A stretch of 64,000 nucleotides of DNA. It comes from Tragulus kanchil. Lineage: Eukaryota; Chordata; Mammalia; Artiodactyla; Tragulidae. Positions 1 to 64,000 of the stretch are shown here, in pieces. The position numbers and the translations under genes were made by a program. The notes under the pieces were generated by a model that was not told the DNA's origin, ran no database searches, and saw only the letters and a list, made by a program, of their open reading frames with translations. Every line of letters begins with the position of its first letter. Within the stretch, counting starts at the first letter, position 1. The DNA lies in the NCBI GenBank assembly GCA_022376925.1, contig JAIOJX010000027.1:17377471-17441470 (forward strand), given 5' to 3'.

Positions 1-300
1 GTTTCTGCTATACAACAGTGAATCAGTCCCACGTACACAGGTGTCCCCTCTTTTTCTGGATTTCCTTCCCATCCAGGTCCCCACAGAGCCCTGAGGAGCA
101 TTCCCTGTGCTGAGCCAGAGATCTTCACCAGTTCTGTTTTACACACGGATCAGTAGTGTATGTAGACATGTCGGTCTTGGTCTCCCAGTTCCCCTGCACC
201 ATCCCTCCCCATGCCCCTGCCTTTTTCATCCATTCTGACCACCTCCGTCATTGTTCTCAATAATCATGTTTTCCTAGTATATTTCTTTTTCTTTTGTTTT
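1..300 (-). mobile_element. L1 3'-end fragment
   Basis: Reads, in reverse complement, like the 3' UTR of artiodactyl L1: a gutted version of the stretch about tacked-on GTTTCTGCTATACAAC, the CCCACAGAGCCCTGAGGAG block and a GTGTATGTAGACATGTC block. The left part lies outside the window. No coding capacity remains. The CHR SINE that follows inserted next to it. The family call is from remembered consensus, not a search. Confidence 0.6.
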
Positions 301-619
301 TTAAACATCCATTTATTTATTTATTTTGGGGGGGGCCGGTTGGGGAGGGAGGGGGTGGGCGGGCCACTTCTATTGATCTTTCATTTGTCTATTTTCACCC
401 GTCTTTGTTCTTTGGCTCTTGTGGGCCTCCCATCACGGTGGCCTGTGTTGTCGCAGAGTGCCGGCTCTGGGCGCATGCGCTCCAGAGCTCTGGCTCAGTC
501 ATTGGACACATCAGTCCAGCCACTCTGCGGCACGTGGGATCTTCCCAGGCCAGGGATCGAACCGGCGGCCCTTGCACTGCAAGGCGGTGTCCCTACCCAC
601 TGGACCACCAGGGAAGCCC
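287..619 (-). mobile_element. CHR-type tRNA-derived SINE with target-site duplication
   Basis: Complete reverse-oriented cetartiodactyl CHR SINE. The tRNA-like head is at the right end (GGTTCGATCCCTGGCCTGGG region, read on the minus strand) and the A/T-rich tail at the left. It is flanked by a perfect 14-bp direct repeat, CCTAGTATATTTCT, at 273-286 and 620-633, which proves retroposition. Open frames across it are by-products of the GC-rich SINE body, not genes. Confidence 0.85.
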
Positions 620-667
620 CCTAGTATATTTCTAAGCTGTTTACAGACAGCGTCTATATCTTTTACC

Positions 668-947
668 TTTTTTTTTTTTTTTTTAAATGTTGGCCTCTTT
701 TATTGGTCCTTCTTTTATTTATTTTCATCCATCTTAATTCTTCAGCCAGTGTGGGCCTCCCCTCACAGTGGCCTCTCTCGATGCAGAGCACCGGCTCCGG
801 GTGCATGTGCTCCAGAGCACTGGCTCGTAATTAGACACACCGGTCCAGCTGCTCCACGGCGTGTGGGATCTTCCGGTGCCAGGGATCGAACCGGTGCCCC
901 TTGCTCTGCAAGGTGGACTTTACCCACTGGACCCCCAGGGGAGCCCT
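668..947 (-). mobile_element. CHR-type SINE (second, diverged)
   Basis: Same family and orientation as the SINE just upstream but more diverged. A poly-T run at 668-684 is the tail and the head ends at GGGGAGCCCT. Imperfect flanking repeats (TCTTTTACCTTTTT versus TCTTCTACCTTTTT) at about 658 and 950 look like an aged target-site duplication. Confidence 0.8.
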
Positions 948-1576
948 GTCTTCTACCTTTTTATACAGCCCATGAAATGAGGGTGCTGATTCCTGAGGAT
1001 TGAGTTATTTCACCCATTAAAGATGCATCTTGGTTTGCACAGTTGGAGTTCTGAAAGGTTGCCTATTTAAGGGGCTTTGAGGCAGGGTCTCTTGTACCAA
1101 GATTTGCAAACAGGGAGTTTCTGTGGCTTATTCAGGTTATGTGGTAAACTTAAGGTAATTTGATCGAAATATCTAAAATATTAATACTAAAGTTATTTAT
1201 AAGATTATCTTAGGCAAAATTAAGACTATTTGATTAAATGGCCATTTAAGGAAGTGATTGTTTTATTTCAAATAAATGGTAAGCAGTGGCTTTACTCCTG
1301 TAGCACACAGTAGGACTCGAGCTCTGAAGAGTCGTCATCTCTGAGCAGGGGCCGTTACTGAGCCAGAGTCCTTGGGCTCCATGCACACAGCAAGCCAAAG
1401 CCCCGACACACGGAGGGTTACAGAAAGAAAGGGCTTATTTCCTAGGCAGCCAAGCGAGGAGGTGGGAGAACAAATCCTCAGTCCATCTTGCCACAGCGAG
1501 GACCCTGGGGGGCGGTTGTTGGGAGGAGGAGTGACACAGCACGGTGGCCCGAGGCGTGGGCCGCGGGAGCGTGCTC
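948..1576. other. Unassigned intergenic stretch
   Basis: No recognised repeat or open frame. A/T-rich from about 1140 to 1300, then a mixed, CpG-containing stretch leading into a Bov-tA. Confidence 0.4.
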
Positions 1577-1781
1577 CTCGCTCGGCTGCCAGACTGTGCC
1601 GCTGTGGCTGCGGCCCTCCAGGCGCCCTGTCCGTGGGGTGGGCTCTCCCCGCAGGAGTGCTGGCGTGGGCAGCCATTTCCTTCTCCAGGAGAAGTCCCCA
1701 GTCCAGCGACTGAACCCGGGTCTCCTGTCTTTCCTGAATCGCCAGGTGGATTCTTTGCCACTGGCACCACCTGGGAAGGCC
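1577..1781 (-). mobile_element. Bov-tA SINE, diverged
   Basis: Reverse Bov-tA. The BovA part (TGGCGTGGGCAGCCATTTCC, positions about 1660-1680) and the tRNA-like head (ACTGGCACCACCTGGGAAGG) are both recognisable. The left third is heavily CpG-rich and diverged. Confidence 0.8.
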
Positions 1782-3197
1782 ACAGTATTTCATAGTTTTT
1801 CCTTAAATTGACTCAGTTATGACTGAACCTCTTTCTGTCCCTTGTCTGTGGAAAGGTAGATCTCAGTAACGGTTGGGGCGCGCTCTTTGTCTTTATTGGT
1901 CTAGTCTTCCCTCTCCTCCCTCCCACCCACATTTGCTGGCATTGCATGAAGGTTCCCGCGTCATGAGCAGTATCCAGTTGATACAGGGAAATGTTATCCC
2001 ATCATCCGTCGATACCTTTTTATGCCCCAGGCTGTGTTCCCTTCAGGACCTGCCCCTTTTCCTGTAGCGCTGTGGGCACTGGCGTCCTTGCCAAGGTTGA
2101 GAGACCGTCTGCCTGGGGTCTCTCGTCTCTCAGGGATTTGCAGGGGGCCCTACGTCGGGATGCTCCTGAGCCAGCCAAGGGGGTCCTAGCCAGCTAAGAG
2201 GGGTCAGACGCTAGTCTTAGGACACACACAGGCTGGTCTTACGGGGCTGGGGAGGGGTTGAGAGCCTTCCTGCAGTTACCGTCCTCCCCAGGATCTTCTC
2301 CCTGTGGACACCTAAAGTAGCTGTTGTCCTTCGTGGTGCAGAGTGGCTGTGGCTGCTGGCGGGCAGTCGCTCCTCTCCACTGGGTGTGAAAGCCCTTCGC
2401 TCCTGGTTCCTGTAGAAACGCTGCTTTGGGCATATTCATTTTGGCTTCTGTATACTTTTCCAATGCAATGCCCCAGAGTTAGACCAGAGAGTGGTTTTCT
2501 ACCAGAGAGTGCATACGACATCTTAACATTCCACGCTCTTCCAGAATTCTGAGCAGTGGATAAATATGACCTCATGGCTCAGCATTTCACAGGCAATTTG
2601 TCATTCACCCCTTGTTACCATGACAGTGTCCATGTGACAGATGCGTAAACTGAGACCCGATAGCCGAAACAGTGTGTCCCTGCTGTGATTTTTCTGGAAA
2701 TGTTGGTTCTCTCATTTGAACATCATTTCAGTCCACGAGCGGGACATAGACTGCAGGGTCATTTCTCAGACGTGCGTTTACAACAGAACTGGAAGGAGTA
2801 ACTAATATGCTAGGTAAACGACTCTGGTTTCAAATATCTCGACATTTTTAATTTGGGCAAAAAAATTACAGCACAAGTATAGGATGTGGGAGCCCTGGCT
2901 AGACAGTAGTTGACCACAAATTTTATATGAGCCAGCAGTGTGATGTGGTTCCTCGAACGCAATGTCCAGCATCGTTGTAAGAAGCCGTCTGACCAGAAGC
3001 TGGGTGTGCTCCTCCTTGGTCGGATCAGCTGTGTTCACAGGAAGGATCGAGATTTAATGAGAGGTCTTGCTGATGCAGGACGCTACCGGGGACTTTCAGA
3101 ATGGCACAATGTCTGGAAGCCCTGCTGTGTGGGCAGCACCAAGGGCACTAGTGCTTGTTTGTCTGTGCCTGGGAGGCAGACCGTGTGATCGTGAATG
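1782..3197. other. Unassigned intergenic stretch
   Basis: No supported gene. A MIR-like word (AGATGCGTAAACTGAGACCC) at about 2640 hints at a decayed mammal-wide repeat. The rest is unassigned single-copy sequence. Confidence 0.4.
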
Positions 3198-3290
3198 TGG
3201 GAGACAGAGCGACACTGAATCTTAGCTCCTTTACTTCGTAGCTTTGTGACCTTGTGTGAGATACTCGCTACGCCTCCGTTTCCTTTAAAG
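3198..3290 (+). mobile_element. MIR SINE core, fragment
   Basis: Contains the MIR core order: a TAGCTTTGTGACCTTG word followed by a CTCCGTTTCCTTTAAAG word, matching the tail of the MIR core (TGTGTGACCTTGGGCAAG and CTCAGTTTCCTC in the consensus). Ancient and diverged. Confidence 0.55.
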
Positions 3291-3414
3291 ACGCGGCATG
3301 AATACGTGCCCTTAGCCTGTATGTCCAGATAAGAAACTATATCCTCCCTGTCGCAAGACAGAATTGGGGCGAGCGGGGGTTGCGAGGGAGAAATTTTCAC
3401 TTCACTGTTAGGAG

Positions 3415-3624
3415 TTGTTGTTGAGTTGCTCAGTCGTGTCTGATTCTTTGCAACCCCAGGACGGCAGCCCTCCAGGCTCCTCTGTCCGCGGGATTCCCCA
3501 GGCAAGAACACTGGAGTGGGCTGCCAGTTTCTTTTCCAAGGGATCTTCCCGATCCAGGGACTGAACCCATGTCTCCCGTATTGGCAGGCAGATTCTTTAC
3601 TACTCAGCCACCAGGGGGAGCCCC
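3415..3624 (-). mobile_element. Bov-tA SINE
   Basis: Near full-length reverse Bov-tA. Begins TTGAGTTGCTCAGTCGTGTC (BovB-derived tail end) and finishes CCACCAGGGGGAGCCCC (tRNA head). The internal GAACACTGGAGTGGGCTGCC word is typical. Confidence 0.92.
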
Positions 3625-3780
3625 ACTAATAATTCCATTGCTTACAAAATGCAGATGCCTCAAACATCTGCCCTCTGCTTAGAACTGGACACTTTTATAG
3701 CTTGCTGTCTACACAGCAGGCATTTCAAACACAACGGGGTCAAAACAGAGCTCTTGGCTTACATGCATTGCCTGCGTGGG

Positions 3781-3997
3781 TGCACGCTAAGTCACTTAGT
3801 TGTGTCTGACTCGGTGACCCTATGGACTGTCACCTGTGAGGTTCTTCTGTCCATGGGATTCTCCAGGCTAGAACGTTGGAGTGGGCTGCCATGCCCCTCT
3901 CTAGGGGATCTTCCCAGCCCAGGGATTGAACCCGCATCTTTTGTAGCTCCTGCATTGGCAGGTGGATTCTTAACCACTAGCACCGACTGGGATGCCC
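3781..3997 (-). mobile_element. Bov-tA SINE
   Basis: Second reverse Bov-tA, 156 bp from the previous one and in the same orientation. CTAAGTCACTTAGTTGTGTC begins it and a degraded head (ACTGGGATGCCC) ends it. Divergence from its neighbour argues for independent insertions. Confidence 0.92.
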
Positions 3998-4861
3998 AAA
4001 CCTGGTCAACCTTCAGTTTTCTCATAATAGCAATTGCACCACCTTCTCAGCTGCTCAAATCAAATGTCTTAAGAATTCTGTGCGATTCTTTCTTCTCCTA
4101 CCCATCTCCCCTGCCCCAAGCCACACCAAATGTTGAGTCTTTCTATCCCTGATCCCCCGTATGCCCTAGACCCACCTGCTTCTGTCTCCAGGGTCATTGC
4201 CACGACCCAGGACATTTCTGGTTTGACCTTGCGGTCGTTTCCCTTTTGTTCCTGTTGCTTTGGATTTCATTCTCTACCCATGAGCAGTGAAGTCCCCTGT
4301 TTAAAACTGTTTGATTAAAATTTTACTTCCTTATTTTTATTTTGTGTTAATTTTGGTGAAAAACTTGTACACATGGAGGTTTCTTTTGATCACGGACCAC
4401 GGGAAAGCAGGGCGAGCACCTGGCTGTCTTCGTTTAGCACTCTGAGTGCTTGTGTGCTCTCTCTTGCCCTCTGCGCGTGACTAATGCCGTCCTCTGCTGA
4501 GTGTCTCTGGGAACTCACAGATGTCATATGTCTGTCATGTTGTAATCCTTTGCAGTTATGATTCTGATTAACGTTCTAACTTGTCCGCCCGTAATTGGCA
4601 TTTCTTTCTTTTTTTTTTTAAAAAATGTATTGGGGCACAGTTGCTTTAATACCAGCATCTCACTGACCTTGGAGGAGAATCGCAGTCCTTGCCCCACCCG
4701 CCACGCCCAGCATCGGCTGGCCTCTGCCCACCGTCTCAGCTTTGCCTCCCGGCATCCTTGACCGCTTGTTTCCTGTTGCACTGCTTGTTTCGCCTCTTGT
4801 TTTGCTGAGACGGTCCTCACCTTCGACCCTCCATCTCGGCTGTTCCTTGTGTTTCGAACAC
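3998..4861. other. Unassigned intergenic stretch
   Basis: No recognised gene. The T10 run followed by an A-rich segment at 4610-4626 could be a short L1 or SINE relic. Otherwise unassigned. Confidence 0.35.
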
Positions 4862-5030
4862 TTTTCTCTCTGAGCCCCGAAGCCACCTCTTCAGAGAAGC
4901 CATCCTTGATTGCCGGATCTCCAGGAGCTGCGTGGTCTCAACTTTATTCTGTTTCAGTGCTTTGAATTACATGCATTACTACTTTATGATTTTCCTGTCT
5001 GTTTGGTTCTTCCCAGCACCTGTGGAAGTG
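4862..5030 (+). mobile_element. L2-like LINE 3' fragment
   Basis: The order TTCAGAGAAGCCATCCTTGA, then a pyrimidine-rich block, then TTTATGATTTTCCTGTCTG resembles the L2 3' region (CTCAGAGAGGCCTTCCCTGA and onward). Old and diverged, so the call is tentative. Confidence 0.45.
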
Positions 5031-5099
5031 TTTGTGTGTGTAACACATAGATGCATGAGAAATGAAAAGAGTGAACCACCAAACAGCGGCTTCCTTATT

Positions 5100-5430
5100 T
5101 TTTTTTTTTTAAGATTTATTTATTTATTTATTTTTGGGCAGGGGTCGGGTTGGGGAGGGAGGGGAGCAAGCGAGCCATTTCTATTGGTCTTTCGTTTCTC
5201 TATGTTCATCCGTCTTTGTTCTTTGGCCCATGTGGGCCTCCCATCGCAGTGGCCTCTGTCATCGCAGAGCGCCGGCTCTGGGCGCATGCGCTCCGGAGCT
5301 CCGGCTCGGTGATTGGACACATTGGTTCAGCCGCTCCGCGGCACGTGGGTTCCTCCCAGGCCAGGGATCGAACCAGTGCCCCTTGCACTGCAAGGCGGTG
5401 TCCTTACCCACTGGACCACCAGGGAAGCCC
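5100..5430 (-). mobile_element. CHR-type SINE with perfect target-site duplication
   Basis: Full-length reverse CHR SINE. The tail is the T-run plus ATTTATTTATTTATT at the left; the head is GGACCACCAGGGAAGCCC at the right. The flanking 15-bp direct repeat AGCGGCTTCCTTATT at 5085-5099 and 5431-5445 is perfect, so the insertion is young on the scale of this window. Confidence 0.92.
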
Positions 5431-5445
5431 AGCGGCTTCCTTATT

Positions 5446-5744
5446 AATGAAAAATTTCCAGCATCTGCAAGCATGTTCTCTCTGGTGCTCTGTATTAACA
5501 GATATTATAGACATGATTTCTGCTGTGAATCAGAGCACCAGCTGGATGAGCAATGGGTCATCTTCTAACCCTTGGAATCTATGATTTTGTTAATAATTTC
5601 TCTCCTCAGCAACTCAACATTTAGGTGTGAAGTCATCAGTGATTTGCTTCATTTAATCAAAAAAAATGAATTATAAAGGGAAGAAGGATGGGAGGAGAGA
5701 AGAAAAACACCTCTAGGATAAGTGGAAATTTGGAAATGGGTGCA
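5446..5744. other. Single-copy spacer before the first duplication
   Basis: No recognised feature. Its last ~20 bp are the source of the degraded scar found at the D1 junction (6809-6825). Confidence 0.4.
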
Positions 5745-7889
5745 CGAAGGCAAAACAGGTTAGTGAGCAGGTTTTCTGTGAATTCGCTTCTGTGGAGTAA
5801 ATGCCACAGAGACTCGCAGCACTGCAGGTTGCGGATGTCGCTCCACTCACGTGCCGTCTCTGACTGTCTCTCTCAGGTGTCGGAGTTTGTGCTTTTCTAT
5901 AAAAATCATCAGAAAAGCAGAGATTCCTTCTCTTCTATGGATTTCATCTGTTCCTCATTTCAACTGTGTAAATATTGTTTGCAGGTCCTGGGTTTCTGGT
6001 CCCTAGCAGTGGAGACCAAATCGATTACCCATGAGCCACTCAGTTTGCAATCATTTAAAATTCCAGACTCTCTCTGGCGCAGATGACGAGCCAAGGAAAC
6101 TCGTCATGGCACTCTGCCTCTGTTTATTTCTTGCCTTCCATTTCTCTTTTGATTGTCCCTTCCCGCCCCTCCTGGTTTATGCCTTTTCCTTCTGCCTTCC
6201 CCTGCACTCCCTAGGGCAGCTCTCAGCCTCTTCCGTGCGATGTCTCATGTTTGGTCACCAAATGAAAGCGTCGGATCCTCCCAAGAAGCCTTTGTGTTCA
6301 CAGGGTCAGCATAGCCAGGTCAGCTGGAGGCAGGTGTCCCCGTGTCAGGGGAGGAGAGGAGCCCAGGGGCAGTGATGGTCCCTAGAGCCGAGTGTGGCTG
6401 ACCCCCCACGTGGTGACGTCCCTCCCTCAGTGCCCCGCACGGCTCTGAGGGCAGCCTGGTCTGTCTTTAATCCACTCCAGCCACAGAGCGAATGTTTTAA
6501 ATAAAACCTCTGCCTGAGTGAGTCACAGCTCTGCTGGCTTTTGTACGGCATCCCGAGGATGATGGTTTACTCTGCCTGAGTAACAAAATTAATACAAGAG
6601 AAACATTTTTGTTATGTGGTATCTTGAAAAAACATAAAAAGAAGAGAGACATATGGGCCTGAGCAGTGAGATTTGGATGAAAAGGTTCCACTTGACACAA
6701 GGGAAATAATGAGAAAAACGGAATAAATCTTCTTGGCAGAGAAGGGTACAAAGAGTCAACAGGAAGAAGTAAAAAAAAACCCCACACTCTCACTAGCCAG
6801 CCACGGTGAAATTAAGGGTTTGGGGCGAAGGCAAAACAGGTTAGTGAGCAGGTTTTCTGTGAATTCGCTTCTGTGGAGTAAATGCCACAGAGACTCGCAG
6901 CACTGCAGGTTGCGGATGTCGCTCCACTCACGTGCCGCTCTGACTGTCTCTCTCAGGTGTCGGAGTTTGTGCTTTTCTATAAAAATCATCAGAAAAGCAG
7001 AGATTCCTTCTCTTCTATGGATTTCATCTGTTCCTCATTTCAACTGTGTAAATATTGTTTGCAGGTCCTGGGTTTCTGGTCCCTAGCAGTGGAGACCAAA
7101 TCGATTACCCATGAGCCACTCAGTTTGCAATCATTTAAAATTCCAGACTCTCTCTGGCGCAGATGACGAGCCAAGGAAACTCGTCATGGCACTCTGCCTC
7201 TGTTTATTTCTTGCCTTCCATTTCTCTTTTGATTGTCCCTTCCCGCCCCTCCTGGTTTATGCCTTTTCCTTCTGCCTTCCCCTGCACTCCCTAGGGCAGC
7301 TCTCAGCCTCTTCCGTGCGATGTCTCATGTTTGGTCACCAAATGAAAGCGTCGGATCCTCCCAAGAAGCCTTTGTGTTCACAGGGTCAGCATAGCCAGGT
7401 CAGCTGGAGGCAGGTGTCCCCGTGTCAGGGGAGGGAGAGGAGACCAGGGGCAGTGATGGTCACTCGAGCCGAGTGTGGCTGACCCACCACGTGGTGACGT
7501 CCCTCACTCAGTGCCCCGCACGGCTCTGAGGGCAGCCTGGTCTGTCTTTAATCCACTCCAGCCACAGAGCGAATGTTTTAAATAAAACCTCTGCCTGAGT
7601 GAGTCACAGCTCTGCTGGCTTTTGTACGGCATCCCGAGGATGATGGTTTACTCTGCCTGAGTAACAAAATTAATACAAGAGAAACATTTTTGTTATGTGG
7701 TATCTTGAAAAAACATAAAAAGAAGAGAGACATATGGGCCTGAGCAGTGAGATTTGGATGAAAAGGTTCCACTTGACACAAGGGAAATAATGAGAAAAAC
7801 GGAATAAATCTTCTTGGCAGAGAAGGGTACAAAGAGTCAACAGAAAGAAGTAAAAAAAAACCCCACACTCTCACTAGCCAGCCACGGTG
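5745..7889. repeat. D1: ~1081-bp tandem duplication
   Basis: Copy A is 5745-6808 and copy B is 6826-7889, offset 1080-1081. Copies are near-identical. Differences are 1-base indels (GCCGTCTCTG versus GCCGCTCTG; GGGGAGG versus GGGGAGGG) plus a cluster of C/A changes at 6362-6425. The 6809-6825 scar resembles the 5723-5743 flank of copy A in shortened form. The unit holds no recognised gene or young SINE. Confidence 0.95.
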
Positions 7890-8324
7890 CCTCTAATAAG
7901 GTCCCTTATATAATTCAAGGTCACCGTCTGTAAGAAGTGACCTTTATCATGTCGATTTTGAAAGAGATGTTTTGTATTCCAGCCCTTTTCCGTGTCTGGG
8001 GTGCGCGTGTGTTTGGGGGAGCCTGTTGCAGTAGCGGAACACGTTGATGTCTTTGCAGCTCCTTTGGGAGCTGGTTTAGAGATAAACGTGGGCCGTGGTG
8101 GTTGCCCTCCTCTGGCTTGGAGAGAATTCCTATGCTGTTTTGTCTGACCCGAAACGGCCAGCTTCTGTAATATCAACTTGGTTTTGATGCATTCTGAAGC
8201 CCAAACCAAATGTTCTCTGTCCAGTGGACGGGGTGTACCTTGATGACACCCGGGGGTGTTCGGGGTGCCTGAGTGACCACTCCCAGGTGGACACGTGGTC
8301 ACGTGTGGGGTAGTCTGCTGGGCT

Positions 8325-8530
8325 GTGCTCAGTCACTCAGGCGTGTCCGACTGTTTGTGATCTCGTAGTGCTGGAGCCCGCCAGGCTCCTCTGTCCACGG
8401 GATGCTCCAGGCAGGAACACCGGAGCGGGCTGCCATGTCCTTCTCCAGGGGATCTTCCTGACCCAGGGGTCAGACTGGGGTCTCCTGCGTTGCCGGCGGA
8501 CTCCTCACCACTGAGCGACCAGGGAAGCCC
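8325..8530 (-). mobile_element. Bov-tA SINE (D2 copy A)
   Basis: Complete reverse Bov-tA ending GACCAGGGAAGCCC. CpG-rich variant with GGAACACCGGAGCGGGCTGC in place of the usual ACTGGAGTGGG word. Confidence 0.92.
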
Positions 8531-9475
8531 TGTAGTTTGTAGAGCGGTTTTATTTTTCCTTGAACTGACCCTGATTTCCACAATGAAAGGGAGCTTCTTT
8601 TCACCCCAGTCTTGCCTTCATCCAAGGAAGACACAACTGATTTAAAAAAGCAGAGATGTCTCGGCCCAGCTTGGCGCATTGTTCAATGAGAGATGCCGAA
8701 GATGAGAGGGCAGGTGCCATGAAGGTCACAGAGAGTGGCGAAGCTCAGCCTTTGGGAGAGGACAGATTCCGAGTGTGTCCCATCCCTGCAGCCACTGGTC
8801 GGCTCTCGCTCTGCCAATTAAATTGTCATGGTCCCTGTGGGCAGGTGGCTTCCCCTGGGAGGTCCATCTCCCGCATCTCAGAGGCCCACCCCCTACAGCA
8901 CTCCACACGGTCAGGGGACGGAGAGCACGCTGCGGGTGTTCACCCCCCCAAACCCCGACGCATCTAACGATTGCTGAGAGCCTCTTTCAAAGGCCCTTTT
9001 TCCTTCCCTTTTCCACAGAAACTGATTGTGAGCCACGGTGCCTCTAATAAGGTCCCTTATATAATTCAAGGTCACCGTCTGTAAGAAGTGACCTTTATCA
9101 TGTCGATTTTGAAAGAGATGTTTTGTATTCCAGCCCTTTTCCGTGTCTGGGGTGCGCGTGTGTTTGGGGGAGCCTGTTGCAGTAGCGGAACACGTTGATG
9201 TCTTTGCAGCTCCTTTGGGAGCTGGTTTAGAGATAAACGTGGGCCGTGGTGGTTGCCCTCCTCTGGCTTGGAGAGAATTCCTATGCTGTTTTGTCTGACC
9301 CGAAACGGCCAGCTTCTGTAATATCAACTTGGTTTTGATGCATTCTGAAGCCCAAACCAAATGTTCTCTGTCCAGTGGACGGGGTGTACCTTGATGACAC
9401 CCGGGGGTGTTCGGGGTGCCTGAGTGACCACTCCCAGGTGGACACGTGGTCACGTGTGGGGTAGTCTGCTGGGCT
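8531..9475. other. Unassigned sequence across the D2 junction
   Basis: Single-copy type sequence with no recognised gene. It includes the degraded junction at 8934-9031 and the first 440 bp of D2 copy B. Confidence 0.4.
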
Positions 9476-9681
9476 GTGCTCAGTCACTCAGGCGTGTCCG
9501 ACTGTTTGTGATCTCGTAGTGCTGGAGCCCGCCAGGCTCCTCTGTCCACGGGATGCTCCAGGCAGGAACACCGGAGCGGGCTGCCATGTCCTTCTCCAGG
9601 GGATCTTCCTGACCCAGGGGTCAGACTGGGGTCTCCTGCGTTGCCGGCGGACTCCTCACCACTGAGCGACCAGGGAAGCCC
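9476..9681 (-). mobile_element. Bov-tA SINE (D2 copy B)
   Basis: The same insertion as 8325-8530, including its private CpG-rich variants, shifted by 1151 bp. It is therefore one SINE counted twice. Confidence 0.92.
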
Positions 9682-10518
9682 TGTAGTTTGTAGAGCGGTT
9701 TTATTTTTCCTTGAACTGACCCTGATTTCCACAATGAAAGGGAGCTTCTTTTCACCCCAGTCTTGCCTTCATCCAAGGAAGACACAACTGATTTAAAAAA
9801 GCAGAGATGTCTCGGCCCAGCTTGGCGCATTGTTCAATGAGAGATGCCGAAGATGAGAGGGCAGGTGCCATGAAGGTCACAGAGAGTGGCGAAGCTCAGC
9901 CTTTGGGAGAGGACAGATTCCGAGTGTGTCCCATCCCTGCAGCCACTGGTCGGCTCTCGCTCTGCCAATTAAATTGTCATGGTCCCTGTGGGCAGGTGGC
10001 TTCCCCTGGGAGGTCCATCTCCCGCATCTCAGAGGCCCACCCCCTACAGCACTCCACACGGTCAGGGGACGGAGAGCACGTCTGCGGGGTGTTCACACCC
10101 CTGGCCGGTCATTGACGCCCACAAAGATCCCACTGACGTTCTTTTTATTCTAACGTACTTGCTGAGAGCCTCTTTCAAAGGCCCTCTTCTCTTCCTTCTG
10201 CCGGCTGTGATGTTCACACAGAAACTGATTGTGTTTCCATACAGTAGCATCGAAAAAGTGTAAGTTTAAAAACAGTGTCAGTCAAAATAGCACCATGTTT
10301 AAGTTGCACATAGTGATTTCTAACTCTGATTTGTCCATTTAGTGTTTTGGAGACTGTTTATGAGTCTGTAACGACCCAAGCTTGATAAGCAACTGAATGG
10401 GCCTGGCTGAAGCACGTGTGGAAAGGAGCTTTAACCAAACCTGTGGGACTCAGTTAGGACTGGGCTTGTGAACACGGTGGTCAGTTTCACCAGTCGTTTC
10501 TCACAGAAGCTGTACCGC

Positions 10519-10748
10519 AGAGTTGACCTTGCACAGCACACGTTTGAGCCGTCCATGGGTTCACTTAGGCTTGCCGTTTGTCCAGTAGCAAACGCATGGT
10601 CAGCAATCGGCTGAACCTGCAGCCGTGGTATCCTGGACATGGAGCAGCGAGGCGTGGACAGAGGGCTGACTGGTGACGGTGGATTATACTTGGACTTTTA
10701 ACTGAGTGGAGACGGTTGGCACCCCGAGCTTCCGTGAAAATCAAGTGT
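10519..10748. mobile_element. MER2/Tigger2-like DNA transposon relic
   Basis: Starts AGTTGACCTTGCACAGCAC, contains GTTTGAGCCGTCCATGGGTTC and GATTATACTTGGACTTTTAAC, and ends in an A-rich partial inverse of the start. That order matches short non-autonomous elements whose terminal repeat reads CAGTTGACCCTTGAACAAC. Family assignment is from memory and the ends are eroded. Confidence 0.5.
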
Positions 10749-11787
10749 CTGTGTATTTTTGAAGGTAAATTTAAAGTCAGACACTTAACGTCTAGGAAGG
10801 CAGCCCAGTGCTCTAGGCAAGAGTTGGATTCATGACCAGAGTAGAGGTTTCAGGCTGTCTTCCTTGGAGCCCAAAGCTTTTGTGGCACTTGCTAGGGTCA
10901 AGGGTGTGTCTGTGGGTTTGTGTCTGTGTGTGTGCCTGTGTGTGTGTGTCTCTGTGTGTGTTTGTGTTGGGGACTGGAAAGCCTGTCTGCCCTCCCTTCT
11001 CCCCAACCATCTCGTTCACAGCAGTTTCGTTTTATTTGTATTTGTAAGATTTTTGTCCAAAAAAGTCTTATGGCTAAGAATAATTATGAGAACTGCTGAT
11101 CAATTAAACAAAGAGAAGCCCAGCACGGCTGGCAGGGATGCCCAGACAGGCAGCAGGTAGACAGCCGGGGCCCGCTCCAGAAGCCGGCGCTGGACGGAGC
11201 GTGGGGGATTTTTCCATTACCTTTCAAGGGTAATTTGGGCTTTGAGGACGGGAACCTTAACTGCTGACGGACGAAAGGGCTGCTCGGGAGTTCAGCTGTT
11301 GATAGGAAAATTACAGGGAACGAGCCGGCAACGTCATTGAGGCAAGAACACATTTTGTGTTCAGTTGGGCTGTAGAGGTCTGAACCGTAACCGTCGGACA
11401 TCTGAGCCAGGAAGCTCTGGCCTGGGAACAGCTGTGGTCCCGGGGTCCGGAGCGGGGGCTGCCACATCTGCGGTGTTGGGGGGACCCGCTCCGTGCCCTT
11501 CGGGAGGTGGGTGCTGGGACACTCGTGCACATCACCTGGGCAGTTTGTGTAAAACACAGGCTGTGTGCTCCTCCGGCAGCTCGCCGAGTCAGGACTTCAG
11601 GCTGAGACCCAGGAGCTTGCTCTTTTTAACAGAACGTGCATCCTGGCGAATCTGATACCCTCTAACGTGTCCGGACGCCTGCCAGGTTTCTCCGAATCTC
11701 TCGTCACTAGGAGTCGCGCCCAGTCGTGTTAGGCATCCAGCTTTTCAGAGCTGTTCCCCACAGATGCCGGGTTGAGATGCGGCCCGG
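10749..11787. other. Unassigned single-copy sequence
   Basis: Holds the TG-rich microsatellite at 10905-10970 and a GC-rich block at about 11360-11540. No splice-bounded open frame could be supported. Confidence 0.4.
10905..10970 (+). repeat. Imperfect (TG)n microsatellite
   Basis: TG dinucleotides broken by GGGTT, CTG and CTC interruptions. Frames through it give the low-complexity V/C peptides expected of such a tract. Confidence 0.85.
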
Positions 11788-12205
11788 TTTTTTTTTTTTT
11801 TCATTGTAGGGGAGCTGATTTATAATATTGTGTTAGTTTTAGGTATACAGTAGAGTGATTCCATTATACATATGTATTTCAGATTATTTTCTATTCTACA
11901 TTATTATAAAATGATTGAATGTAGTTCCCTGTGACACACAGTAAGCCCGTTTAGATGCAGTGGCTCGTGCCTGGCAGTCCCAGCCTGACCTCCCTCGCTG
12001 CTTTCCCCTCTGGCGGCCACGTTTGTTTTCGGTGTCTGTGAGGCTGTTTCTGTTTTGCACTATATAGACTGATTTGTATTTTTTTTTTAGATTTTACATA
12101 GACGTGATGTCATATAATATTTATCTTTGACTTATTCAGATACTCTCTGGGTCCATCTATGCTACTAAAACTGGCACTGTTTTTTTTTTTTTTTTCTTTA
12201 TTTCG
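11788..12205 (-). mobile_element. L1 3' UTR fragment
   Basis: Poly-T at 11788-11801 is the L1 poly-A tail in reverse. Then come GAGCTGATTTATAATATTGTG, GTATACAGTAGAGTGATTCC, GTAGTTCCCTGTG and a TATAGACTGATTTGTATT block, in the order of ruminant L1 3' UTR. Confidence 0.75.
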
Positions 12206-12684
12206 ATGGTTTGTTCTTATCATAGATGATTGCAGTGGGGGGATGTTGAGGTGAGAGGTACGTTTGTGGAATTCCTGGCTTGTGTTATAGTGTTACAGGC
12301 AACTCCCAAGGAACATTTAGAAAGTCATTTTCATATTTCCTTCCCCTCAAGCATGGTTCTGGTGGTTTGATAAGGGGGTCTGTTTGTCATTATTTGCATG
12401 AATATGTCATATGGTTGCACATTGAATCAGTTGGTATCAGATGCCACTGGCTTCCACGTTTGCTTAGAAAACCACTTATTAACCCCAGCGGATGCTTCAT
12501 TTATGCGTAGCTCATAGATGTTAAATGTTGTTTGCCTTTGAATCCTTTGGTCTCAGAAGACAAAGTAGAAATAGCAAGATTATAGCAGCGTTAAGTTTAG
12601 CATCAGATTCTTCCATGAGGAAAAGAAGCGGATTGTGTCTCCTGAGAGCATTTTTTTCTTACTGTCTATGGAGTGAACTTATTT
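12206..12684. other. Unassigned A/T-rich sequence
   Basis: Nothing recognised. Follows a poly-T run and may be older L1-derived sequence. Confidence 0.35.
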
Positions 12685-12850
12685 TTTTCAAATTGATTTA
12701 TTTTTTAACTTTCTGTTTTATATTGGAGTATATCAAAGTATTTTATATTGGAGTTGATGTACATTGGTGTATTAGGTTTAGCTGTGATTCAATTACACGT
12801 ATGCCTGTGTCTACTCTTTGTATGAGTTCAGGTTTTTAGCTTCCACATGT
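12685..12850 (-). mobile_element. L1 3'-end fragment
   Basis: TTTTATATTGGAGTATATCAA and GATGTACATTGGTGTATTAGG followed by AGCTGTGATTCAATTACACG is the L1 3' UTR signature, reverse strand. The TATTGGAGT word is locally doubled. Confidence 0.6.
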
Positions 12851-13750
12851 AAGGTCATGAGTCAGACTCAAAAAGATGAGAACAGCAGAATTGTAATTCA
12901 GAACAAGCAAACTGTAGCCAACTACAGTGAGTTTATCGAGGGTGTGGGGTGGGTTGTATTTACAGGCAGAGAATGTAGCACGGAGACACTTCAGTAAAGA
13001 ATATTAAAATCATCAAGAAGCAGAGGCCGTCCCTGACAAGCTTCTGAGCAGTCCGTCAGTCCAGGGGCAGGAGCAACGCTCAGTGCAGCCCTCTTGGTGA
13101 GACCAGGCCCTGGGTCACCTCTCATCCCTGCCTCTGGCAAAGCCTCCCAAGGCTGATATGAGACCACCATTGGTCAGCACTCCATCATCCGGGGGTCTTA
13201 GTCCGTACATGCTGCCTTCCTGGGTCTCCACTTCATTCCCGCTGGCTCTGTCCAGACTGCATTTCTTTCACGCTTGTCTGTCTTCTTGCAAGAAGGACCA
13301 CATGCAGAACAACCTGTGCCATCATCTGCATGGCGTCACCCCTAGGGAGGAAGTCCATGTTGCAGCTCCCGGGAGGGCCCGAGAACAAGCATGAGAGCTG
13401 GGTGGAGGATTCCTGAAAACGCCCCTCACCTCAGAGTATAGCAGGTGCGAGCAGAAAGCGTGGCTGGAAGGTGGCACAGGACCATGCGATTTCCCCGAGC
13501 CTTGAACACACACCAGGCCTGAGCCTTGCCCGTACACCTCTCAGCAGGAACGTGGCGGCCACTGCTGCTAGAGAGGACTGAGAGCGTGATGGGGATCTGG
13601 ACTGTCACTGGAAGCCCTGGGAGCTCTTTGGATGGCGGCGAGCAGCCAGTAAGGAGCCATGAGTGAGCCCTAACACAGTCTGAGGATTGTGTGTGACAGT
13701 GTTCAGGGGCCAGAAGAAAGCCAGGTCTTAGTCTGAGGCCTTGAGAGAAT
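12851..13750. other. Unassigned single-copy sequence
   Basis: No repeat or gene recognised. Moderately GC-rich in 13040-13740. Confidence 0.35.
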
Positions 13751-13989
13751 GGGCTTCCCTGGTGGCTCAGGGGTGAAGCACTCACCTGCCAATGCAGGAG
13801 ACTCGGGTTGGATCCCTGGGTCAGGAAAATCCCCTGGAGAAGGGAATGGCAACCCACTCCGGTACTCTTGCCTGGAGAATCCCATGGACAGAGGAGCCTG
13901 GCAGGCTACAGTCCGTGGGGTTGCAAAGATGGGGGGGCAGGCTACAGTCCATGGGGTTAGTCAAAGATGACTAACAGCTGAACAACAGC
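13751..13989 (+). mobile_element. Bov-tA SINE with internal 3' duplication
   Basis: Full-length plus-strand Bov-tA from GGGCTTCCCTGGTGGCTCAG. Near its 3' end the word GGCAGGCTACAGTCC-ATGGGGTT occurs twice (about 13899 and 13936), separated by a G7 run. The element therefore carries a ~37-bp internal tandem repeat. Confidence 0.92.
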
Positions 13990-14207
13990 ATGAGAGAATA
14001 GAGATGTAAGATTTCTCACTTCTCCTGAATGACTTTCATCCCTGCAAGAAATCTGGCTGGGTTGGAAGGCTAGAAAAACACAGGTGTGAGTGCAGAGTGG
14101 GGATGGGTTCAGGGCAGAGTGTTGTGTTCATAACCTAGGCCATGGTTTCCATCGTAGACAAAGAGGGTCATGTAAATCCTCTTCTGATACAACCAGTGGA
14201 TTTCCAG

Positions 14208-16358
14208 AATTCCCTTATTGTCTCCACTGTAGTGTCTTGGACTTGAGCTTATCTCCTTATGACCCACTACCAAGCTCCAGTGGGCCCTGGTCTTCCTAGG
14301 GAAGATGGGATCCATTTCACGCAGCTGGTCTTCCTCTTGTTTCTTCTGGAGACTGTTGGGAAAGTTTTATTTCTCTTCGACAGAATGTAGGTACTTGACA
14401 TGGTGTCCTTGGCTGCAGAAATTAGATGAGTCTTTATCTCAGTAGAATAGTAGCTTTTCCATAGAAATTATACATTCAAACTATGCACCATGAAACGGAG
14501 TACAGAAGCTGAGAAAATTTAATGAGAAAAGGGTTTATATTCAAGTTTCCTATTATTTCGTAATTTAAAGTGCACACTAATTGAAGAATCTTGGATTTCG
14601 GAATTGGTCTTCTCTAATGAAATTTCAACATTTAGGGTAAAGGGATGGAAGATTAGAAGCAGACTGAAACGGAATGTCACATTGCGCTTCTTTAGTGGAT
14701 AGAAAAGCTTTCATAACTTTGTTTATGATTTTCATTTGAGAATTATTCAAAGTGAAGGCTCCGCCTCGCCCCCATTCTGTTCCGTCTTCATGTCCTTAGT
14801 CCTTTGCAGAAAAGGAGGCCTGGAAGTCTGAGGACGGAGGTGGCAGGCGTGGAGTGGCGGCGAGCAGCCCTCTGGCCGCCCACAGGCGATCCCACAGGCT
14901 TGCGTCTGGCTCCAGGAGAGTGTCTCCCTGGCCGCCGTGCCGCCTCCCCGTCTGGGTCAGGGGGCCCCTCTTCGGGATCCCGAATGTGGGGACGTCTTCA
15001 CGCAGGCCGCCTCGAGAGGGCTCCGACAGACAGTGGTGCTGAAGGCGTGCCAGCGCCATGGCAGGAAGCCCTGTCCCGACGAGGGAGGCGTGGGCGTGTT
15101 CAGGGCACCCCGACTGGCCCTGGCGCACAGAGCGTGGCAGGTGAGACACGGTGCTGACTCCACGGCCTTGGAATTTTTTTGAAGCAAACTTTGTGTTCAA
15201 AGGAAAACCAGGAAAATGAACATGCAGTAGAACAAGAACAAAGGAAAATTCGTACACAAAATGAGGTCATGTAAAGTCATGTAAATCCTTGATCCCGGGG
15301 AAATTCCCTTATTGTCTCCACTGTAGTGTCTTGGACTTGAGCTTATCTCCTTATGACCCACTACCAAGCTCCAGTGGGCCCTGGTCTTCCTAGGGAAGAT
15401 GGGATCCATTTCACGCAGCTGGTCTTCCTCTTGTTTCTTCTGGAGACTGTTGGGAAAGTTTTATTTCTCTTCGACAGAATGTAGGTACTTGACATGGTGT
15501 CCTTGGCTGCAGAAATTAGATGAGTCTTTATCTCAGTAGAATAGTAGCTTTTCCATAGAAATTATACATTCAAACTATGCACCATGAAACGGAGTACAGA
15601 AGCTGAGAAAATTTAATGAGAAAAGGGTTTATATTCAAGTTTCCTATTATTTCGTAATTTAAAGTGCACACTAATTGAAGAATCTTGGATTTCGGAATTG
15701 GTCTTCTCTAATGAAATTTCAACATTTAGGGTAAAGGGATGGAAGATTAGAAGCAGACTGAAACGGAATGTCACATTGCGCTTCTTTAGTGGATAGAAAA
15801 GCTTTCATAACTTTGTTTATGATTTTCATTTGAGAATTATTCAAAGTGAAGGCTCCGCCTCGCCCCCATTCTGTTCCGTCTTCATGTCCTTAGTCCTTTG
15901 CAGAAAAGGAGGCCTGGAAGTCTGAGGACGGAGGTGGCAGGCGTGGAGTGGCGGCGAGCAGCCCTCTGGCCGCCCACAGGCGATCCCACAGGCTTGCGTC
16001 TGGCTCCAGGAGAGTGTCTCCCTGGCCGCCGTGCCGCCTCCCCGTCTGGGTCAGGGGGCCCCTCTTCGGGATCCCGAATGTGGGGACGTCTTCACGCAGG
16101 CCGCCTCGAGAGGGCTCCGACAGACAGTGGTGCTGAAGGCGTGCCAGCGCCATGGCAGGAAGCCCTGTCCCGACGAGGGAGGCGTGGGCGTGTTCAGGGC
16201 ACCCCGACTGGCCCTGGCGCACAGAGCGTGGCAGGTGAGACACGGTGCTGACTCCACGGCCTTGGAATTTTTTTGAAGCAAACTTTGTGTTCAAAGGAAA
16301 ACCAGGAAAATGAACATGCAGTAGAACAAGAACAAAGGAAAATTCGTACACAAAATGA
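14208..16358. repeat. D3: 1094-bp tandem duplication
   Basis: Copy A is 14208-15264 and copy B is 15302-16358, constant offset 1094, with no difference noticed between copies. The 15265-15301 scar is a shortened version of 14165-14207: both contain GTCATGTAAATCCT. The unit contains an A/T-rich half and a CpG-rich half. Confidence 0.96.
14770..15175. other. CpG-rich unassigned segment (duplicated at 15864-16269)
   Basis: Abrupt change from A/T-rich flank to CpG-rich sequence, with several open frames on both strands. A GTGGCAG/GTGAGA donor-like word lies at about 15135. No recognised protein and no acceptor plus coding frame could be tied together. Could be an exon-bearing CpG island relic or a GC-rich repeat. 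Function unknown. Confidence 0.3.
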
Positions 16359-16861
16359 AAGGAGAATGAGTCAAAGAGGTGTGTGTGGGCGTTGATTATT
16401 TTATTCCAGCTTTACAGATGGTTGTTTCATGTCAGTGTCAGGCACGAGGTGAGCTCACGGCGTGGGCCTCCCGCAGGCAGCCTCTCAGCACTCACGCCGT
16501 CCCTCCCTGGAGGCCTCGGCTCGGTCTGCTCACGCAGGCCGCAGTTGACACACGCCCGTCCGGTAGGCAGTGACTAAATGCAGCATGAAGACTTCTTACA
16601 CGTCTGGTTAAAACCCCAATGGAAAAATAGGTAAAGAATACAGCCATTTGGCAAAGGAATGTAGAAATCACTATTGAAGTATGAAAAAAAGTCACTCTGA
16701 CAAAGGATTTTAAATGAAAACAATTTGACAGTAGCACTATTTTTGAACCTCTGGAAGTGGCAAGTAAAAAGAGAAGAGAGTGTGTTCTGGGTTGATAATC
16801 TGTAGCTTTGTAAATTGGTGTAACTTTTTTTTTTTTTTTTAAAGATTTGTTTTCCAGGAGA

Positions 16862-17028
16862 CCATTTAAAAACATCTTTATTCACTTTGTTACAACATTG
16901 CTTCTGTTTCATGTTTTGACTTTTTGGTTGCAAGGCATGTGGAATCTTACCTCCCCAACCAGGACTGGAGGCTGCATCTCCTACCTTGGAAGGGAAACTC
17001 CTAACCACTGGCCCACAAGGGAAGTCCC
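16862..17028 (-). mobile_element. CHR-type SINE (D4 copy A)
   Basis: Reverse CHR SINE. The CTTTATTCACTTTGTTACAAC tail region, GGTTGCAAGGCATGTGGAATC, and head CCACAAGGGAAGTCCC are all present. Short version lacking most of the long GC-rich body seen in the CHR copies near 300 and 5100. Confidence 0.85.
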
Positions 17029-17296
17029 TGGTGTACCTTTCTAAAGGGCAGCCGGGCCATGCTGTGTTCATTCAGAGACCTGACTTTGTGTTATTGGACA
17101 CATCCTAAAACATAACCTTGGTCAGCACTTTTCTGCGGTATAATCTGCTGTCGGTTCCCTCTTACTAAAGGCGGGGTCGGGAGATCTTTTTCTGCAAAGG
17201 GACAGATGGTAAATATTTGAGGGTTTGTGCCCCACGGAGTCCCTGTCTCAGTAACTCGGCTCTGCCCTCGTGCCTGGAAACAGCCGTGTCACCAGC

Positions 17297-17491
17297 CGTG
17301 CTCAGTCATGTCTGACTCTGTGCAGCCCTATGGATGGTGCCCGCCAGGTTTCTCTGTCCATGGGGTTTTCTGTGCAGGAGTCCTGGAGTGGGTTGCCATT
17401 TTCTCCTCCAGAGGGTCTTACCAACTCAGGGATTGAGCCTGTGTCTCTGCCCGCCAGGTTTCTCTGTCCGTAATCCTCAAGGGTTCGGCAG
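17297..17491 (-). mobile_element. Bov-tA SINE, truncated by the D4 junction
   Basis: Starts GTGCTCAGTCATGTCTGACTC. Intact until GAGCCTGTGTCTC at about 17448, after which the tRNA head is replaced by scrambled junction sequence. The complete version is at 18379-18575. Confidence 0.85.
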
Positions 17492-17943
17492 TTTACAGAT
17501 GGTTGTTTCATGTCAGTGTCAGGCACGAGGTGAGCTCACGGCGTGGGCCTCCCGCAGGCAGCCTCTCAGCACTCACGCCGTCCCTCCCTGGAGGCCTCGG
17601 CTCGGTCTGCTCACGCAGGCCGCAGTTGACACACGCCCGTCCGGTAGGCAGTGACTAAATGCAGCATGAAGACTTCTTACACGTCTGGTTAAAACCCCAA
17701 TGGAAAAATAGGTAAAGAATACAGCCATTTGGCAAAGGAATGTAGAAATCACTATTGAAGTATGAAAAAAAGTCACTCTGACAAAGGATTTTAAATGAAA
17801 ACAATTTGACAGTAGCACTATTTTTGAACCTCTGGAAGTGGCAAGTAAAAAGAGAAGAGAGTGTGTTCTGGGTTGATAATCTGTAGCTTTGTAAATTGGT
17901 GTAACTTTTTTTTTTTTTTTTTAAAGATTTGTTTTCCAGGAGA

Positions 17944-18110
17944 CCATTTAAAAACATCTTTATTCACTTTGTTACAACATTGCTTCTGTTTCATGTTTTG
18001 ACTTTTTGGTTGCAAGGCATGTGGAATCTTACCTCCCCAACCAGGACTGGAGGCTGCATCTCCTACCTTGGAAGGGAAACTCCTAACCACTGGCCCACAA
18101 GGGAAGTCCC
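17944..18110 (-). mobile_element. CHR-type SINE (D4 copy B)
   Basis: Second rendering of the 16862-17028 insertion, shifted by 1082 bp. Confidence 0.85.
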
Positions 18111-18378
18111 TGGTGTACCTTTCTAAAGGGCAGCCGGGCCATGCTGTGTTCATTCAGAGACCTGACTTTGTGTTATTGGACACATCCTAAAACATAACCT
18201 TGGTCAGCACTTTTCTGCGGTATAATCTGCTGTCGGTTCCCTCTTACTAAAGGCGGGGTCGGGAGATCTTTTTCTGCAAAGGGACAGATGGTAAATATTT
18301 GAGGGTTTGTGCCCCACGGAGTCCCTGTCTCAGTAACTCGGCTCTGCCCTCGTGCCTGGAAACAGCCGTGTCACCAGC

Positions 18379-18575
18379 CGTGCTCAGTCATGTCTGACTC
18401 TGTGCAGCCCTATGGATGGTGCCCGCCAGGTTTCTCTGTCCATGGGGTTTTCTGTGCAGGAGTCCTGGAGTGGGTTGCCATTTTCTCCTCCAGAGGGTCT
18501 TACCAACTCAGGGATTGAGCCTGTGTCTCTTGCGTCTCCTGCACTGGCCTGCGGATTCCTTACTATTGAGCCCTG
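18379..18575 (-). mobile_element. Bov-tA SINE, complete rendering
   Basis: Complete version with head GATTCCTTACTATTGAGCCC. It straddles the end of D4 copy B and the start of D5 copy A (18446), so parts of this single SINE appear three times in the window. Confidence 0.9.
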
Positions 18576-20666
18576 TCCGGTAATCCTGCCTCTCAAAAAC
18601 AGCAGCCACCATAGAAAGTAGGTAAATACACAAACATGGCTGTTGTCCAATCAAACTTTAATTATAAACACTGATATTTCAATTTCATATAATTTCTCAT
18701 CTTACTAAATATTATTATCCTTATTTTTTTTCAGCTATTAAAATTTTAAAACCCTTTCTTAGTTCACTGGTGGTTCCAAAACAGGGGGTGGGCTGTATGT
18801 GGCCATCTGACTCTGGTTTAAAACCCCCATGGCTTAAGACATAACAGTTCAAAACCTCCAGTCTTTTACTATAAAGTGTATGACAACATTATGCTTTAAA
18901 AATGTACCTGCTTTAATTCAGAATACTTAAGCTGGCTGTCATCTGAGCCTTCAGTGCGCCCGGATCGTGTTGCTGGTGGAGAGTCTCACTCGGTGTTGAT
19001 GGCTGCTGACCGATTAGGACGGGGCTGCTGAAGACGAGAGTGAAGTTTGCTATGCCGACTGACTTCTTCTTCGGCTTCTTCCACGGATGATTTCTCTATG
19101 GCAGGGAGTGCTGTTTGATAACATTTTGTCTAGAGGAGAACTTCTTTCAAAATTGGAGTCAGTCCCCTCAAACCCTGCCACTGCTTTATCATCTAAATTT
19201 ATGTAATGTTCTGAATCCTTTGTTGTCATTTCAACCGCCGTCACCACCAGGAGTCGGTTCCATTTCAGGAAAACACTTCTTTTGCTCGTCTGTAACCAGC
19301 AGCTTCCTTGTCTGTTAGAGTTTTCTCGTGGCACTGCCGTGTCTCAGCCCCATCTCCAGGCCCCTCTGCCAGGCTCTGGTTCTCTGGCTCTTCCTGCCAC
19401 ATCGGCGGTTGCCTCCTCCACCGAAGGCTTGAGCTCCTCAAAGGCACCCGTGACAGCTGGCATCAGCTTCTTCCAGACTCCTGTTAGTGTTGATATTTTG
19501 ATCTCTTCCCCATGAATTATGGAGCATCTAGAATGTGGAATCCTTTCCAGAAGGTTTTCTGTGCAGGAGTCCTGGAGTGGGTTGCCATTTTCTCCTCCAG
19601 AGGGTCTTACCAACTCAGGGATTGAGCCTGTGTCTCTTGCGTCTCCTGCACTGGCCTGCGGATTCCTTACTATTGAGCCCTGTCCGGTAATCCTGCCTCT
19701 CAAAAACAGCAGCCACCATAGAAAGTAGGTAAATACACAAACATGGCTGTTGTCCAATCAAACTTTAATTATAAACACTGATATTTCAATTTCATATAAT
19801 TTCTCATCTTACTAAATATTATTATCCTTATTTTTTTTCAGCTATTAAAATTTTAAAACCCTTTCTTAGTTCACTGGTGGTTCCAAAACAGGGGGTGGGC
19901 TGTATGTGGCCATCTGACTCTGGTTTAAAACCCCCATGGCTTAAGACATAACAGTTCAAAACCTCCAGTCTTTTACTATAAAGTGTATGACAACATTATG
20001 CTTTAAAAATGTACCTGCTTTAATTCAGAATACTTAAGCTGGCTGTCATCTGAGCCTTCAGTGCGCCCGGATCGTGTTGCTGGTGGAGAGTCTCACTCGG
20101 TGTTGATGGCTGCTGACCGATTAGGACGGGGCTGCTGAAGACGAGAGTGAAGTTTGCTATGCCGACTGACTTCTTCTTCGGCTTCTTCCACGGATGATTT
20201 CTCTATGGCAGGGAGTGCTGTTTGATAACATTTTGTCTAGAGGAGAACTTCTTTCAAAATTGGAGTCAGTCCCCTCAAACCCTGCCACTGCTTTATCATC
20301 TAAATTTATGTAATGTTCTGAATCCTTTGTTGTCATTTCAACCGCCGTCACCACCAGGAGTCGGTTCCATTTCAGGAAAACACTTCTTTTGCTCGTCTGT
20401 AACCAGCAGCTTCCTTGTCTGTTAGAGTTTTCTCGTGGCACTGCCGTGTCTCAGCCCCATCTCCAGGCCCCTCTGCCAGGCTCTGGTTCTCTGGCTCTTC
20501 CTGCCACATCGGCGGTTGCCTCCTCCACCGAAGGCTTGAGCTCCTCAAAGGCACCCGTGACAGCTGGCATCAGCTTCTTCCAGACTCCTGTTAGTGTTGA
20601 TATTTTGATCTCTTCCCCATGAATTATGGAGCATCTAGAATGTGGAATCCTTTCCAGAAGGTTTTC
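18446..20666. repeat. D5: 1107-bp tandem duplication, clean joint
   Basis: Copy A is 18446-19552 and copy B is 19553-20659, with a shared 7-bp word GGTTTTC at start, joint and end (18446, 19553, 20660). No difference noticed between copies. The joint cuts a Bov-tA and falls inside the Tigger1 fossil, so Tigger1 sequence jumps back to SINE sequence at 19553. Confidence 0.97.
19553..19680 (-). mobile_element. Partial Bov-tA SINE at the D5 joint
   Basis: The tRNA-proximal part of the 18379-18575 SINE, starting abruptly inside the BovA region at the D5 joint. No target-site duplication or tail, so not a separate insertion. Confidence 0.88.
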
Positions 20667-21188
20667 AGTTTCCTTTGCCCAGGTCCATCAGAGGAATCAC
20701 TGTATGGCAGCTATGACCTTATGAAGTGGATTTCTGAAGAAAAGTAAGACTTCCATCAGAATCACTGCTTGATTCGTGGGCTGTTGAATGGGTGCTGTGT
20801 TAGCAAGCGTGGAAACAACAGGCTCTCCTCGTGCATCCCCACCAGGTCTCTTGGGTGACCAGGTGCATCGTCCATGAGCAGTAACATGTTAAAGAGGATC
20901 TTTTAAACTGAGCAATAAGTCCCAACAGTAGCTTAAAGTTGCCGGTGAACCATGTGGTCGACAGGGGTGCTGTCATCCTGGCCTTGTTGCACTCCCGGAG
21001 CCTGGACAAGGGGATCCTAGGAATGGCAAATGAACGCTGGCTTCAACTTCACGTCACCAACTGCTTTAGCTTCTAACAGAGGCTTTAAAGCCAGGCATTG
21101 ACTTCTTTGTAAAGACAAAAGTCCTCGATGGCATCTTCCAACTGCCTTTGGCATTGAAATTTCTTTGTTTAGTGCAGTTGCCTTTAAT

Positions 21189-21400
21189 GGGCTTCCCAGG
21201 TGGCACAGTGGTAAAGAATGTGCCTGCCAGTGCAGGACATGTAAGAGACGTGGATACGATCCTTGGTTTGGGAAGATCCCCTGGAGAAGGACATGGCTAC
21301 CCACTCCAGTGTTCTTGCCCGGAGAGCCCCATGGACAGAGGAGCCTGGTGGGCTGCAGGCCGTGGGGTTGCCAAGGGTCTGACATGACTGAGCGACGAAG
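21189..21400 (+). mobile_element. Bov-tA SINE inserted in Tigger1
   Basis: Full-length plus-strand Bov-tA, GGGCTTCCCAGGTGGCACAG to GACTGAGCGACGAAGCAGG. Tigger1 sequence resumes on the right, at about 21425 (ACCAACGTAGCTAGATCTTC), so the SINE is younger than the transposon. Confidence 0.93.
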
Positions 21401-21981
21401 CAGGTGCAGACACACCATCGCTACTTACCAACGTAGCTAGATCTTCCGGATAACTCACTGCAACTTCTGCAGCTGGATCTGGCACTTCACCCAGCGCTTT
21501 GATGCTGTAGGGGCGGCTTCTTTGCTTCAGCCCTATGAACCAGCCTCTGCTGGGCTTCAGGCTTTCCTTCTCCAGTTGTAGCGGCAGATGGTATATGTAC
21601 TAAATCCTTAGGGTCCACAGCAGGAAGTGCACAGGTAGTATTTTTAAATGGAACAATTAAGAAATGGTAGCATTTGTTGCTTAGGTATTGGGAAGGATAT
21701 GTCCAAAGAAACATCTAAGAGGAGTAGAAAATGGTTGTTTCTGGGGAAGAGAATAGAGCATATGGAAGGGGAAGAAAAATGCCAGTTTCCAAAAGTTACG
21801 TTGAACCATTTGACCTTTTTTTTTCCATTTGGCTTTTTAAAACTTCTTCACTGTATGACATCGATGCAGTATGTTTCCTAAAGAGAAGCCAGGGCAAGAA
21901 CCGGAAATGCCAAGGGCCATATGACAGAACGGCTGCAGCTGGGCAATGCCCTAACGCATTATCAGTGTCAGCAACCTTGTC

Positions 21982-22178
21982 GTCGTTTAGTTGCTAAGTT
22001 GCATCTGGCTCCTTTGACCCCGTGAGCTGTAGCTCACCAGGCGCCTCTGTCCATGGGATTTCTCAGGCAAGAACACTGAAAAGGGGTTGCTGTTTCCGTC
22101 TCCAGGGGATCTGCCTGACCCAGGGATCGCACCCGGGTCTCCTGCACTGGCAGGTGGACTCTTCATTATTTGAAGCCC
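21982..22178 (-). mobile_element. Bov-tA SINE (D6 copy A)
   Basis: Reverse Bov-tA from GTCGTTTAGTTGCTAAGTTG to TTGAAGCCC, with GAACACTGAAAAGGGGTTGC replacing the common word. A poly-A run lies just beyond it (22200). Confidence 0.9.
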
Positions 22179-23130
22179 ATCGACAGCATTAACAACCCTT
22201 AAAAAAAAAAAAAAAAAGACTTGGAGTAGAAACAGAAGTATAACCCCAACTAGAATCAGTAGGAAGTCAAATGGTGTCTTAGTTCGATGGGTTCCTAAAA
22301 CCAAGAAAATATATGCCATTGCAAATGGAGTTCCTATTGAAGTGAAATGACCTTCATGTCTCAGCGACTAATTAATGAGACTCTTGGGGAGAGAATGAAG
22401 AGCTGTGAACTGTGGAAATACTGTCCTCTGGGGCAATATATTAGCACCTTCAGTTTGCCAAAGAATCAGCAATAATGGTCAGTTTACTGCTCTCAGAGAA
22501 ATCATATGACTGCTGAAATGTGTAAAGAGAGCACTTGGAATTCCAGAACCCATTGTTTCTTTTGGAGACGGCAAGAACCACTGGCTGAGGTTGTCAATAA
22601 CCTTCAAATGATACCCCCCTTGGAATACACAGTGTCATGATTGTCTTTGGGATTTGGGGGTCATGAGGAATGGTAAGAAAGAGAAAAGCGTAGATGAGGA
22701 TAAACCTCACTCAAACCACTCATTTTTAAACATACTACATCTAAGATTTTGCTGCTTGGATACATTTTCTCTCCTCATCTCTCCTTTATCCCATTTATTT
22801 GCAAAGCATGATAAAAATGAGAATTTGTTGCTTAGGTATTGGGAAGGATATGTCCAAAGAAACATCTAAGAGGAGTAGAAAATGGTTGTTTCTGGGGAAG
22901 AGAATAGAGCATATGGAAGGGGAAGAAAAATGCCAGTTTCCAAAAGTTACGTTGAACCATTTGACCTTTTTTTCTATTTGGCTTTTTAAAACTTCTTCAC
23001 TGTATGACATCGATGCAGTATGTTTCCTAAAGAGAAGCCAGGGCAAGAACCGGAAATGCCAAGGGCCATATGACAGAACGGCTGCAGCTGGGCAATGCCC
23101 TAACGCATTATCAGTGTCAGCAACCTTGTC
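22179..23130. other. Unassigned sequence of D6
   Basis: Contains a 17-A run at about 22200 and otherwise unassigned single-copy sequence. No gene supported. Repeated at 23328-23973. Confidence 0.35.
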
Positions 23131-23327
23131 GTCGTTTAGTTGCTAAGTTGCATCTGGCTCCTTTGACCCCGTGAGCTGTAGCTCACCAGGCGCCTCTGTC
23201 CATGGGATTTCTCAGGCAAGAACACTGAAAAGGGGTTGCTGTTTCCGTCTCCAGGGGATCTGCCTGACCCAGGGATCGCACCCGGGTCTCCTGCACTGGC
23301 AGGTGGACTCTTCATTATTTGAAGCCC
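23131..23327 (-). mobile_element. Bov-tA SINE (D6 copy B)
   Basis: Second rendering of the 21982-22178 insertion, same private variants, offset 1149. Confidence 0.9.
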
Positions 23328-24293
23328 ATCGACAGCATTAACAACCCTTAAAAAAAAAAAAAAAAAGACTTGGAGTAGAAACAGAAGTATAACCCCAACT
23401 AGAATCAGTAGGAAGTCAAATGGTGTCTTAGTTCGATGGGTTCCTAAAACCAAGAAAATATATGCCATTGCAAATGGAGTTCCTATTGAAGTGAAATGAC
23501 CTTCATGTCTCAGCGACTAATTAATGAGACTCTTGGGGAGAGAATGAAGAGCTGTGAACTGTGGAAATACTGTCCTCTGGGGCAATATATTAGCACCTTC
23601 AGTTTGCCAAAGAATCAGCAATAATGGTCAGTTTACTGCTCTCAGAGAAATCATATGACTGCTGAAATGTGTAAAGAGAGCACTTGGAATTCCAGAACCC
23701 ATTGTTTCTTTTGGAGACGGCAAGAACCACTGGCTGAGGTTGTCAATAACCTTCAAATGATACCCCCCTTGGAATACACAGTGTCATGATTGTCTTTGGG
23801 ATTTGGGGGTCATGAGGAATGGTAAGAAAGAGAAAAGCGTAGATGAGGATAAACCTCACTCAAACCACTCATTTTTAAACATACTACATCTAAGATTTTG
23901 CTGCTTGGATACATTTTCTCTCCTCATCTCTCCTTTATCCCATTTATTTGCAAAGCATGATAAAAATGAGAATGAACTGGATGAGGAGAAGCCGTGCATG
24001 TACGAGAGAGTTCCCGGGTTGTAAGACGTGTCTGTGGAGTTTCTGTCTACTAACGAGTGCGGGAGGGACGGAGCCGAGGCCCCGAGGGTTGAGTGCAGGT
24101 GACGGAGCCGGGAGCCGAGCTCTGTAGCCGCTGGGATATCTTGTGGCCTCTCTTCCTGCTTTCAAACTCTTCTGGCTGTGTCATCCATATAAATATTAAA
24201 ATGAATGCTGATTTAGTGTTTTATGTATTTTATTTCCTTATTTTGATAGCTTTTTATTCTAGTTTAATTGAGACATAATCAGCTTGTCACACT

Positions 24294-24755
24294 GTGTAAG
24301 CATAGGCTGTGGTTTTCCCAGTCGTCGTGTGTGGATGTGAGAGCTGGGCCCTGAAAGAGAGGGCTGGAGAGTGGGTGCCTCTGACCTGCGGTGCTGGACA
24401 CGACTCTCGAGAGTGCCCTGGACAGCAGGGAGACCACACCAGTCGGTCTGGAAGGAGATCAGCCCTGAACATCCATTGGAAAGGCTGATGCTGAAGCTGA
24501 AACTCCAGTACTTGGCCACCTGATGCGAAGACCCAACTCACTGGAAACGGTCCTGAGGTTGGAAAAGAGTGAAGGCAGAAGGAGGAGAGGGGAACAGAGG
24601 ATGAGATGGCTGGATGATGCTACTGATTAAATGGTCATGAACTCGGGCAACTCTGGGGGATGGTGAGGGACAGGGAGACCTGGCGTGGCACAGCCCACGG
24701 GGTCACAAAGACTCGGGCATATTTTGGCGACGGAACACGCCCGCACACATACCTA
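24294..24755 (+). mobile_element. BovB (RTE) LINE 3' end (D7 copy A)
   Basis: Plus-strand BovB 3' end. Nucleotide words GGTTTTCCCAGTCGTCGTG, CTGATGCTGAAGCTGAAACTC, CACCTGATGCGAAGACCC and GAGATGGCTGGATGATGC follow the order of the C-terminal end of the BovB ORF2 (reverse transcriptase protein). Missense, stop and frame changes show it is inactive. Confidence 0.9.
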
Positions 24756-25378
24756 CAAGTGCTTTACTAAGCTACAGAATGTGCTTGGTATCAGCCAAAT
24801 AACTAGCAGAAATACCCTTTAAAATATACTTTAATTTTCTAAAGCACGAACGAAGTCATTCTACCTCTATGAAATTGTCTTTGGGATTTGGGGGTCATGA
24901 GGAATGGTAAGAAAGAGAAAAGCGTAGATGAGGATAAACCTCACTCAAACCACTCATTTTTAAACATACTACATCTAAGATTTTGCTGCTTGGATACATT
25001 TTCTCTCCTCATCTCTCCTTTATCCCATTTATTTGCAAAGCATGATAAAAATGAGAATGAACTGGATGAGGAGAAGCCGTGCATGTACGAGAGAGTTCCC
25101 GGGTTGTAAGACGTGTCTGTGGAGTTTCTGTCTACTAACGAGTGCGGGAGGGACGGAGCCGAGGCCCCGAGGGTTGAGTGCAGGTGACGGAGCCGGGAGC
25201 CGAGCTCTGTAGCCGCTGGGATATCTTGTGGCCTCTCTTCCTGCTTTCAAACTCTTCTGGCTGTGTCATCCATATAAATATTAAAATGAATGCTGATTTA
25301 GTGTTTTATGTATTTTATTTCCTTATTTTGATAGCTTTTTATTCTAGTTTAATTGAGACATAATCAGCTTGTCACACT

Positions 25379-25840
25379 GTGTAAGCATAGGCTGTGGTTT
25401 TCCCAGTCGTCGTGTGTGGATGTGAGAGCTGGGCCCTGAAAGAGAGGGCTGGAGAGTGGGTGCCTCTGACCTGCGGTGCTGGACACGACTCTCGAGAGTG
25501 CCCTGGACAGCAGGGAGACCACACCAGTCGGTCTGGAAGGAGATCAGCCCTGAACATCCATTGGAAAGGCTGATGCTGAAGCTGAAACTCCAGTACTTGG
25601 CCACCTGATGCGAAGACCCAACTCACTGGAAACGGTCCTGAGGTTGGAAAAGAGTGAAGGCAGAAGGAGGAGAGGGGAACAGAGGATGAGATGGCTGGAT
25701 GATGCTACTGATTAAATGGTCATGAACTCGGGCAACTCTGGGGGATGGTGAGGGACAGGGAGACCTGGCGTGGCACAGCCCACGGGGTCACAAAGACTCG
25801 GGCATATTTTGGCGACGGAACACGCCCGCACACATACCTA
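25379..25840 (+). mobile_element. BovB LINE 3' end (D7 copy B)
   Basis: Second rendering of 24294-24755, offset 1085, with the same inactivating changes. Confidence 0.9.
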
Positions 25841-26574
25841 CAAGTGCTTTACTAAGCTACAGAATGTGCTTGGTATCAGCCAAATAACTAGCAGAAATAC
25901 CCTTTAAAATATACTTTAATTTTCTAAAGCACGAACGAAGTCATTCTACCTCTATGAAATGAGTTTAACAGGATGCTCTTCAGTTTCATAATGATTTGTT
26001 TTTTATACACATTTTCCATCTCAACTATTTGAAATATGCATCAAATATGTTAATAATATAAATATTGGATGATAACAAGGCATAATTATGCATAACATGG
26101 AGTTTTAAGATACTTAAAAACACTTCTGAAGTAGCTTGAAGGCCTGTACTATCACATGTGAAGAAAATAGCTATGGCCATTGCTCTGTGAGAAAAGCAGA
26201 TCCTTCACGGGTGCTGCATGACGGTCTGGAGGGGTGGGAAGGGGGGGATATACATATGACTAATCTGAGAACATGCGTATCTGTAAACAACAAAACTCTG
26301 TAAAAGTTAAAAGTAAAAGAAAAGTTAAAAAAAAAACACAAAACACTTCTGAGGTCAATGAAATCAAAATGGAAATTGATAGTTAGCCAGAAATGACCAA
26401 GATTTTATGATAAGCAAGCATATCTTTTTTTTAAAGCATTCTGTATGGTATTAGAGTAGAGTCGGTGAACAGCCAGTGTGGTGGCAGTTTCAGGTGGGCG
26501 GCAGAGGGCTCGACCGTACCTGCTCATGGGGCCCTTCTCCCCCAGACTCCCGTCCAGCCCCGCCTGCCGGGTAA
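25841..26574. other. Unassigned A/T-rich sequence
   Basis: A/T-rich with a G7 run (about 26240) followed by GATATACATATGACT and an A-rich stretch at about 26325. This could be an eroded sense-strand L1 3' tail. No gene. Confidence 0.35.
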
Positions 26575-28095
26575 CGCTGGGCAGCACTCCCTGTGCTGTG
26601 CAGTGGGACCTTGGTGCATGTCCGTCTTGCACTTAGCAGTGATTACATGTCAGTCCTCAGCGCCCCAGCTGTCCCTTCTCCCCATCCTCCCATCCCTCCC
26701 CACCCCCACTTCCAGCAACCCTAAGTTCATTCTCTGAGTCTTTGAGTCTGTTTTGTAAGTAAGTCAATTTGTATCATTTCTTTTTACATCCCACTTATAA
26801 ATGGGGTCATAGTTTGTTCTCCTTTCTCTTTCGGACTTATTTCCCTCAGTATGACACTCTCTAGGTCCATCCATATTGCTGCAGATGGTGTTATTTTGAT
26901 CTTTTTTATGGCTGAGTAGTATTCCATTTTGTATATGTACTACAGCTTCTTTGTCCGTTCCTCTGTCAGTGGACATTTAGGTTGCTTCCAGGTCTTGGCT
27001 AATCCCTTTAATTTTTTCTAAAGCACGAACGAAGTCATTCTACCTCTATGAAATGAGTTTAACAGGATGCTCTTCAGTTTCATAATGATTTGTTTTTTAT
27101 ACACATTTTCCATCTCAACTATTTGAAATATGCATCAAATATGTTAATAATATAAATATTGGATGATAACAAGGCATAATTATGCATAACATGGAGTTTT
27201 AAGATACTTAAAAACACTTCTGAAGTAGCTTGAAGGCCTGTACTATCACATGTGAAGAAAATAGCTATGGCCATTGCTCTGTGAGAAAAGCAGATCCTTC
27301 ACGGGTGCTGCATGACGGTCTGGAGGGGTGGGAAGGGGGGGATATACATATGACTAATCTGAGAACATGCGTATCTGTAAACAACAAAACTCTGTAAAAG
27401 TTAAAAGTAAAAGAAAAGTTAAAAAAAAAACACAAAACACTTCTGAGGTCAATGAAATCAAAATGGAAATTGATAGTTAGCCAGAAATGACCAAGATTTT
27501 ATGATAAGCAAGCATATCTTTTTTTTAAAGCATTCTGTATGGTATTAGAGTAGAGTCGGTGAACAGCCAGTGTGGTGGCAGTTTCAGGTGGGCGGCAGAG
27601 GGCTCGACCGTACCTGCTCATGGGGCCCTTCTCCCCCAGACTCCCGTCCAGCCCCGCCTGCCGGGTAACGCTGGGCAGCACTCCCTGTGCTGTGCAGTGG
27701 GACCTTGGTGCATGTCCGTCTTGCACTTAGCAGTGATTACATGTCAGTCCTCAGCGCCCCAGCTGTCCCTTCTCCCCATCCTCCCATCCCTCCCCACCCC
27801 CACTTCCAGCAACCCTAAGTTCATTCTCTGAGTCTTTGAGTCTGTTTTGTAAGTAAGTCAATTTGTATCATTTCTTTTTACATCCCACTTATAAAGGGAG
27901 TCATAGTTTGTTCTCCTTTCTCTTTCGGACTTATTTCCCTCAGTATGACACTCTCTAGGTCCATCCATATTGCTGCAGATGGTGTTATTTTGATCTTTTT
28001 TATGGCTGAGTAGTATTCCATTTTGTATATGTACTACAGCTTCTTTGTCCGTTCCTCTGTCAGTGGACATTTAGGTTGCTTCCAGGTCTTGGCTA
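25915..28095. repeat. D8: 1094-bp tandem duplication
   Basis: Copy A runs from about 25915 to 27005 and copy B from about 27009 to 28095, offset 1094. Joint: TCTTGGCTAATCCCTTTAATTTTTTC, where copy B continues TCTTGGCTATTGCAAG. The joint contains a slightly lengthened T-run relative to the copy A start. Internal difference: ATAAATGGGGTC (26801) versus ATAAAGGGAGTC (27890). Confidence 0.95.
26575..27003 (-). mobile_element. L1 3' UTR/ORF2-distal fragment (D8 copy A)
   Basis: Antisense L1: GGCTGAGTAGTATTCCATTTTG, CAGTGGACATTTAGGTTGC and CCATATTGCTGCAGATGG are hallmark words of the L1 3' region. Cut off at the D8 joint. Confidence 0.88.
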
Positions 28096-28230
28096 TTGCA
28101 AGTAGTGCTGCGGTGAACTTTGTGGTTATTGTTTCTTTTGGGGTCAAGTTTTTCTCCGGCTAGTAGGATTGCAGGATCCCCCGACAGTGGTTGTACCAGC
28201 TTCCGTTCCCACCAACAGTGTAAGAGGGTT
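27669..28230 (-). mobile_element. L1 3' UTR/ORF2-distal fragment (complete rendering)
   Basis: Same fragment in D8 copy B, and it continues past the joint position through TTGCAAGTAGTGCTGCGGTG to CCACCAACAGTGTAAGAGGG, as expected for uninterrupted L1. This shows copy B, not copy A, has the native right flank. Confidence 0.88.
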
Positions 28231-30005
28231 AAGCAGGTGCTTATTTTTAAAACTACCCTGCCTGTGCTGGCCTCTGAAATCCTTCACAAACCTTCATGTA
28301 TGTTTTGGGGTAGTTTGACGTCTCAGTGCATTGGGTCTTAGCAAAGAAGTATGGCTGTGAAATAAATTTGAGCCCTGTCTAAAGTCCGTTCTGAGCTTGG
28401 AAATCATCCCATAACAAATGAGTTCACAAAGATGATGCCACAGAAGTAGAAATTCCCGGCAATTGGGGCAGAATTTGAGCTTAATAAAGTTTCAAATTAT
28501 CCAAAAGAAAATTAAAAAAATGAGAAGTGCTGAGGAGGACCCATGGCCTCTGTCTGGATGTCACATTTATGCCTTCAGGTGACATGCTGTGATCAAGGGG
28601 CAAGGCTTGGGAGTCACTGTCTGTTGATAAAAATATTGCCCTGAGTCCCAGGCAGAGGCTCCTCATATAAGATCCATTCTTTGGGGAGAGGAAGCTTTCA
28701 TTTGTCTTGTAGATTCTGAACCCATGAGACCAAGGTGGGGGTCAGGGCTGTGGTTCCTCCCTCAGCCTCCCTGCACCCATCTGGACTCCGTGTTTCTCTA
28801 GGCTTGTGTCCACCGTGGGGTAAGCGCCGGACAGAGGGCTGCTTCAGAGCAAATGAGGCCCTTAATTTATCATAAAAAAGAAGACTGGTTGTTAAGGTTT
28901 TATTGGATTACAACAAAGGCTCCTAGCACCAGGAGCCTGTGGTTTTATTCCCGGCATCACTCAGGGAGGTTGAAATCATAACCACAGATTATAGCAGTGA
29001 ACTTCCAAATTTCCATACCCTCAGCAGAGACATTGCCTTCCTGGAGCTGACGTGGAATTACATGCTCTGTGATTTTCAGGAGAGGTGTTGGAAACTTTTC
29101 TGTTTGGATATCGCCGGGGGAAGGTTGTGATTCTCCAGTCACCTCTGTGGTCACAGCTCCAGCATCCTTAAAAAAGGGAAGGAATGGAAAAAAAGCAAAA
29201 CGAAAGACAATTGTTGTGACTCCCACCACTCTGTCCTCTTGAACAGTTTGAAGGTTTTCGTTATTTTTTTTTTTCTTTCACTGAGTTCAGTAAAAGTTCT
29301 TATAAGGTCATCCTAGGTTTGTAGCAGTGGCTTCTGCAGATCGCCCAAAGGAGCTATGACGACACTGTATTTTATCAGCTAAATAGACTCTCAAATCTAC
29401 TATCTGAGCTAGATGGTACATATATATGTATGATGTGATGAGCCTGATGCTAGGTTGAGTTTCTTTTTTTCTCAGTCTCTTTGCTGAGCACACGTTTAAA
29501 GAAGTGGGGGCAAAATCTAGGAACGCTCCTGCGTTCATTCATCACACAGCTTGAAAGCTCGTGGTCGTATTTGTCCTTTGCCATCCAGGCTCAGTGCCAT
29601 TCCCACATTACAGGAAGCTGTGTCCTACTTCTCATAGTTGGAGAGAGAAGCGCCGATCTCTTTGGGAAGGATGGTCAATGCCTGGAGGGATGGAAGCTTG
29701 TCTTTTATCGGGTCTGTTAACAGTTCAGTTCCTCCTCTGCTTCTGAATAGGAGCTGATCCTTGGGAATGTCTGCTGCATCCATGAGAATGCCTTTCCCTA
29801 CTCTGTCTGAGTCAGAGAGAGCTCATACTCAGGCAGGGAAGATCCACGTCATCTCACCAGAGTGGGGACCCAGACACAGGAGGCCACTCGTTAATAATGC
29901 TGTTAAGGGCTTCGGCTGGTTTGGTTTTGTTCTCAGGTATCCGTCCATTTTTTCCCTGGAGCAGGGTTCAGTATCCCTGCCCATATTCACATGACTTACC
30001 CACCC
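28231..30005. other. Unassigned single-copy sequence
   Basis: About 1.8 kb without a recognised repeat or supported exon. Contains a 10-T run near 29263 and A-rich tracts near 28510 and 29180. No duplication here. Confidence 0.4.
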
Positions 30006-30315
30006 CCACGAGAGGAGATCAGACCAGTCCATCCCAAAGAAAATCAACCCTGAGTATTCATTGGAAGGACTGATGCTGAAGCTTGCCACCTGATGCGAAG
30101 AGCCAACTCTTTAGAAAAGACACTCATGCTGGGAAAGACTGAGGGCAGGAGGAGAATGGAGTGACAGAGGATGAGAGGATGGGATGGCATCACTGAGTCG
30201 ATGGACATGAGTCTGAGTGAACTGTGGGAGATGGTGAAGGACAGGGAAGCCTCATGTGCTGCGGTCCATGGGGTCGCAAAGAGTCAGACACGACTAAGCG
30301 ACTGAACAGCAGCAA
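30006..30315 (+). mobile_element. BovB LINE 3' terminus
   Basis: Plus-strand BovB end. CTGAGTATTCATTGGAAGGAC, a small internal deletion after GCTGAAGCTTG, then GATGCGAAGAGCC, and the terminal GGGGTCGCAAAGAGTCAGAC ... GACTAAGCGACTGAAC. A Bov-tA follows 16 bp on. Confidence 0.92.
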
Positions 30316-30330
30316 CATGAAAGTAGAGTG

Positions 30331-30535
30331 ACATTCCCTGGTGGCTCAGTGGTAACGAATCCGCCTGCCAATGCAGGAGACACAGGCTTGATCTCTGGGT
30401 TGGAAAGAATCCCCGCAGAAAGAAATGGCCACCCACTCCAGTCCATGGCTAGCCCCGTGGACAGAGGAGCCTGGTGGACTACAGTCCTTGGGCTTGCAAA
30501 AGTTTGGACACAACTTAGAGACTAAGAAGCAACAG
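30331..30535 (+). mobile_element. Bov-tA SINE
   Basis: Plus-strand Bov-tA from ACATTCCCTGGTGGCTCAG to GGACACAACTTAGAGACTAAG. Diverged at the BovA block (CCACTCCAGTCCATGGCTAG). Confidence 0.92.
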
Positions 30536-31317
30536 CCCCGCCGCTCTGGGAAGAGTGGGCTTCACCACCCCCTGCCCCCGCGGCCCCTAGGGCTCTGGGC
30601 TCGGCCAGCAGGGAGGCAGCAGGTGGGACGCCGTCCCGCCGACGCTTCGGAGCGTGGCTGGCTCTCGCCAGGGCCTGCCGTCCGCCAGCAGAGCAGCGTG
30701 TCCCGACGGCAGCTGCTTCCTAGCCCAGATGTGGGAGGAAAAGGCACGTTAGGGGGCGACGGGGCCCAGAAGTCCCACAGCCCTCTGAGGACAAAGGGAA
30801 ACAAATGTGTGTGGCCTGAAGCCACTAACACATTGGAGTTGTTTATTGCCACTGGAAAAAATGACTAAGTTCAGAGCACAGAGTCTGCCCTTCTCTCCAT
30901 GCCAGTCCTGGCCAGAGGCAGGCTGCTGTCTAGGGCTGCTTCCCTGTGGCTGGAGACTGACCGCAGAGCTCGGAGCGTCCCCTCCCAGTGGGACGGGCAG
31001 CCGAGGCGGCGGGGCTCACGTGGGCGCCCTGGACTCTTAGAGATGGGCGTCTGTGGCAGACCTCCTCTGGCTCCTTCCTGATCAGAGGTGGGTCACAGGT
31101 CGGCCTCTAAATGTCACTGGAACGTGGTCGCCGGCCCCGCGTCCGTCAGGGTTGACTCTGACTGGGAGGGCTGTCTTCTGTTCTGTTCTAAGTAGCTTGC
31201 TTGCTTTAATGGAAGCGTACTCGACACGCAGCGGCGTCAAGTGTGCAGCAGGATGACTCTGCGTCCGTGTCTGTCGTGAGGACTGCTGCCGCGGCTGGCC
31301 GGCACGCCTCGCTGCGC
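30536..31317. other. Unassigned GC-rich sequence
   Basis: CpG-containing, GC-rich between 30540 and 30720 and again around 30960-31030. Open frames exist on both strands but show no recognisable domain. No gene called. Confidence 0.4.
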
Positions 31318-31520
31318 ACGCTCAGGCACTCGCACGCCCGCCGCCGCGCCCCGCCAGGCCTCCGCCAGGCTCCTCTCTCCACGGGGCTCTGCGGACGAGA
31401 ACGCTGGAGCGGGTGGCCACGCCTCCTCCAGGGGGTCTTCCCGACTCAGGGGACGCGCCGTCTCCTGGTCTCCCGCACTGGCAGGCGGGGCCTTTACCAC
31501 GAATGCCACCTGGGAAGCCC
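31318..31520 (-). mobile_element. Bov-tA SINE, CpG-rich variant
   Basis: Reverse Bov-tA, unusually GC/CpG-rich: CGCACGCCCGCCGCCGCGCC at the left, CGAGAACGCTGGAGCGGGTG internally, head CCACCTGGGAAGCCC. Confidence 0.85.
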
Positions 31521-31717
31521 CCAGTTGCCAAGGGTACACCCGGATTGGTTTCAGATACACAATGCAACTACCTTTAACAAAGTACCGCCTGTCAAATTCT
31601 AGTGTCATACTGAGGATGCATTTCCACAATTATATAAAAAGGTCATCAAAATACTGCTTTCTTTTCCAGCTACATTGCCTGTGAAGTTCCATTTTGTAAA
31701 CCACTTCCACCAGAACA

Positions 31718-31925
31718 GGGACTGCCCAGGTGCCTCGCTCGCTGGTGAAGAAGGGGCCCGCCAGCGCGAGAGACGCGGCTCGGCCCCCGTTGGTCGTCGC
31801 TCCTGGGGGAAGACGTGGCAGCCACTCCAGTTCCCTCACCTGGAGAGTCCCACGGGCAGGGCAGCCTGGCGGGCTCCAGTCCACGGGGTCACACAGAGGC
31901 GGTCGCGGCTGAGCGGCTGAGCGCT
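31718..31925 (+). mobile_element. Bov-tA SINE, CpG-rich variant
   Basis: Plus-strand Bov-tA: GGGACTGCCCAGGTGCCTCG head, GCAGCCACTCCAGTTCCCTC, tail GGGGTCACACAGAGGCGGTC. Forms an inverted pair with the SINE 198 bp upstream. Confidence 0.85.
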
Positions 31926-32179
31926 GAGCCAAGCATCGGACCTCAACAGAGTGAAACCAGAAGTAGACAGCAGACCCTGAGCTTTAGCCTCTGATTAGGC
32001 CAGACGTGAAAGAAATTTATAAAGTGTAAAGGCAGTCCATTCTTTTCAGTAGATTTTTTGGGGGAAATACAGTTATTCTCAGTAAAATATTATTGATATT
32101 AATATAGAATATTTTTATATTTTAACAGATGAAGAAAAATTAAATATCTCAGGTGTGATTTCTCACACGGTAAAAAACC

Positions 32180-32390
32180 TTGGTTCTGAGCCCACGTCTG
32201 CCTGTGGCCACGCGAGGCCGTGTGCTGGACTGCTGGGTTACGGCCTGCACCCCATTTTGAAGGGTGGCCCCAGGAGGAGGGCGCGGCTGCCCACTGCATT
32301 GCTCTCGCCTGGAGAGCCCCCTGGGCAGAGGGGCCTGGCGGGCGACAGGCCATGCGGTGGCAAAGACCTAGACATGGCTGAGCGGCTCGC
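32180..32390 (+). mobile_element. Bov-tA SINE, diverged
   Basis: The BovA half is clear (GCGGCTGCCCACTGCATTGC, CGCCTGGAGAGCCCCCTGGG, AGACATGGCTGAGCGGC). The tRNA head is eroded, so the left edge is approximate. Confidence 0.75.
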
Positions 32391-32482
32391 ACTCTGCCTG
32401 CCCTAGCCCTCAGGACTGAGCAGCGGACGCGTCCCTGCCCCCGGGGTACCGGCTGGCCGCTGTGCGCGAGCCCGGGCCTCGT
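32391..32482. other. GC-rich spacer before D9
   Basis: CpG-rich 92 bp without recognised feature. Ends where D9 copy A starts. Confidence 0.35.
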
Positions 32483-34628
32483 GGTCTCTGTCTTAGCCCT
32501 CAGCCAGCACAGCCGGCCCCTCCACCTGGTTTGCTCTGTAGGCCACCCTCTCTAGGCTGCTAAGGCCGTTCCAGCATGTGTTAGGACAGGCGCCAGGGGT
32601 CTCTGCCAGGATGTTAAAGCCTAAGACACCGGAGAGTTCCCCTTCCGTGGAAAATTCTCTCTCACTCAGGCTTACATTCGGGCTCTGCCCCCGGCCTCCA
32701 GCCCTGTATCCTCAGCGTTAGTTCCCAAGCCCTGCCTGGTTGCCGCAGGTACAGAGCAGCCATGCCCTTCAGCTCTTTTTGATGCTAATCTGTTTCTTTC
32801 CGTAGCAGCGCGTGGCCTTCCCCAGTCGGGCTGTGCTGAGAACTCATCCTAGTTTTTGGACTGGACACAGTAAGAGGACCCAAAGGGCCAGACGTCAGGG
32901 CATCTTTCCTAGATGACAGTCTTCAGGCCACAGGATCTGACGTTCACTCGCAACGGCGAGAGCCTGCTTCTGCAGATCTGGGCCAGTCACGAAACTCCAG
33001 AAGTGACCATTTTCTAGAAGTATCGGCCCTCCAGAACCCCTTTCGCGCATGTCAGTTCCTGTTGCTGCCTTTTGAGGGTTGTGAGTTTTACAGAGGCGAG
33101 GTCTTGAGCTGTAAGGCGGGCTCCTTTGTAGCTCCACCATGATTAAGATCAAAGCTCGCGCCGGATTTTCAGCACAGCTTGCCTGCTGGCTGCCCGACAG
33201 GTAGGTGTCTCCACAGCTGCCGGTAGGCTTCCTGGCTCCCAGTGACTTGCTGCGAGTTGACGGCCGGCTGTCTCTGAACGTAATTCTCTTTCTTTGAGGC
33301 TTCCAGGATATTGAACAAAAGCGGTTCAACTCTGTAATCTTTATAATTGTCACTGCTCTCATATCTTTCCAGGACTAGAATAAAATGCACAACCCGGGGC
33401 TTCCTCTTCAGCCTGGACCGGCTCCACCGCAGGTGAAGGTCTCAGCATGCCTGGCAGCCGCCCAGCGTTGCTGCTCCCCGACTTGTCGTCAGTAATAGGA
33501 CGCCTCTTGCCGTTGGACGGGTGAGTGATCCCATTCCAGTGCTTCTCCCAAGGGTCTCTGTCTTAGCCCTCAGCCAGCACAGCCGGCCCCTCCACCTGGT
33601 TTGCTCTGTAGGCCACCCTCTCTAGGCTGCTAAGGCCGTTCCAGCATGTGTTAGGACAGGCGCCAGGGGTCTCTGCCAGGATGTTAAAGCCTAAGACACC
33701 GGAGAGTTCCCCTTCCGTGGAAAATTCTCTCTCACTCAGGCTTACATTCGGGCTCTGCCCCCGGCCTCCAGCCCTGTATCCTCAGCGTTAGTTCCCAAGC
33801 CCTGCCTGGTTGCCGCAGGTACAGAGCAGCCATGCCCTTCAGCTCTTTTTGATGCTAATCTGTTTCTTTCCGTAGCAGCGCGTGGCCTTCCCCAGTCGGG
33901 CTGTGCTGAGAACTCATCCTAGTTTTGGACTGGACACAGTAAGAGGACCCAAAGGGCCAGACGTCAGGGCATCTTTCCTAGATGACAGTCTTCAGGCCAC
34001 AGGATCTGGCGTTCACTCGCAACGGCGAGAGCCTGCTTCTGCAGATCTGGGCCAGTCACGAAACTCCAGAAGTGACCATTTTCTAGAAGTATCGGCCCTC
34101 CAGAACCCCTTTCGCGCATGTCAGTTCCTGTTGCTGCCTTTTGAGGGTTGTGAGTTTTACAGAGGCGAGGTCTTGAGCTGTAAGGCGGGCTCCTTTGTAG
34201 CTCCACCATGATTAAGATCAAAGCTCGCGGATTTTCAGCACAGCTTGCCTGCTGGCTGCCCGACAGGTAGGTGTCTCCACAGCTGCCGGTAGGCTTCCTG
34301 GCTCCCAGTGACTTGCTGCGAGTTGACGGCCGGCTGTCTCTGAACGTAATTCTCTTTCTTTGAGGCTTCCAGGATATTGAACAAAAGCGGTTCAACTCTG
34401 TAATCTTTATAATTGTCACTGCTCTCATATCTTTCCAGGACTAGAATAAAATGCACAACCCGGGGCTTCCTCTTCAGCCTGGACCGGCTCCACCGCAGGT
34501 GAAGGTCTCAGCATGCCTGGCAGCCGCCCAGCGTTGCTGCTCCCCGACTTGTCGTCAGTAATAGGACGCCTCTTGCCGTTGGACGGGTGAGTGATCCCAT
34601 TCCAGTGCTTCTCCCAAGGGTCTCTGTC
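32483..34628. repeat. D9: ~1070-bp tandem duplication, 10-bp joint homology
   Basis: Copy A is 32483-33552 and copy B is 33553-34618. The word GGTCTCTGTC is at start, joint and end (32483, 33553, 34619). Differences: AGTTTTTGGAC versus AGTTTTGGAC, GATCTGACG versus GATCTGGCG, and GCTCGCGCCGGATT versus GCTCGCGGATT. The offset therefore drifts from 1070 to 1066. No repeat family or gene recognised inside. Confidence 0.96.
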
Positions 34629-36760
34629 CAGCTGTCTAAAGAGAAAACTCCGAGGCAAGGGTTCAAGTATCTGTAGCTCATGGTGGAGCTGAACCCAGCA
34701 GACACACGTGCATACTGGCTAGATGAGAAAGGATGGAAGGAAAGCCAATAAAGGATGTTCGTAAATGGGGGGCCATGGGCCACGGGGCTTTATCCTGCTA
34801 AAGACCCCTTGTAGAGTCTTTGACTTTGTATCCATGGTGGATATTTCCCCATCAGCTTCTTCCCTCCTGGTTGCCTAGAGCGGCAGCTGCCGGCACTTCT
34901 GGCCAGACCCTCTGTGGGCTGAACTTCCACGCTTAGCCAGAGCCTTCTTGTGGACGGAGTCGCAGAGGGACCAGGCAGGAGACCATCGATGTGCGAGAAC
35001 GTCCCGGGGATGCTGCAGGTGATCTCCTGGGGCTGCAGGATCTGGGCATGCCCCTGCTGTCTTGAAAGTTAGGCAAGGGAGCGTCGACCTTATGTGGAAA
35101 AGATAGGATTCATTGAATAGTTTTGCCCATTTTCAGCGTCTTGATGTTTTAAGTAGTGTGCCTGGTAGTTGAATGAAAATTGTTCTAGTCAAGGAAGAGA
35201 CTAGAGGCAGGCAGACAGGCCACTAAGAAAACTGTGATAATTACCCAAGTATGACGTGTGGAGAAGCTGAAAGTAAGGCGCTGGTAATGAGCAAACACAA
35301 CAGATCATTTGAATTTCTTTTTCGTTCACTATTACACATTATACGATGGTGAGACAATACCAAGATGCAACTTATAAGTACAGCATAGAGCTTCAAAAGA
35401 CAAAGATATGACCCAGCGCCACAGAAAGATAAGAAGATGCCACTTACATATATTGGAGAGACACATATGTAACATGGGCACCGAAAGTACAAAGAAATGC
35501 ATCAGAGTAATAAATATCAAATGGACAGTTGTGGTTCGCTTCTGGGGACCAAAAGCAAACATAACTGGAAAGAGGTTTCTTGAAGTTTTGGTTGTGTGGT
35601 ATTGCTTTATTTCTCAAAACTGGTGTGATACGTGGGTACTCACTATATAGTTTTTTCTTGGACGCCTCTTGCCGTTGGACGGGTGAGTGATCCCATTCCA
35701 GTGCTTCTCCCAAGGGTCTCTGTCCAGCTGTCTAAAGAGAAAACTCCGAGGCAAGGGTTCAAGTATCTGTAGCTCATGGTGGAGCTGAACCCAGCAGACA
35801 CACGTGCATACTGGCTAGATGAGAAAGGATGGAAGGAAAGCCAATAAAGGATGTTCGTAAATGGGGGGCCATGGGCCACGGGGCTTTATCCTGCTAAAGA
35901 CCCCTTGTAGAGTCTTTGACTTTGTATCCATGGTGGATATTTCCCCATCAGCTTCTTCCCTCCTGGTTGCCTAGAGCGGCAGCTGCCGGCACTTCTGGCC
36001 AGACCCTCTGTGGGCTGAACTTCCACGCTTAGCCAGAGCCTTCTTGTGGACGGAGTCGCAGAGGGACCAGGCAGGAGACCATCGATGTGCGAGAACGTCC
36101 CGGGGATGCTGCAGGGGATCTCCTGGGGCTGCAGGATCTGGGCATGCCCCTGCTGTCTTGAAAGTTAGGCAAGGGAGCGTCGACCTTATGTGGAAAAGAT
36201 AGGATTCATTGAATAGTTTTGCCCATTTTCAGCGTCTTGATGTTTTAAGTAGTGTGCCTGGTAGTTGAATGAAAATTGTTCTAGTCAAGGAAGAGACTAG
36301 AGGCAGGCAGACAGGCCACTAAGAAAACTGTGATAATTACCCAAGTATGACGTGTGGAGAAGCTGAAAGTAAGGCGCTGGTAATGAGCAAACACAACAGA
36401 TCATTTGAATTTCTTTTTCGTTCACTATTACACATTATACGATGGTGAGACAATACCAAGATGCAACTTATAAGTACAGCATAGAGCTTCAAAAGACAAA
36501 GATATGACCCAGCGCCACAGAAAGATAAGAAGATGCCACTTACATATATTGGAGAGACACATATGTAACATGGGCACCGAAAGTACAAAGAAATGCATCA
36601 GAGTAATAAATATCAAATGGACAGTTGTGGTTCGCTTCTGGGGACCAAAAGCAAACATAACTGGAAAGAGGTTTCTTGAAGTTTTGGTTGTGTGGTATTG
36701 CTTTATTTCTCAAAACTGGGTGATGAGTACGTGGGTACTCACTATATAGTTATTTTACTC
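34564..36760. repeat. D10: 1096-bp tandem duplication
   Basis: Copy A is 34564-35659 and copy B is 35660-36760. Copy A begins 65 bp before the end of D9 copy B. Consequently GACGCCTCTTGCCGTTGGAC occurs at about 33498, 34565 and 35661. Scar: 35628-35659 is a shortened form of 36718-36765 (ATAGTTTTTTCTTGG versus ATAGTTATTTTACTCTTGG). One substitution seen: GCAGGTGATC versus GCAGGGGATC. Confidence 0.96.
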
Positions 36761-37093
36761 TTGGTGTTTCTAAATTAATGCAATATATATTTTAAAACAT
36801 TTTAAAGCATATGACTTGATGGCTTAGGAAATAAGCCACGTTGATTCTGTGTCTTCTCTTCATGACTTTTTACAATATTATTTAAAAAGATAAGAGTTTC
36901 CACACATGTGTACACAGATGTTCATATAAAATAATCATGAGGAAATGACTCTTACGTGTTACATGTTACTGTCTATGCTGAAGCTCCCGTAAGTCAACAT
37001 TTTAATTAGCTGGTGACTTTAATTTCCATTTACAAATGATGTCTCCTAATCATGACAACATCACCGAGTCTGGAGGAATCTTTGATTAAATGC
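36761..37093. other. Unassigned A/T-rich spacer
   Basis: A/T-rich, no recognised feature. Single copy. Confidence 0.4.
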
Positions 37094-37300
37094 AGGCTTT
37101 TCCGGAGGCTCAGCAGTGAAGGCTCTGCCTCCAGTGCCGGAGACCCAGGAGACCCGGGCTCGAGCCCTGGGGTGGGAAGAGGCCCTGGAGGAGGCATCGC
37201 GACCCACTCCGGGATTCTTGTGCGAGAGCCCCACGGACAGAGGGGCCTGCAGGGCGGGGGTCGCAGAGAGTCGAACACAGCCGAAGTGACCGAGCACGCG
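37094..37300 (+). mobile_element. Bov-tA SINE
   Basis: Plus-strand Bov-tA: GGCTTTTCCGGAGGCTCAGC head, GGCATCGCGACCCACTCCGG, GTCGCAGAGAGTCGAACACAG. CpG-rich like the group at 31318-32390. Confidence 0.9.
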
Positions 37301-38113
37301 TGCATGTGTGATTAAATGAAGCCTTTTTACAAGAATGTCTTCAGGAGTCGCACTAGGCCTTAAGATGGATTTCCTCGAAGGAGTGACTCGTAGAGCTTCG
37401 GTCAGTCACGTGGGCGGGTTTTCGCGGTGGACTGCTCCACGGGGCTTGGGTGGTGAGACCTCTTGGGTACAGGTTTTCCAGGAACGACGGCAGCATCTGC
37501 CTGCGTTCCGCACAGCAGGCCTCCAGGCCTTCAGTGGCTGCTTTCACAAGAGGGCTGGGGGAGCTTCACCGCCGCCAGACGGCACCTCCCTGGAGACAGA
37601 GTCGGTGGGTCTCCCTGGGCCACGGTTTCGTGCACCGCAGCCTCTCTGCACTCACCGGCTCTTAGAAATGTCACAGTGCCCATTTGAAGGGACAGATGGA
37701 GAACAGCTCAGAGAGTATGCTGGGTTTGTTAACTTGCAGCTCAAGTCATTCCATTTCATGATAGGACTGAGGTCCTCCAGGGCAAAAAAAAAAGACATTC
37801 GAGTCACCTTAAGAGCGCGGATGTTCCATCTGAGTATTTGTGAAGTAATTCTGAAGACAGCCACGCGGTTTCACAGGGAAGGAGTTTAGACCATAGCTCT
37901 TCATAAATGAGAGCCAAGCCTTTTTATCCCTCCAGATTTTATGTACTTGTTCCCAAGGGCACTATTATTTGCCATATCCTTGGACTTTGAATTTTACTAT
38001 AATTTTTATGGGCGGAGGGACTGCATTTAATAAAACTTGAATAAACCTACTTTTTTTTCTTCAGCAGCCAAATAAAACTGAACCTCAGGACATTTGCAGG
38101 AAAAATACATGTC
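37301..38113. other. Unassigned single-copy sequence
   Basis: GC-rich 37400-37660, then A/T-rich. A plus-strand frame of 184 codons (37335-37889) has no recognised domain and crosses the change in composition, so it is not called as a gene. Confidence 0.4.
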
Positions 38114-38796
38114 CTAGGTTTGTGATCAGCTTGTCACAAGTAAGGTGAGACAGACCCAGGAATTTTAGGTGTAACCTGAAGTTTCAGGGCCTTTTATTTT
38201 TTCTTCCCTAGTTTTGACTTGTTTTGCCCTTCTCTTTGAGAATGGGGAGACTCTGGCTCTAGTTTTCTCAGTGACATGGAAGGAAGCAGGTTGTATGGGT
38301 ATTTATTTTTCATAATCACGAAGAGAGTTTCCCCAGTTTTCCATTGTGTGGAGGGCCATCAACCTCAGATAAATGGAGACTTGAATTCCTGGGTCTGTGT
38401 CTTGTGTTGGGGAGGGGTTGGGAGGGCGCCTAAAAAGATATCTATTAGTCCTTGAGAGTTTACCATTAATTATTTTATTTGGATCATTAAATCGCTTTTC
38501 TCTTTACAAATCGTAAGGATCAGAACAGACATCAGTCCTTAATTCAGCAAAGGTCGTGTGGAACTATTTGCCGGAGGCATTTCACCAGGATTTAGACTTC
38601 TGTGTGTGAGGGGAAGGCTGTGGCTAAGGGAGTGGAAATCTGGGAGACTGGAGTACTTTGGGGGGTTCTTTGGGGCTACATGGCAACAGAAGGAGTGTTA
38701 CTTAGCTCACTGGAGCTGTGCCGTGTGACTGAGTACATGTGTGCGAGTGGTGTGTCTGCTTGTGTACGTGTGTGCAGGAGGGGGTGTACTTTTATT

Positions 38797-38872
38797 TTTA
38801 ATTAATTCCTATTGGAGTGTAGTTGCTTTACAATGTTAGTTTCTGTTGTGTAGCAAAGTGTGTCGGGCCCCA
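38797..38872 (-). mobile_element. L1 3' terminus scrap (D11 copy A)
   Basis: AATTCCTATTGGAGTGTAGTT followed by GCTTTACAATGTTAG is the reverse complement of the artiodactyl L1 3' end (GTAAAGCAACTATACTCCAATA). The GTGTGTCGGG break separates it from the next SINE. Confidence 0.8.
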
Positions 38873-38887
38873 TGGCTGTATACATAA

Positions 38888-39098
38888 GGCTTCCCCAGTG
38901 GTTCAGCAGTAAGGAATCCACCCGCCAGTGCAGGAGACACGAGAGACCTGGGTTTGATCGCTGGGTGGGGAAGAGCCCCTGGGGGAGGACACGGCGACCC
39001 ACTCCGGTGTTCTTGCCTGGAGCATCCCATGGACAGAATTGCCTCGTGGGCCACAGTCCGTGGGGTCGCAGAGAGTCAGACACAACTGAGACGAGTTG
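38888..39098 (+). mobile_element. Bov-tA SINE (D11 copy A)
   Basis: Plus-strand, full-length: GGCTTCCCCAGTGGTTCAGC to GAGAGTCAGACACAACTGAG. Confidence 0.92.
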
Positions 39099-39114
39099 GC
39101 GCAAAGGCACGGAT

Positions 39115-39276
39115 TGCTGCTGTTCAGTTGCTGAGTCTTGTCTGACTCTTGGTGACCCCATGAGTTATAACACGTCGTGCTTCCCTGTCCTTCACCATCT
39201 CCTCGAGTTTGCTCAAACTCATGTCCATTAAATTGGTGATTCTGTCTAACCATCTCCTCCTCTATCTCCCCCTTCT
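39115..39276 (-). mobile_element. BovB LINE 3' end, truncated by D11 joint
   Basis: GTTCAGTTGCTGAGTCTTGTC then CCATCTCCTCGAGTTTGCTC is the reverse complement of the BovB 3' end. It lies head-to-head with the BovB-derived tail of the Bov-tA 17 bp away. Confidence 0.88.
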
Positions 39277-39959
39277 CTAGGTTTGTGATCAGCTTGTCAC
39301 AAGTAAGGTGAGACAGACCCAGGAATTTTAGGTGTAACCTGAAGTTTCAGGGCCTTTTATTTTTTCTTCCCTAGTTTTGACTTGTTTTGCCCTTCTCTTT
39401 GAGAATGGGGAGACTCTGGCTCTAGTTTTCTCAGTGACATGGAAGGAAGCAGGTTGTATGGGTATTTATTTTTCATAATCACGAAGAGAGTTTCCCCAGT
39501 TTTCCATTGTGTGGAGGGCCATCAACCTCAGATAAATGGAGACTTGAATTCCTGGGTCTGTGTCTTGTGTTGGGGAGGGGTTGGGAGGGCGCCTAAAAAG
39601 ATATCTATTAGTCCTTGAGAGTTTACCATTAATTATTTTATTTGGATCATTAAATCGCTTTTCTCTTTACAAATCGTAAGGATCAGAACAGACATCAGTC
39701 CTTAATTCAGCAAAGGTCGTGTGGAACTATTTGCCGGAGGCATTTCACCAGGATTTAGACTTCTGTGTGTGAGGGGAAGGCTGTGGCTAAGGGAGTGGAA
39801 ATCTGGGAGACTGGAGTACTTTGGGGGGTTCTTTGGGGCTACATGGCAACAGAAGGAGTGTTACTTAGCTCACTGGAGCTGTGCCGTGTGACTGAGTACA
39901 TGTGTGCGAGTGGTGTGTCTGCTTGTGTACGTGTGTGCAGGAGGGGGTGTACTTTTATT

Positions 39960-40034
39960 TTTAATTAATTCCTATTGGAGTGTAGTTGCTTTACAATGTT
40001 AGTTTCTGTTGTGTAGCAAAGTGTGCCGGCCACA
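39960..40034 (-). mobile_element. L1 3' terminus scrap (D11 copy B)
   Basis: Second rendering of 38797-38872. Confidence 0.8.
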
Positions 40035-40049
40035 TGGCTGTATACATAA

Positions 40050-40260
40050 GGCTTCCCCAGTGGTTCAGCAGTAAGGAATCCACCCGCCAGTGCAGGAGAC
40101 ACGAGAGACCTGGGTTTGATCGCTGGGTGGGGAAGAGCCCCTGGGGGAGGACACGGCGACCCACTCCGGTGTTCTTGCCTGGAGCATCCCATGGACAGAA
40201 TTGCCTCGTGGGCCACAGTCCGTGGGGTCGCAGAGAGTCAGACACAACTGAGACGAGTTG
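40050..40260 (+). mobile_element. Bov-tA SINE (D11 copy B)
   Basis: Second rendering of 38888-39098, offset 1162. Confidence 0.92.
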
Positions 40261-40276
40261 GCGCAAAGGCACGGAT

Positions 40277-40492
40277 TGCTGCTGTTCAGTTGCTGAGTCT
40301 TGTCTGACTCTTGGTGACCCCATGAGTTATAACACGTCGTGCTTCCCTGTCCTTCACCATCTCCTCGAGTTTGCTCAAACTCATGTCCATTAAATTGGTG
40401 ATTCTGTCTAACCATCTCCTCCTCTATCTCCCCCTTCTCCTCCTGCCCTCAGTCTTTCCCAGCATCAGGGTCTTTCCCTATGAGTCGTTCCT
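40277..40492 (-). mobile_element. BovB LINE 3' end (complete rendering)
   Basis: As 39115-39276 but continuing past the joint position with CCTGCCCTCAGTCTTTCCC and CAGGGTCTTTCCCTATGAG, native BovB order. Copy B therefore holds the true right flank. Confidence 0.9.
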
Positions 40493-40502
40493 ATATATGT
40501 AT

Positions 40503-40539
<37 letters not shown>

Positions 40540-40548
40540 CACACCCTT
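40493..40548 (+). repeat. (AC)n/(AT)n compound microsatellite
   Basis: About nine AC units followed by about ten AT units and a short AC tail. Confidence 0.9.
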
Positions 40549-40640
40549 CTGGATTTCTTCTTTTTGGGGTCCTCACAGAGCACTGAGGAGAGTTTCCCGT
40601 GTTGTACAGTAGGCTCTCACCAGCTGCCTACTGTATACAC
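40549..40640 (-). mobile_element. L1 3' UTR fragment
   Basis: CAGAGCACTGAGGAGAGTTTCC and GTTGTACAGTAGGCTCTCACC match the L1 3' UTR in reverse. It resembles 60-140 of this window, an independent copy. Confidence 0.65.
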
Positions 40641-41116
40641 AGTGTCGGGATTGTGAGTGTGCCAGTCACAGCCCGAAGGGGGTCACACTTCTGTTACTTG
40701 TTGTCTTCAGCTGTCGACACTAGACGTCCTGCAGGTGCCGGGGACAGGGCCTGCGAAGACTGGCCATGCCCTGTGTGTGCCCTTCCTTCTGCTGGAAACT
40801 GGTCAGGGAAACAGACTGAACTGAAACCCTCCAGCCTCCAGTCCTTGGCAGTTTTGCTCACAGCCCTAGTGGCAGCGATAGAGAGTCAGCAGCTAATTTA
40901 TCTGGTGCTACCAGCCTTGGTATTTTCTTGGCTTATTGTTGCTTGCACTGGAGCCCAGAAATCGATGAGTCAATTGAGAGGTGAGTCAAAGCAAAGCCGC
41001 CAGCAAAAGCAGGCTATTAACTTGTCCAAAGTATCATAAATTATGCCCGAAGCAGCAGATCTGTGTATTGTAAAAGTGAAAAAAAAAAGCTGTTGTTTGT
41101 AAGCAAGACATCAATA
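40641..41116. other. Unassigned sequence
   Basis: No recognised repeat. A 146-codon plus-strand frame (40599-41039) begins inside the L1 fragment and is not supported as a gene. The part from 40801 is repeated in D12 copy B. Confidence 0.4.
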
Positions 41117-41130
41117 CCTAGTCATCTTCT

Positions 41131-41460
41131 TTTTTTTTTTAAAGATTTATTTATTTATTTATTTATTTTGGGCGGGGGTTGGGGCGGGAGGGGAGCGGGC
41201 GGGCCACTTCTACTGGTCTTTCATTTCTCTATTTTCATCCGTCTTTGTTCTTTGGCTCCTGTGGGCCTCCCATCGCGGTGGCGTCTGTCGTTGCAGAGCG
41301 CAGGCTCTGGGCGCATGCGCCCCAGAGCTCCGGCTCGATGATTGGACACATCGGTCCAGCTGCTCCGCGGCACGTGGGATCTTCCCAGGCCAGGGATCGA
41401 ACCGGCACCCCTTGCACTGCAAGGCGGTGTCCTTACCCACTGGACCACCAGGGGAAGCCC
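41131..41460 (-). mobile_element. CHR-type SINE with target-site duplication (D12 copy A)
   Basis: Full-length reverse CHR SINE flanked by the perfect 14-bp repeat CCTAGTCATCTTCT at 41117-41130 and 41461-41474. Closely resembles the 5100-5430 copy in its GC-rich body. Confidence 0.93.
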
Positions 41461-41582
41461 CCTAGTCATCTTCTATCCTAGTTTTTTTTTCTTCCCCACT
41501 AAGCAGTTACACACTGTCTCCTTTTGAGCATCTTTGAGAAGGAATGCTTTAACTTTATTTGAATGAAAGCAGTGCTATAAAT

Positions 41583-41795
41583 GGGGTTCCCATGTGGCCC
41601 TAGTGGTAAAGAATTTATCTGCCAGTGCAGGAGAAATAAGAGATGTGGGTTCAACCCCTGGCTTGGGAAGATCCCCTAGAGAAGAACATGGCCACCTACT
41701 CCAGTGTTCTTGCCTGGAGAATCCCATGGACAGAGGAGCCTGATGGGCAGCAGTCCATGGGGTTGCAAAGAGTTGGTCACAGCTGAAGCGACTTA
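41583..41795 (+). mobile_element. Bov-tA SINE (D12 copy A)
   Basis: Plus-strand Bov-tA, GGGGTTCCCATGTGGCCC to CAGCTGAAGCGACTTA. Followed by the garbled joint that repeats its BovA half imperfectly. Confidence 0.92.
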
Positions 41796-41796
41796 C

Positions 41797-41899
41797 CTCA
41801 ACTTTTCAAAATGGGGTTTATTGCCTGGAGGGAAACGCCAAAAGGACAGAGGAGCCCTATGAAATGGGCAGCAGTCCAATGGGTTGGCAACACCCTCCA
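41797..41899. other. Scrambled joint of D12
   Basis: Reads as an error-rich second pass over Bov-tA positions 41700-41770: TTGCCTGGAGGGAAACGCC, AAAGGACAGAGGAGCCC, GGCAGCAGTCCAATGGGTTGG. Inserted and lost bases, not substitutions, make up most of the difference. Confidence 0.8.
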
Positions 41900-42218
41900 G
41901 GTCAGGAAACAGACTGAACTGAACCCCAGTCCTTGGCAGTTTTGCTCACAGCCCTAGTGGCAGCGATAGAGAGTCAGCAGCTAATTTATCTGGTGCTACC
42001 AGCCTTGGTATTTTCTTGGCTTATTGTTGCTTGCACTGGAGCCCAGAAATCGATGAGTCAATTGAGAGGTGAGTCAAAGCAAAGCCGCCAGCAAAAGCAG
42101 GCTATTAACTTGTCCAAAGTATCATAAATTATGCCCGAAGCAGCAGATCTGTGTATTGTAAAAGTGAAAAAAAAAAGCTGTTGTTTGTAAGCAAGACATC
42201 AATACCTAGTCATCTTCT

Positions 42219-42548
42219 TTTTTTTTTTAAAGATTTATTTATTTATTTATTTATTTTGGGCGGGGGTTGGGGCGGGAGGGGAGCGGGCGGGCCACTTCTA
42301 CTGGTCTTTCATTTCTCTATTTTCATCCGTCTTTGTTCTTTGGCTCCTGTGGGCCTCCCATCGCGGTGGCGTCTGTCGTTGCAGAGCGCAGGCTCTGGGC
42401 GCATGCGCCCCAGAGCTCCGGCTCGATGATTGGACACATCGGTCCAGCTGCTCCGCGGCACGTGGGATCTTCCCAGGCCAGGGATCGAACCGGCACCCCT
42501 TGCACTGCAAGGCGGTGTCCTTACCCACTGGACCACCAGGGGAAGCCC
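42219..42548 (-). mobile_element. CHR-type SINE (D12 copy B)
   Basis: Second rendering of 41131-41460, with the same target-site duplication at 42205-42218 and 42549-42562. A duplicated target site shows that the whole locus, not the SINE, was copied. Confidence 0.93.
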
Positions 42549-42670
42549 CCTAGTCATCTTCTATCCTAGTTTTTTTTTCTTCCCCACTAAGCAGTTACAC
42601 ACTGTCTCCTTTTGAGCATCTTTGAGAAGGAATGCTTTAACTTTATTTGAATGAAAGCAGTGCTATAAAT

Positions 42671-42885
42671 GGGGTTCCCATGTGGCCCTAGTGGTAAAGA
42701 ATTTATCTGCCAGTGCAGGAGAAATAAGAGATGTGGGTTCAACCCCTGGCTTGGGAAGATCCCCTAGAGAAGAACATGGCCACCTACTCCAGTGTTCTTG
42801 CCTGGAGAATCCCATGGACAGAGGAGCCTGATGGGCAGCAGTCCATGGGGTTGCAAAGAGTTGGTCACAGCTGAAGCGACTTAGC
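42671..42885 (+). mobile_element. Bov-tA SINE (D12 copy B)
   Basis: Second rendering of 41583-41795, here with its native right flank (ACTTAGCATGCATGCAGAC). Confidence 0.92.
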
Positions 42886-44207
42886 ATGCATGCAGACAAA
42901 GCTATAAATATCTCAAGATCGGGATAAATCATTGGTGCTCTACGGATTAGGCAGTTTCCCAGTGGAATCCAGACATTAAATTAAATTGTACATAAGTGAT
43001 AACACACCTAAAAATAGCATCTCCAGTCCCTGGAGGTAATGAAGTGTTTGCAGTCATCCATTTCAAAATATGAACAGGTTGGGACCAGAGCAGCTGGCAG
43101 ATGTTTTCAATTCTGGGTCCTTTGTTTGCCATGGCAGACGCACCTTTGCTGGGTTTGGCTGTTGAAAGGATGGTCTTTGCTGAGCTGTTAGCTTTAACGT
43201 TGCTTAGTGATTTGTGTTGAGCTTTTAAGCTTGAAAGGAAAGCAATGTGATCTTTTTTTCAGAGAAAGAACAGATAAAATGTCCCTGAGTCAATACAAGA
43301 AGGGCGTTATGACTTTTAAAAAATTGGCTCAGGCAGGCTTCTCTTAACAATGCCTGGGAGGTCCCTTTGAGTGGAATAAATCATGGGTAATGATATAATA
43401 ATTTCTTTAAAATATGGTGTGGAAAACCAGCGTGCATTTGCAGATGTCAGATCTGGTGTCCAGGAAACCGACATCGCTTCTTTTCGAGAAGGGTCTGTGT
43501 TTGCAGAGTAAAAAGAATTGCTGATAGCCTTTGATTACAAACAGATGGATAACTTGACAGACAATGGGAAACAAGGAAGAGAGGGAGCAAGACAGTTTTT
43601 GCTTTGGATTTGAAGGCTCAGTCATGGTAGAAGGAGCTGATGCCCCAAATATCCTGTACAGTCTCCGAAGACTGGGTTCAAATAGTTTGATACAGAAATA
43701 TAGTCTGGTGGGGCTGGCACAGTGGCCAAAAGGGATACAAAACACGACTTCCTCCATTGCCACAAAATCATCAGCTAAAACTACACCCTGGTGGAACGGG
43801 GGCGCATTTCTCTTTGCTTGAGCCATGCTGAGACTGTTCGGTGAGTATCTGGAATGTGGTCCCTTCTTGTCCTGAATGCACGAGGAAGGTTGAGAGCAAA
43901 TGAAGAGCAGCAACAGCATATCCTCCCATCCACTGGGGACCCAGCAGCCTTGGTTTCCAAGTAACCTTGAGGAAGGGACGCGGCAGGGGTACCACTGAGG
44001 ACCTCCACCTGTGATGCTAAAATAAGTATGTGGCCAGACATCCTTGCTGGTCTTGGACGTGTGTTTTCACCCCTCTTTCTGAGAGTACCCAACAGCGAGT
44101 ATTATCTTTTCCTACTGTATGGACGCTTTTCTCTGACTTAAGTTAGACACACAAGAAGAACCATGTTGTTACACCAACTCCTACTCTTTCACACCGCATA
44201 GGTGTGT
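42886..44207. other. Unassigned single-copy sequence with open frames
   Basis: A 170-codon minus frame (43407-43919) and an 85-codon plus frame (43564-43821) overlap. Neither shows a domain I recognise. The plus frame starts MGNKEEREQ and ends before a TGA. A processed pseudogene or retroviral scrap is possible but unsupported. Confidence 0.3.
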
Positions 44208-44429
44208 GCATGCGTGCTAGGTCGCTTTAGTTGTGTCCAACTCTGTGATCCCTTGGACTGTAGCCCACCAGGCTCCTTTGTCTGTGGGATTCTCCAGGCA
44301 AGAAAACTGGAGTGGGTTGCCATACCCTCCTCCAGGGAATCTTCCTGACCCAGGGATCAAACCCGTGTCTCTAAAGTCTCCTGTATTGGCAGGCAGGCTC
44401 TTTATGACTGGCGTCACCTGGGAAGACCT
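44208..44429 (-). mobile_element. Bov-tA SINE (D13 copy A)
   Basis: Reverse Bov-tA: GCTAGGTCGCTTTAGTTGTG to GTCACCTGGGAAGACC. Confidence 0.92.
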
Positions 44430-45323
44430 CTTTCACAACAGGGGCACTACCAAAGAGGTGGGTGTTGTTGAAGGCGAAGCTTGAGGTCTTCTGAAGCAGG
44501 GAGTAAAGATAGAGGTTCTGTCATTCAGTCTGTGATTCACAAGTCAGTGAAGAGACTATCAAGGTGCAAAGAGTCTCCCATGAGCCATCGAGACTCAGGA
44601 ACATCTTGAAAGGATGACAACAGGCCAGGCTTTATTGCCTCAGCAGGGTACAGATTCAACCAAATTGACTCGAGAATTACAATTCTGGGGGATTAAGGCA
44701 GTAGATTGTAATGATCTCTCAAGAGACTTAACATAGTGACTCCTTTGATAGACATCCAATTACTTGGTATTGCATGATGCTTATAAGTTTCTCAGGGAAT
44801 CTGGTGGGATTCTTATTTTTGCCAAAGTTAATTGCTCTTGCAGTTTTGGTATTGCAAAGCTTACCTCCATTAGGAATTGGATTGAAATTTCTAGGCCCAG
44901 AGCTGTTGTGCCAGTTGTGAATGTGGGTTTCAGGGATTAGAATGGTGGAAAGGTTAGGAGAAGAAAATTTTCAGTCAGTGGCTTTACAGATGAAAGTTTA
45001 GATTGGGAACAAAAAAATGAAGAGCAGCAACAGCATATCCTCCCATCCACTGGGGACCCAGCAGCCTTGGTTTCAAGTAACCTTGAGGAAGGGACGCGGC
45101 AGGGGTACCACTGAGGACCTCCACCTGTGATGCTAAAATAAGTATGTGGCCAGACATCCTTGCTGGTCTTGGACGTGTGTTTTCACCCCTCTTTCTGAGA
45201 GTACCCAACAGCGAGTATTATCTTTTCCTACTGTATGGACGCTTTTCTCTGACTTAAGTTAGACACACAAGAAGAACCATGTTGTTACACCAACTCCTAC
45301 TCTTTCACACCGCATAGGTGTGT
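44430..45323. other. Unassigned sequence across the D13 joint
   Basis: No recognised element. Part of it (from about 44580) reappears at about 45700 and again at about 46820 because D13 and D14 overlap. Confidence 0.35.
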
Positions 45324-45545
45324 GCATGCGTGCTAGGTCGCTTTAGTTGTGTCCAACTCTGTGATCCCTTGGACTGTAGCCCACCAGGCTCCTTTGTCTG
45401 TGGGATTCTCCAGGCAAGAAAACTGGAGTGGGTTGCCATACCCTCCTCCAGGGAATCTTCCTGACCCAGGGATCAAACCCGTGTCTCTAAAGTCTCCTGT
45501 ATTGGCAGGCAGGCTCTTTATGACTGGCGTCACCTGGGAAGACCT
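45324..45545 (-). mobile_element. Bov-tA SINE (D13 copy B)
   Basis: Second rendering of 44208-44429, offset 1116. Confidence 0.92.
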
Positions 45546-46475
45546 CTTTCACAACAGGGGCACTACCAAAGAGGTGGGTGTTGTTGAAGGCGAAGCTTGA
45601 GGTCTTCTGAAGCAGGGAGTAAAGATAGAGGTTCTGTCATTCAGTCTGTGATTCACAAGTCAGTGAAGAGACTATCAAGGTGCAAAGAGTCTCCCATGAG
45701 CCATCGAGACTCAGGAACATCTTGAAAGGATGACAACAGGCCAGGCTTTATTGCCTCAGCAGGGTACAGATTCAACCAAATTGACTCGAGAATTACAATT
45801 CTGGGGGATTAAGGCAGTAGATTGTAATGATCTCTCAAGAGACTTAACATAGTGACTCCTTTGATAGACATCCAATTACTTGGTATTGCATGATGCTTAT
45901 AAGTTTCTCAGGGAATCTGGTGGGATTCTTATTTTTGCCAAAGTTAATTGCTCTTGCAGTTTTGGTATTGCAAAGCTTACCTCCATTAGGAATTGGATTG
46001 AAATTTCTAGGCCCAGAGCTGTTGTGCCAGTTGTGAATGTGGGTTTCAGGGATTAGAATGGTGGAAAGGTTAGGGAGAGAAGAATTTAGAAATGCAGTCA
46101 GTGGCTTTACAGATGAAAGTTTAGATTGGGAACAGAGATGCTAACCACAGGCTCTGTCTCATTCTCAGTTTAAAGGGGATTTAAAGTTATCTCGCGTTCC
46201 TTCCCACTCTGAGGGTTTGCCCTTTTATGATAATGCTGCTAAGGTGAACGTGAGAGCAGAGGCAGGAGGAAGGTCACATTGGTGCGGCTGGCCGGGCTTG
46301 GTGAGTGGAGCAGCCAGGGAGGGTCTCCACAGCACAGATTCTGCCTTCCAAAAACCTCTCCTGGTTTCCCCATCTGGCAGTCGGTCCAGGTGTGTCACTG
46401 TGCATCCAGGTGTCCTTGCTTCATTGTCCAGTTGGACCCCCTCTGGTTGGGACTGTCTTGAGGTGACCAGGTCCA

Positions 46476-46662
46476 AGGAGGCATTGTAATGTAATGGTAA
46501 GGGTTTGAGCTCTAGAGAGAGAATGCCTGCATTTGAAGTCCAGCTTCATCACGTGCCAGAATATTGAGGAAATGACTGACTTTCCTCTGCCTCAGTTTCC
46601 TTCTCTGTAAATGGAAATTAAGTACCCACTTCATAGGATTCTCTTGATGAATTAATTAATTT
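46476..46662 (+). mobile_element. MIR SINE (D14 copy A)
   Basis: Plus-strand MIR. GGTTTGAGCTCTAGAGAG, CAGCTTCATCACGTGCCAG, CCTCTGCCTCAGTTTCC, CTGTAAATGGAAATTAAG and CACTTCATAGGATTCTC follow MIR order over 185 bp, one of the clearest MIRs in the window. Confidence 0.85.
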
Positions 46663-46749
46663 TCTTATCTTCACTGTCTTCTTCATCAGGGCAAGGCTTT
46701 TCATATACTTTATTGATTTTGGCAGCCCCAGTGCCAATTAATGGTCTTG

Positions 46750-46820
46750 TTGTTTTTCAGTCACGAAGTCATGTCCAACTCTTTGCAGCCCCATGCACTG
46801 CGGCACCTTAGGCTTCTCTA
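46750..46820 (-). mobile_element. BovB LINE 3' end, cut by D14 joint
   Basis: TTTTTCAGTCACGAAGTCATG and TTTGCAGCCCCATGCACTG, the reverse BovB 3' terminus. Stops at the joint (GGCTTCTCT/AGACTCAGG). Confidence 0.85.
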
Positions 46821-47559
46821 GACTCAGGAACATCTTGAAAGGATGAAAAATCTAGGTGCAACCAAATTGACTCGAGAATTACAATTCTGGGATTAAGGCA
46901 GTAGATTGTAATGATCTCTCAAGAGACTTAACATAGTGACTCCTTTGATAGACATCCAATTACTTGGTATTGCATGATGCTTATAAGTTTCTCAGGGAAT
47001 CTGGTGGGATTCTTATTTTTGCCAAAGTTAATTGCTCTTGCAGTTTTGGTATTGCAAAGCTTACCTCCATTAGGAATTGGATTGAAATTTCTAGGCCCAG
47101 AGCTGTTGTGCCAGTTGTGAATGTGGGTTTCAGGGATTAGAATGGTGGAAAGGTTAGGGAGAGAAGAATTTAGAAATGCAGTCAGTGGCTTTACAGATGA
47201 AAGTTTAGATTGGGAACAGAGATGCTAACCACAGGCTCTGTCTCATTCTCAGTTTAAAGGGGATTTAAAGTTATCTCGCGTTCCTTCCCACTCTGAGGGT
47301 TTGCCCTTTTATGATAATGCTGCTAAGGTGAACGTGAGAGCAGAGGCAGGAGGAAGGTCACATTGGTGCGGCTGGCCGGGCTTGGTGAGTGGAGCAGCCA
47401 GGGAGGGTCTCCACAGCACAGATTCTGCCTTCCAAAAACCTCTCCTGGTTTCCCCATCTGGCAGTCGGTCCAGGTGTGTCACTGTGCATCCAGGTGTCCT
47501 TGCTTCATTGTCCAGTTGGACCCCCTCTGGTTGGGACTGTCTTGAGGTGACCAGGTCCA

Positions 47560-47746
47560 AGGAGGCATTGTAATGTAATGGTAAGGGTTTGAGCTCTAGA
47601 GAGAGAATGCCTGCATTTGAAGTCCAGCTTCATCACGTGCCAGAATATTGAGGAAATGACTGACTTTCCTCTGCCTCAGTTTCCTTCTCTGTAAATGGAA
47701 ATTAAGTACCCACTTCATAGGATTCTCTTGATGAATTAATTAATTT
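47560..47746 (+). mobile_element. MIR SINE (D14 copy B / D15 copy A)
   Basis: Second rendering of 46476-46662. A third is at 48712-48885. Confidence 0.85.
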
Positions 47747-47833
47747 TCTTATCTTCACTGTCTTCTTCATCAGGGCAAGGCTTTTCATATACTTTATTGA
47801 TTTTGGCAGCCCCAGTGCCAATTAATGGTCTTG

Positions 47834-48312
47834 TTGTTTTTCAGTCACGAAGTCATGTCCAACTCTTTGCAGCCCCATGCACTGCGGCACCTTAGGCTTC
47901 TCTGTCCTTCACTGTCTCTCAGAGTTTGCTTAGACTCATGTCCATTGAGTTGGTGATGCTAGCTAACCATCTCATTCTCTGTCAACCCGTTTTCCTCCTG
48001 CCCTTAATTTTTCCCAGTGTCACGGTCTTTTCTAGTGAGTCATCTCTTCACATCAGGTGGCCAAAGTATTGGAGCTAGAGCATCAGTCCTTTCAATGAAT
48101 ATTTGGGATTGATTTCCTTTAGGATTGACTGGTTTGATCGTGCAGTCCAAGGAACTCTCAAGAGTCTTCTCCAGCACCACAGTTCAAAGGCATCAGTTCT
48201 TCAGCCCTCAGCCTTATTTATGATCCAGCTCTTGCATCCATACATGACTGTTGGAAGAAACATAGCTTTGACTATACGATCCTTTGTTGGCAAAGTGATG
48301 TCTCTGCTTGAT
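47834..48312 (-). mobile_element. BovB LINE 3' region (D15 copy A)
   Basis: About 480 bp of reverse BovB. TCAGTCACGAAGTCATGTCC at the 3' terminus, CATCAGGTGGCCAAAGTATTG and CAGTCCAAGGAACTCTCAAG inside, up to CCTTTGTTGGCAAAGTGATG at the ORF2-proximal end. It sits inside a MIR (head 47560-47746, tail 48320-48395). Confidence 0.92.
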
Positions 48313-48319
48313 GTTTGTT

Positions 48320-48395
48320 GCATGAATGCATACAGATGGCGTTTGGAACAATACCTGGAGCACAGGAGGCCCTTTGTAAATGTTGGTTGATGACC
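48320..48395 (+). mobile_element. MIR 3' tail, split by BovB (D15 copy A)
   Basis: GGAACAATACCTGGAGCACAG and CCCTTTGTAAATGTTGGTTG match the MIR 3' end (ACAGTGCCTGGCACATAG ... AAATGTTGGTT). It completes the MIR interrupted by the BovB insertion. Confidence 0.65.
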
Positions 48396-48711
48396 TAATT
48401 TTTCTTGGAAGTACCTGCTCTGTTCCTTTCATGCTTTCTATACCTAGCATGGGGTTAACACGTGGAGAGAAGACGCTTGTGTGCTGTGGTGGGCAGAATA
48501 ATGTCCCCGTCCTGCAGAGATGTCTCCTTCCTAATCCCTGAGCCTGTGAATATGTTAAGTCACATGACTAAGGGAAGTTAAGGTTGCAGATTTAAGTTAA
48601 GATTGCTAATCAGTTGAGCTTAAAATAGGAAGACTTTTTTTTTGTTAAAACTCCTTCAGAGTAGGAGAGAGCATCAGAAGAGACTGGGGTTCTCTGGTGG
48701 TCAGTGGGTTG

Positions 48712-48885
48712 TAATGTAATGGTAAGGGTTTGAGCTCTAGAGAGAATGCCTGCATTTGAAGTCCAGCTTCATCACGTGCCAGAATATTGAGGAAATGACT
48801 GACTTTCCTCTGCCTCAGTTTCCTTCTCTGTAAATGGAAATTAAGTACCCACTTCATAGGATTCTCTTGATGAATTAATTAATTT
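48712..48885 (+). mobile_element. MIR SINE (D15 copy B)
   Basis: Third rendering of the same MIR. Begins at the D15 joint. Confidence 0.85.
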
Positions 48886-48972
48886 TCTTATCTTCACTGT
48901 CTTCTTCATCAGGGCAAGGCTTTTCATATACTTTATTGATTTTGGCAGCCCCAGTGCCAATTAATGGTCTTG

Positions 48973-49451
48973 TTGTTTTTCAGTCACGAAGTCATGTCCA
49001 ACTCTTTGCAGCCCCATGCACTGCGGCACCTTAGGCTTCTCTGTCCTTCACTGTCTCTCAGAGTTTGCTTAGACTCATGTCCATTGAGTTGGTGATGCTA
49101 GCTAACCATCTCATTCTCTGTCAACCCGTTTTCCTCCTGCCCTTAATTTTTCCCAGTGTCACGGTCTTTTCTAGTGAGTCATCTCTTCACATCAGGTGGC
49201 CAAAGTATTGGAGCTAGAGCATCAGTCCTTTCAATGAATATTTGGGATTGATTTCCTTTAGGATTGACTGGTTTGATCGTGCAGTCCAAGGAACTCTCAA
49301 GAGTCTTCTCCAGCACCACAGTTCAAAGGCATCAGTTCTTCAGCCCTCAGCCTTATTTATGATCCAGCTCTTGCATCCATACATGACTGTTGGAAGAAAC
49401 ATAGCTTTGACTATACGATCCTTTGTTGGCAAAGTGATGTCTCTGCTTGAT
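48973..49451 (-). mobile_element. BovB LINE 3' region (D15 copy B)
   Basis: Second full rendering of 47834-48312, offset 1139. Confidence 0.92.
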
Positions 49452-49458
49452 GTTTGTT

Positions 49459-49534
49459 GCATGAATGCATACAGATGGCGTTTGGAACAATACCTGGAGC
49501 ACAGGAGGCCCTTTGTAAATGTTGGTTGATGACC
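49459..49534 (+). mobile_element. MIR 3' tail (D15 copy B)
   Basis: Second rendering of 48320-48395. Confidence 0.65.
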
Positions 49535-49855
49535 TAATTTTTCTTGGAAGTACCTGCTCTGTTCCTTTCATGCTTTCTATACCTAGCATGGGGTTAACAC
49601 GTGGAGAGAAGACGCTTGTGTGCTGTGGTGGGCAGAATAATGTCCCCGTCCTGCAGAGATGTCTCCTTCCTAATCCCTGAGCCTGTGAATATGTTAAGTC
49701 ACATGACTAAGGGAAGTTAAGGTTGCAGATTTAAGTTAAGATTGCTAATCAGTTGAGCTTAAAATAGGAAGACTATGTTAGTTTGTCTGGTTGGCTCTAG
49801 CACAATCATAAGACTCCTTCAGAGTAGGAGAGAGCATCAGAAGAGACTCAAAGAG

Positions 49856-50119
49856 GGCTTCTCTGGTGGTCCAGTGGGTAAGGACACCGCCTTGCAGTGC
49901 AAGGGGCGCCGGTTCGATCCCTGGCCTGGGAGGCTCCCACATGCCATGGAGCAGCTGGACCAATGAGTCCAACTACTGAGCTGGAGCTCTGGAGTGCATG
50001 TGCAGTGAGAGAGGCCACTGTGATGGGAGGCCCACACAGGCCAAGGAACAAAGATGGATGGAAATAGATAAACAAAAAATCAATAGAAGTGGCAAAAAAA
50101 AAAGAAAAAAAAGAAAAGC
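49856..50119 (+). mobile_element. CHR-type SINE (D16 copy A)
   Basis: Plus-strand CHR SINE: GGCTTCTCTGGTGGTCCAGT head, GGTTCGATCCCTGGCCTGGG B-box-like region, A-rich tail at 50093-50119. A short target-site duplication CTCAAAGA lies at 49847-49854 and 50120-50127. Confidence 0.92.
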
Positions 50120-50127
50120 CTCAAAGA

Positions 50128-51000
50128 AAGTAGTGTGATGTTGAAGTAAGCTCTGAGAGACACTGCACTGTTGGCCTTGAAAGGGAGGAAGGGACCTCAT
50201 GCCAAGCAGCGTGCACAGCTACAGGAATTGATTAAAAGGCTCCATAATATCCATTGAACTGAGTCTGCATGGATACCTTTTTTGTTCCAACAATCAATTA
50301 GACTGTTGCTGAAGCTCCAGTGTTTGGCCATCTGATGCCAAGAGCTGACTCATTGAAAAAGACCCTGATGCTGGGAAAGACTGAGGTGAGGGCATGAGGA
50401 GAGAGGGCAGCCGAGGCTGAGACGGTTGGACGGCATCACTGACTCAGTGGATGTGAGGTTTAGCCAGCTCCAGGAGGTAGTGAAGGACAGGGGAGACTGG
50501 TATGCTGCACCGCAGTTCCATTAACATGCTTTATAGATGCAAACAGTAATAAAAATGAGAAAAAGGTACAGCTCGCCTCAAATTATGCTTGTCTGGGGAA
50601 GGGAGGGAGGTGACACAGGAAAACAGAAACGTGGGGAGTCTTCCCCCAAAGAAACAAGGGGAATGTCTTCATTCGGAGCAGGAAGTGGTGTCATTTATGA
50701 GCTCTTCGTTCTTGTCAAGATGAAGTGATTATGTAAAGGCACTCATCTGTTTAACTAGGTTTTACTGTTATTTTTCATAAAGGATTTCAGCTAAGGCTCG
50801 GATTGGTAGCCTTTGATTTCTAAACTTAGGTAGAAATCCAGTTTCTTTCTTTGCTTCTCTTGCTGTATATTCCTGGAATTCATGAGTCTTGCCCTGAACT
50901 TTCTATAAGTGAGGGCTGAGGTCCTGACCCAGCTTTCCAATTAATGCAAATCATGGTCCTTGGTTCTAGCACATCAAAGCTCCTAAAAGGGACCAAATGA
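50128..51000. other. Rest of D16 copy A, including BovB piece
   Basis: Contains BovB-derived 50303-50519. Otherwise unassigned. 50968-51000 is the degraded joint. Confidence 0.4.
50303..50519 (+). mobile_element. BovB LINE 3' fragment (D16 copy A)
   Basis: TTGCTGAAGCTCCAGTGTTTG, GAGCTGACTCATTGAAAAAG and CCTGATGCTGGGAAAGACTG are BovB 3' words in order, plus strand. Confidence 0.88.
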
Positions 51001-51264
51001 GGCTTCTCTGGTGGTCCAGTGGGTAAGGACACCGCCTTGCAGTGCAAGGGGCGCCGGTTCGATCCCTGGCCTGGGAGGCTCCCACATGCCATGGAGCAGC
51101 TGGACCAATGAGTCCAACTACTGAGCTGGAGCTCTGGAGTGCATGTGCAGTGAGAGAGGCCACTGTGATGGGAGGCCCACACAGGCCAAGGAACAAAGAT
51201 GGATGGAAATAGATAAACAAAAAATCAATAGAAGTGGCAAAAAAAAAAGAAAAAAAAGAAAAGC
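51001..51264 (+). mobile_element. CHR-type SINE (D16 copy B)
   Basis: Second rendering of 49856-50119. Its left flank is the degraded joint rather than a clean target site. Confidence 0.92.
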
Positions 51265-51447
51265 CTCAAAGAAAGTAGTGTGATGTTGAAGTAAGCTCTG
51301 AGAGACACTGCACTGTTGGCCTTGAAAGGGAGGAAGGGACCTCATGCCAAGCAGCGTGCACAGCTACAGGAATTGATTAAAAGGCTCCATAATATCCATT
51401 GAACTGAGTCTGCATGGATACCTTTTTTGTTCCAACAATCAATTAGA

Positions 51448-51664
51448 CTGTTGCTGAAGCTCCAGTGTTTGGCCATCTGATGCCAAGAGCTGACTCATTG
51501 AAAAAGACCCTGATGCTGGGAAAGACTGAGGTGAGGGCATGAGGAGAGAGGGCAGCCGAGGCTGAGACGGTTGGACGGCATCACTGACTCAGTGGATGTG
51601 AGGTTTAGCCAGCTCCAGGAGGTAGTGAAGGACAGGGGAGACTGGTATGCTGCACCGCAGTTCC
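51448..51664 (+). mobile_element. BovB LINE 3' fragment (D16 copy B)
   Basis: Second rendering of 50303-50519. Confidence 0.88.
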
Positions 51665-52112
51665 ATTAACATGCTTTATAGATGCAAACAGTAATAAAAA
51701 TGAGAAAAAGGTACAGCTCGCCTCAAATTATGCTTGTCTGGGGAAGGGAGGGAGGTGACACAGGAAAACAGAAACGTGGGGAGTCTTCCCCCAAAGAAAC
51801 AAGGGGAATGTCTTCATTCGGAGCAGGAAGTGGTGTCATTTATGAGCTCTTCGTTCTTGTCAAGATGAAGTGATTATGTAAAGGCACTCATCTGTTTAAC
51901 TAGGTTTTACTGTTATTTTTCATAAAGGATTTCAGCTAAGGCTCGGATTGGTAGCCTTTGATTTCTAAACTTAGGTAGAAATCCAGTTTCTTTCTTTGCT
52001 TCTCTTGCTGTATATTCCTGGAATTCATGAGTCTTGCCCTGAACTTTCTATAAGTGAGGGCTGAGGTCCTGACCCAGCTTTCCAATTAATGCAAATCATG
52101 GTCCTTGGTTCT

Positions 52113-52460
52113 CCTGGGTGTCAGCGTGTGACATGGCTGGAGGCATCGCGTTTGCTCAGAGCAATGACCAAGCAGACGACTGCATGCTCTTGAATATCTA
52201 ACGAGTATGACAAGCATGTAGGGGCTGGAGCTGTTGCTGCCAAGGTCAGCTTTTTAACCCAGCTGCTTTCTTGACCAACAATGTGTGCTTTGCCCCATTA
52301 GACGGGGGCTGGGCAGGGCAGGGCAGTGATGTGGTGGTGCTTTTAGCTCTCAGGCAGGGAAAGATAGTCATGAACAGCACCTGCTGTAAAAGTTGCAGGG
52401 TACACTTACTCCCGTCCTTGGAAGAGAAGCTATGACAAATCTAGATATGTGTTAAAAAGC
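52113..52460. other. Unassigned single-copy sequence
   Basis: Contains a GGGCA-type short tandem repeat at about 52310-52325. No gene. Confidence 0.4.
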
Positions 52461-52924
52461 AGGGGAGATAACACTTTGCTGACAAATGTACCAAAGCTAT
52501 GGTTTTTCCAGTCATCATGTACGAATGTGAAGACTGGACCATAAAGATAGCTGAGTGCCAGAGAATGGATGTTTTCAACTGTGTTACTAGATAAGACTCT
52601 TGAGAGTTCCCTGGACAGCAAGGAGATCAAACCAGTCAGCCCTAAAGGAAGTCAGCCCTGAATATTCATAGGAAGGACTGGTGCTGAAGCTGAAGCTCCA
52701 ATGCTTTGGCCACCTGATGCGAAGAGACGACTCATTGGAAGAGACCCTGATGCTGGGAAGAATAGAAGGCAGGAAGAGAAGGGGGCGGCAGAGGACGAGA
52801 TGGTTGCACAGCATCCAGTGGATGTGAGTTTGAGCAAACTCCAGGAGATAGTGAAGGACCGGGAAACTTGATGCGCTGCAGTGTGTGGAGTTGCAAAGAG
52901 TCAGACACTACTTAGCAACTGAGC
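52461..52924 (+). mobile_element. BovB LINE 3' end
   Basis: Plus-strand BovB: GCTATGGTTTTTCCAGTCATC, CTCTTGAGAGTTCCCTGGAC, CACCTGATGCGAAGAGACG, terminal GAGTTGCAAAGAGTCAGACAC. The ORF2 C-terminal region is frame-broken. Confidence 0.92.
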
Positions 52925-52929
52925 AGCAA

Positions 52930-53135
52930 GAAATACAATAGATAATTAGTGAGAACCTACTGTTTAGCTCAGGGAACTCTGCTCAGTTCTTTATGGAGAC
53001 CTAAATAGAAGAAAATCCAAAAAAGAGGGGATACATGTAAATATATGACTGATTCACTTTGCTGTACAGCAGAAGCTAACACGACATTGTAAAGCAACTA
53101 TACTCCAATAAAAAAAAATAAAAAATAAATAAAGG
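52930..53135 (+). mobile_element. L1 3' UTR and poly-A end (D17 copy A)
   Basis: AGGGAACTCTGCTCAGTTC, GACTGATTCACTTTGCTGTAC and GTAAAGCAACTATACTCC, then an AATAAA-rich tail, is the terminal 200 bp of artiodactyl L1, plus strand. It abuts the BovB 3' end. Confidence 0.9.
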
Positions 53136-53696
53136 GAAGGCAAGTCTGTTCCTTTTATCCACTTCTTTCTCCGCCTGCAGCCCCCTTTATGAGTTCCCTG
53201 TACAGAGAAAAATGTTCACAGCCAAACAACAAAAGACCCAGGGCAGATCTTTCGCAGCCTGTGAGCCGATCTTGAACTTTCCAGGGGCTTGTACTTCACA
53301 GAAAAAAACACGGAGGCACTTCCTCCGTGCTTCTGCGCCTAGAAAGGGAGGCCGCCTCTCCCAGTGCTGAGTGACACCTCAGGGCTTCTTTCTTTCCATT
53401 CAGAGTGGAAAATATCAACTAAGGTTTCAAAGGAAAGGAAACGTTACGTATTTTCTCATCACATTTGGCATTATCTCTCTCGCAGGCGGTGTCTAATCTT
53501 CGGCACAGTGTTTTTCCACTGTGTACGGAGGAGCTCGCCCCCCCGGCGGCCTCTCACCCTGATGGGGCTCTCTGCAGCCCCAGGTGCGCTGCACCGCGTC
53601 TCTGCTGCTCCCGCCTCCACGGTCCTCCTGACCATCATTTCCCAGGGTTTCTCCAGGAAGCTCACGGTCTCGCCTCTGCAGATACTGAATATAGAT
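53136..53696. other. Unassigned sequence (present three times)
   Basis: No gene recognised. The interval from about 53360 recurs at about 54460 and 55588 because D17 and D18 overlap. A GTGTACGGAGGAGCTCGCC block is GC-rich. Confidence 0.4.
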
Positions 53697-54024
53697 CTCT
53701 TGAGAGTTCCCTGGACAGCAAGGAGATCAAACCAGTCAGCCCTAAAGGAAGTCAGCCCTGAATATTCATAGGAAGGACTGGTGCTGAAGCTGAAGCTCCA
53801 ATGCTTTGGCCACCTGATGCGAAGAGACGACTCATTGGAAGAGACCCTGATGCTGGGAAGAATAGAAGGCAGGAAGAGAAGGGGGCGGCAGAGGACGAGA
53901 TGGTTGCACAGCATCCAGTGGATGTGAGTTTGAGCAAACTCCAGGAGATAGTGAAGGACCGGGAAACTTGATGCGCTGCAGTGTGTGGAGTTGCAAAGAG
54001 TCAGACACTACTTAGCAACTGAGC
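53697..54024 (+). mobile_element. BovB LINE 3' end, truncated at D17 joint
   Basis: The 3' part of 52592-52924 again. The 5' part is missing at the joint. Confidence 0.9.
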
Positions 54025-54029
54025 AGCAA

Positions 54030-54235
54030 GAAATACAATAGATAATTAGTGAGAACCTACTGTTTAGCTCAGGGAACTCTGCTCAGTTCTTTATGGAGAC
54101 CTAAATAGAAGAAAATCCAAAAAAGAGGGGATACATGTAAATATATGACTGATTCACTTTGCTGTACAGCAGAAGCTAACACGACATTGTAAAGCAACTA
54201 TACTCCAATAAAAAAAAATAAAAAATAAATAAAGG
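54030..54235 (+). mobile_element. L1 3' UTR and poly-A end (D17 copy B)
   Basis: Second rendering of 52930-53135. Confidence 0.9.
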
Positions 54236-55096
54236 GAAGGCAAGTCTGTTCCTTTTATCCACTTCTTTCTCCGCCTGCAGCCCCCTTTATGAGTTCCCTG
54301 TACAGAGAAAAATGTTCACAGCCAAACAACAAAAGACCCAGGGCAGATCTTTCGCAGCCTGTGAGCCGATCTTGAACTTTCCAGGGGCTTGTACTTCACA
54401 GAAAAAAACACGGAGGCACTTCCTCCGTGCTTCTGCGCCTAGAAAGGGAGGCCGCCTCTCCCAGTGCTGAGTGACACCTCAGGGCTTCTTTCTTTCCATT
54501 CAGAGTGGAAAATATCAACTAAGGTTTCAAAGGAAAGGAAACGTTACGTATTTTCTCATCACATTTGGCATTATCTCTCTCGCAGGCGGTGTCTAATCTT
54601 CGGCACAGTGTTTTTCCACTGTGTACGGAGGAGCTCGCCCCCCCGGCGGCCTCTCACCCTGATGGGGCTCTCTGCAGCCCCAGGTGCGCTGCACCGCGTC
54701 TCTGCTGCTCCCGCGCGTCTCCACGGTCCTCCTGACCATCATTTCCCAGGGTTTCTCCAGGGAAGCTCACGGTCTCGCCTCTGCAGATACTGAATGGAAC
54801 CCTGATAAAGTTCCTTTGTTAGTGGAAAATTCATTAATGACCTTGATAAAAAAGAACTTTCCAAATCCAGCATCCTGGGAGGACTGAAATGATTCGGGGC
54901 CTGTTGATAGGAACATATAAATGAAAAAGTGCAATAATAGGCCTTTAAAGAAATCCCATTAAATTTTTAAATGAGAAGGAACGCATAGCCCTTCAGTCCT
55001 AGTGCTTGAGGACAAGGACGACACGCCCTTGCCAGCCTCCCTCCCTCCAAGGCCTGGAGAGTTGAGGCAGGAGATGGATCTCTAGCAGTCAAACTG

Positions 55097-55363
55097 TTTT
55101 TTTTTTTTTTTAATAGTTTTATTTATTTTTGGCTGTGCTGGGTCTTGTGTTGCGGGGACTTCTTGTTGCAGTGGCTTCTCTTTTTGTGCAGCAGGGGCTG
55201 GTGGGGATGTTGTGGCCCCTGGGCTCTAGGGCACAGGCTCAATAGTCCTGCAGAACCGGCTTAGTTGCTCCAGGGCGTGTGGGCGCTGCCTGGAGCAGTG
55301 ATGGAATCCAAGTCTTCCGCATTGACAGGTGGATTCTTTACCACTGAGCCACAAGGGAATTCC
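55097..55363 (-). mobile_element. CHR-type SINE, classical form (D18 copy A)
   Basis: Reverse CHR SINE of the classical type: T-run, TTTTGGCTGTGCTGGGTCTTG, GTGGCTTCTCTTTTTGTGC, head GAGCCACAAGGGAATTCC. Distinct from the shorter CHR forms near 300, 5100 and 41131. Confidence 0.92.
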
Positions 55364-56223
55364 TGCATCAGACTTGTAAATCGGTTTATTTTTTGCATAG
55401 ATTGCAAGAGAGATATGTGAAGACAGAATTGCAGGCAGTCTGGTGAAATGTATTAGGGAAACATAGGTCAAACAGACAGGTGAGTAATGTAAACAGAAAA
55501 TCCATGGAGGGAAATGTTGGCAGGGTCTTTCAGATGCTGTTCCGGTTGTGGGATGGGGTGCAGGTGGGGATCCCTGCGAGGAGCCCTCCAGTGCTGAGTG
55601 ACACCTCAGGGCTTCTTTCTTTCCATTCAGAGTGGAAAATATCAACTAAGGTTTCAAAGGAAAGGAAACGTTACGTATTTTCTCATCACATTTGGCATTA
55701 TCTCTCTCGCAGGCGGTGTCTAATCTTCGGCACAGTGTTTTTCCACTGTGTACGGAGGAGCTCGCCCCCCCGGCGGCCTCTCACCCTGATGGGGCTCTCT
55801 GCAGCCCCAGGTGCGCTGCACCGCGTCTCTGCTGCTCCCGCGCGTCTCCACGGTCCTCCTGACCATCATTTCCCAGGGTTTCTCCAGGGAAGCTCACGGT
55901 CTCGCCTCTGCAGATACTGAATGGAACCCTGATAAAGTTCCTTTGTTAGTGGAAAATTCATTAATGACCTTGATAAAAAAGAACTTTCCAAATCCAGCAT
56001 CCTGGGAGGACTGAAATGATTCGGGGCCTGTTGATAGGAACATATAAATGAAAAAGTGCAATAATAGGCCTTTAAAGAAATCCCATTAAATTTTTAAATG
56101 AGAAGGAACGCATAGCCCTTCAGTCCTAGTGCTTGAGGACAAGGACGACACGCCCTTGCCAGCCTCCCTCCCTCCAAGGCCTGGAGAGTTGAGGCAGGAG
56201 ATGGATCTCTAGCAGTCAAACTG

Positions 56224-56490
56224 TTTTTTTTTTTTTTTAATAGTTTTATTTATTTTTGGCTGTGCTGGGTCTTGTGTTGCGGGGACTTCTTGTTGCAGTG
56301 GCTTCTCTTTTTGTGCAGCAGGGGCTGGTGGGGATGTTGTGGCCCCTGGGCTCTAGGGCACAGGCTCAATAGTCCTGCAGAACCGGCTTAGTTGCTCCAG
56401 GGCGTGTGGGCGCTGCCTGGAGCAGTGATGGAATCCAAGTCTTCCGCATTGACAGGTGGATTCTTTACCACTGAGCCACAAGGGAATTCC
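56224..56490 (-). mobile_element. CHR-type SINE, classical form (D18 copy B)
   Basis: Second rendering of 55097-55363. Confidence 0.92.
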
Positions 56491-56730
56491 TGCATCAGAC
56501 TTGTAAATCGGTTTATTTTTTGCATAGATTGCAAGAGAGATATGTGAAGACAGAATTGCAGGCAGTCTGGTGAAATGTATTAGGGAAACATAGGTCAAAC
56601 AGACAGGTGAGTAATGTAAACAGAAAATCCATGGAGGGAAATGTTGGCAGGGTCTTTCAGATGCTGTTCCGGTTGTGGGATGGGGTGCAGGTGGGGCCCA
56701 GAACTTTGGTCGAGGGACGTAAACACTCTT

Positions 56731-56940
56731 GTGTGTTCAGTTGTGTCTGACTCTTTCAGCCCCTCGGACTGCAGCCCGCCCGGCTCCTCTGCCCCAGTGC
56801 TTTTCCAGACTGGGAGACTGGAGTGGGCTGCCACTTCCCTTTTCAGGGGATCTTCTTGACCCAGGGATTGACCCTGCATCTCTTGTGTCTCCTGCATTGG
56901 CAGGCGGGTTCCTTACCACTGGCGCTACCTGGGGAGCCCT
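56731..56940 (-). mobile_element. Bov-tA SINE
   Basis: Reverse Bov-tA: GTGTTCAGTTGTGTCTGACTC to GCTACCTGGGGAGCCCT. Single copy, 35 bp right of D18. Confidence 0.92.
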
Positions 56941-57367
56941 GAAACACTCCTGACTCACTGGCAGGCCCATCCCGGTTGTCGAGATGGCTCTGCTGCGTTT
57001 GCTTAGGCTGAGTGCGTGGAACGCGCGGACCGCTTGTTAGCTGTCCTTAGTCAAGACCTGCACACGCCGGTCAGCCCGACGAGTATTCTTGGCTACCTTT
57101 GTTGAACATCAAGCAAGAGTAGTTCACACTGTTCATTCACAAGCAGGTAATTCTGCTTCTGAGACCTTCTCGTGTCTCCGTGTGAATGAGTAAACCACAG
57201 GTCTGGTCTTTCGCGTAAGGTGACTGGCCTGATGTGCTGAGCCAGCCTCACGAGGGCCTGGACCGGAGGGCCGGCGGGAGGGCCCAGCCTCGGCACACTG
57301 CTCCTCGCCAGGCGTCCGTGTGGCGCATCGCAGGGCGCTGAGCCTTCTGGGAACAATTTGGGTGTTT
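56941..57367. other. Unassigned single-copy sequence
   Basis: CpG-containing, moderately GC-rich (57230-57340). No gene supported. Confidence 0.4.
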
Positions 57368-57599
57368 AGTTTGTCCTCTTTTGCATCTTAGTCCTTGATA
57401 AATAGATTTATCACTCCTGATCCCTAATTTAGATCATGTCATAAGACAATACTCTGAAGGCTGAACCAGAGAGAGTGGTGCGATCTGGCCCCCGGGTGTC
57501 ATGTTGGATGCAATTAGCTCACTGTTCATGTGTATCTGTCTCGAAAACACCATGTACCCATCACAAGGCTTGAGCTCATTCTTTTAATAATGCCTTTTA

Positions 57600-57622
57600 C
57601 CTTGTTTGTTTGTTTGTTTGTT
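57600..57622 (+). repeat. (TTTG)n microsatellite (again at 58682-58704)
   Basis: CTTGTTTGTTTGTTTGTTTG, identical length in both D19 copies. Confidence 0.9.
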
Positions 57623-57710
57623 ATGTCCTTGATGGTGCCTTTGCTTGTTTCTGATGGCTGTCTCATAGGTGGTCACATTCTGAACTCTGTCTTTCTTTGC
57701 AAACTAGGCT

Positions 57711-57912
57711 TTTTTTTTTTTTTTTAATTTATTTGTTGACGTAGACCATTTTTTAAAGTCTTTGTTGAATCTGTTACAATATTACTTCCGTTTTATGTTT
57801 TGGTGTTCTGGCCTAGAGGCATGTGGGATCTTAGCTCCCTGAAAAGGGATCAGACCTGCACCCCCTGCAATGAAAGGTGACGTCTTAGCCACTGGACCAC
57901 CAAGGAGGTCCC
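57711..57912 (-). mobile_element. CHR-type SINE (D19 copy A)
   Basis: Reverse CHR SINE: poly-T, TTGAATCTGTTACAATATTAC, GAGGCATGTGGGATCTTAGC, head GGACCACCAAGGAGGTCCC. Confidence 0.9.
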
Positions 57913-58121
57913 GGCCAGCTAGCTTTTGATGCCCGTCTTCTGCTCGTATCTTCTGACAGCTGGCCTCAGCCCCTCGTCTGTGTTTTCAGCCTTTCCTGTA
58001 TCTGTTCGGCAGTGACTGCTTCTCACACCTCAGCCTCCTGGCCGGAGACTCGCCCGCCCCACCCTCCCTCTGGCTCCAGCCTCTCCAGACGTTGAAGACT
58101 GCCTTTCAGAACTGGAGGAAT

Positions 58122-58393
58122 GGACCCCCCATGGCCCACTGGCTAAGACTCCACCTGACAGAGCAGGGAGCCTGGGTTCAATCCATGGTCCGGGAAGCTC
58201 CTACTGCTGAGGGGCCGCTAAGCCTGTGCACCCCAACTGCTGACTCTGTCTGTGCTCCAGAGCCCAGGCCGCACAGCACGAGAAGCCAGTGCAGCGAGAA
58301 CCCCACCACAATTAGAAAGCAGCCCCCGCTCCCTGCACCTCGAGAAAAGCCCACCCAGCAATAGAGGCCTAACACAGGAAGAATAATAAAAGC
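58122..58393 (+). mobile_element. CHR-type SINE, diverged (D19 copy A)
   Basis: Plus-strand, 210 bp from the previous SINE and opposite in orientation. GGTTCAATCCATGGTCCGGG is the tRNA-like B region. The tail ends AATAATAAAAGCAAG. Confidence 0.82.
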
Positions 58394-58792
58394 AAGGTCC
58401 ATTTTCAAAAAACTGGATGGATCATCTTTTAATGATGATTTTATGATGGAGTTTGTCCTCTTTTGCATCTTAGTCCTTGATAAATAGATTTATCACTCCT
58501 GATCCCTAATTTAGATCATGTCATAAGACAATACTCTGAAGGCTGAACCAGAGAGAGTGGTGCGATCTGGCCCCCGGGTGTCATGTTGGATGCAATTAGC
58601 TCACTGTTCATGTGTATCTGTCTCGAAAACACCATGTACCCATCACAAGGCTTGAGCTCATTCTTTTAATAATGCCTTTTACCTTGTTTGTTTGTTTGTT
58701 TGTTATGTCCTTGATGGTGCCTTTGCTTGTTTCTGATGGCTGTCTCATAGGTGGTCACATTCTGAACTCTGTCTTTCTTTGCAAACTAGGCT

Positions 58793-58994
58793 TTTTTTTT
58801 TTTTTTTAATTTATTTGTTGACGTAGACCATTTTTTAAAGTCTTTGTTGAATCTGTTACAATATTACTTCCGTTTTATGTTTTGGTGTTCTGGCCTAGAG
58901 GCATGTGGGATCTTAGCTCCCTGAAAAGGGATCAGACCTGCACCCCCTGCAATGAAAGGTGACGTCTTAGCCACTGGACCACCAAGGAGGTCCC
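58793..58994 (-). mobile_element. CHR-type SINE (D19 copy B)
   Basis: Second rendering of 57711-57912. Confidence 0.9.
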
Positions 58995-59203
58995 GGCCAG
59001 CTAGCTTTTGATGCCCGTCTTCTGCTCGTATCTTCTGACAGCTGGCCTCAGCCCCTCGTCTGTGTTTTCAGCCTTTCCTGTATCTGTTCGGCAGTGACTG
59101 CTTCTCACACCTCAGCCTCCTGGCCGGAGACTCGCCCGCCCCACCCTCCCTCTGGCTCCAGCCTCTCCAGACGTTGAAGACTGCCTTTCAGAACTGGAGG
59201 AAT

Positions 59204-59475
59204 GGACCCCCCATGGCCCACTGGCTAAGACTCCACCTGACAGAGCAGGGAGCCTGGGTTCAATCCATGGTCCGGGAAGCTCCTACTGCTGAGGGGCCGC
59301 TAAGCCTGTGCACCCCAACTGCTGACTCTGTCTGTGCTCCAGAGCCCAGGCCGCACAGCACGAGAAGCCAGTGCAGCGAGAACCCCACCACAATTAGAAA
59401 GCAGCCCCCGCTCCCTGCACCTCGAGAAAAGCCCACCCAGCAATAGAGGCCTAACACAGGAAGAATAATAAAAGC
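59204..59475 (+). mobile_element. CHR-type SINE, diverged (D19 copy B)
   Basis: Second rendering of 58122-58393. Native right flank. Confidence 0.82.
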
Positions 59476-59534
59476 AAGGTCCATTTTCAAAAAACTGGAT
59501 GGATCATCTTTTAATGATGATTTTATGATGGAGT

Positions 59535-60779
59535 CCAAAGAACAGAAAGAAGAATTTTGAGAAACCACTGAAATGGAGACATTTAAGCAGAAACCTGACA
59601 AAACAGCCCAGTAAGCCCGGGCAAGGTAACTCTCGCTGGGCAGCAGCCGCGAGGTCCTGAGAGTCTGCAGGAGGCGGAGGTGTCTGGGCGCAGCGGCCGG
59701 AGGCAGAGGTGTCACGGCTCCAGGGAGGGAAGTGTTTGGTGACAGTCCTGCACTCGAGCCACCGGGTTCCCTGTGGAAAATCATTGCGCGCAGTTGGGAG
59801 TGACCCCGTCTGGGCAGGCGTGGATGAGCCCCCTGGGGCTGAGCGGGGCGTTGCTGCCGCCAGGAAGCCTCGCCCACACACCTGTTTTCCATCCTCAGCA
59901 CGTGATGACGACGTGGTAACCTTACTCCCTGCTTTGGAAAATATAGGTTGATGTGCAGCAGGGTTTCTTGGCGTCAGATGGGGACCCTGGGAATTCATTT
60001 TAATGCATGTGAATTCTCCAGGGTCCCATGGATTGCAGTGAGTCTAAGGAAATTTCATATTTTCTGAGACTGGGAAATGAGCCCCTGAAAGGGTAGGAGT
60101 TTGATTTTCTGAAATAAAAATCTTTCTCCTAATTTTTCTCCCTCCTTCTATTCTCTACTACCCACAAGTCCACTCCTCGCTGATGAATCTTACTTTGGCT
60201 TTAGTGCAGTGTAGTTTTGCTGTGATTAACCTTCTGTCCACCCGAATCCCCTGGGATAATAATGTCTGTGTGTTTTCTTAAACAACAGGACTACCTTTGT
60301 AAATGACATGCATTTCAAGGAAAAAAATGTCACCTATAGGAAGGTAAAGCACGTTGACAAATGTTTCTTTAAGCAAAGCTAATTGCATGGAATATTTTAT
60401 GGCATTTCCGTGGAAAATGTTACGGGACATCCCTGGAGGATTTCCGGGGAAGTTTTATAGCTGTTTCCTGCTCCATCAGCATCTTGTGGAGCCTGTGGAG
60501 AGCAGGGCTGCCGCTGCTGCGTCTGGGAAGTCGTGGTCGTCAGCTTCTGCGAGACGGTGGAGGGGCGCCCGGCGCAGGCCCGTCTGGGCCCGGATGGGGG
60601 TGGCGTGCGGCCGGCTGTGGCCCTGGAGCCTCAGGACTGGCCCTGTGAGTGCAGGTTGGGGAGAGGTTCTTACTTAGTTGCCTTAGAAACTTCATTACCA
60701 CAGTCCTCAGATGAAAGACTTTCTGAAAATCTCACGTATAGTAGAGAGCAGCTACGGAAGCCCTTCTGATTTGTTGAGA
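59535..60779. other. Unassigned single-copy sequence
   Basis: GC-rich blocks at 59640-59880 and 60490-60660. The second has a CCCTGTGAGTGC donor-like word at about 60643. No acceptor-bounded coding frame or recognisable domain. Confidence 0.4.
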
Positions 60780-61200
60780 AAAAAATTTATTTTAAATTTT
60801 ATTAGAATGCAGTTGACTTAGCGTGCTGTGTTAGTTTCAGCGTGTGGCACAGCGACTCAGTTGCACATGGATCCACTCTTTTCTAGGTTCTTTTCCCACA
60901 CAGCTCATTACAGAGTGCTGAGTAGAGCTTGCTAGTTATCTAGGTCCTTATTAGTTGTCTGGTTTACATAGAGTTGTGTGTATGTGTCAGTCCAGGCTCT
61001 CACTTTCGCCCCCACCCCCATCCCCTGGGAACCAGAGAGTTGTTTTTTACATCCATGACTCTACTTCCGTTTTGTAAATTTGTACATACTTTTTTCTTCA
61101 TTTGTACCTCTTTTTTTGATTCCACACATGTGATAACATATGATATTTGTCTTCCAGTGTCTGATTTACTCTACTCAGAGAGATTTTTTAAGTGTCACTA
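60780..61200 (-). mobile_element. L1 3' UTR fragment
   Basis: Reverse L1: GCAGTTGACTTAGCGTGCTG, GTTAGTTTCAGCGTGTGGC, TTCTTTTCCCACACAGCTC, then CTCACTTTCGCCCCCACCCC and further words in L1 3' UTR order. Long (about 420 bp) compared with the other L1 scraps. Confidence 0.82.
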
Positions 61201-61344
61201 AATACAGGAAAAGTCAGTATCTACTCTTTTGAAGCCGTTACTTTGTGTAAGAAATGCAGACAAGTGTGTGCTCCAGAAAGGAATCTGTCTTGCTAGGTGA
61301 CAGCTTTGTTCACATCTGCCCTCAGTGAGAGCGGCAGCAACTCC

Positions 61345-61498
61345 GCTGGGTCTGACTCCTCGAGGCCCCACGGACTGTGGCCTGCCAGGCTCCCCCATTC
61401 AGGGAATGTTCCTGGCAGAGACGCTTGAGTGGGTTGCCGTTCCCTTCTTGGGGGATCTTCCCTCTCCAGGGATCACACCTGCGTTTCCTGCATTGGAA
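61345..61498 (-). mobile_element. Bov-tA SINE, partial
   Basis: GGGTCTGACTCCTCGAGGCC to TGCGTTTCCTGCATTGG. The far tRNA head and the BovA outer end are missing. Confidence 0.85.
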
Positions 61499-61587
61499 GT
61501 CATAGATGAAATTTCATCGTTTCTCTAGCAGTTAGAACCAGGAGTATGCCATATCAGTTCTTCAGAGGGAAATATCTCAGGGGCGTA

Positions 61588-61738
61588 ACTGAGAATTGTG
61601 TCTATCATCTGTCTGTGTTTCCGTCATCTCTCTATCTGTCAATCATCTATATTTCTGTCATCTATCAATAATCTATCATCTGTCTGTTGATATCTGTCAT
61701 CTATCTAGATATGTTGATAGTTATACAGATGTAGAGAC
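61588..61738 (+). repeat. Degenerate (ATCT)n/(GTCT)n microsatellite
   Basis: Repeated ATCTATC/TGTCATC/TGTCTG words over 150 bp with many interruptions. Confidence 0.85.
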
Positions 61739-63096
61739 AGAGATACATGTCTATGAGATGCTCAGGATCATGGGCATGGATGCGTCATACCATCATGCTG
61801 TGTGTAAATTACAAAATAGTGGAATAAGTGGCGGCCTTCACATCCAAGATCCTCCCTCTTCCGACTGTAAGGGACTCCTCACCGTGGGAAGGAAAACTCA
61901 GCACAGCTGCCTTTCTTCCCAGCCCCACCATCACTGGCGAGCGGCTGCCCTCGTGCTATCCCATGCAGACCGCGCGAGGGCGTGGGTGTGGCTGGGTGGT
62001 CAGGCAGGCCCTGCCACCAGAGCAGAGGGCTGGGTCAGTGGCGAGGGCTCTGTACCCCGCTCTTACGGCTTCCGAGCCAAGTCCCCCGCACCGGCAAGCC
62101 CCACCCTCCCCTGCCTCCTGCCCAGGGCGTGGCCTATGCACCGAGTCTAAAGAGACGACGTCAGACAAAGGGCACCTGCAGAGGAGCGTCCAGCTCTAGT
62201 GTGTCAGAGGTGTCCCACCTGTTGTCCTGTTTCCTAACCAGACTAACCTCTAGCATCTGTGTGTGTGTGTGTGTGCGTATGGTGCCCAGCGTGAATGCCC
62301 TCTGGGTGCACAGCCTGCTCAGATGTGACTGCCGCTGCCCATTGGCTGTCTTCCGCCCGCTGTGCACAGACGGCGGGCCCTCGGCCAGCCCCCAGCTGCT
62401 CGTGGGCATGGACTGCCATCCACCGTCCGCCACCAGTGTCTCTCTTCAAAGGGAGAACAGGAAAATAAACTTTGACTTTTGCAAGCAAAAAAGGCAAAGA
62501 ACTGGTTTGATGATATGAATTTTATTAATTACGCAACATTTTTGGAAAAGAGGTAGAAGTCTGCTCTGTGTTTGGAAACAGCAGAGAATTTAACAGTCCT
62601 CCTCCTGGGTTAAGCAAAATGCGACCCATTGTGGATGGCTGCCACCTCATTCGATTCAGGAGCAGCTTGAAAAATGCCGTAATGGAAAATAATATTAAAA
62701 AAGAGAGTGTCTATGTGGATCACCGGGTCACATTGCCGTGCAGCAGAGATGGCACCGCACTGTCAGTCAGCTCTGCTTCAGTCAGGAGCAGAGTGAAGCG
62801 AACGGGGAAGGAGCACCGAGGCATGCCTGAGGTTCCATCCTGCTTCCCAACTGGTTGCATTTCCTAAACACCTTCCTTATCTTCTGTTGACTGCAAACTA
62901 AACAAGCCTTTAGAGAAACGAAGAATCTTTCTCCCTTTATTTTATGAAGACTTTTTTTTTTTTAAGTATTTTAGGCAGCTATTCAAAATACATACAAGAG
63001 TGAAAACTAAAACTGAAAAGTAAATACATGCAAAAGTAAAAACTAAAACTGATGTTATGGAGGGTTATTGGATAATTTTCTGTGTGTGTTTGTGTG
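61739..63096. other. Unassigned, partly GC-rich sequence
   Basis: GC-rich 61900-62120 and 62280-62450. Several overlapping frames of 90-180 codons on both strands, none with a recognised domain. A (TG)n tract lies at 62258-62276. The part from 62379 is in D20. Confidence 0.4.
62258..62276 (+). repeat. (TG)n microsatellite
   Basis: About nine TG units followed by GCGTATGG. Confidence 0.9.
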
Positions 63097-63298
63097 TGCT
63101 TAGTTGTTCATGTGTGACTCTTTGCAACCCCACGGACTGTAACCCGCCAGGCTCCTCTGTCCATGGGATTTCCCAGGCAAAAATACTGGAGTGGGTTGCC
63201 ATTCCCTTCTCCAGAGGATCTTCCTGACCCAAGGATCAAACCCAGATCTCCTGCAATGCAGGCAGATTCTTTACTGTCTGAGCCACTTGGGAAGCCCT
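63097..63298 (-). mobile_element. Bov-tA SINE
   Basis: Reverse Bov-tA: GTGCTTAGTTGTTCATGTGTG to GAGCCACTTGGGAAGCCCT. Its second rendering, if any, lies beyond the window. Confidence 0.92.
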
Positions 63299-64000
63299 AT
63301 AAACAAGTATGCTAATTGAAGCTGAACTGACCATACTGTGAATATTTCACCATTTTGTAAGTTTTTTAAACAAGAAAACTTAGCTTGGGTACTAATTTAA
63401 TTTCAGGTACCTGTAAAGTCTACTATAATATTTAACTATAAAAAAGTGAGATTTTTGTTGCAAGATTAGGTAATACGCCTCGGCCAGCCCCCAGCTGCTC
63501 GTGGGCATGGGACTGCCATCCACCGTCCGCCACCAGTGTCTCTCTTCAAAGGGAGAACAGGAAAATAAACTTTGACTTTTGCAAGCAAAAAAGGCAAAGA
63601 ACTGGTTTGATGATATGAATTTTATTAATTACGCAACATTTTTGGAAAAGAGGTAGAAGTCTGCTCTGTGTTTGGAAACAGCAGAGAATTTAACAGTCCT
63701 CCTCCTGGGTTAAGCAAAATGCGACCCATTGTGGATGGCTGCCACCTCATTCGATTCAGGAGCAGCTTGAAAAATGCCGTAATGGAAAATAATATTAAAA
63801 AAGAGAGTGTCTATGTGGATCACCGGGTCACATTGCCGTGCAGCAGAGATGGCACCGCACTGTCAGTCAGCTCTGCTTCAGTCAGGAGCAGAGTGAAGCG
63901 AACGGGGAAGGAGCACCGAGGCATGCCTGAGGTTCCATCCTGCTTCCCAACTGGTTGCATTTCCTAAACACCTTCCTTATCTTCTGTTGACTGCAAACTA
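63299..64000. other. Unassigned sequence at right edge
   Basis: A/T-rich to 63477, then D20 copy B. No gene supported. Confidence 0.35.

Follow-up and report, generated by a model that had tools for sequence, protein, structure and literature searches.

Why should one stretch of the Tragulus kanchil assembly carry twenty adjacent, direct tandem pairs, each of a different sequence and all repeated at nearly the same step? The initial annotation of this window (the whole stretch of DNA analysed here, 64,000 nucleotides or 64 kb) had listed twenty such repeats with their step sizes, had put them at about a third of the sequence and had attributed them to overlaps left in place when assembled pieces were joined. 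On remeasurement we recovered all 20 pairs (Table 1), with D1 beginning at 5745, and the listed steps match ours to within a few bases, the last pair being clipped by the window end. The surplus sequence comes to about 21.6 kb, or 34% of the window, a figure that adds the part of D20 inside the window (491 bases) to the overlaps measured for the other 19 pairs. D20, whose copy B is cut, was excluded from the comparisons of joints, spacers and copies, for which n = 19.

Table 1. Coordinates of the twenty tandem pairs in the window, with the step between copies and the state of the joint.
Pair	Span	Strand	Copy A	Copy B	Step (bp)	Remarks
D1	5745..7889	+	5745-6808	6826-7889	1081	joint at about 6807; copies 99.2% identical
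D2	7880..10101	+	7880-8948	9031-10101	1151	joint at about 9030; noisy 82-bp spacer resembling right flank of B
D3	14208..16358	+	14208-15264	15302-16358	1094	37-bp spacer resembling left flank of A
D4	16407..18530	+	16407-17448	17489-18530	1082	noisy 40-bp spacer; tail in three copies with D5
D5	18446..20666	+	18446-19559	19553-20666	1107	clean joint; 100% identical over 1114 bp
D6	21658..23973	+	21658-22824	22812-23973	1149-1154	
D7	23789..25960	+	23789-24875	24874-25960	1085	clean joint; 100% identical over 1087 bp
D8	25914..28095	+	25914-27001	27006-28095	1092-1094	
D9	32483..34628	+	32483-33562	33553-34628	1066-1070	joint without end noise
D10	34564..36756	+	34564-35656	35660-36756	1096	
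D11	38114..40439	+	38114-39277	39277-40439	1163	joint without end noise
D12	40838..42883	+	40838-41795	41926-42883	1088	noisy 130-bp spacer, its end resembling left flank of A
D13	43898..46134	+	43898-45011	45015-46134	1117	third copy agrees with interior
D14	45773..47903	+	45773-46819	46859-47903	1086	noisy 39-bp spacer resembling left flank of A
D15	47568..49774	+	47568-48635	48709-49774	1141	noisy 73-bp spacer resembling right flank of B
D16	49841..52112	+	49841-50967	50987-52112	1146	
D17	52585..54795	+	52585-53690	53683-54795	1098-1100	
D18	54454..56696	+	54454-55569	55583-56696	1127-1129	
D19	57368..59534	+	57368-58452	58450-59534	1082	clean joint; 100% identical over 1085 bp
D20	62379..64000	+	from 62379	from 63478	1099-1100	copy B clipped by window end

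Across the whole window, identical 60-mers form 19,696 pairs, of which 18,887 lie at an offset of 1066-1163 bp and 809 about 2.2 kb apart (2100-2300 bp), the latter being third copies where neighbouring duplications overlap; no pair stands at any other offset, and the count of inverted 60-mers in the window is 0. Sorted by copy number, 17,269 repeated 60-mers occur twice and 809 three times, and together the exact 60-mer repeats cover 40,162 bases (63%) of the window; the longest exact-repeat class in third-order Markov controls (n = 20) was 14 or 16 bases. An ungapped block of at least 950 bp is 100% identical in 12 of the 20 pairs. Some duplications run into the next one, by 48-432 bp at eight pairs of neighbouring joints, which leaves a stretch in three copies there and links the tiles into overlapping chains. 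A transposon, satellite or rolling-circle process that copies units would match the single step size, but each unit has a different sequence and repeated 60-mers never exceed three copies, which makes such a process close to impossible here; we rejected a mobile element or satellite on the unrelated units, the lack of a motif at the joints and the lack of inverted 60-mers.

We read D1-D20, with a probability of roughly 0.95 on the evidence that the sequence itself provides, as an assembly artefact in which overlapping pieces were concatenated without merging their overlap, and the surplus third probably reflects no real biology. How the two copies of a unit differ, and where, bears on this reading. 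The middles of the 19 pairs hold 19 differing columns in 15,353, with 12 substitution columns, and D1 and D9 together account for 11 of the 19. Retained haplotypes, with both alleles of a locus placed serially as a heterotype false duplication, have precedent in their favour, as heterotype exceeds homotype duplication in share when three previous assemblies are summed, though not in hummingbird (in excerpts of PMC9516828). So few substitutions, and so uneven a spread of the middle differences, speak against alleles, as do a fixed step, which alleles would not be expected to show, and the concentration of differences at the joints; we consider this origin very improbable and rejected it on the 19 differing middle columns.

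Towards the joints the picture changes, and it does so mainly on one side. Within 150 bp of a joint, missing bases at the inner and outer ends number 149 and 10 in copy A and 104 and 29 in copy B, and short gap events over the 19 joints number 63 at inner and 19 at outer ends. The inner end is the worse one at 13 of 19 joints and the outer at one (joint 8, where the outer copy misses more), and five joints (5, 7, 9, 11 and 19) have no gap on either side. Over the 60 columns nearest the joint the copies disagree in 8.9-9.9%; the share drops to about 3% at 80-140 columns, and error columns climb again to 5.3% at 140-160. Repeats inside the window, used as a referee, gave a mixed result, with 10 of 20 rows favouring the outer copy, two the inner (joint 12 on the A side and joint 16 on the B side) and eight tied. 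Taken singly, the five gap-free joints and joint 8 could each be a real duplication.

The three-copy stretches at the eight pairs of neighbouring joints allow the odd one out to be named. Over 1,638 columns the two piece-end copies deviate 80 and 88 times, the interior copy once, and all three differ in five; when the badly aligned pair 15/16 is left out, whose errors lie away from the expected ends, the counts are 45 and 55 for the piece-end copies and 0 for the interior copy in 1,533 columns. Spacers of at least 10 bp stand at nine joints, and each was compared, by gapped match, with its own flank and with the flank on that side at every other joint. The own flank is the best match in six of the nine (joints 2, 3, 4, 12, 14 and 15); the remaining ones show a weak flank match (joint 16), a marginal one (joint 1) or none (joint 18). 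Scores of 42 and 59 were also reached by the spacers of joints 4 and 15 against the left flank of another joint, which we presume to be a neighbouring joint with the same DNA. The joints themselves never come closer than 1,805 bp; when joints were placed at random between the two fixed end joints, none of 200,000 trials kept so wide a minimum. The joining with overlaps left in that the initial annotation had suggested is backed by evidence new to this analysis: the deletion-rich inner ends, a third copy that agrees with the interior, flank-like spacers at six of nine testable joints and this minimum spacing.

The same observations weigh on the idea that the duplications are real and were made by one mechanism of preferred length, for example replication-template switching in a damaged genome. 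Five of the joints lack end noise and share 1-10 bp, which would be normal for real tandem duplications, but the outcome of the three-copy test and inner ends rich in deletions oppose this origin, as do spacers that are damaged copies of the flanks, a minimum spacing of 1.8 kb and the joints themselves, where no 8-mer is common to four or more of the 19 and the largest sharing is two. We know of no parallel for 20 fresh events of one size within 58 kb with almost no divergence, and judge real duplication to be even less probable than retained haplotypes.

If overlaps were left unmerged, consecutive consensus pieces would each share about 1.1 kb with the next and, being written serially, would keep the shared stretch twice. 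Such pieces could be the edges of an assembly graph with fixed-length nodes, whose edge-to-edge merges may have failed here in about half or more of all cases, an estimate from 19 joints in about 31.6 kb of undoubled sequence that assumes nodes about 1 kb apart. Where few reads cover the end of a consensus, deletions there would go uncorrected, and ends of that kind would themselves promote merge failure. As to where an overlap near 1 kb would come from, the narrow size range seen earlier stands, but a shared graph node of fixed length explains it better than the fixed minimum overlap first offered: under a minimum, overlaps should trail off far above it, yet the steps span only 1066-1163 bp. 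When the overlap is subtracted, the joint spacings fall at 692-1128 bp (10 of 18), 1464-2455 bp (6 of 18) and 5136-5481 bp (2 of 18), classes that correspond roughly to the steps of a 1-kb grid.

One known assembler, wtdbg2, cuts reads into 256-bp bins (as stated in excerpts of PMC9902641 and PMC11831799). We lean towards a wtdbg-type graph as the source of the pieces, with the assembler deduced from sizes. In wtdbg/wtdbg2 a node consists of four bins (1,024 bp) and may overlap its neighbour by no more than 256 bp; consensus is called per edge (wtpoa-cns) and then merged. These rules predict a shared stretch slightly longer than 1 kb, as found in 20 of 20 steps, and a minimum tile length of 1,792 bp, close below the smallest joint spacing observed. 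Six of the nine node overlaps lie inside the 256-bp limit and three (336, 349 and 432 bp) above it, where ends may overrun, and every step exceeds 1,024 bp; steps and overlaps of this length mean that the fit to wtdbg2 requires overrunning consensus ends. Among the literature matches listed, as titles and abstract starts, there was no report of mass merge failure in wtdbg2, nor any on such failure or on this assembly.

Within the same kind of artefact, the pieces could also have been pasted at some other stage of assembly or scaffolding (gap filling, contig merging or fixed-overlap chopping), a source that we entertain with less conviction. Against it, the pieces between joints measure 1.8-6.6 kb, which looks too short for ordinary long-read contigs, and the spacing classes fit a fixed node grid. 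In its favour, the evidence in the sequence speaks for unmerged overlapping pieces and is silent on which program left them, and the Vertebrate Genomes Project (VGP) placed homotype duplications at contig boundaries, with the hummingbird case arising from a FALCON bug, although the lengths given there are near read length and not a fixed 1.1 kb (in excerpts of PMC8081667).

No gene was available as an outside referee, because neither Rfam (at gathering scores) nor ARAGORN matched anything in the window and Pfam gave no match at E 0.1 for the 10 open reading frames scanned, out of 87 stop-to-stop frames of at least 110 amino acids. Two exact patterns, one of 32 bases (at 8957, in the noisy D2 spacer) and one of 26 bases (in the clean D5 middle), had no match in prokaryote and viral contigs, which says little for a mammalian locus. 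At least 11 of the 19 pairs have a dispersed repeat entirely within the unit that is doubled, so that it stands twice with matching flanks; many of these are, by their look, presumably ruminant SINEs. Duplications of this sort, if kept, mimic tandem duplications of very recent date and inflate both the genome size and the counts of duplicate genes and repeats. A screen for their signature (a single step of near 1.1 kb, noise at the inner ends and joints never less than 1.8 kb apart) needs no reads. A giraffe study treats two-copy repeats with matching flanks as recent segmental duplication, with 952 two-copy Bov-tA clusters and a high incidence in cattle too (in excerpts of PMC8620236). It is a speculative extension, and one we consider rather unlikely, that the window shows the genome-wide fingerprint of one assembler failure, in which false, nearly identical tandem duplications of 1.1 kb sit on the node grid of the graph in tens of thousands and inflate the assembly by up to a third; any count of recent segmental duplications, or of identical two-copy repeats, taken from assemblies of this kind would then be a count of software nodes.

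Heterotype (haplotype) duplications resemble the pairs described here in placing two adjacent copies of one locus side by side, but these copies are nearly without differences away from the joints, and no haplotype-specific variants separate them. By kind, D1-D20 are the known 'homotype' false duplication, a Vertebrate Genomes Project term (PMC8081667 and PMC9516828, in excerpts), with which they share near-identical tandem copies where assembled pieces meet, end errors and the lack of haplotype variants between copies. The 19 pairs hold 12 substitution columns in 15,353, and the copy differences are those of sequencing errors at piece ends, with five of 19 joints showing none. A gap between copies, which is frequent but not defining in the excerpts of PMC9516828, does not occur in a window made up of A, C, G and T only, with no N. 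Whereas homotype duplications elsewhere have read-like lengths (VGP) and most often an assembly gap between the copies (same excerpts), here 20 of them stand within 58 kb, at one fixed step of about 1.1 kb, in one contiguous sequence.

Comparison of the window with itself recovered 20 adjacent direct repeats (pairs D1–D20, with copy A on the left and copy B on the right), which we read as an assembly artefact with a probability of about 0.95. Identical 60-mers make up 19,696 pairs in all; 18,887 of these are offset by 1066–1163 and 809 by 2100–2300, with none at any other offset in the window and no inverted recurrence; the repeated 60-mers occur in two copies (17,269) or in three (809). The initial annotation, which had described 20 unrelated tandem duplications sharing one step size, was right about the repeats. 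An ungapped identical block of at least 950 bp is present in 12 of the 20 pairs and the surplus amounts to about 21.6 kb out of 64 kb; exact repeats in Markov controls reach only the 14–16 base class.

The junctions inside the pairs (joints), each placed at the best-scoring point after extending both copies into the partner's flank, were located for 19 pairs, leaving out D20, which is cut by the window end. Across these joints the overlap measures 1070–1169 bp (mean 1112) in the left piece of consensus and 1066–1203 bp (mean 1115) in the right. The two copies disagree at 9.5, 9.9 and 8.9% of columns in the three 20-column bins nearest the joint, at about 3% at 80–140 columns and at 5.3% at 140–160 columns. 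Their middles differ at 19 of 15,353 columns, D1 and D9 contributing 11. These differences are directional: the inner ends, where A stops and B begins, are missing bases that are present in their outer partners, the same sequence in the other copy. Short gaps number 63 in inner against 19 in outer sequence (binomial P = 1.1e-6, on the assumption of independent events, which does not fully hold), and the inner side is worse at 13 joints, the outer at 1, with five ties that all have zero gaps on both sides. Nine joints hold a spacer of at least 10 bp between the copies. At six of these (joints 2, 3, 4, 12, 14 and 15) the spacer is a gapped version of its own flank and matches it better than the same-side flanks of the other joints; in this comparison of the nine spacers the match is weaker at joint 16, marginal at joint 1 and negative at joint 18.

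At eight places two neighbouring pairs overlap, giving three copies: the end of one piece, the interior of the next and the start of a third. Among 1,638 columns, the interior copy is outvoted by the other two in 1, one piece-end copy in 80 and the other in 88; in 5 columns no two copies agree. Joints 15/16 align badly, with errors not at the expected places; without them, the counts are 0 for the interior and 45 and 55 for the piece ends, of 1,533 columns. Joints 6/7 show zero differences, and in the remaining cases errors lie near the right end of the first copy (mean relative position 0.80–0.90) and the left end of the third (0.01–0.14). If the duplications were real, nothing would favour the interior copy as the clean one. 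Other repeats in the window, used as a second referee, gave a mixed result over 20 rows that are partly the same third copies (outer copy 10, inner 2, ties 8).

The smallest joint-to-joint distance, 1,805 bp, was reached in 0 of 200,000 random placements of 19 joints over the same span with ends fixed. After subtraction of the overlap, the spacing gives the advance along undoubled sequence, which is 692–1128 in 10 of 18 intervals, 1464–2455 in 6 and 5136–5481 in 2. We tentatively read this as shared nodes (stretches common to two pieces) on a grid about 1 kb apart, where correctly merged nodes would leave no trace.

Concatenation of overlapping pieces with a doubled overlap is strongly supported; consensus pieces would have been strung together with their overlap kept twice. 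As to the program, we infer that the pieces are rather probably edges of a wtdbg-type graph. In wtdbg2, nodes are 1,024 bp long, two adjacent nodes have no more than 256 bp in common, and a separate consensus is called for each edge. Under this scheme the shared stretch should be a little longer than 1 kb (observed, 1066–1163), and no tile should be shorter than 1,792 bp (observed minimum, 1,805). Three of nine node overlaps exceed the 256-bp limit (336, 349 and 432 bp); overrunning consensus ends could, as a conjecture, account for these and for a shared length above 1,024. Passages of published accounts describe wtdbg2 as operating on 256-bp bins (PMC9902641, PMC11831799) and wtpoa-cns as a separate consensus program (PMC12037172).

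No gene was found in the window by Rfam and tRNA scans, both empty, or by Pfam, which matched none of the 10 ORFs scanned out of 87 listed. CpG observed/expected, at 0.44, fits a vertebrate. Dispersed repeats make up about 22% of the window, a figure in which a few tandem pairs not caught by the filter are still counted, and the commonest family is presumably akin to the ruminant SINE Bov-tA. Further repeats are listed in the table, among them a presumed CHR-type SINE. According to a passage of a giraffe paper (PMC8620236), CHR-type SINEs ceased to be active in ruminants when RTE invaded. The close likeness of the CHR-like copies here may mean that such elements were active later than that in this lineage, which perhaps lies outside the pecorans.

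Positions of duplicated, duplication-free and dispersed features in the window
Feature	Positions	Observation
Tandem pairs D1–D20	5745–64000	
Joints with shared bases	~19552, 24873, 33552, 39276, 58449	No gap differences inside 150 bp; 1–10 bp common to both copies at the joint
Longest duplication-free stretches	1–5744, 10102–14207, 28096–32482, 59535–62378	2.8–5.7 kb, from pair coordinates
335-bp dispersed repeat	289–625, 5099–5430, 41127–41466 (duplicate 42215–42554)	86–89% mutual identity among the three separate places; presumably a CHR-type SINE
Stretches of ~310–440 bp	24306–24720, 47841–48270, 52492–52922	68–75% identity between places, some inverted; they resemble old LINE 3' ends

In the Vertebrate Genomes Project literature (PMC8081667, PMC9516828), homotype false duplications are defined as lying close to the edges of contigs or stemming from sequencing errors, with no haplotype variants between the copies; read depth is the other test that defines them. 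The pairs described here are very probably of this same kind, in a form that is dense and has one fixed length.
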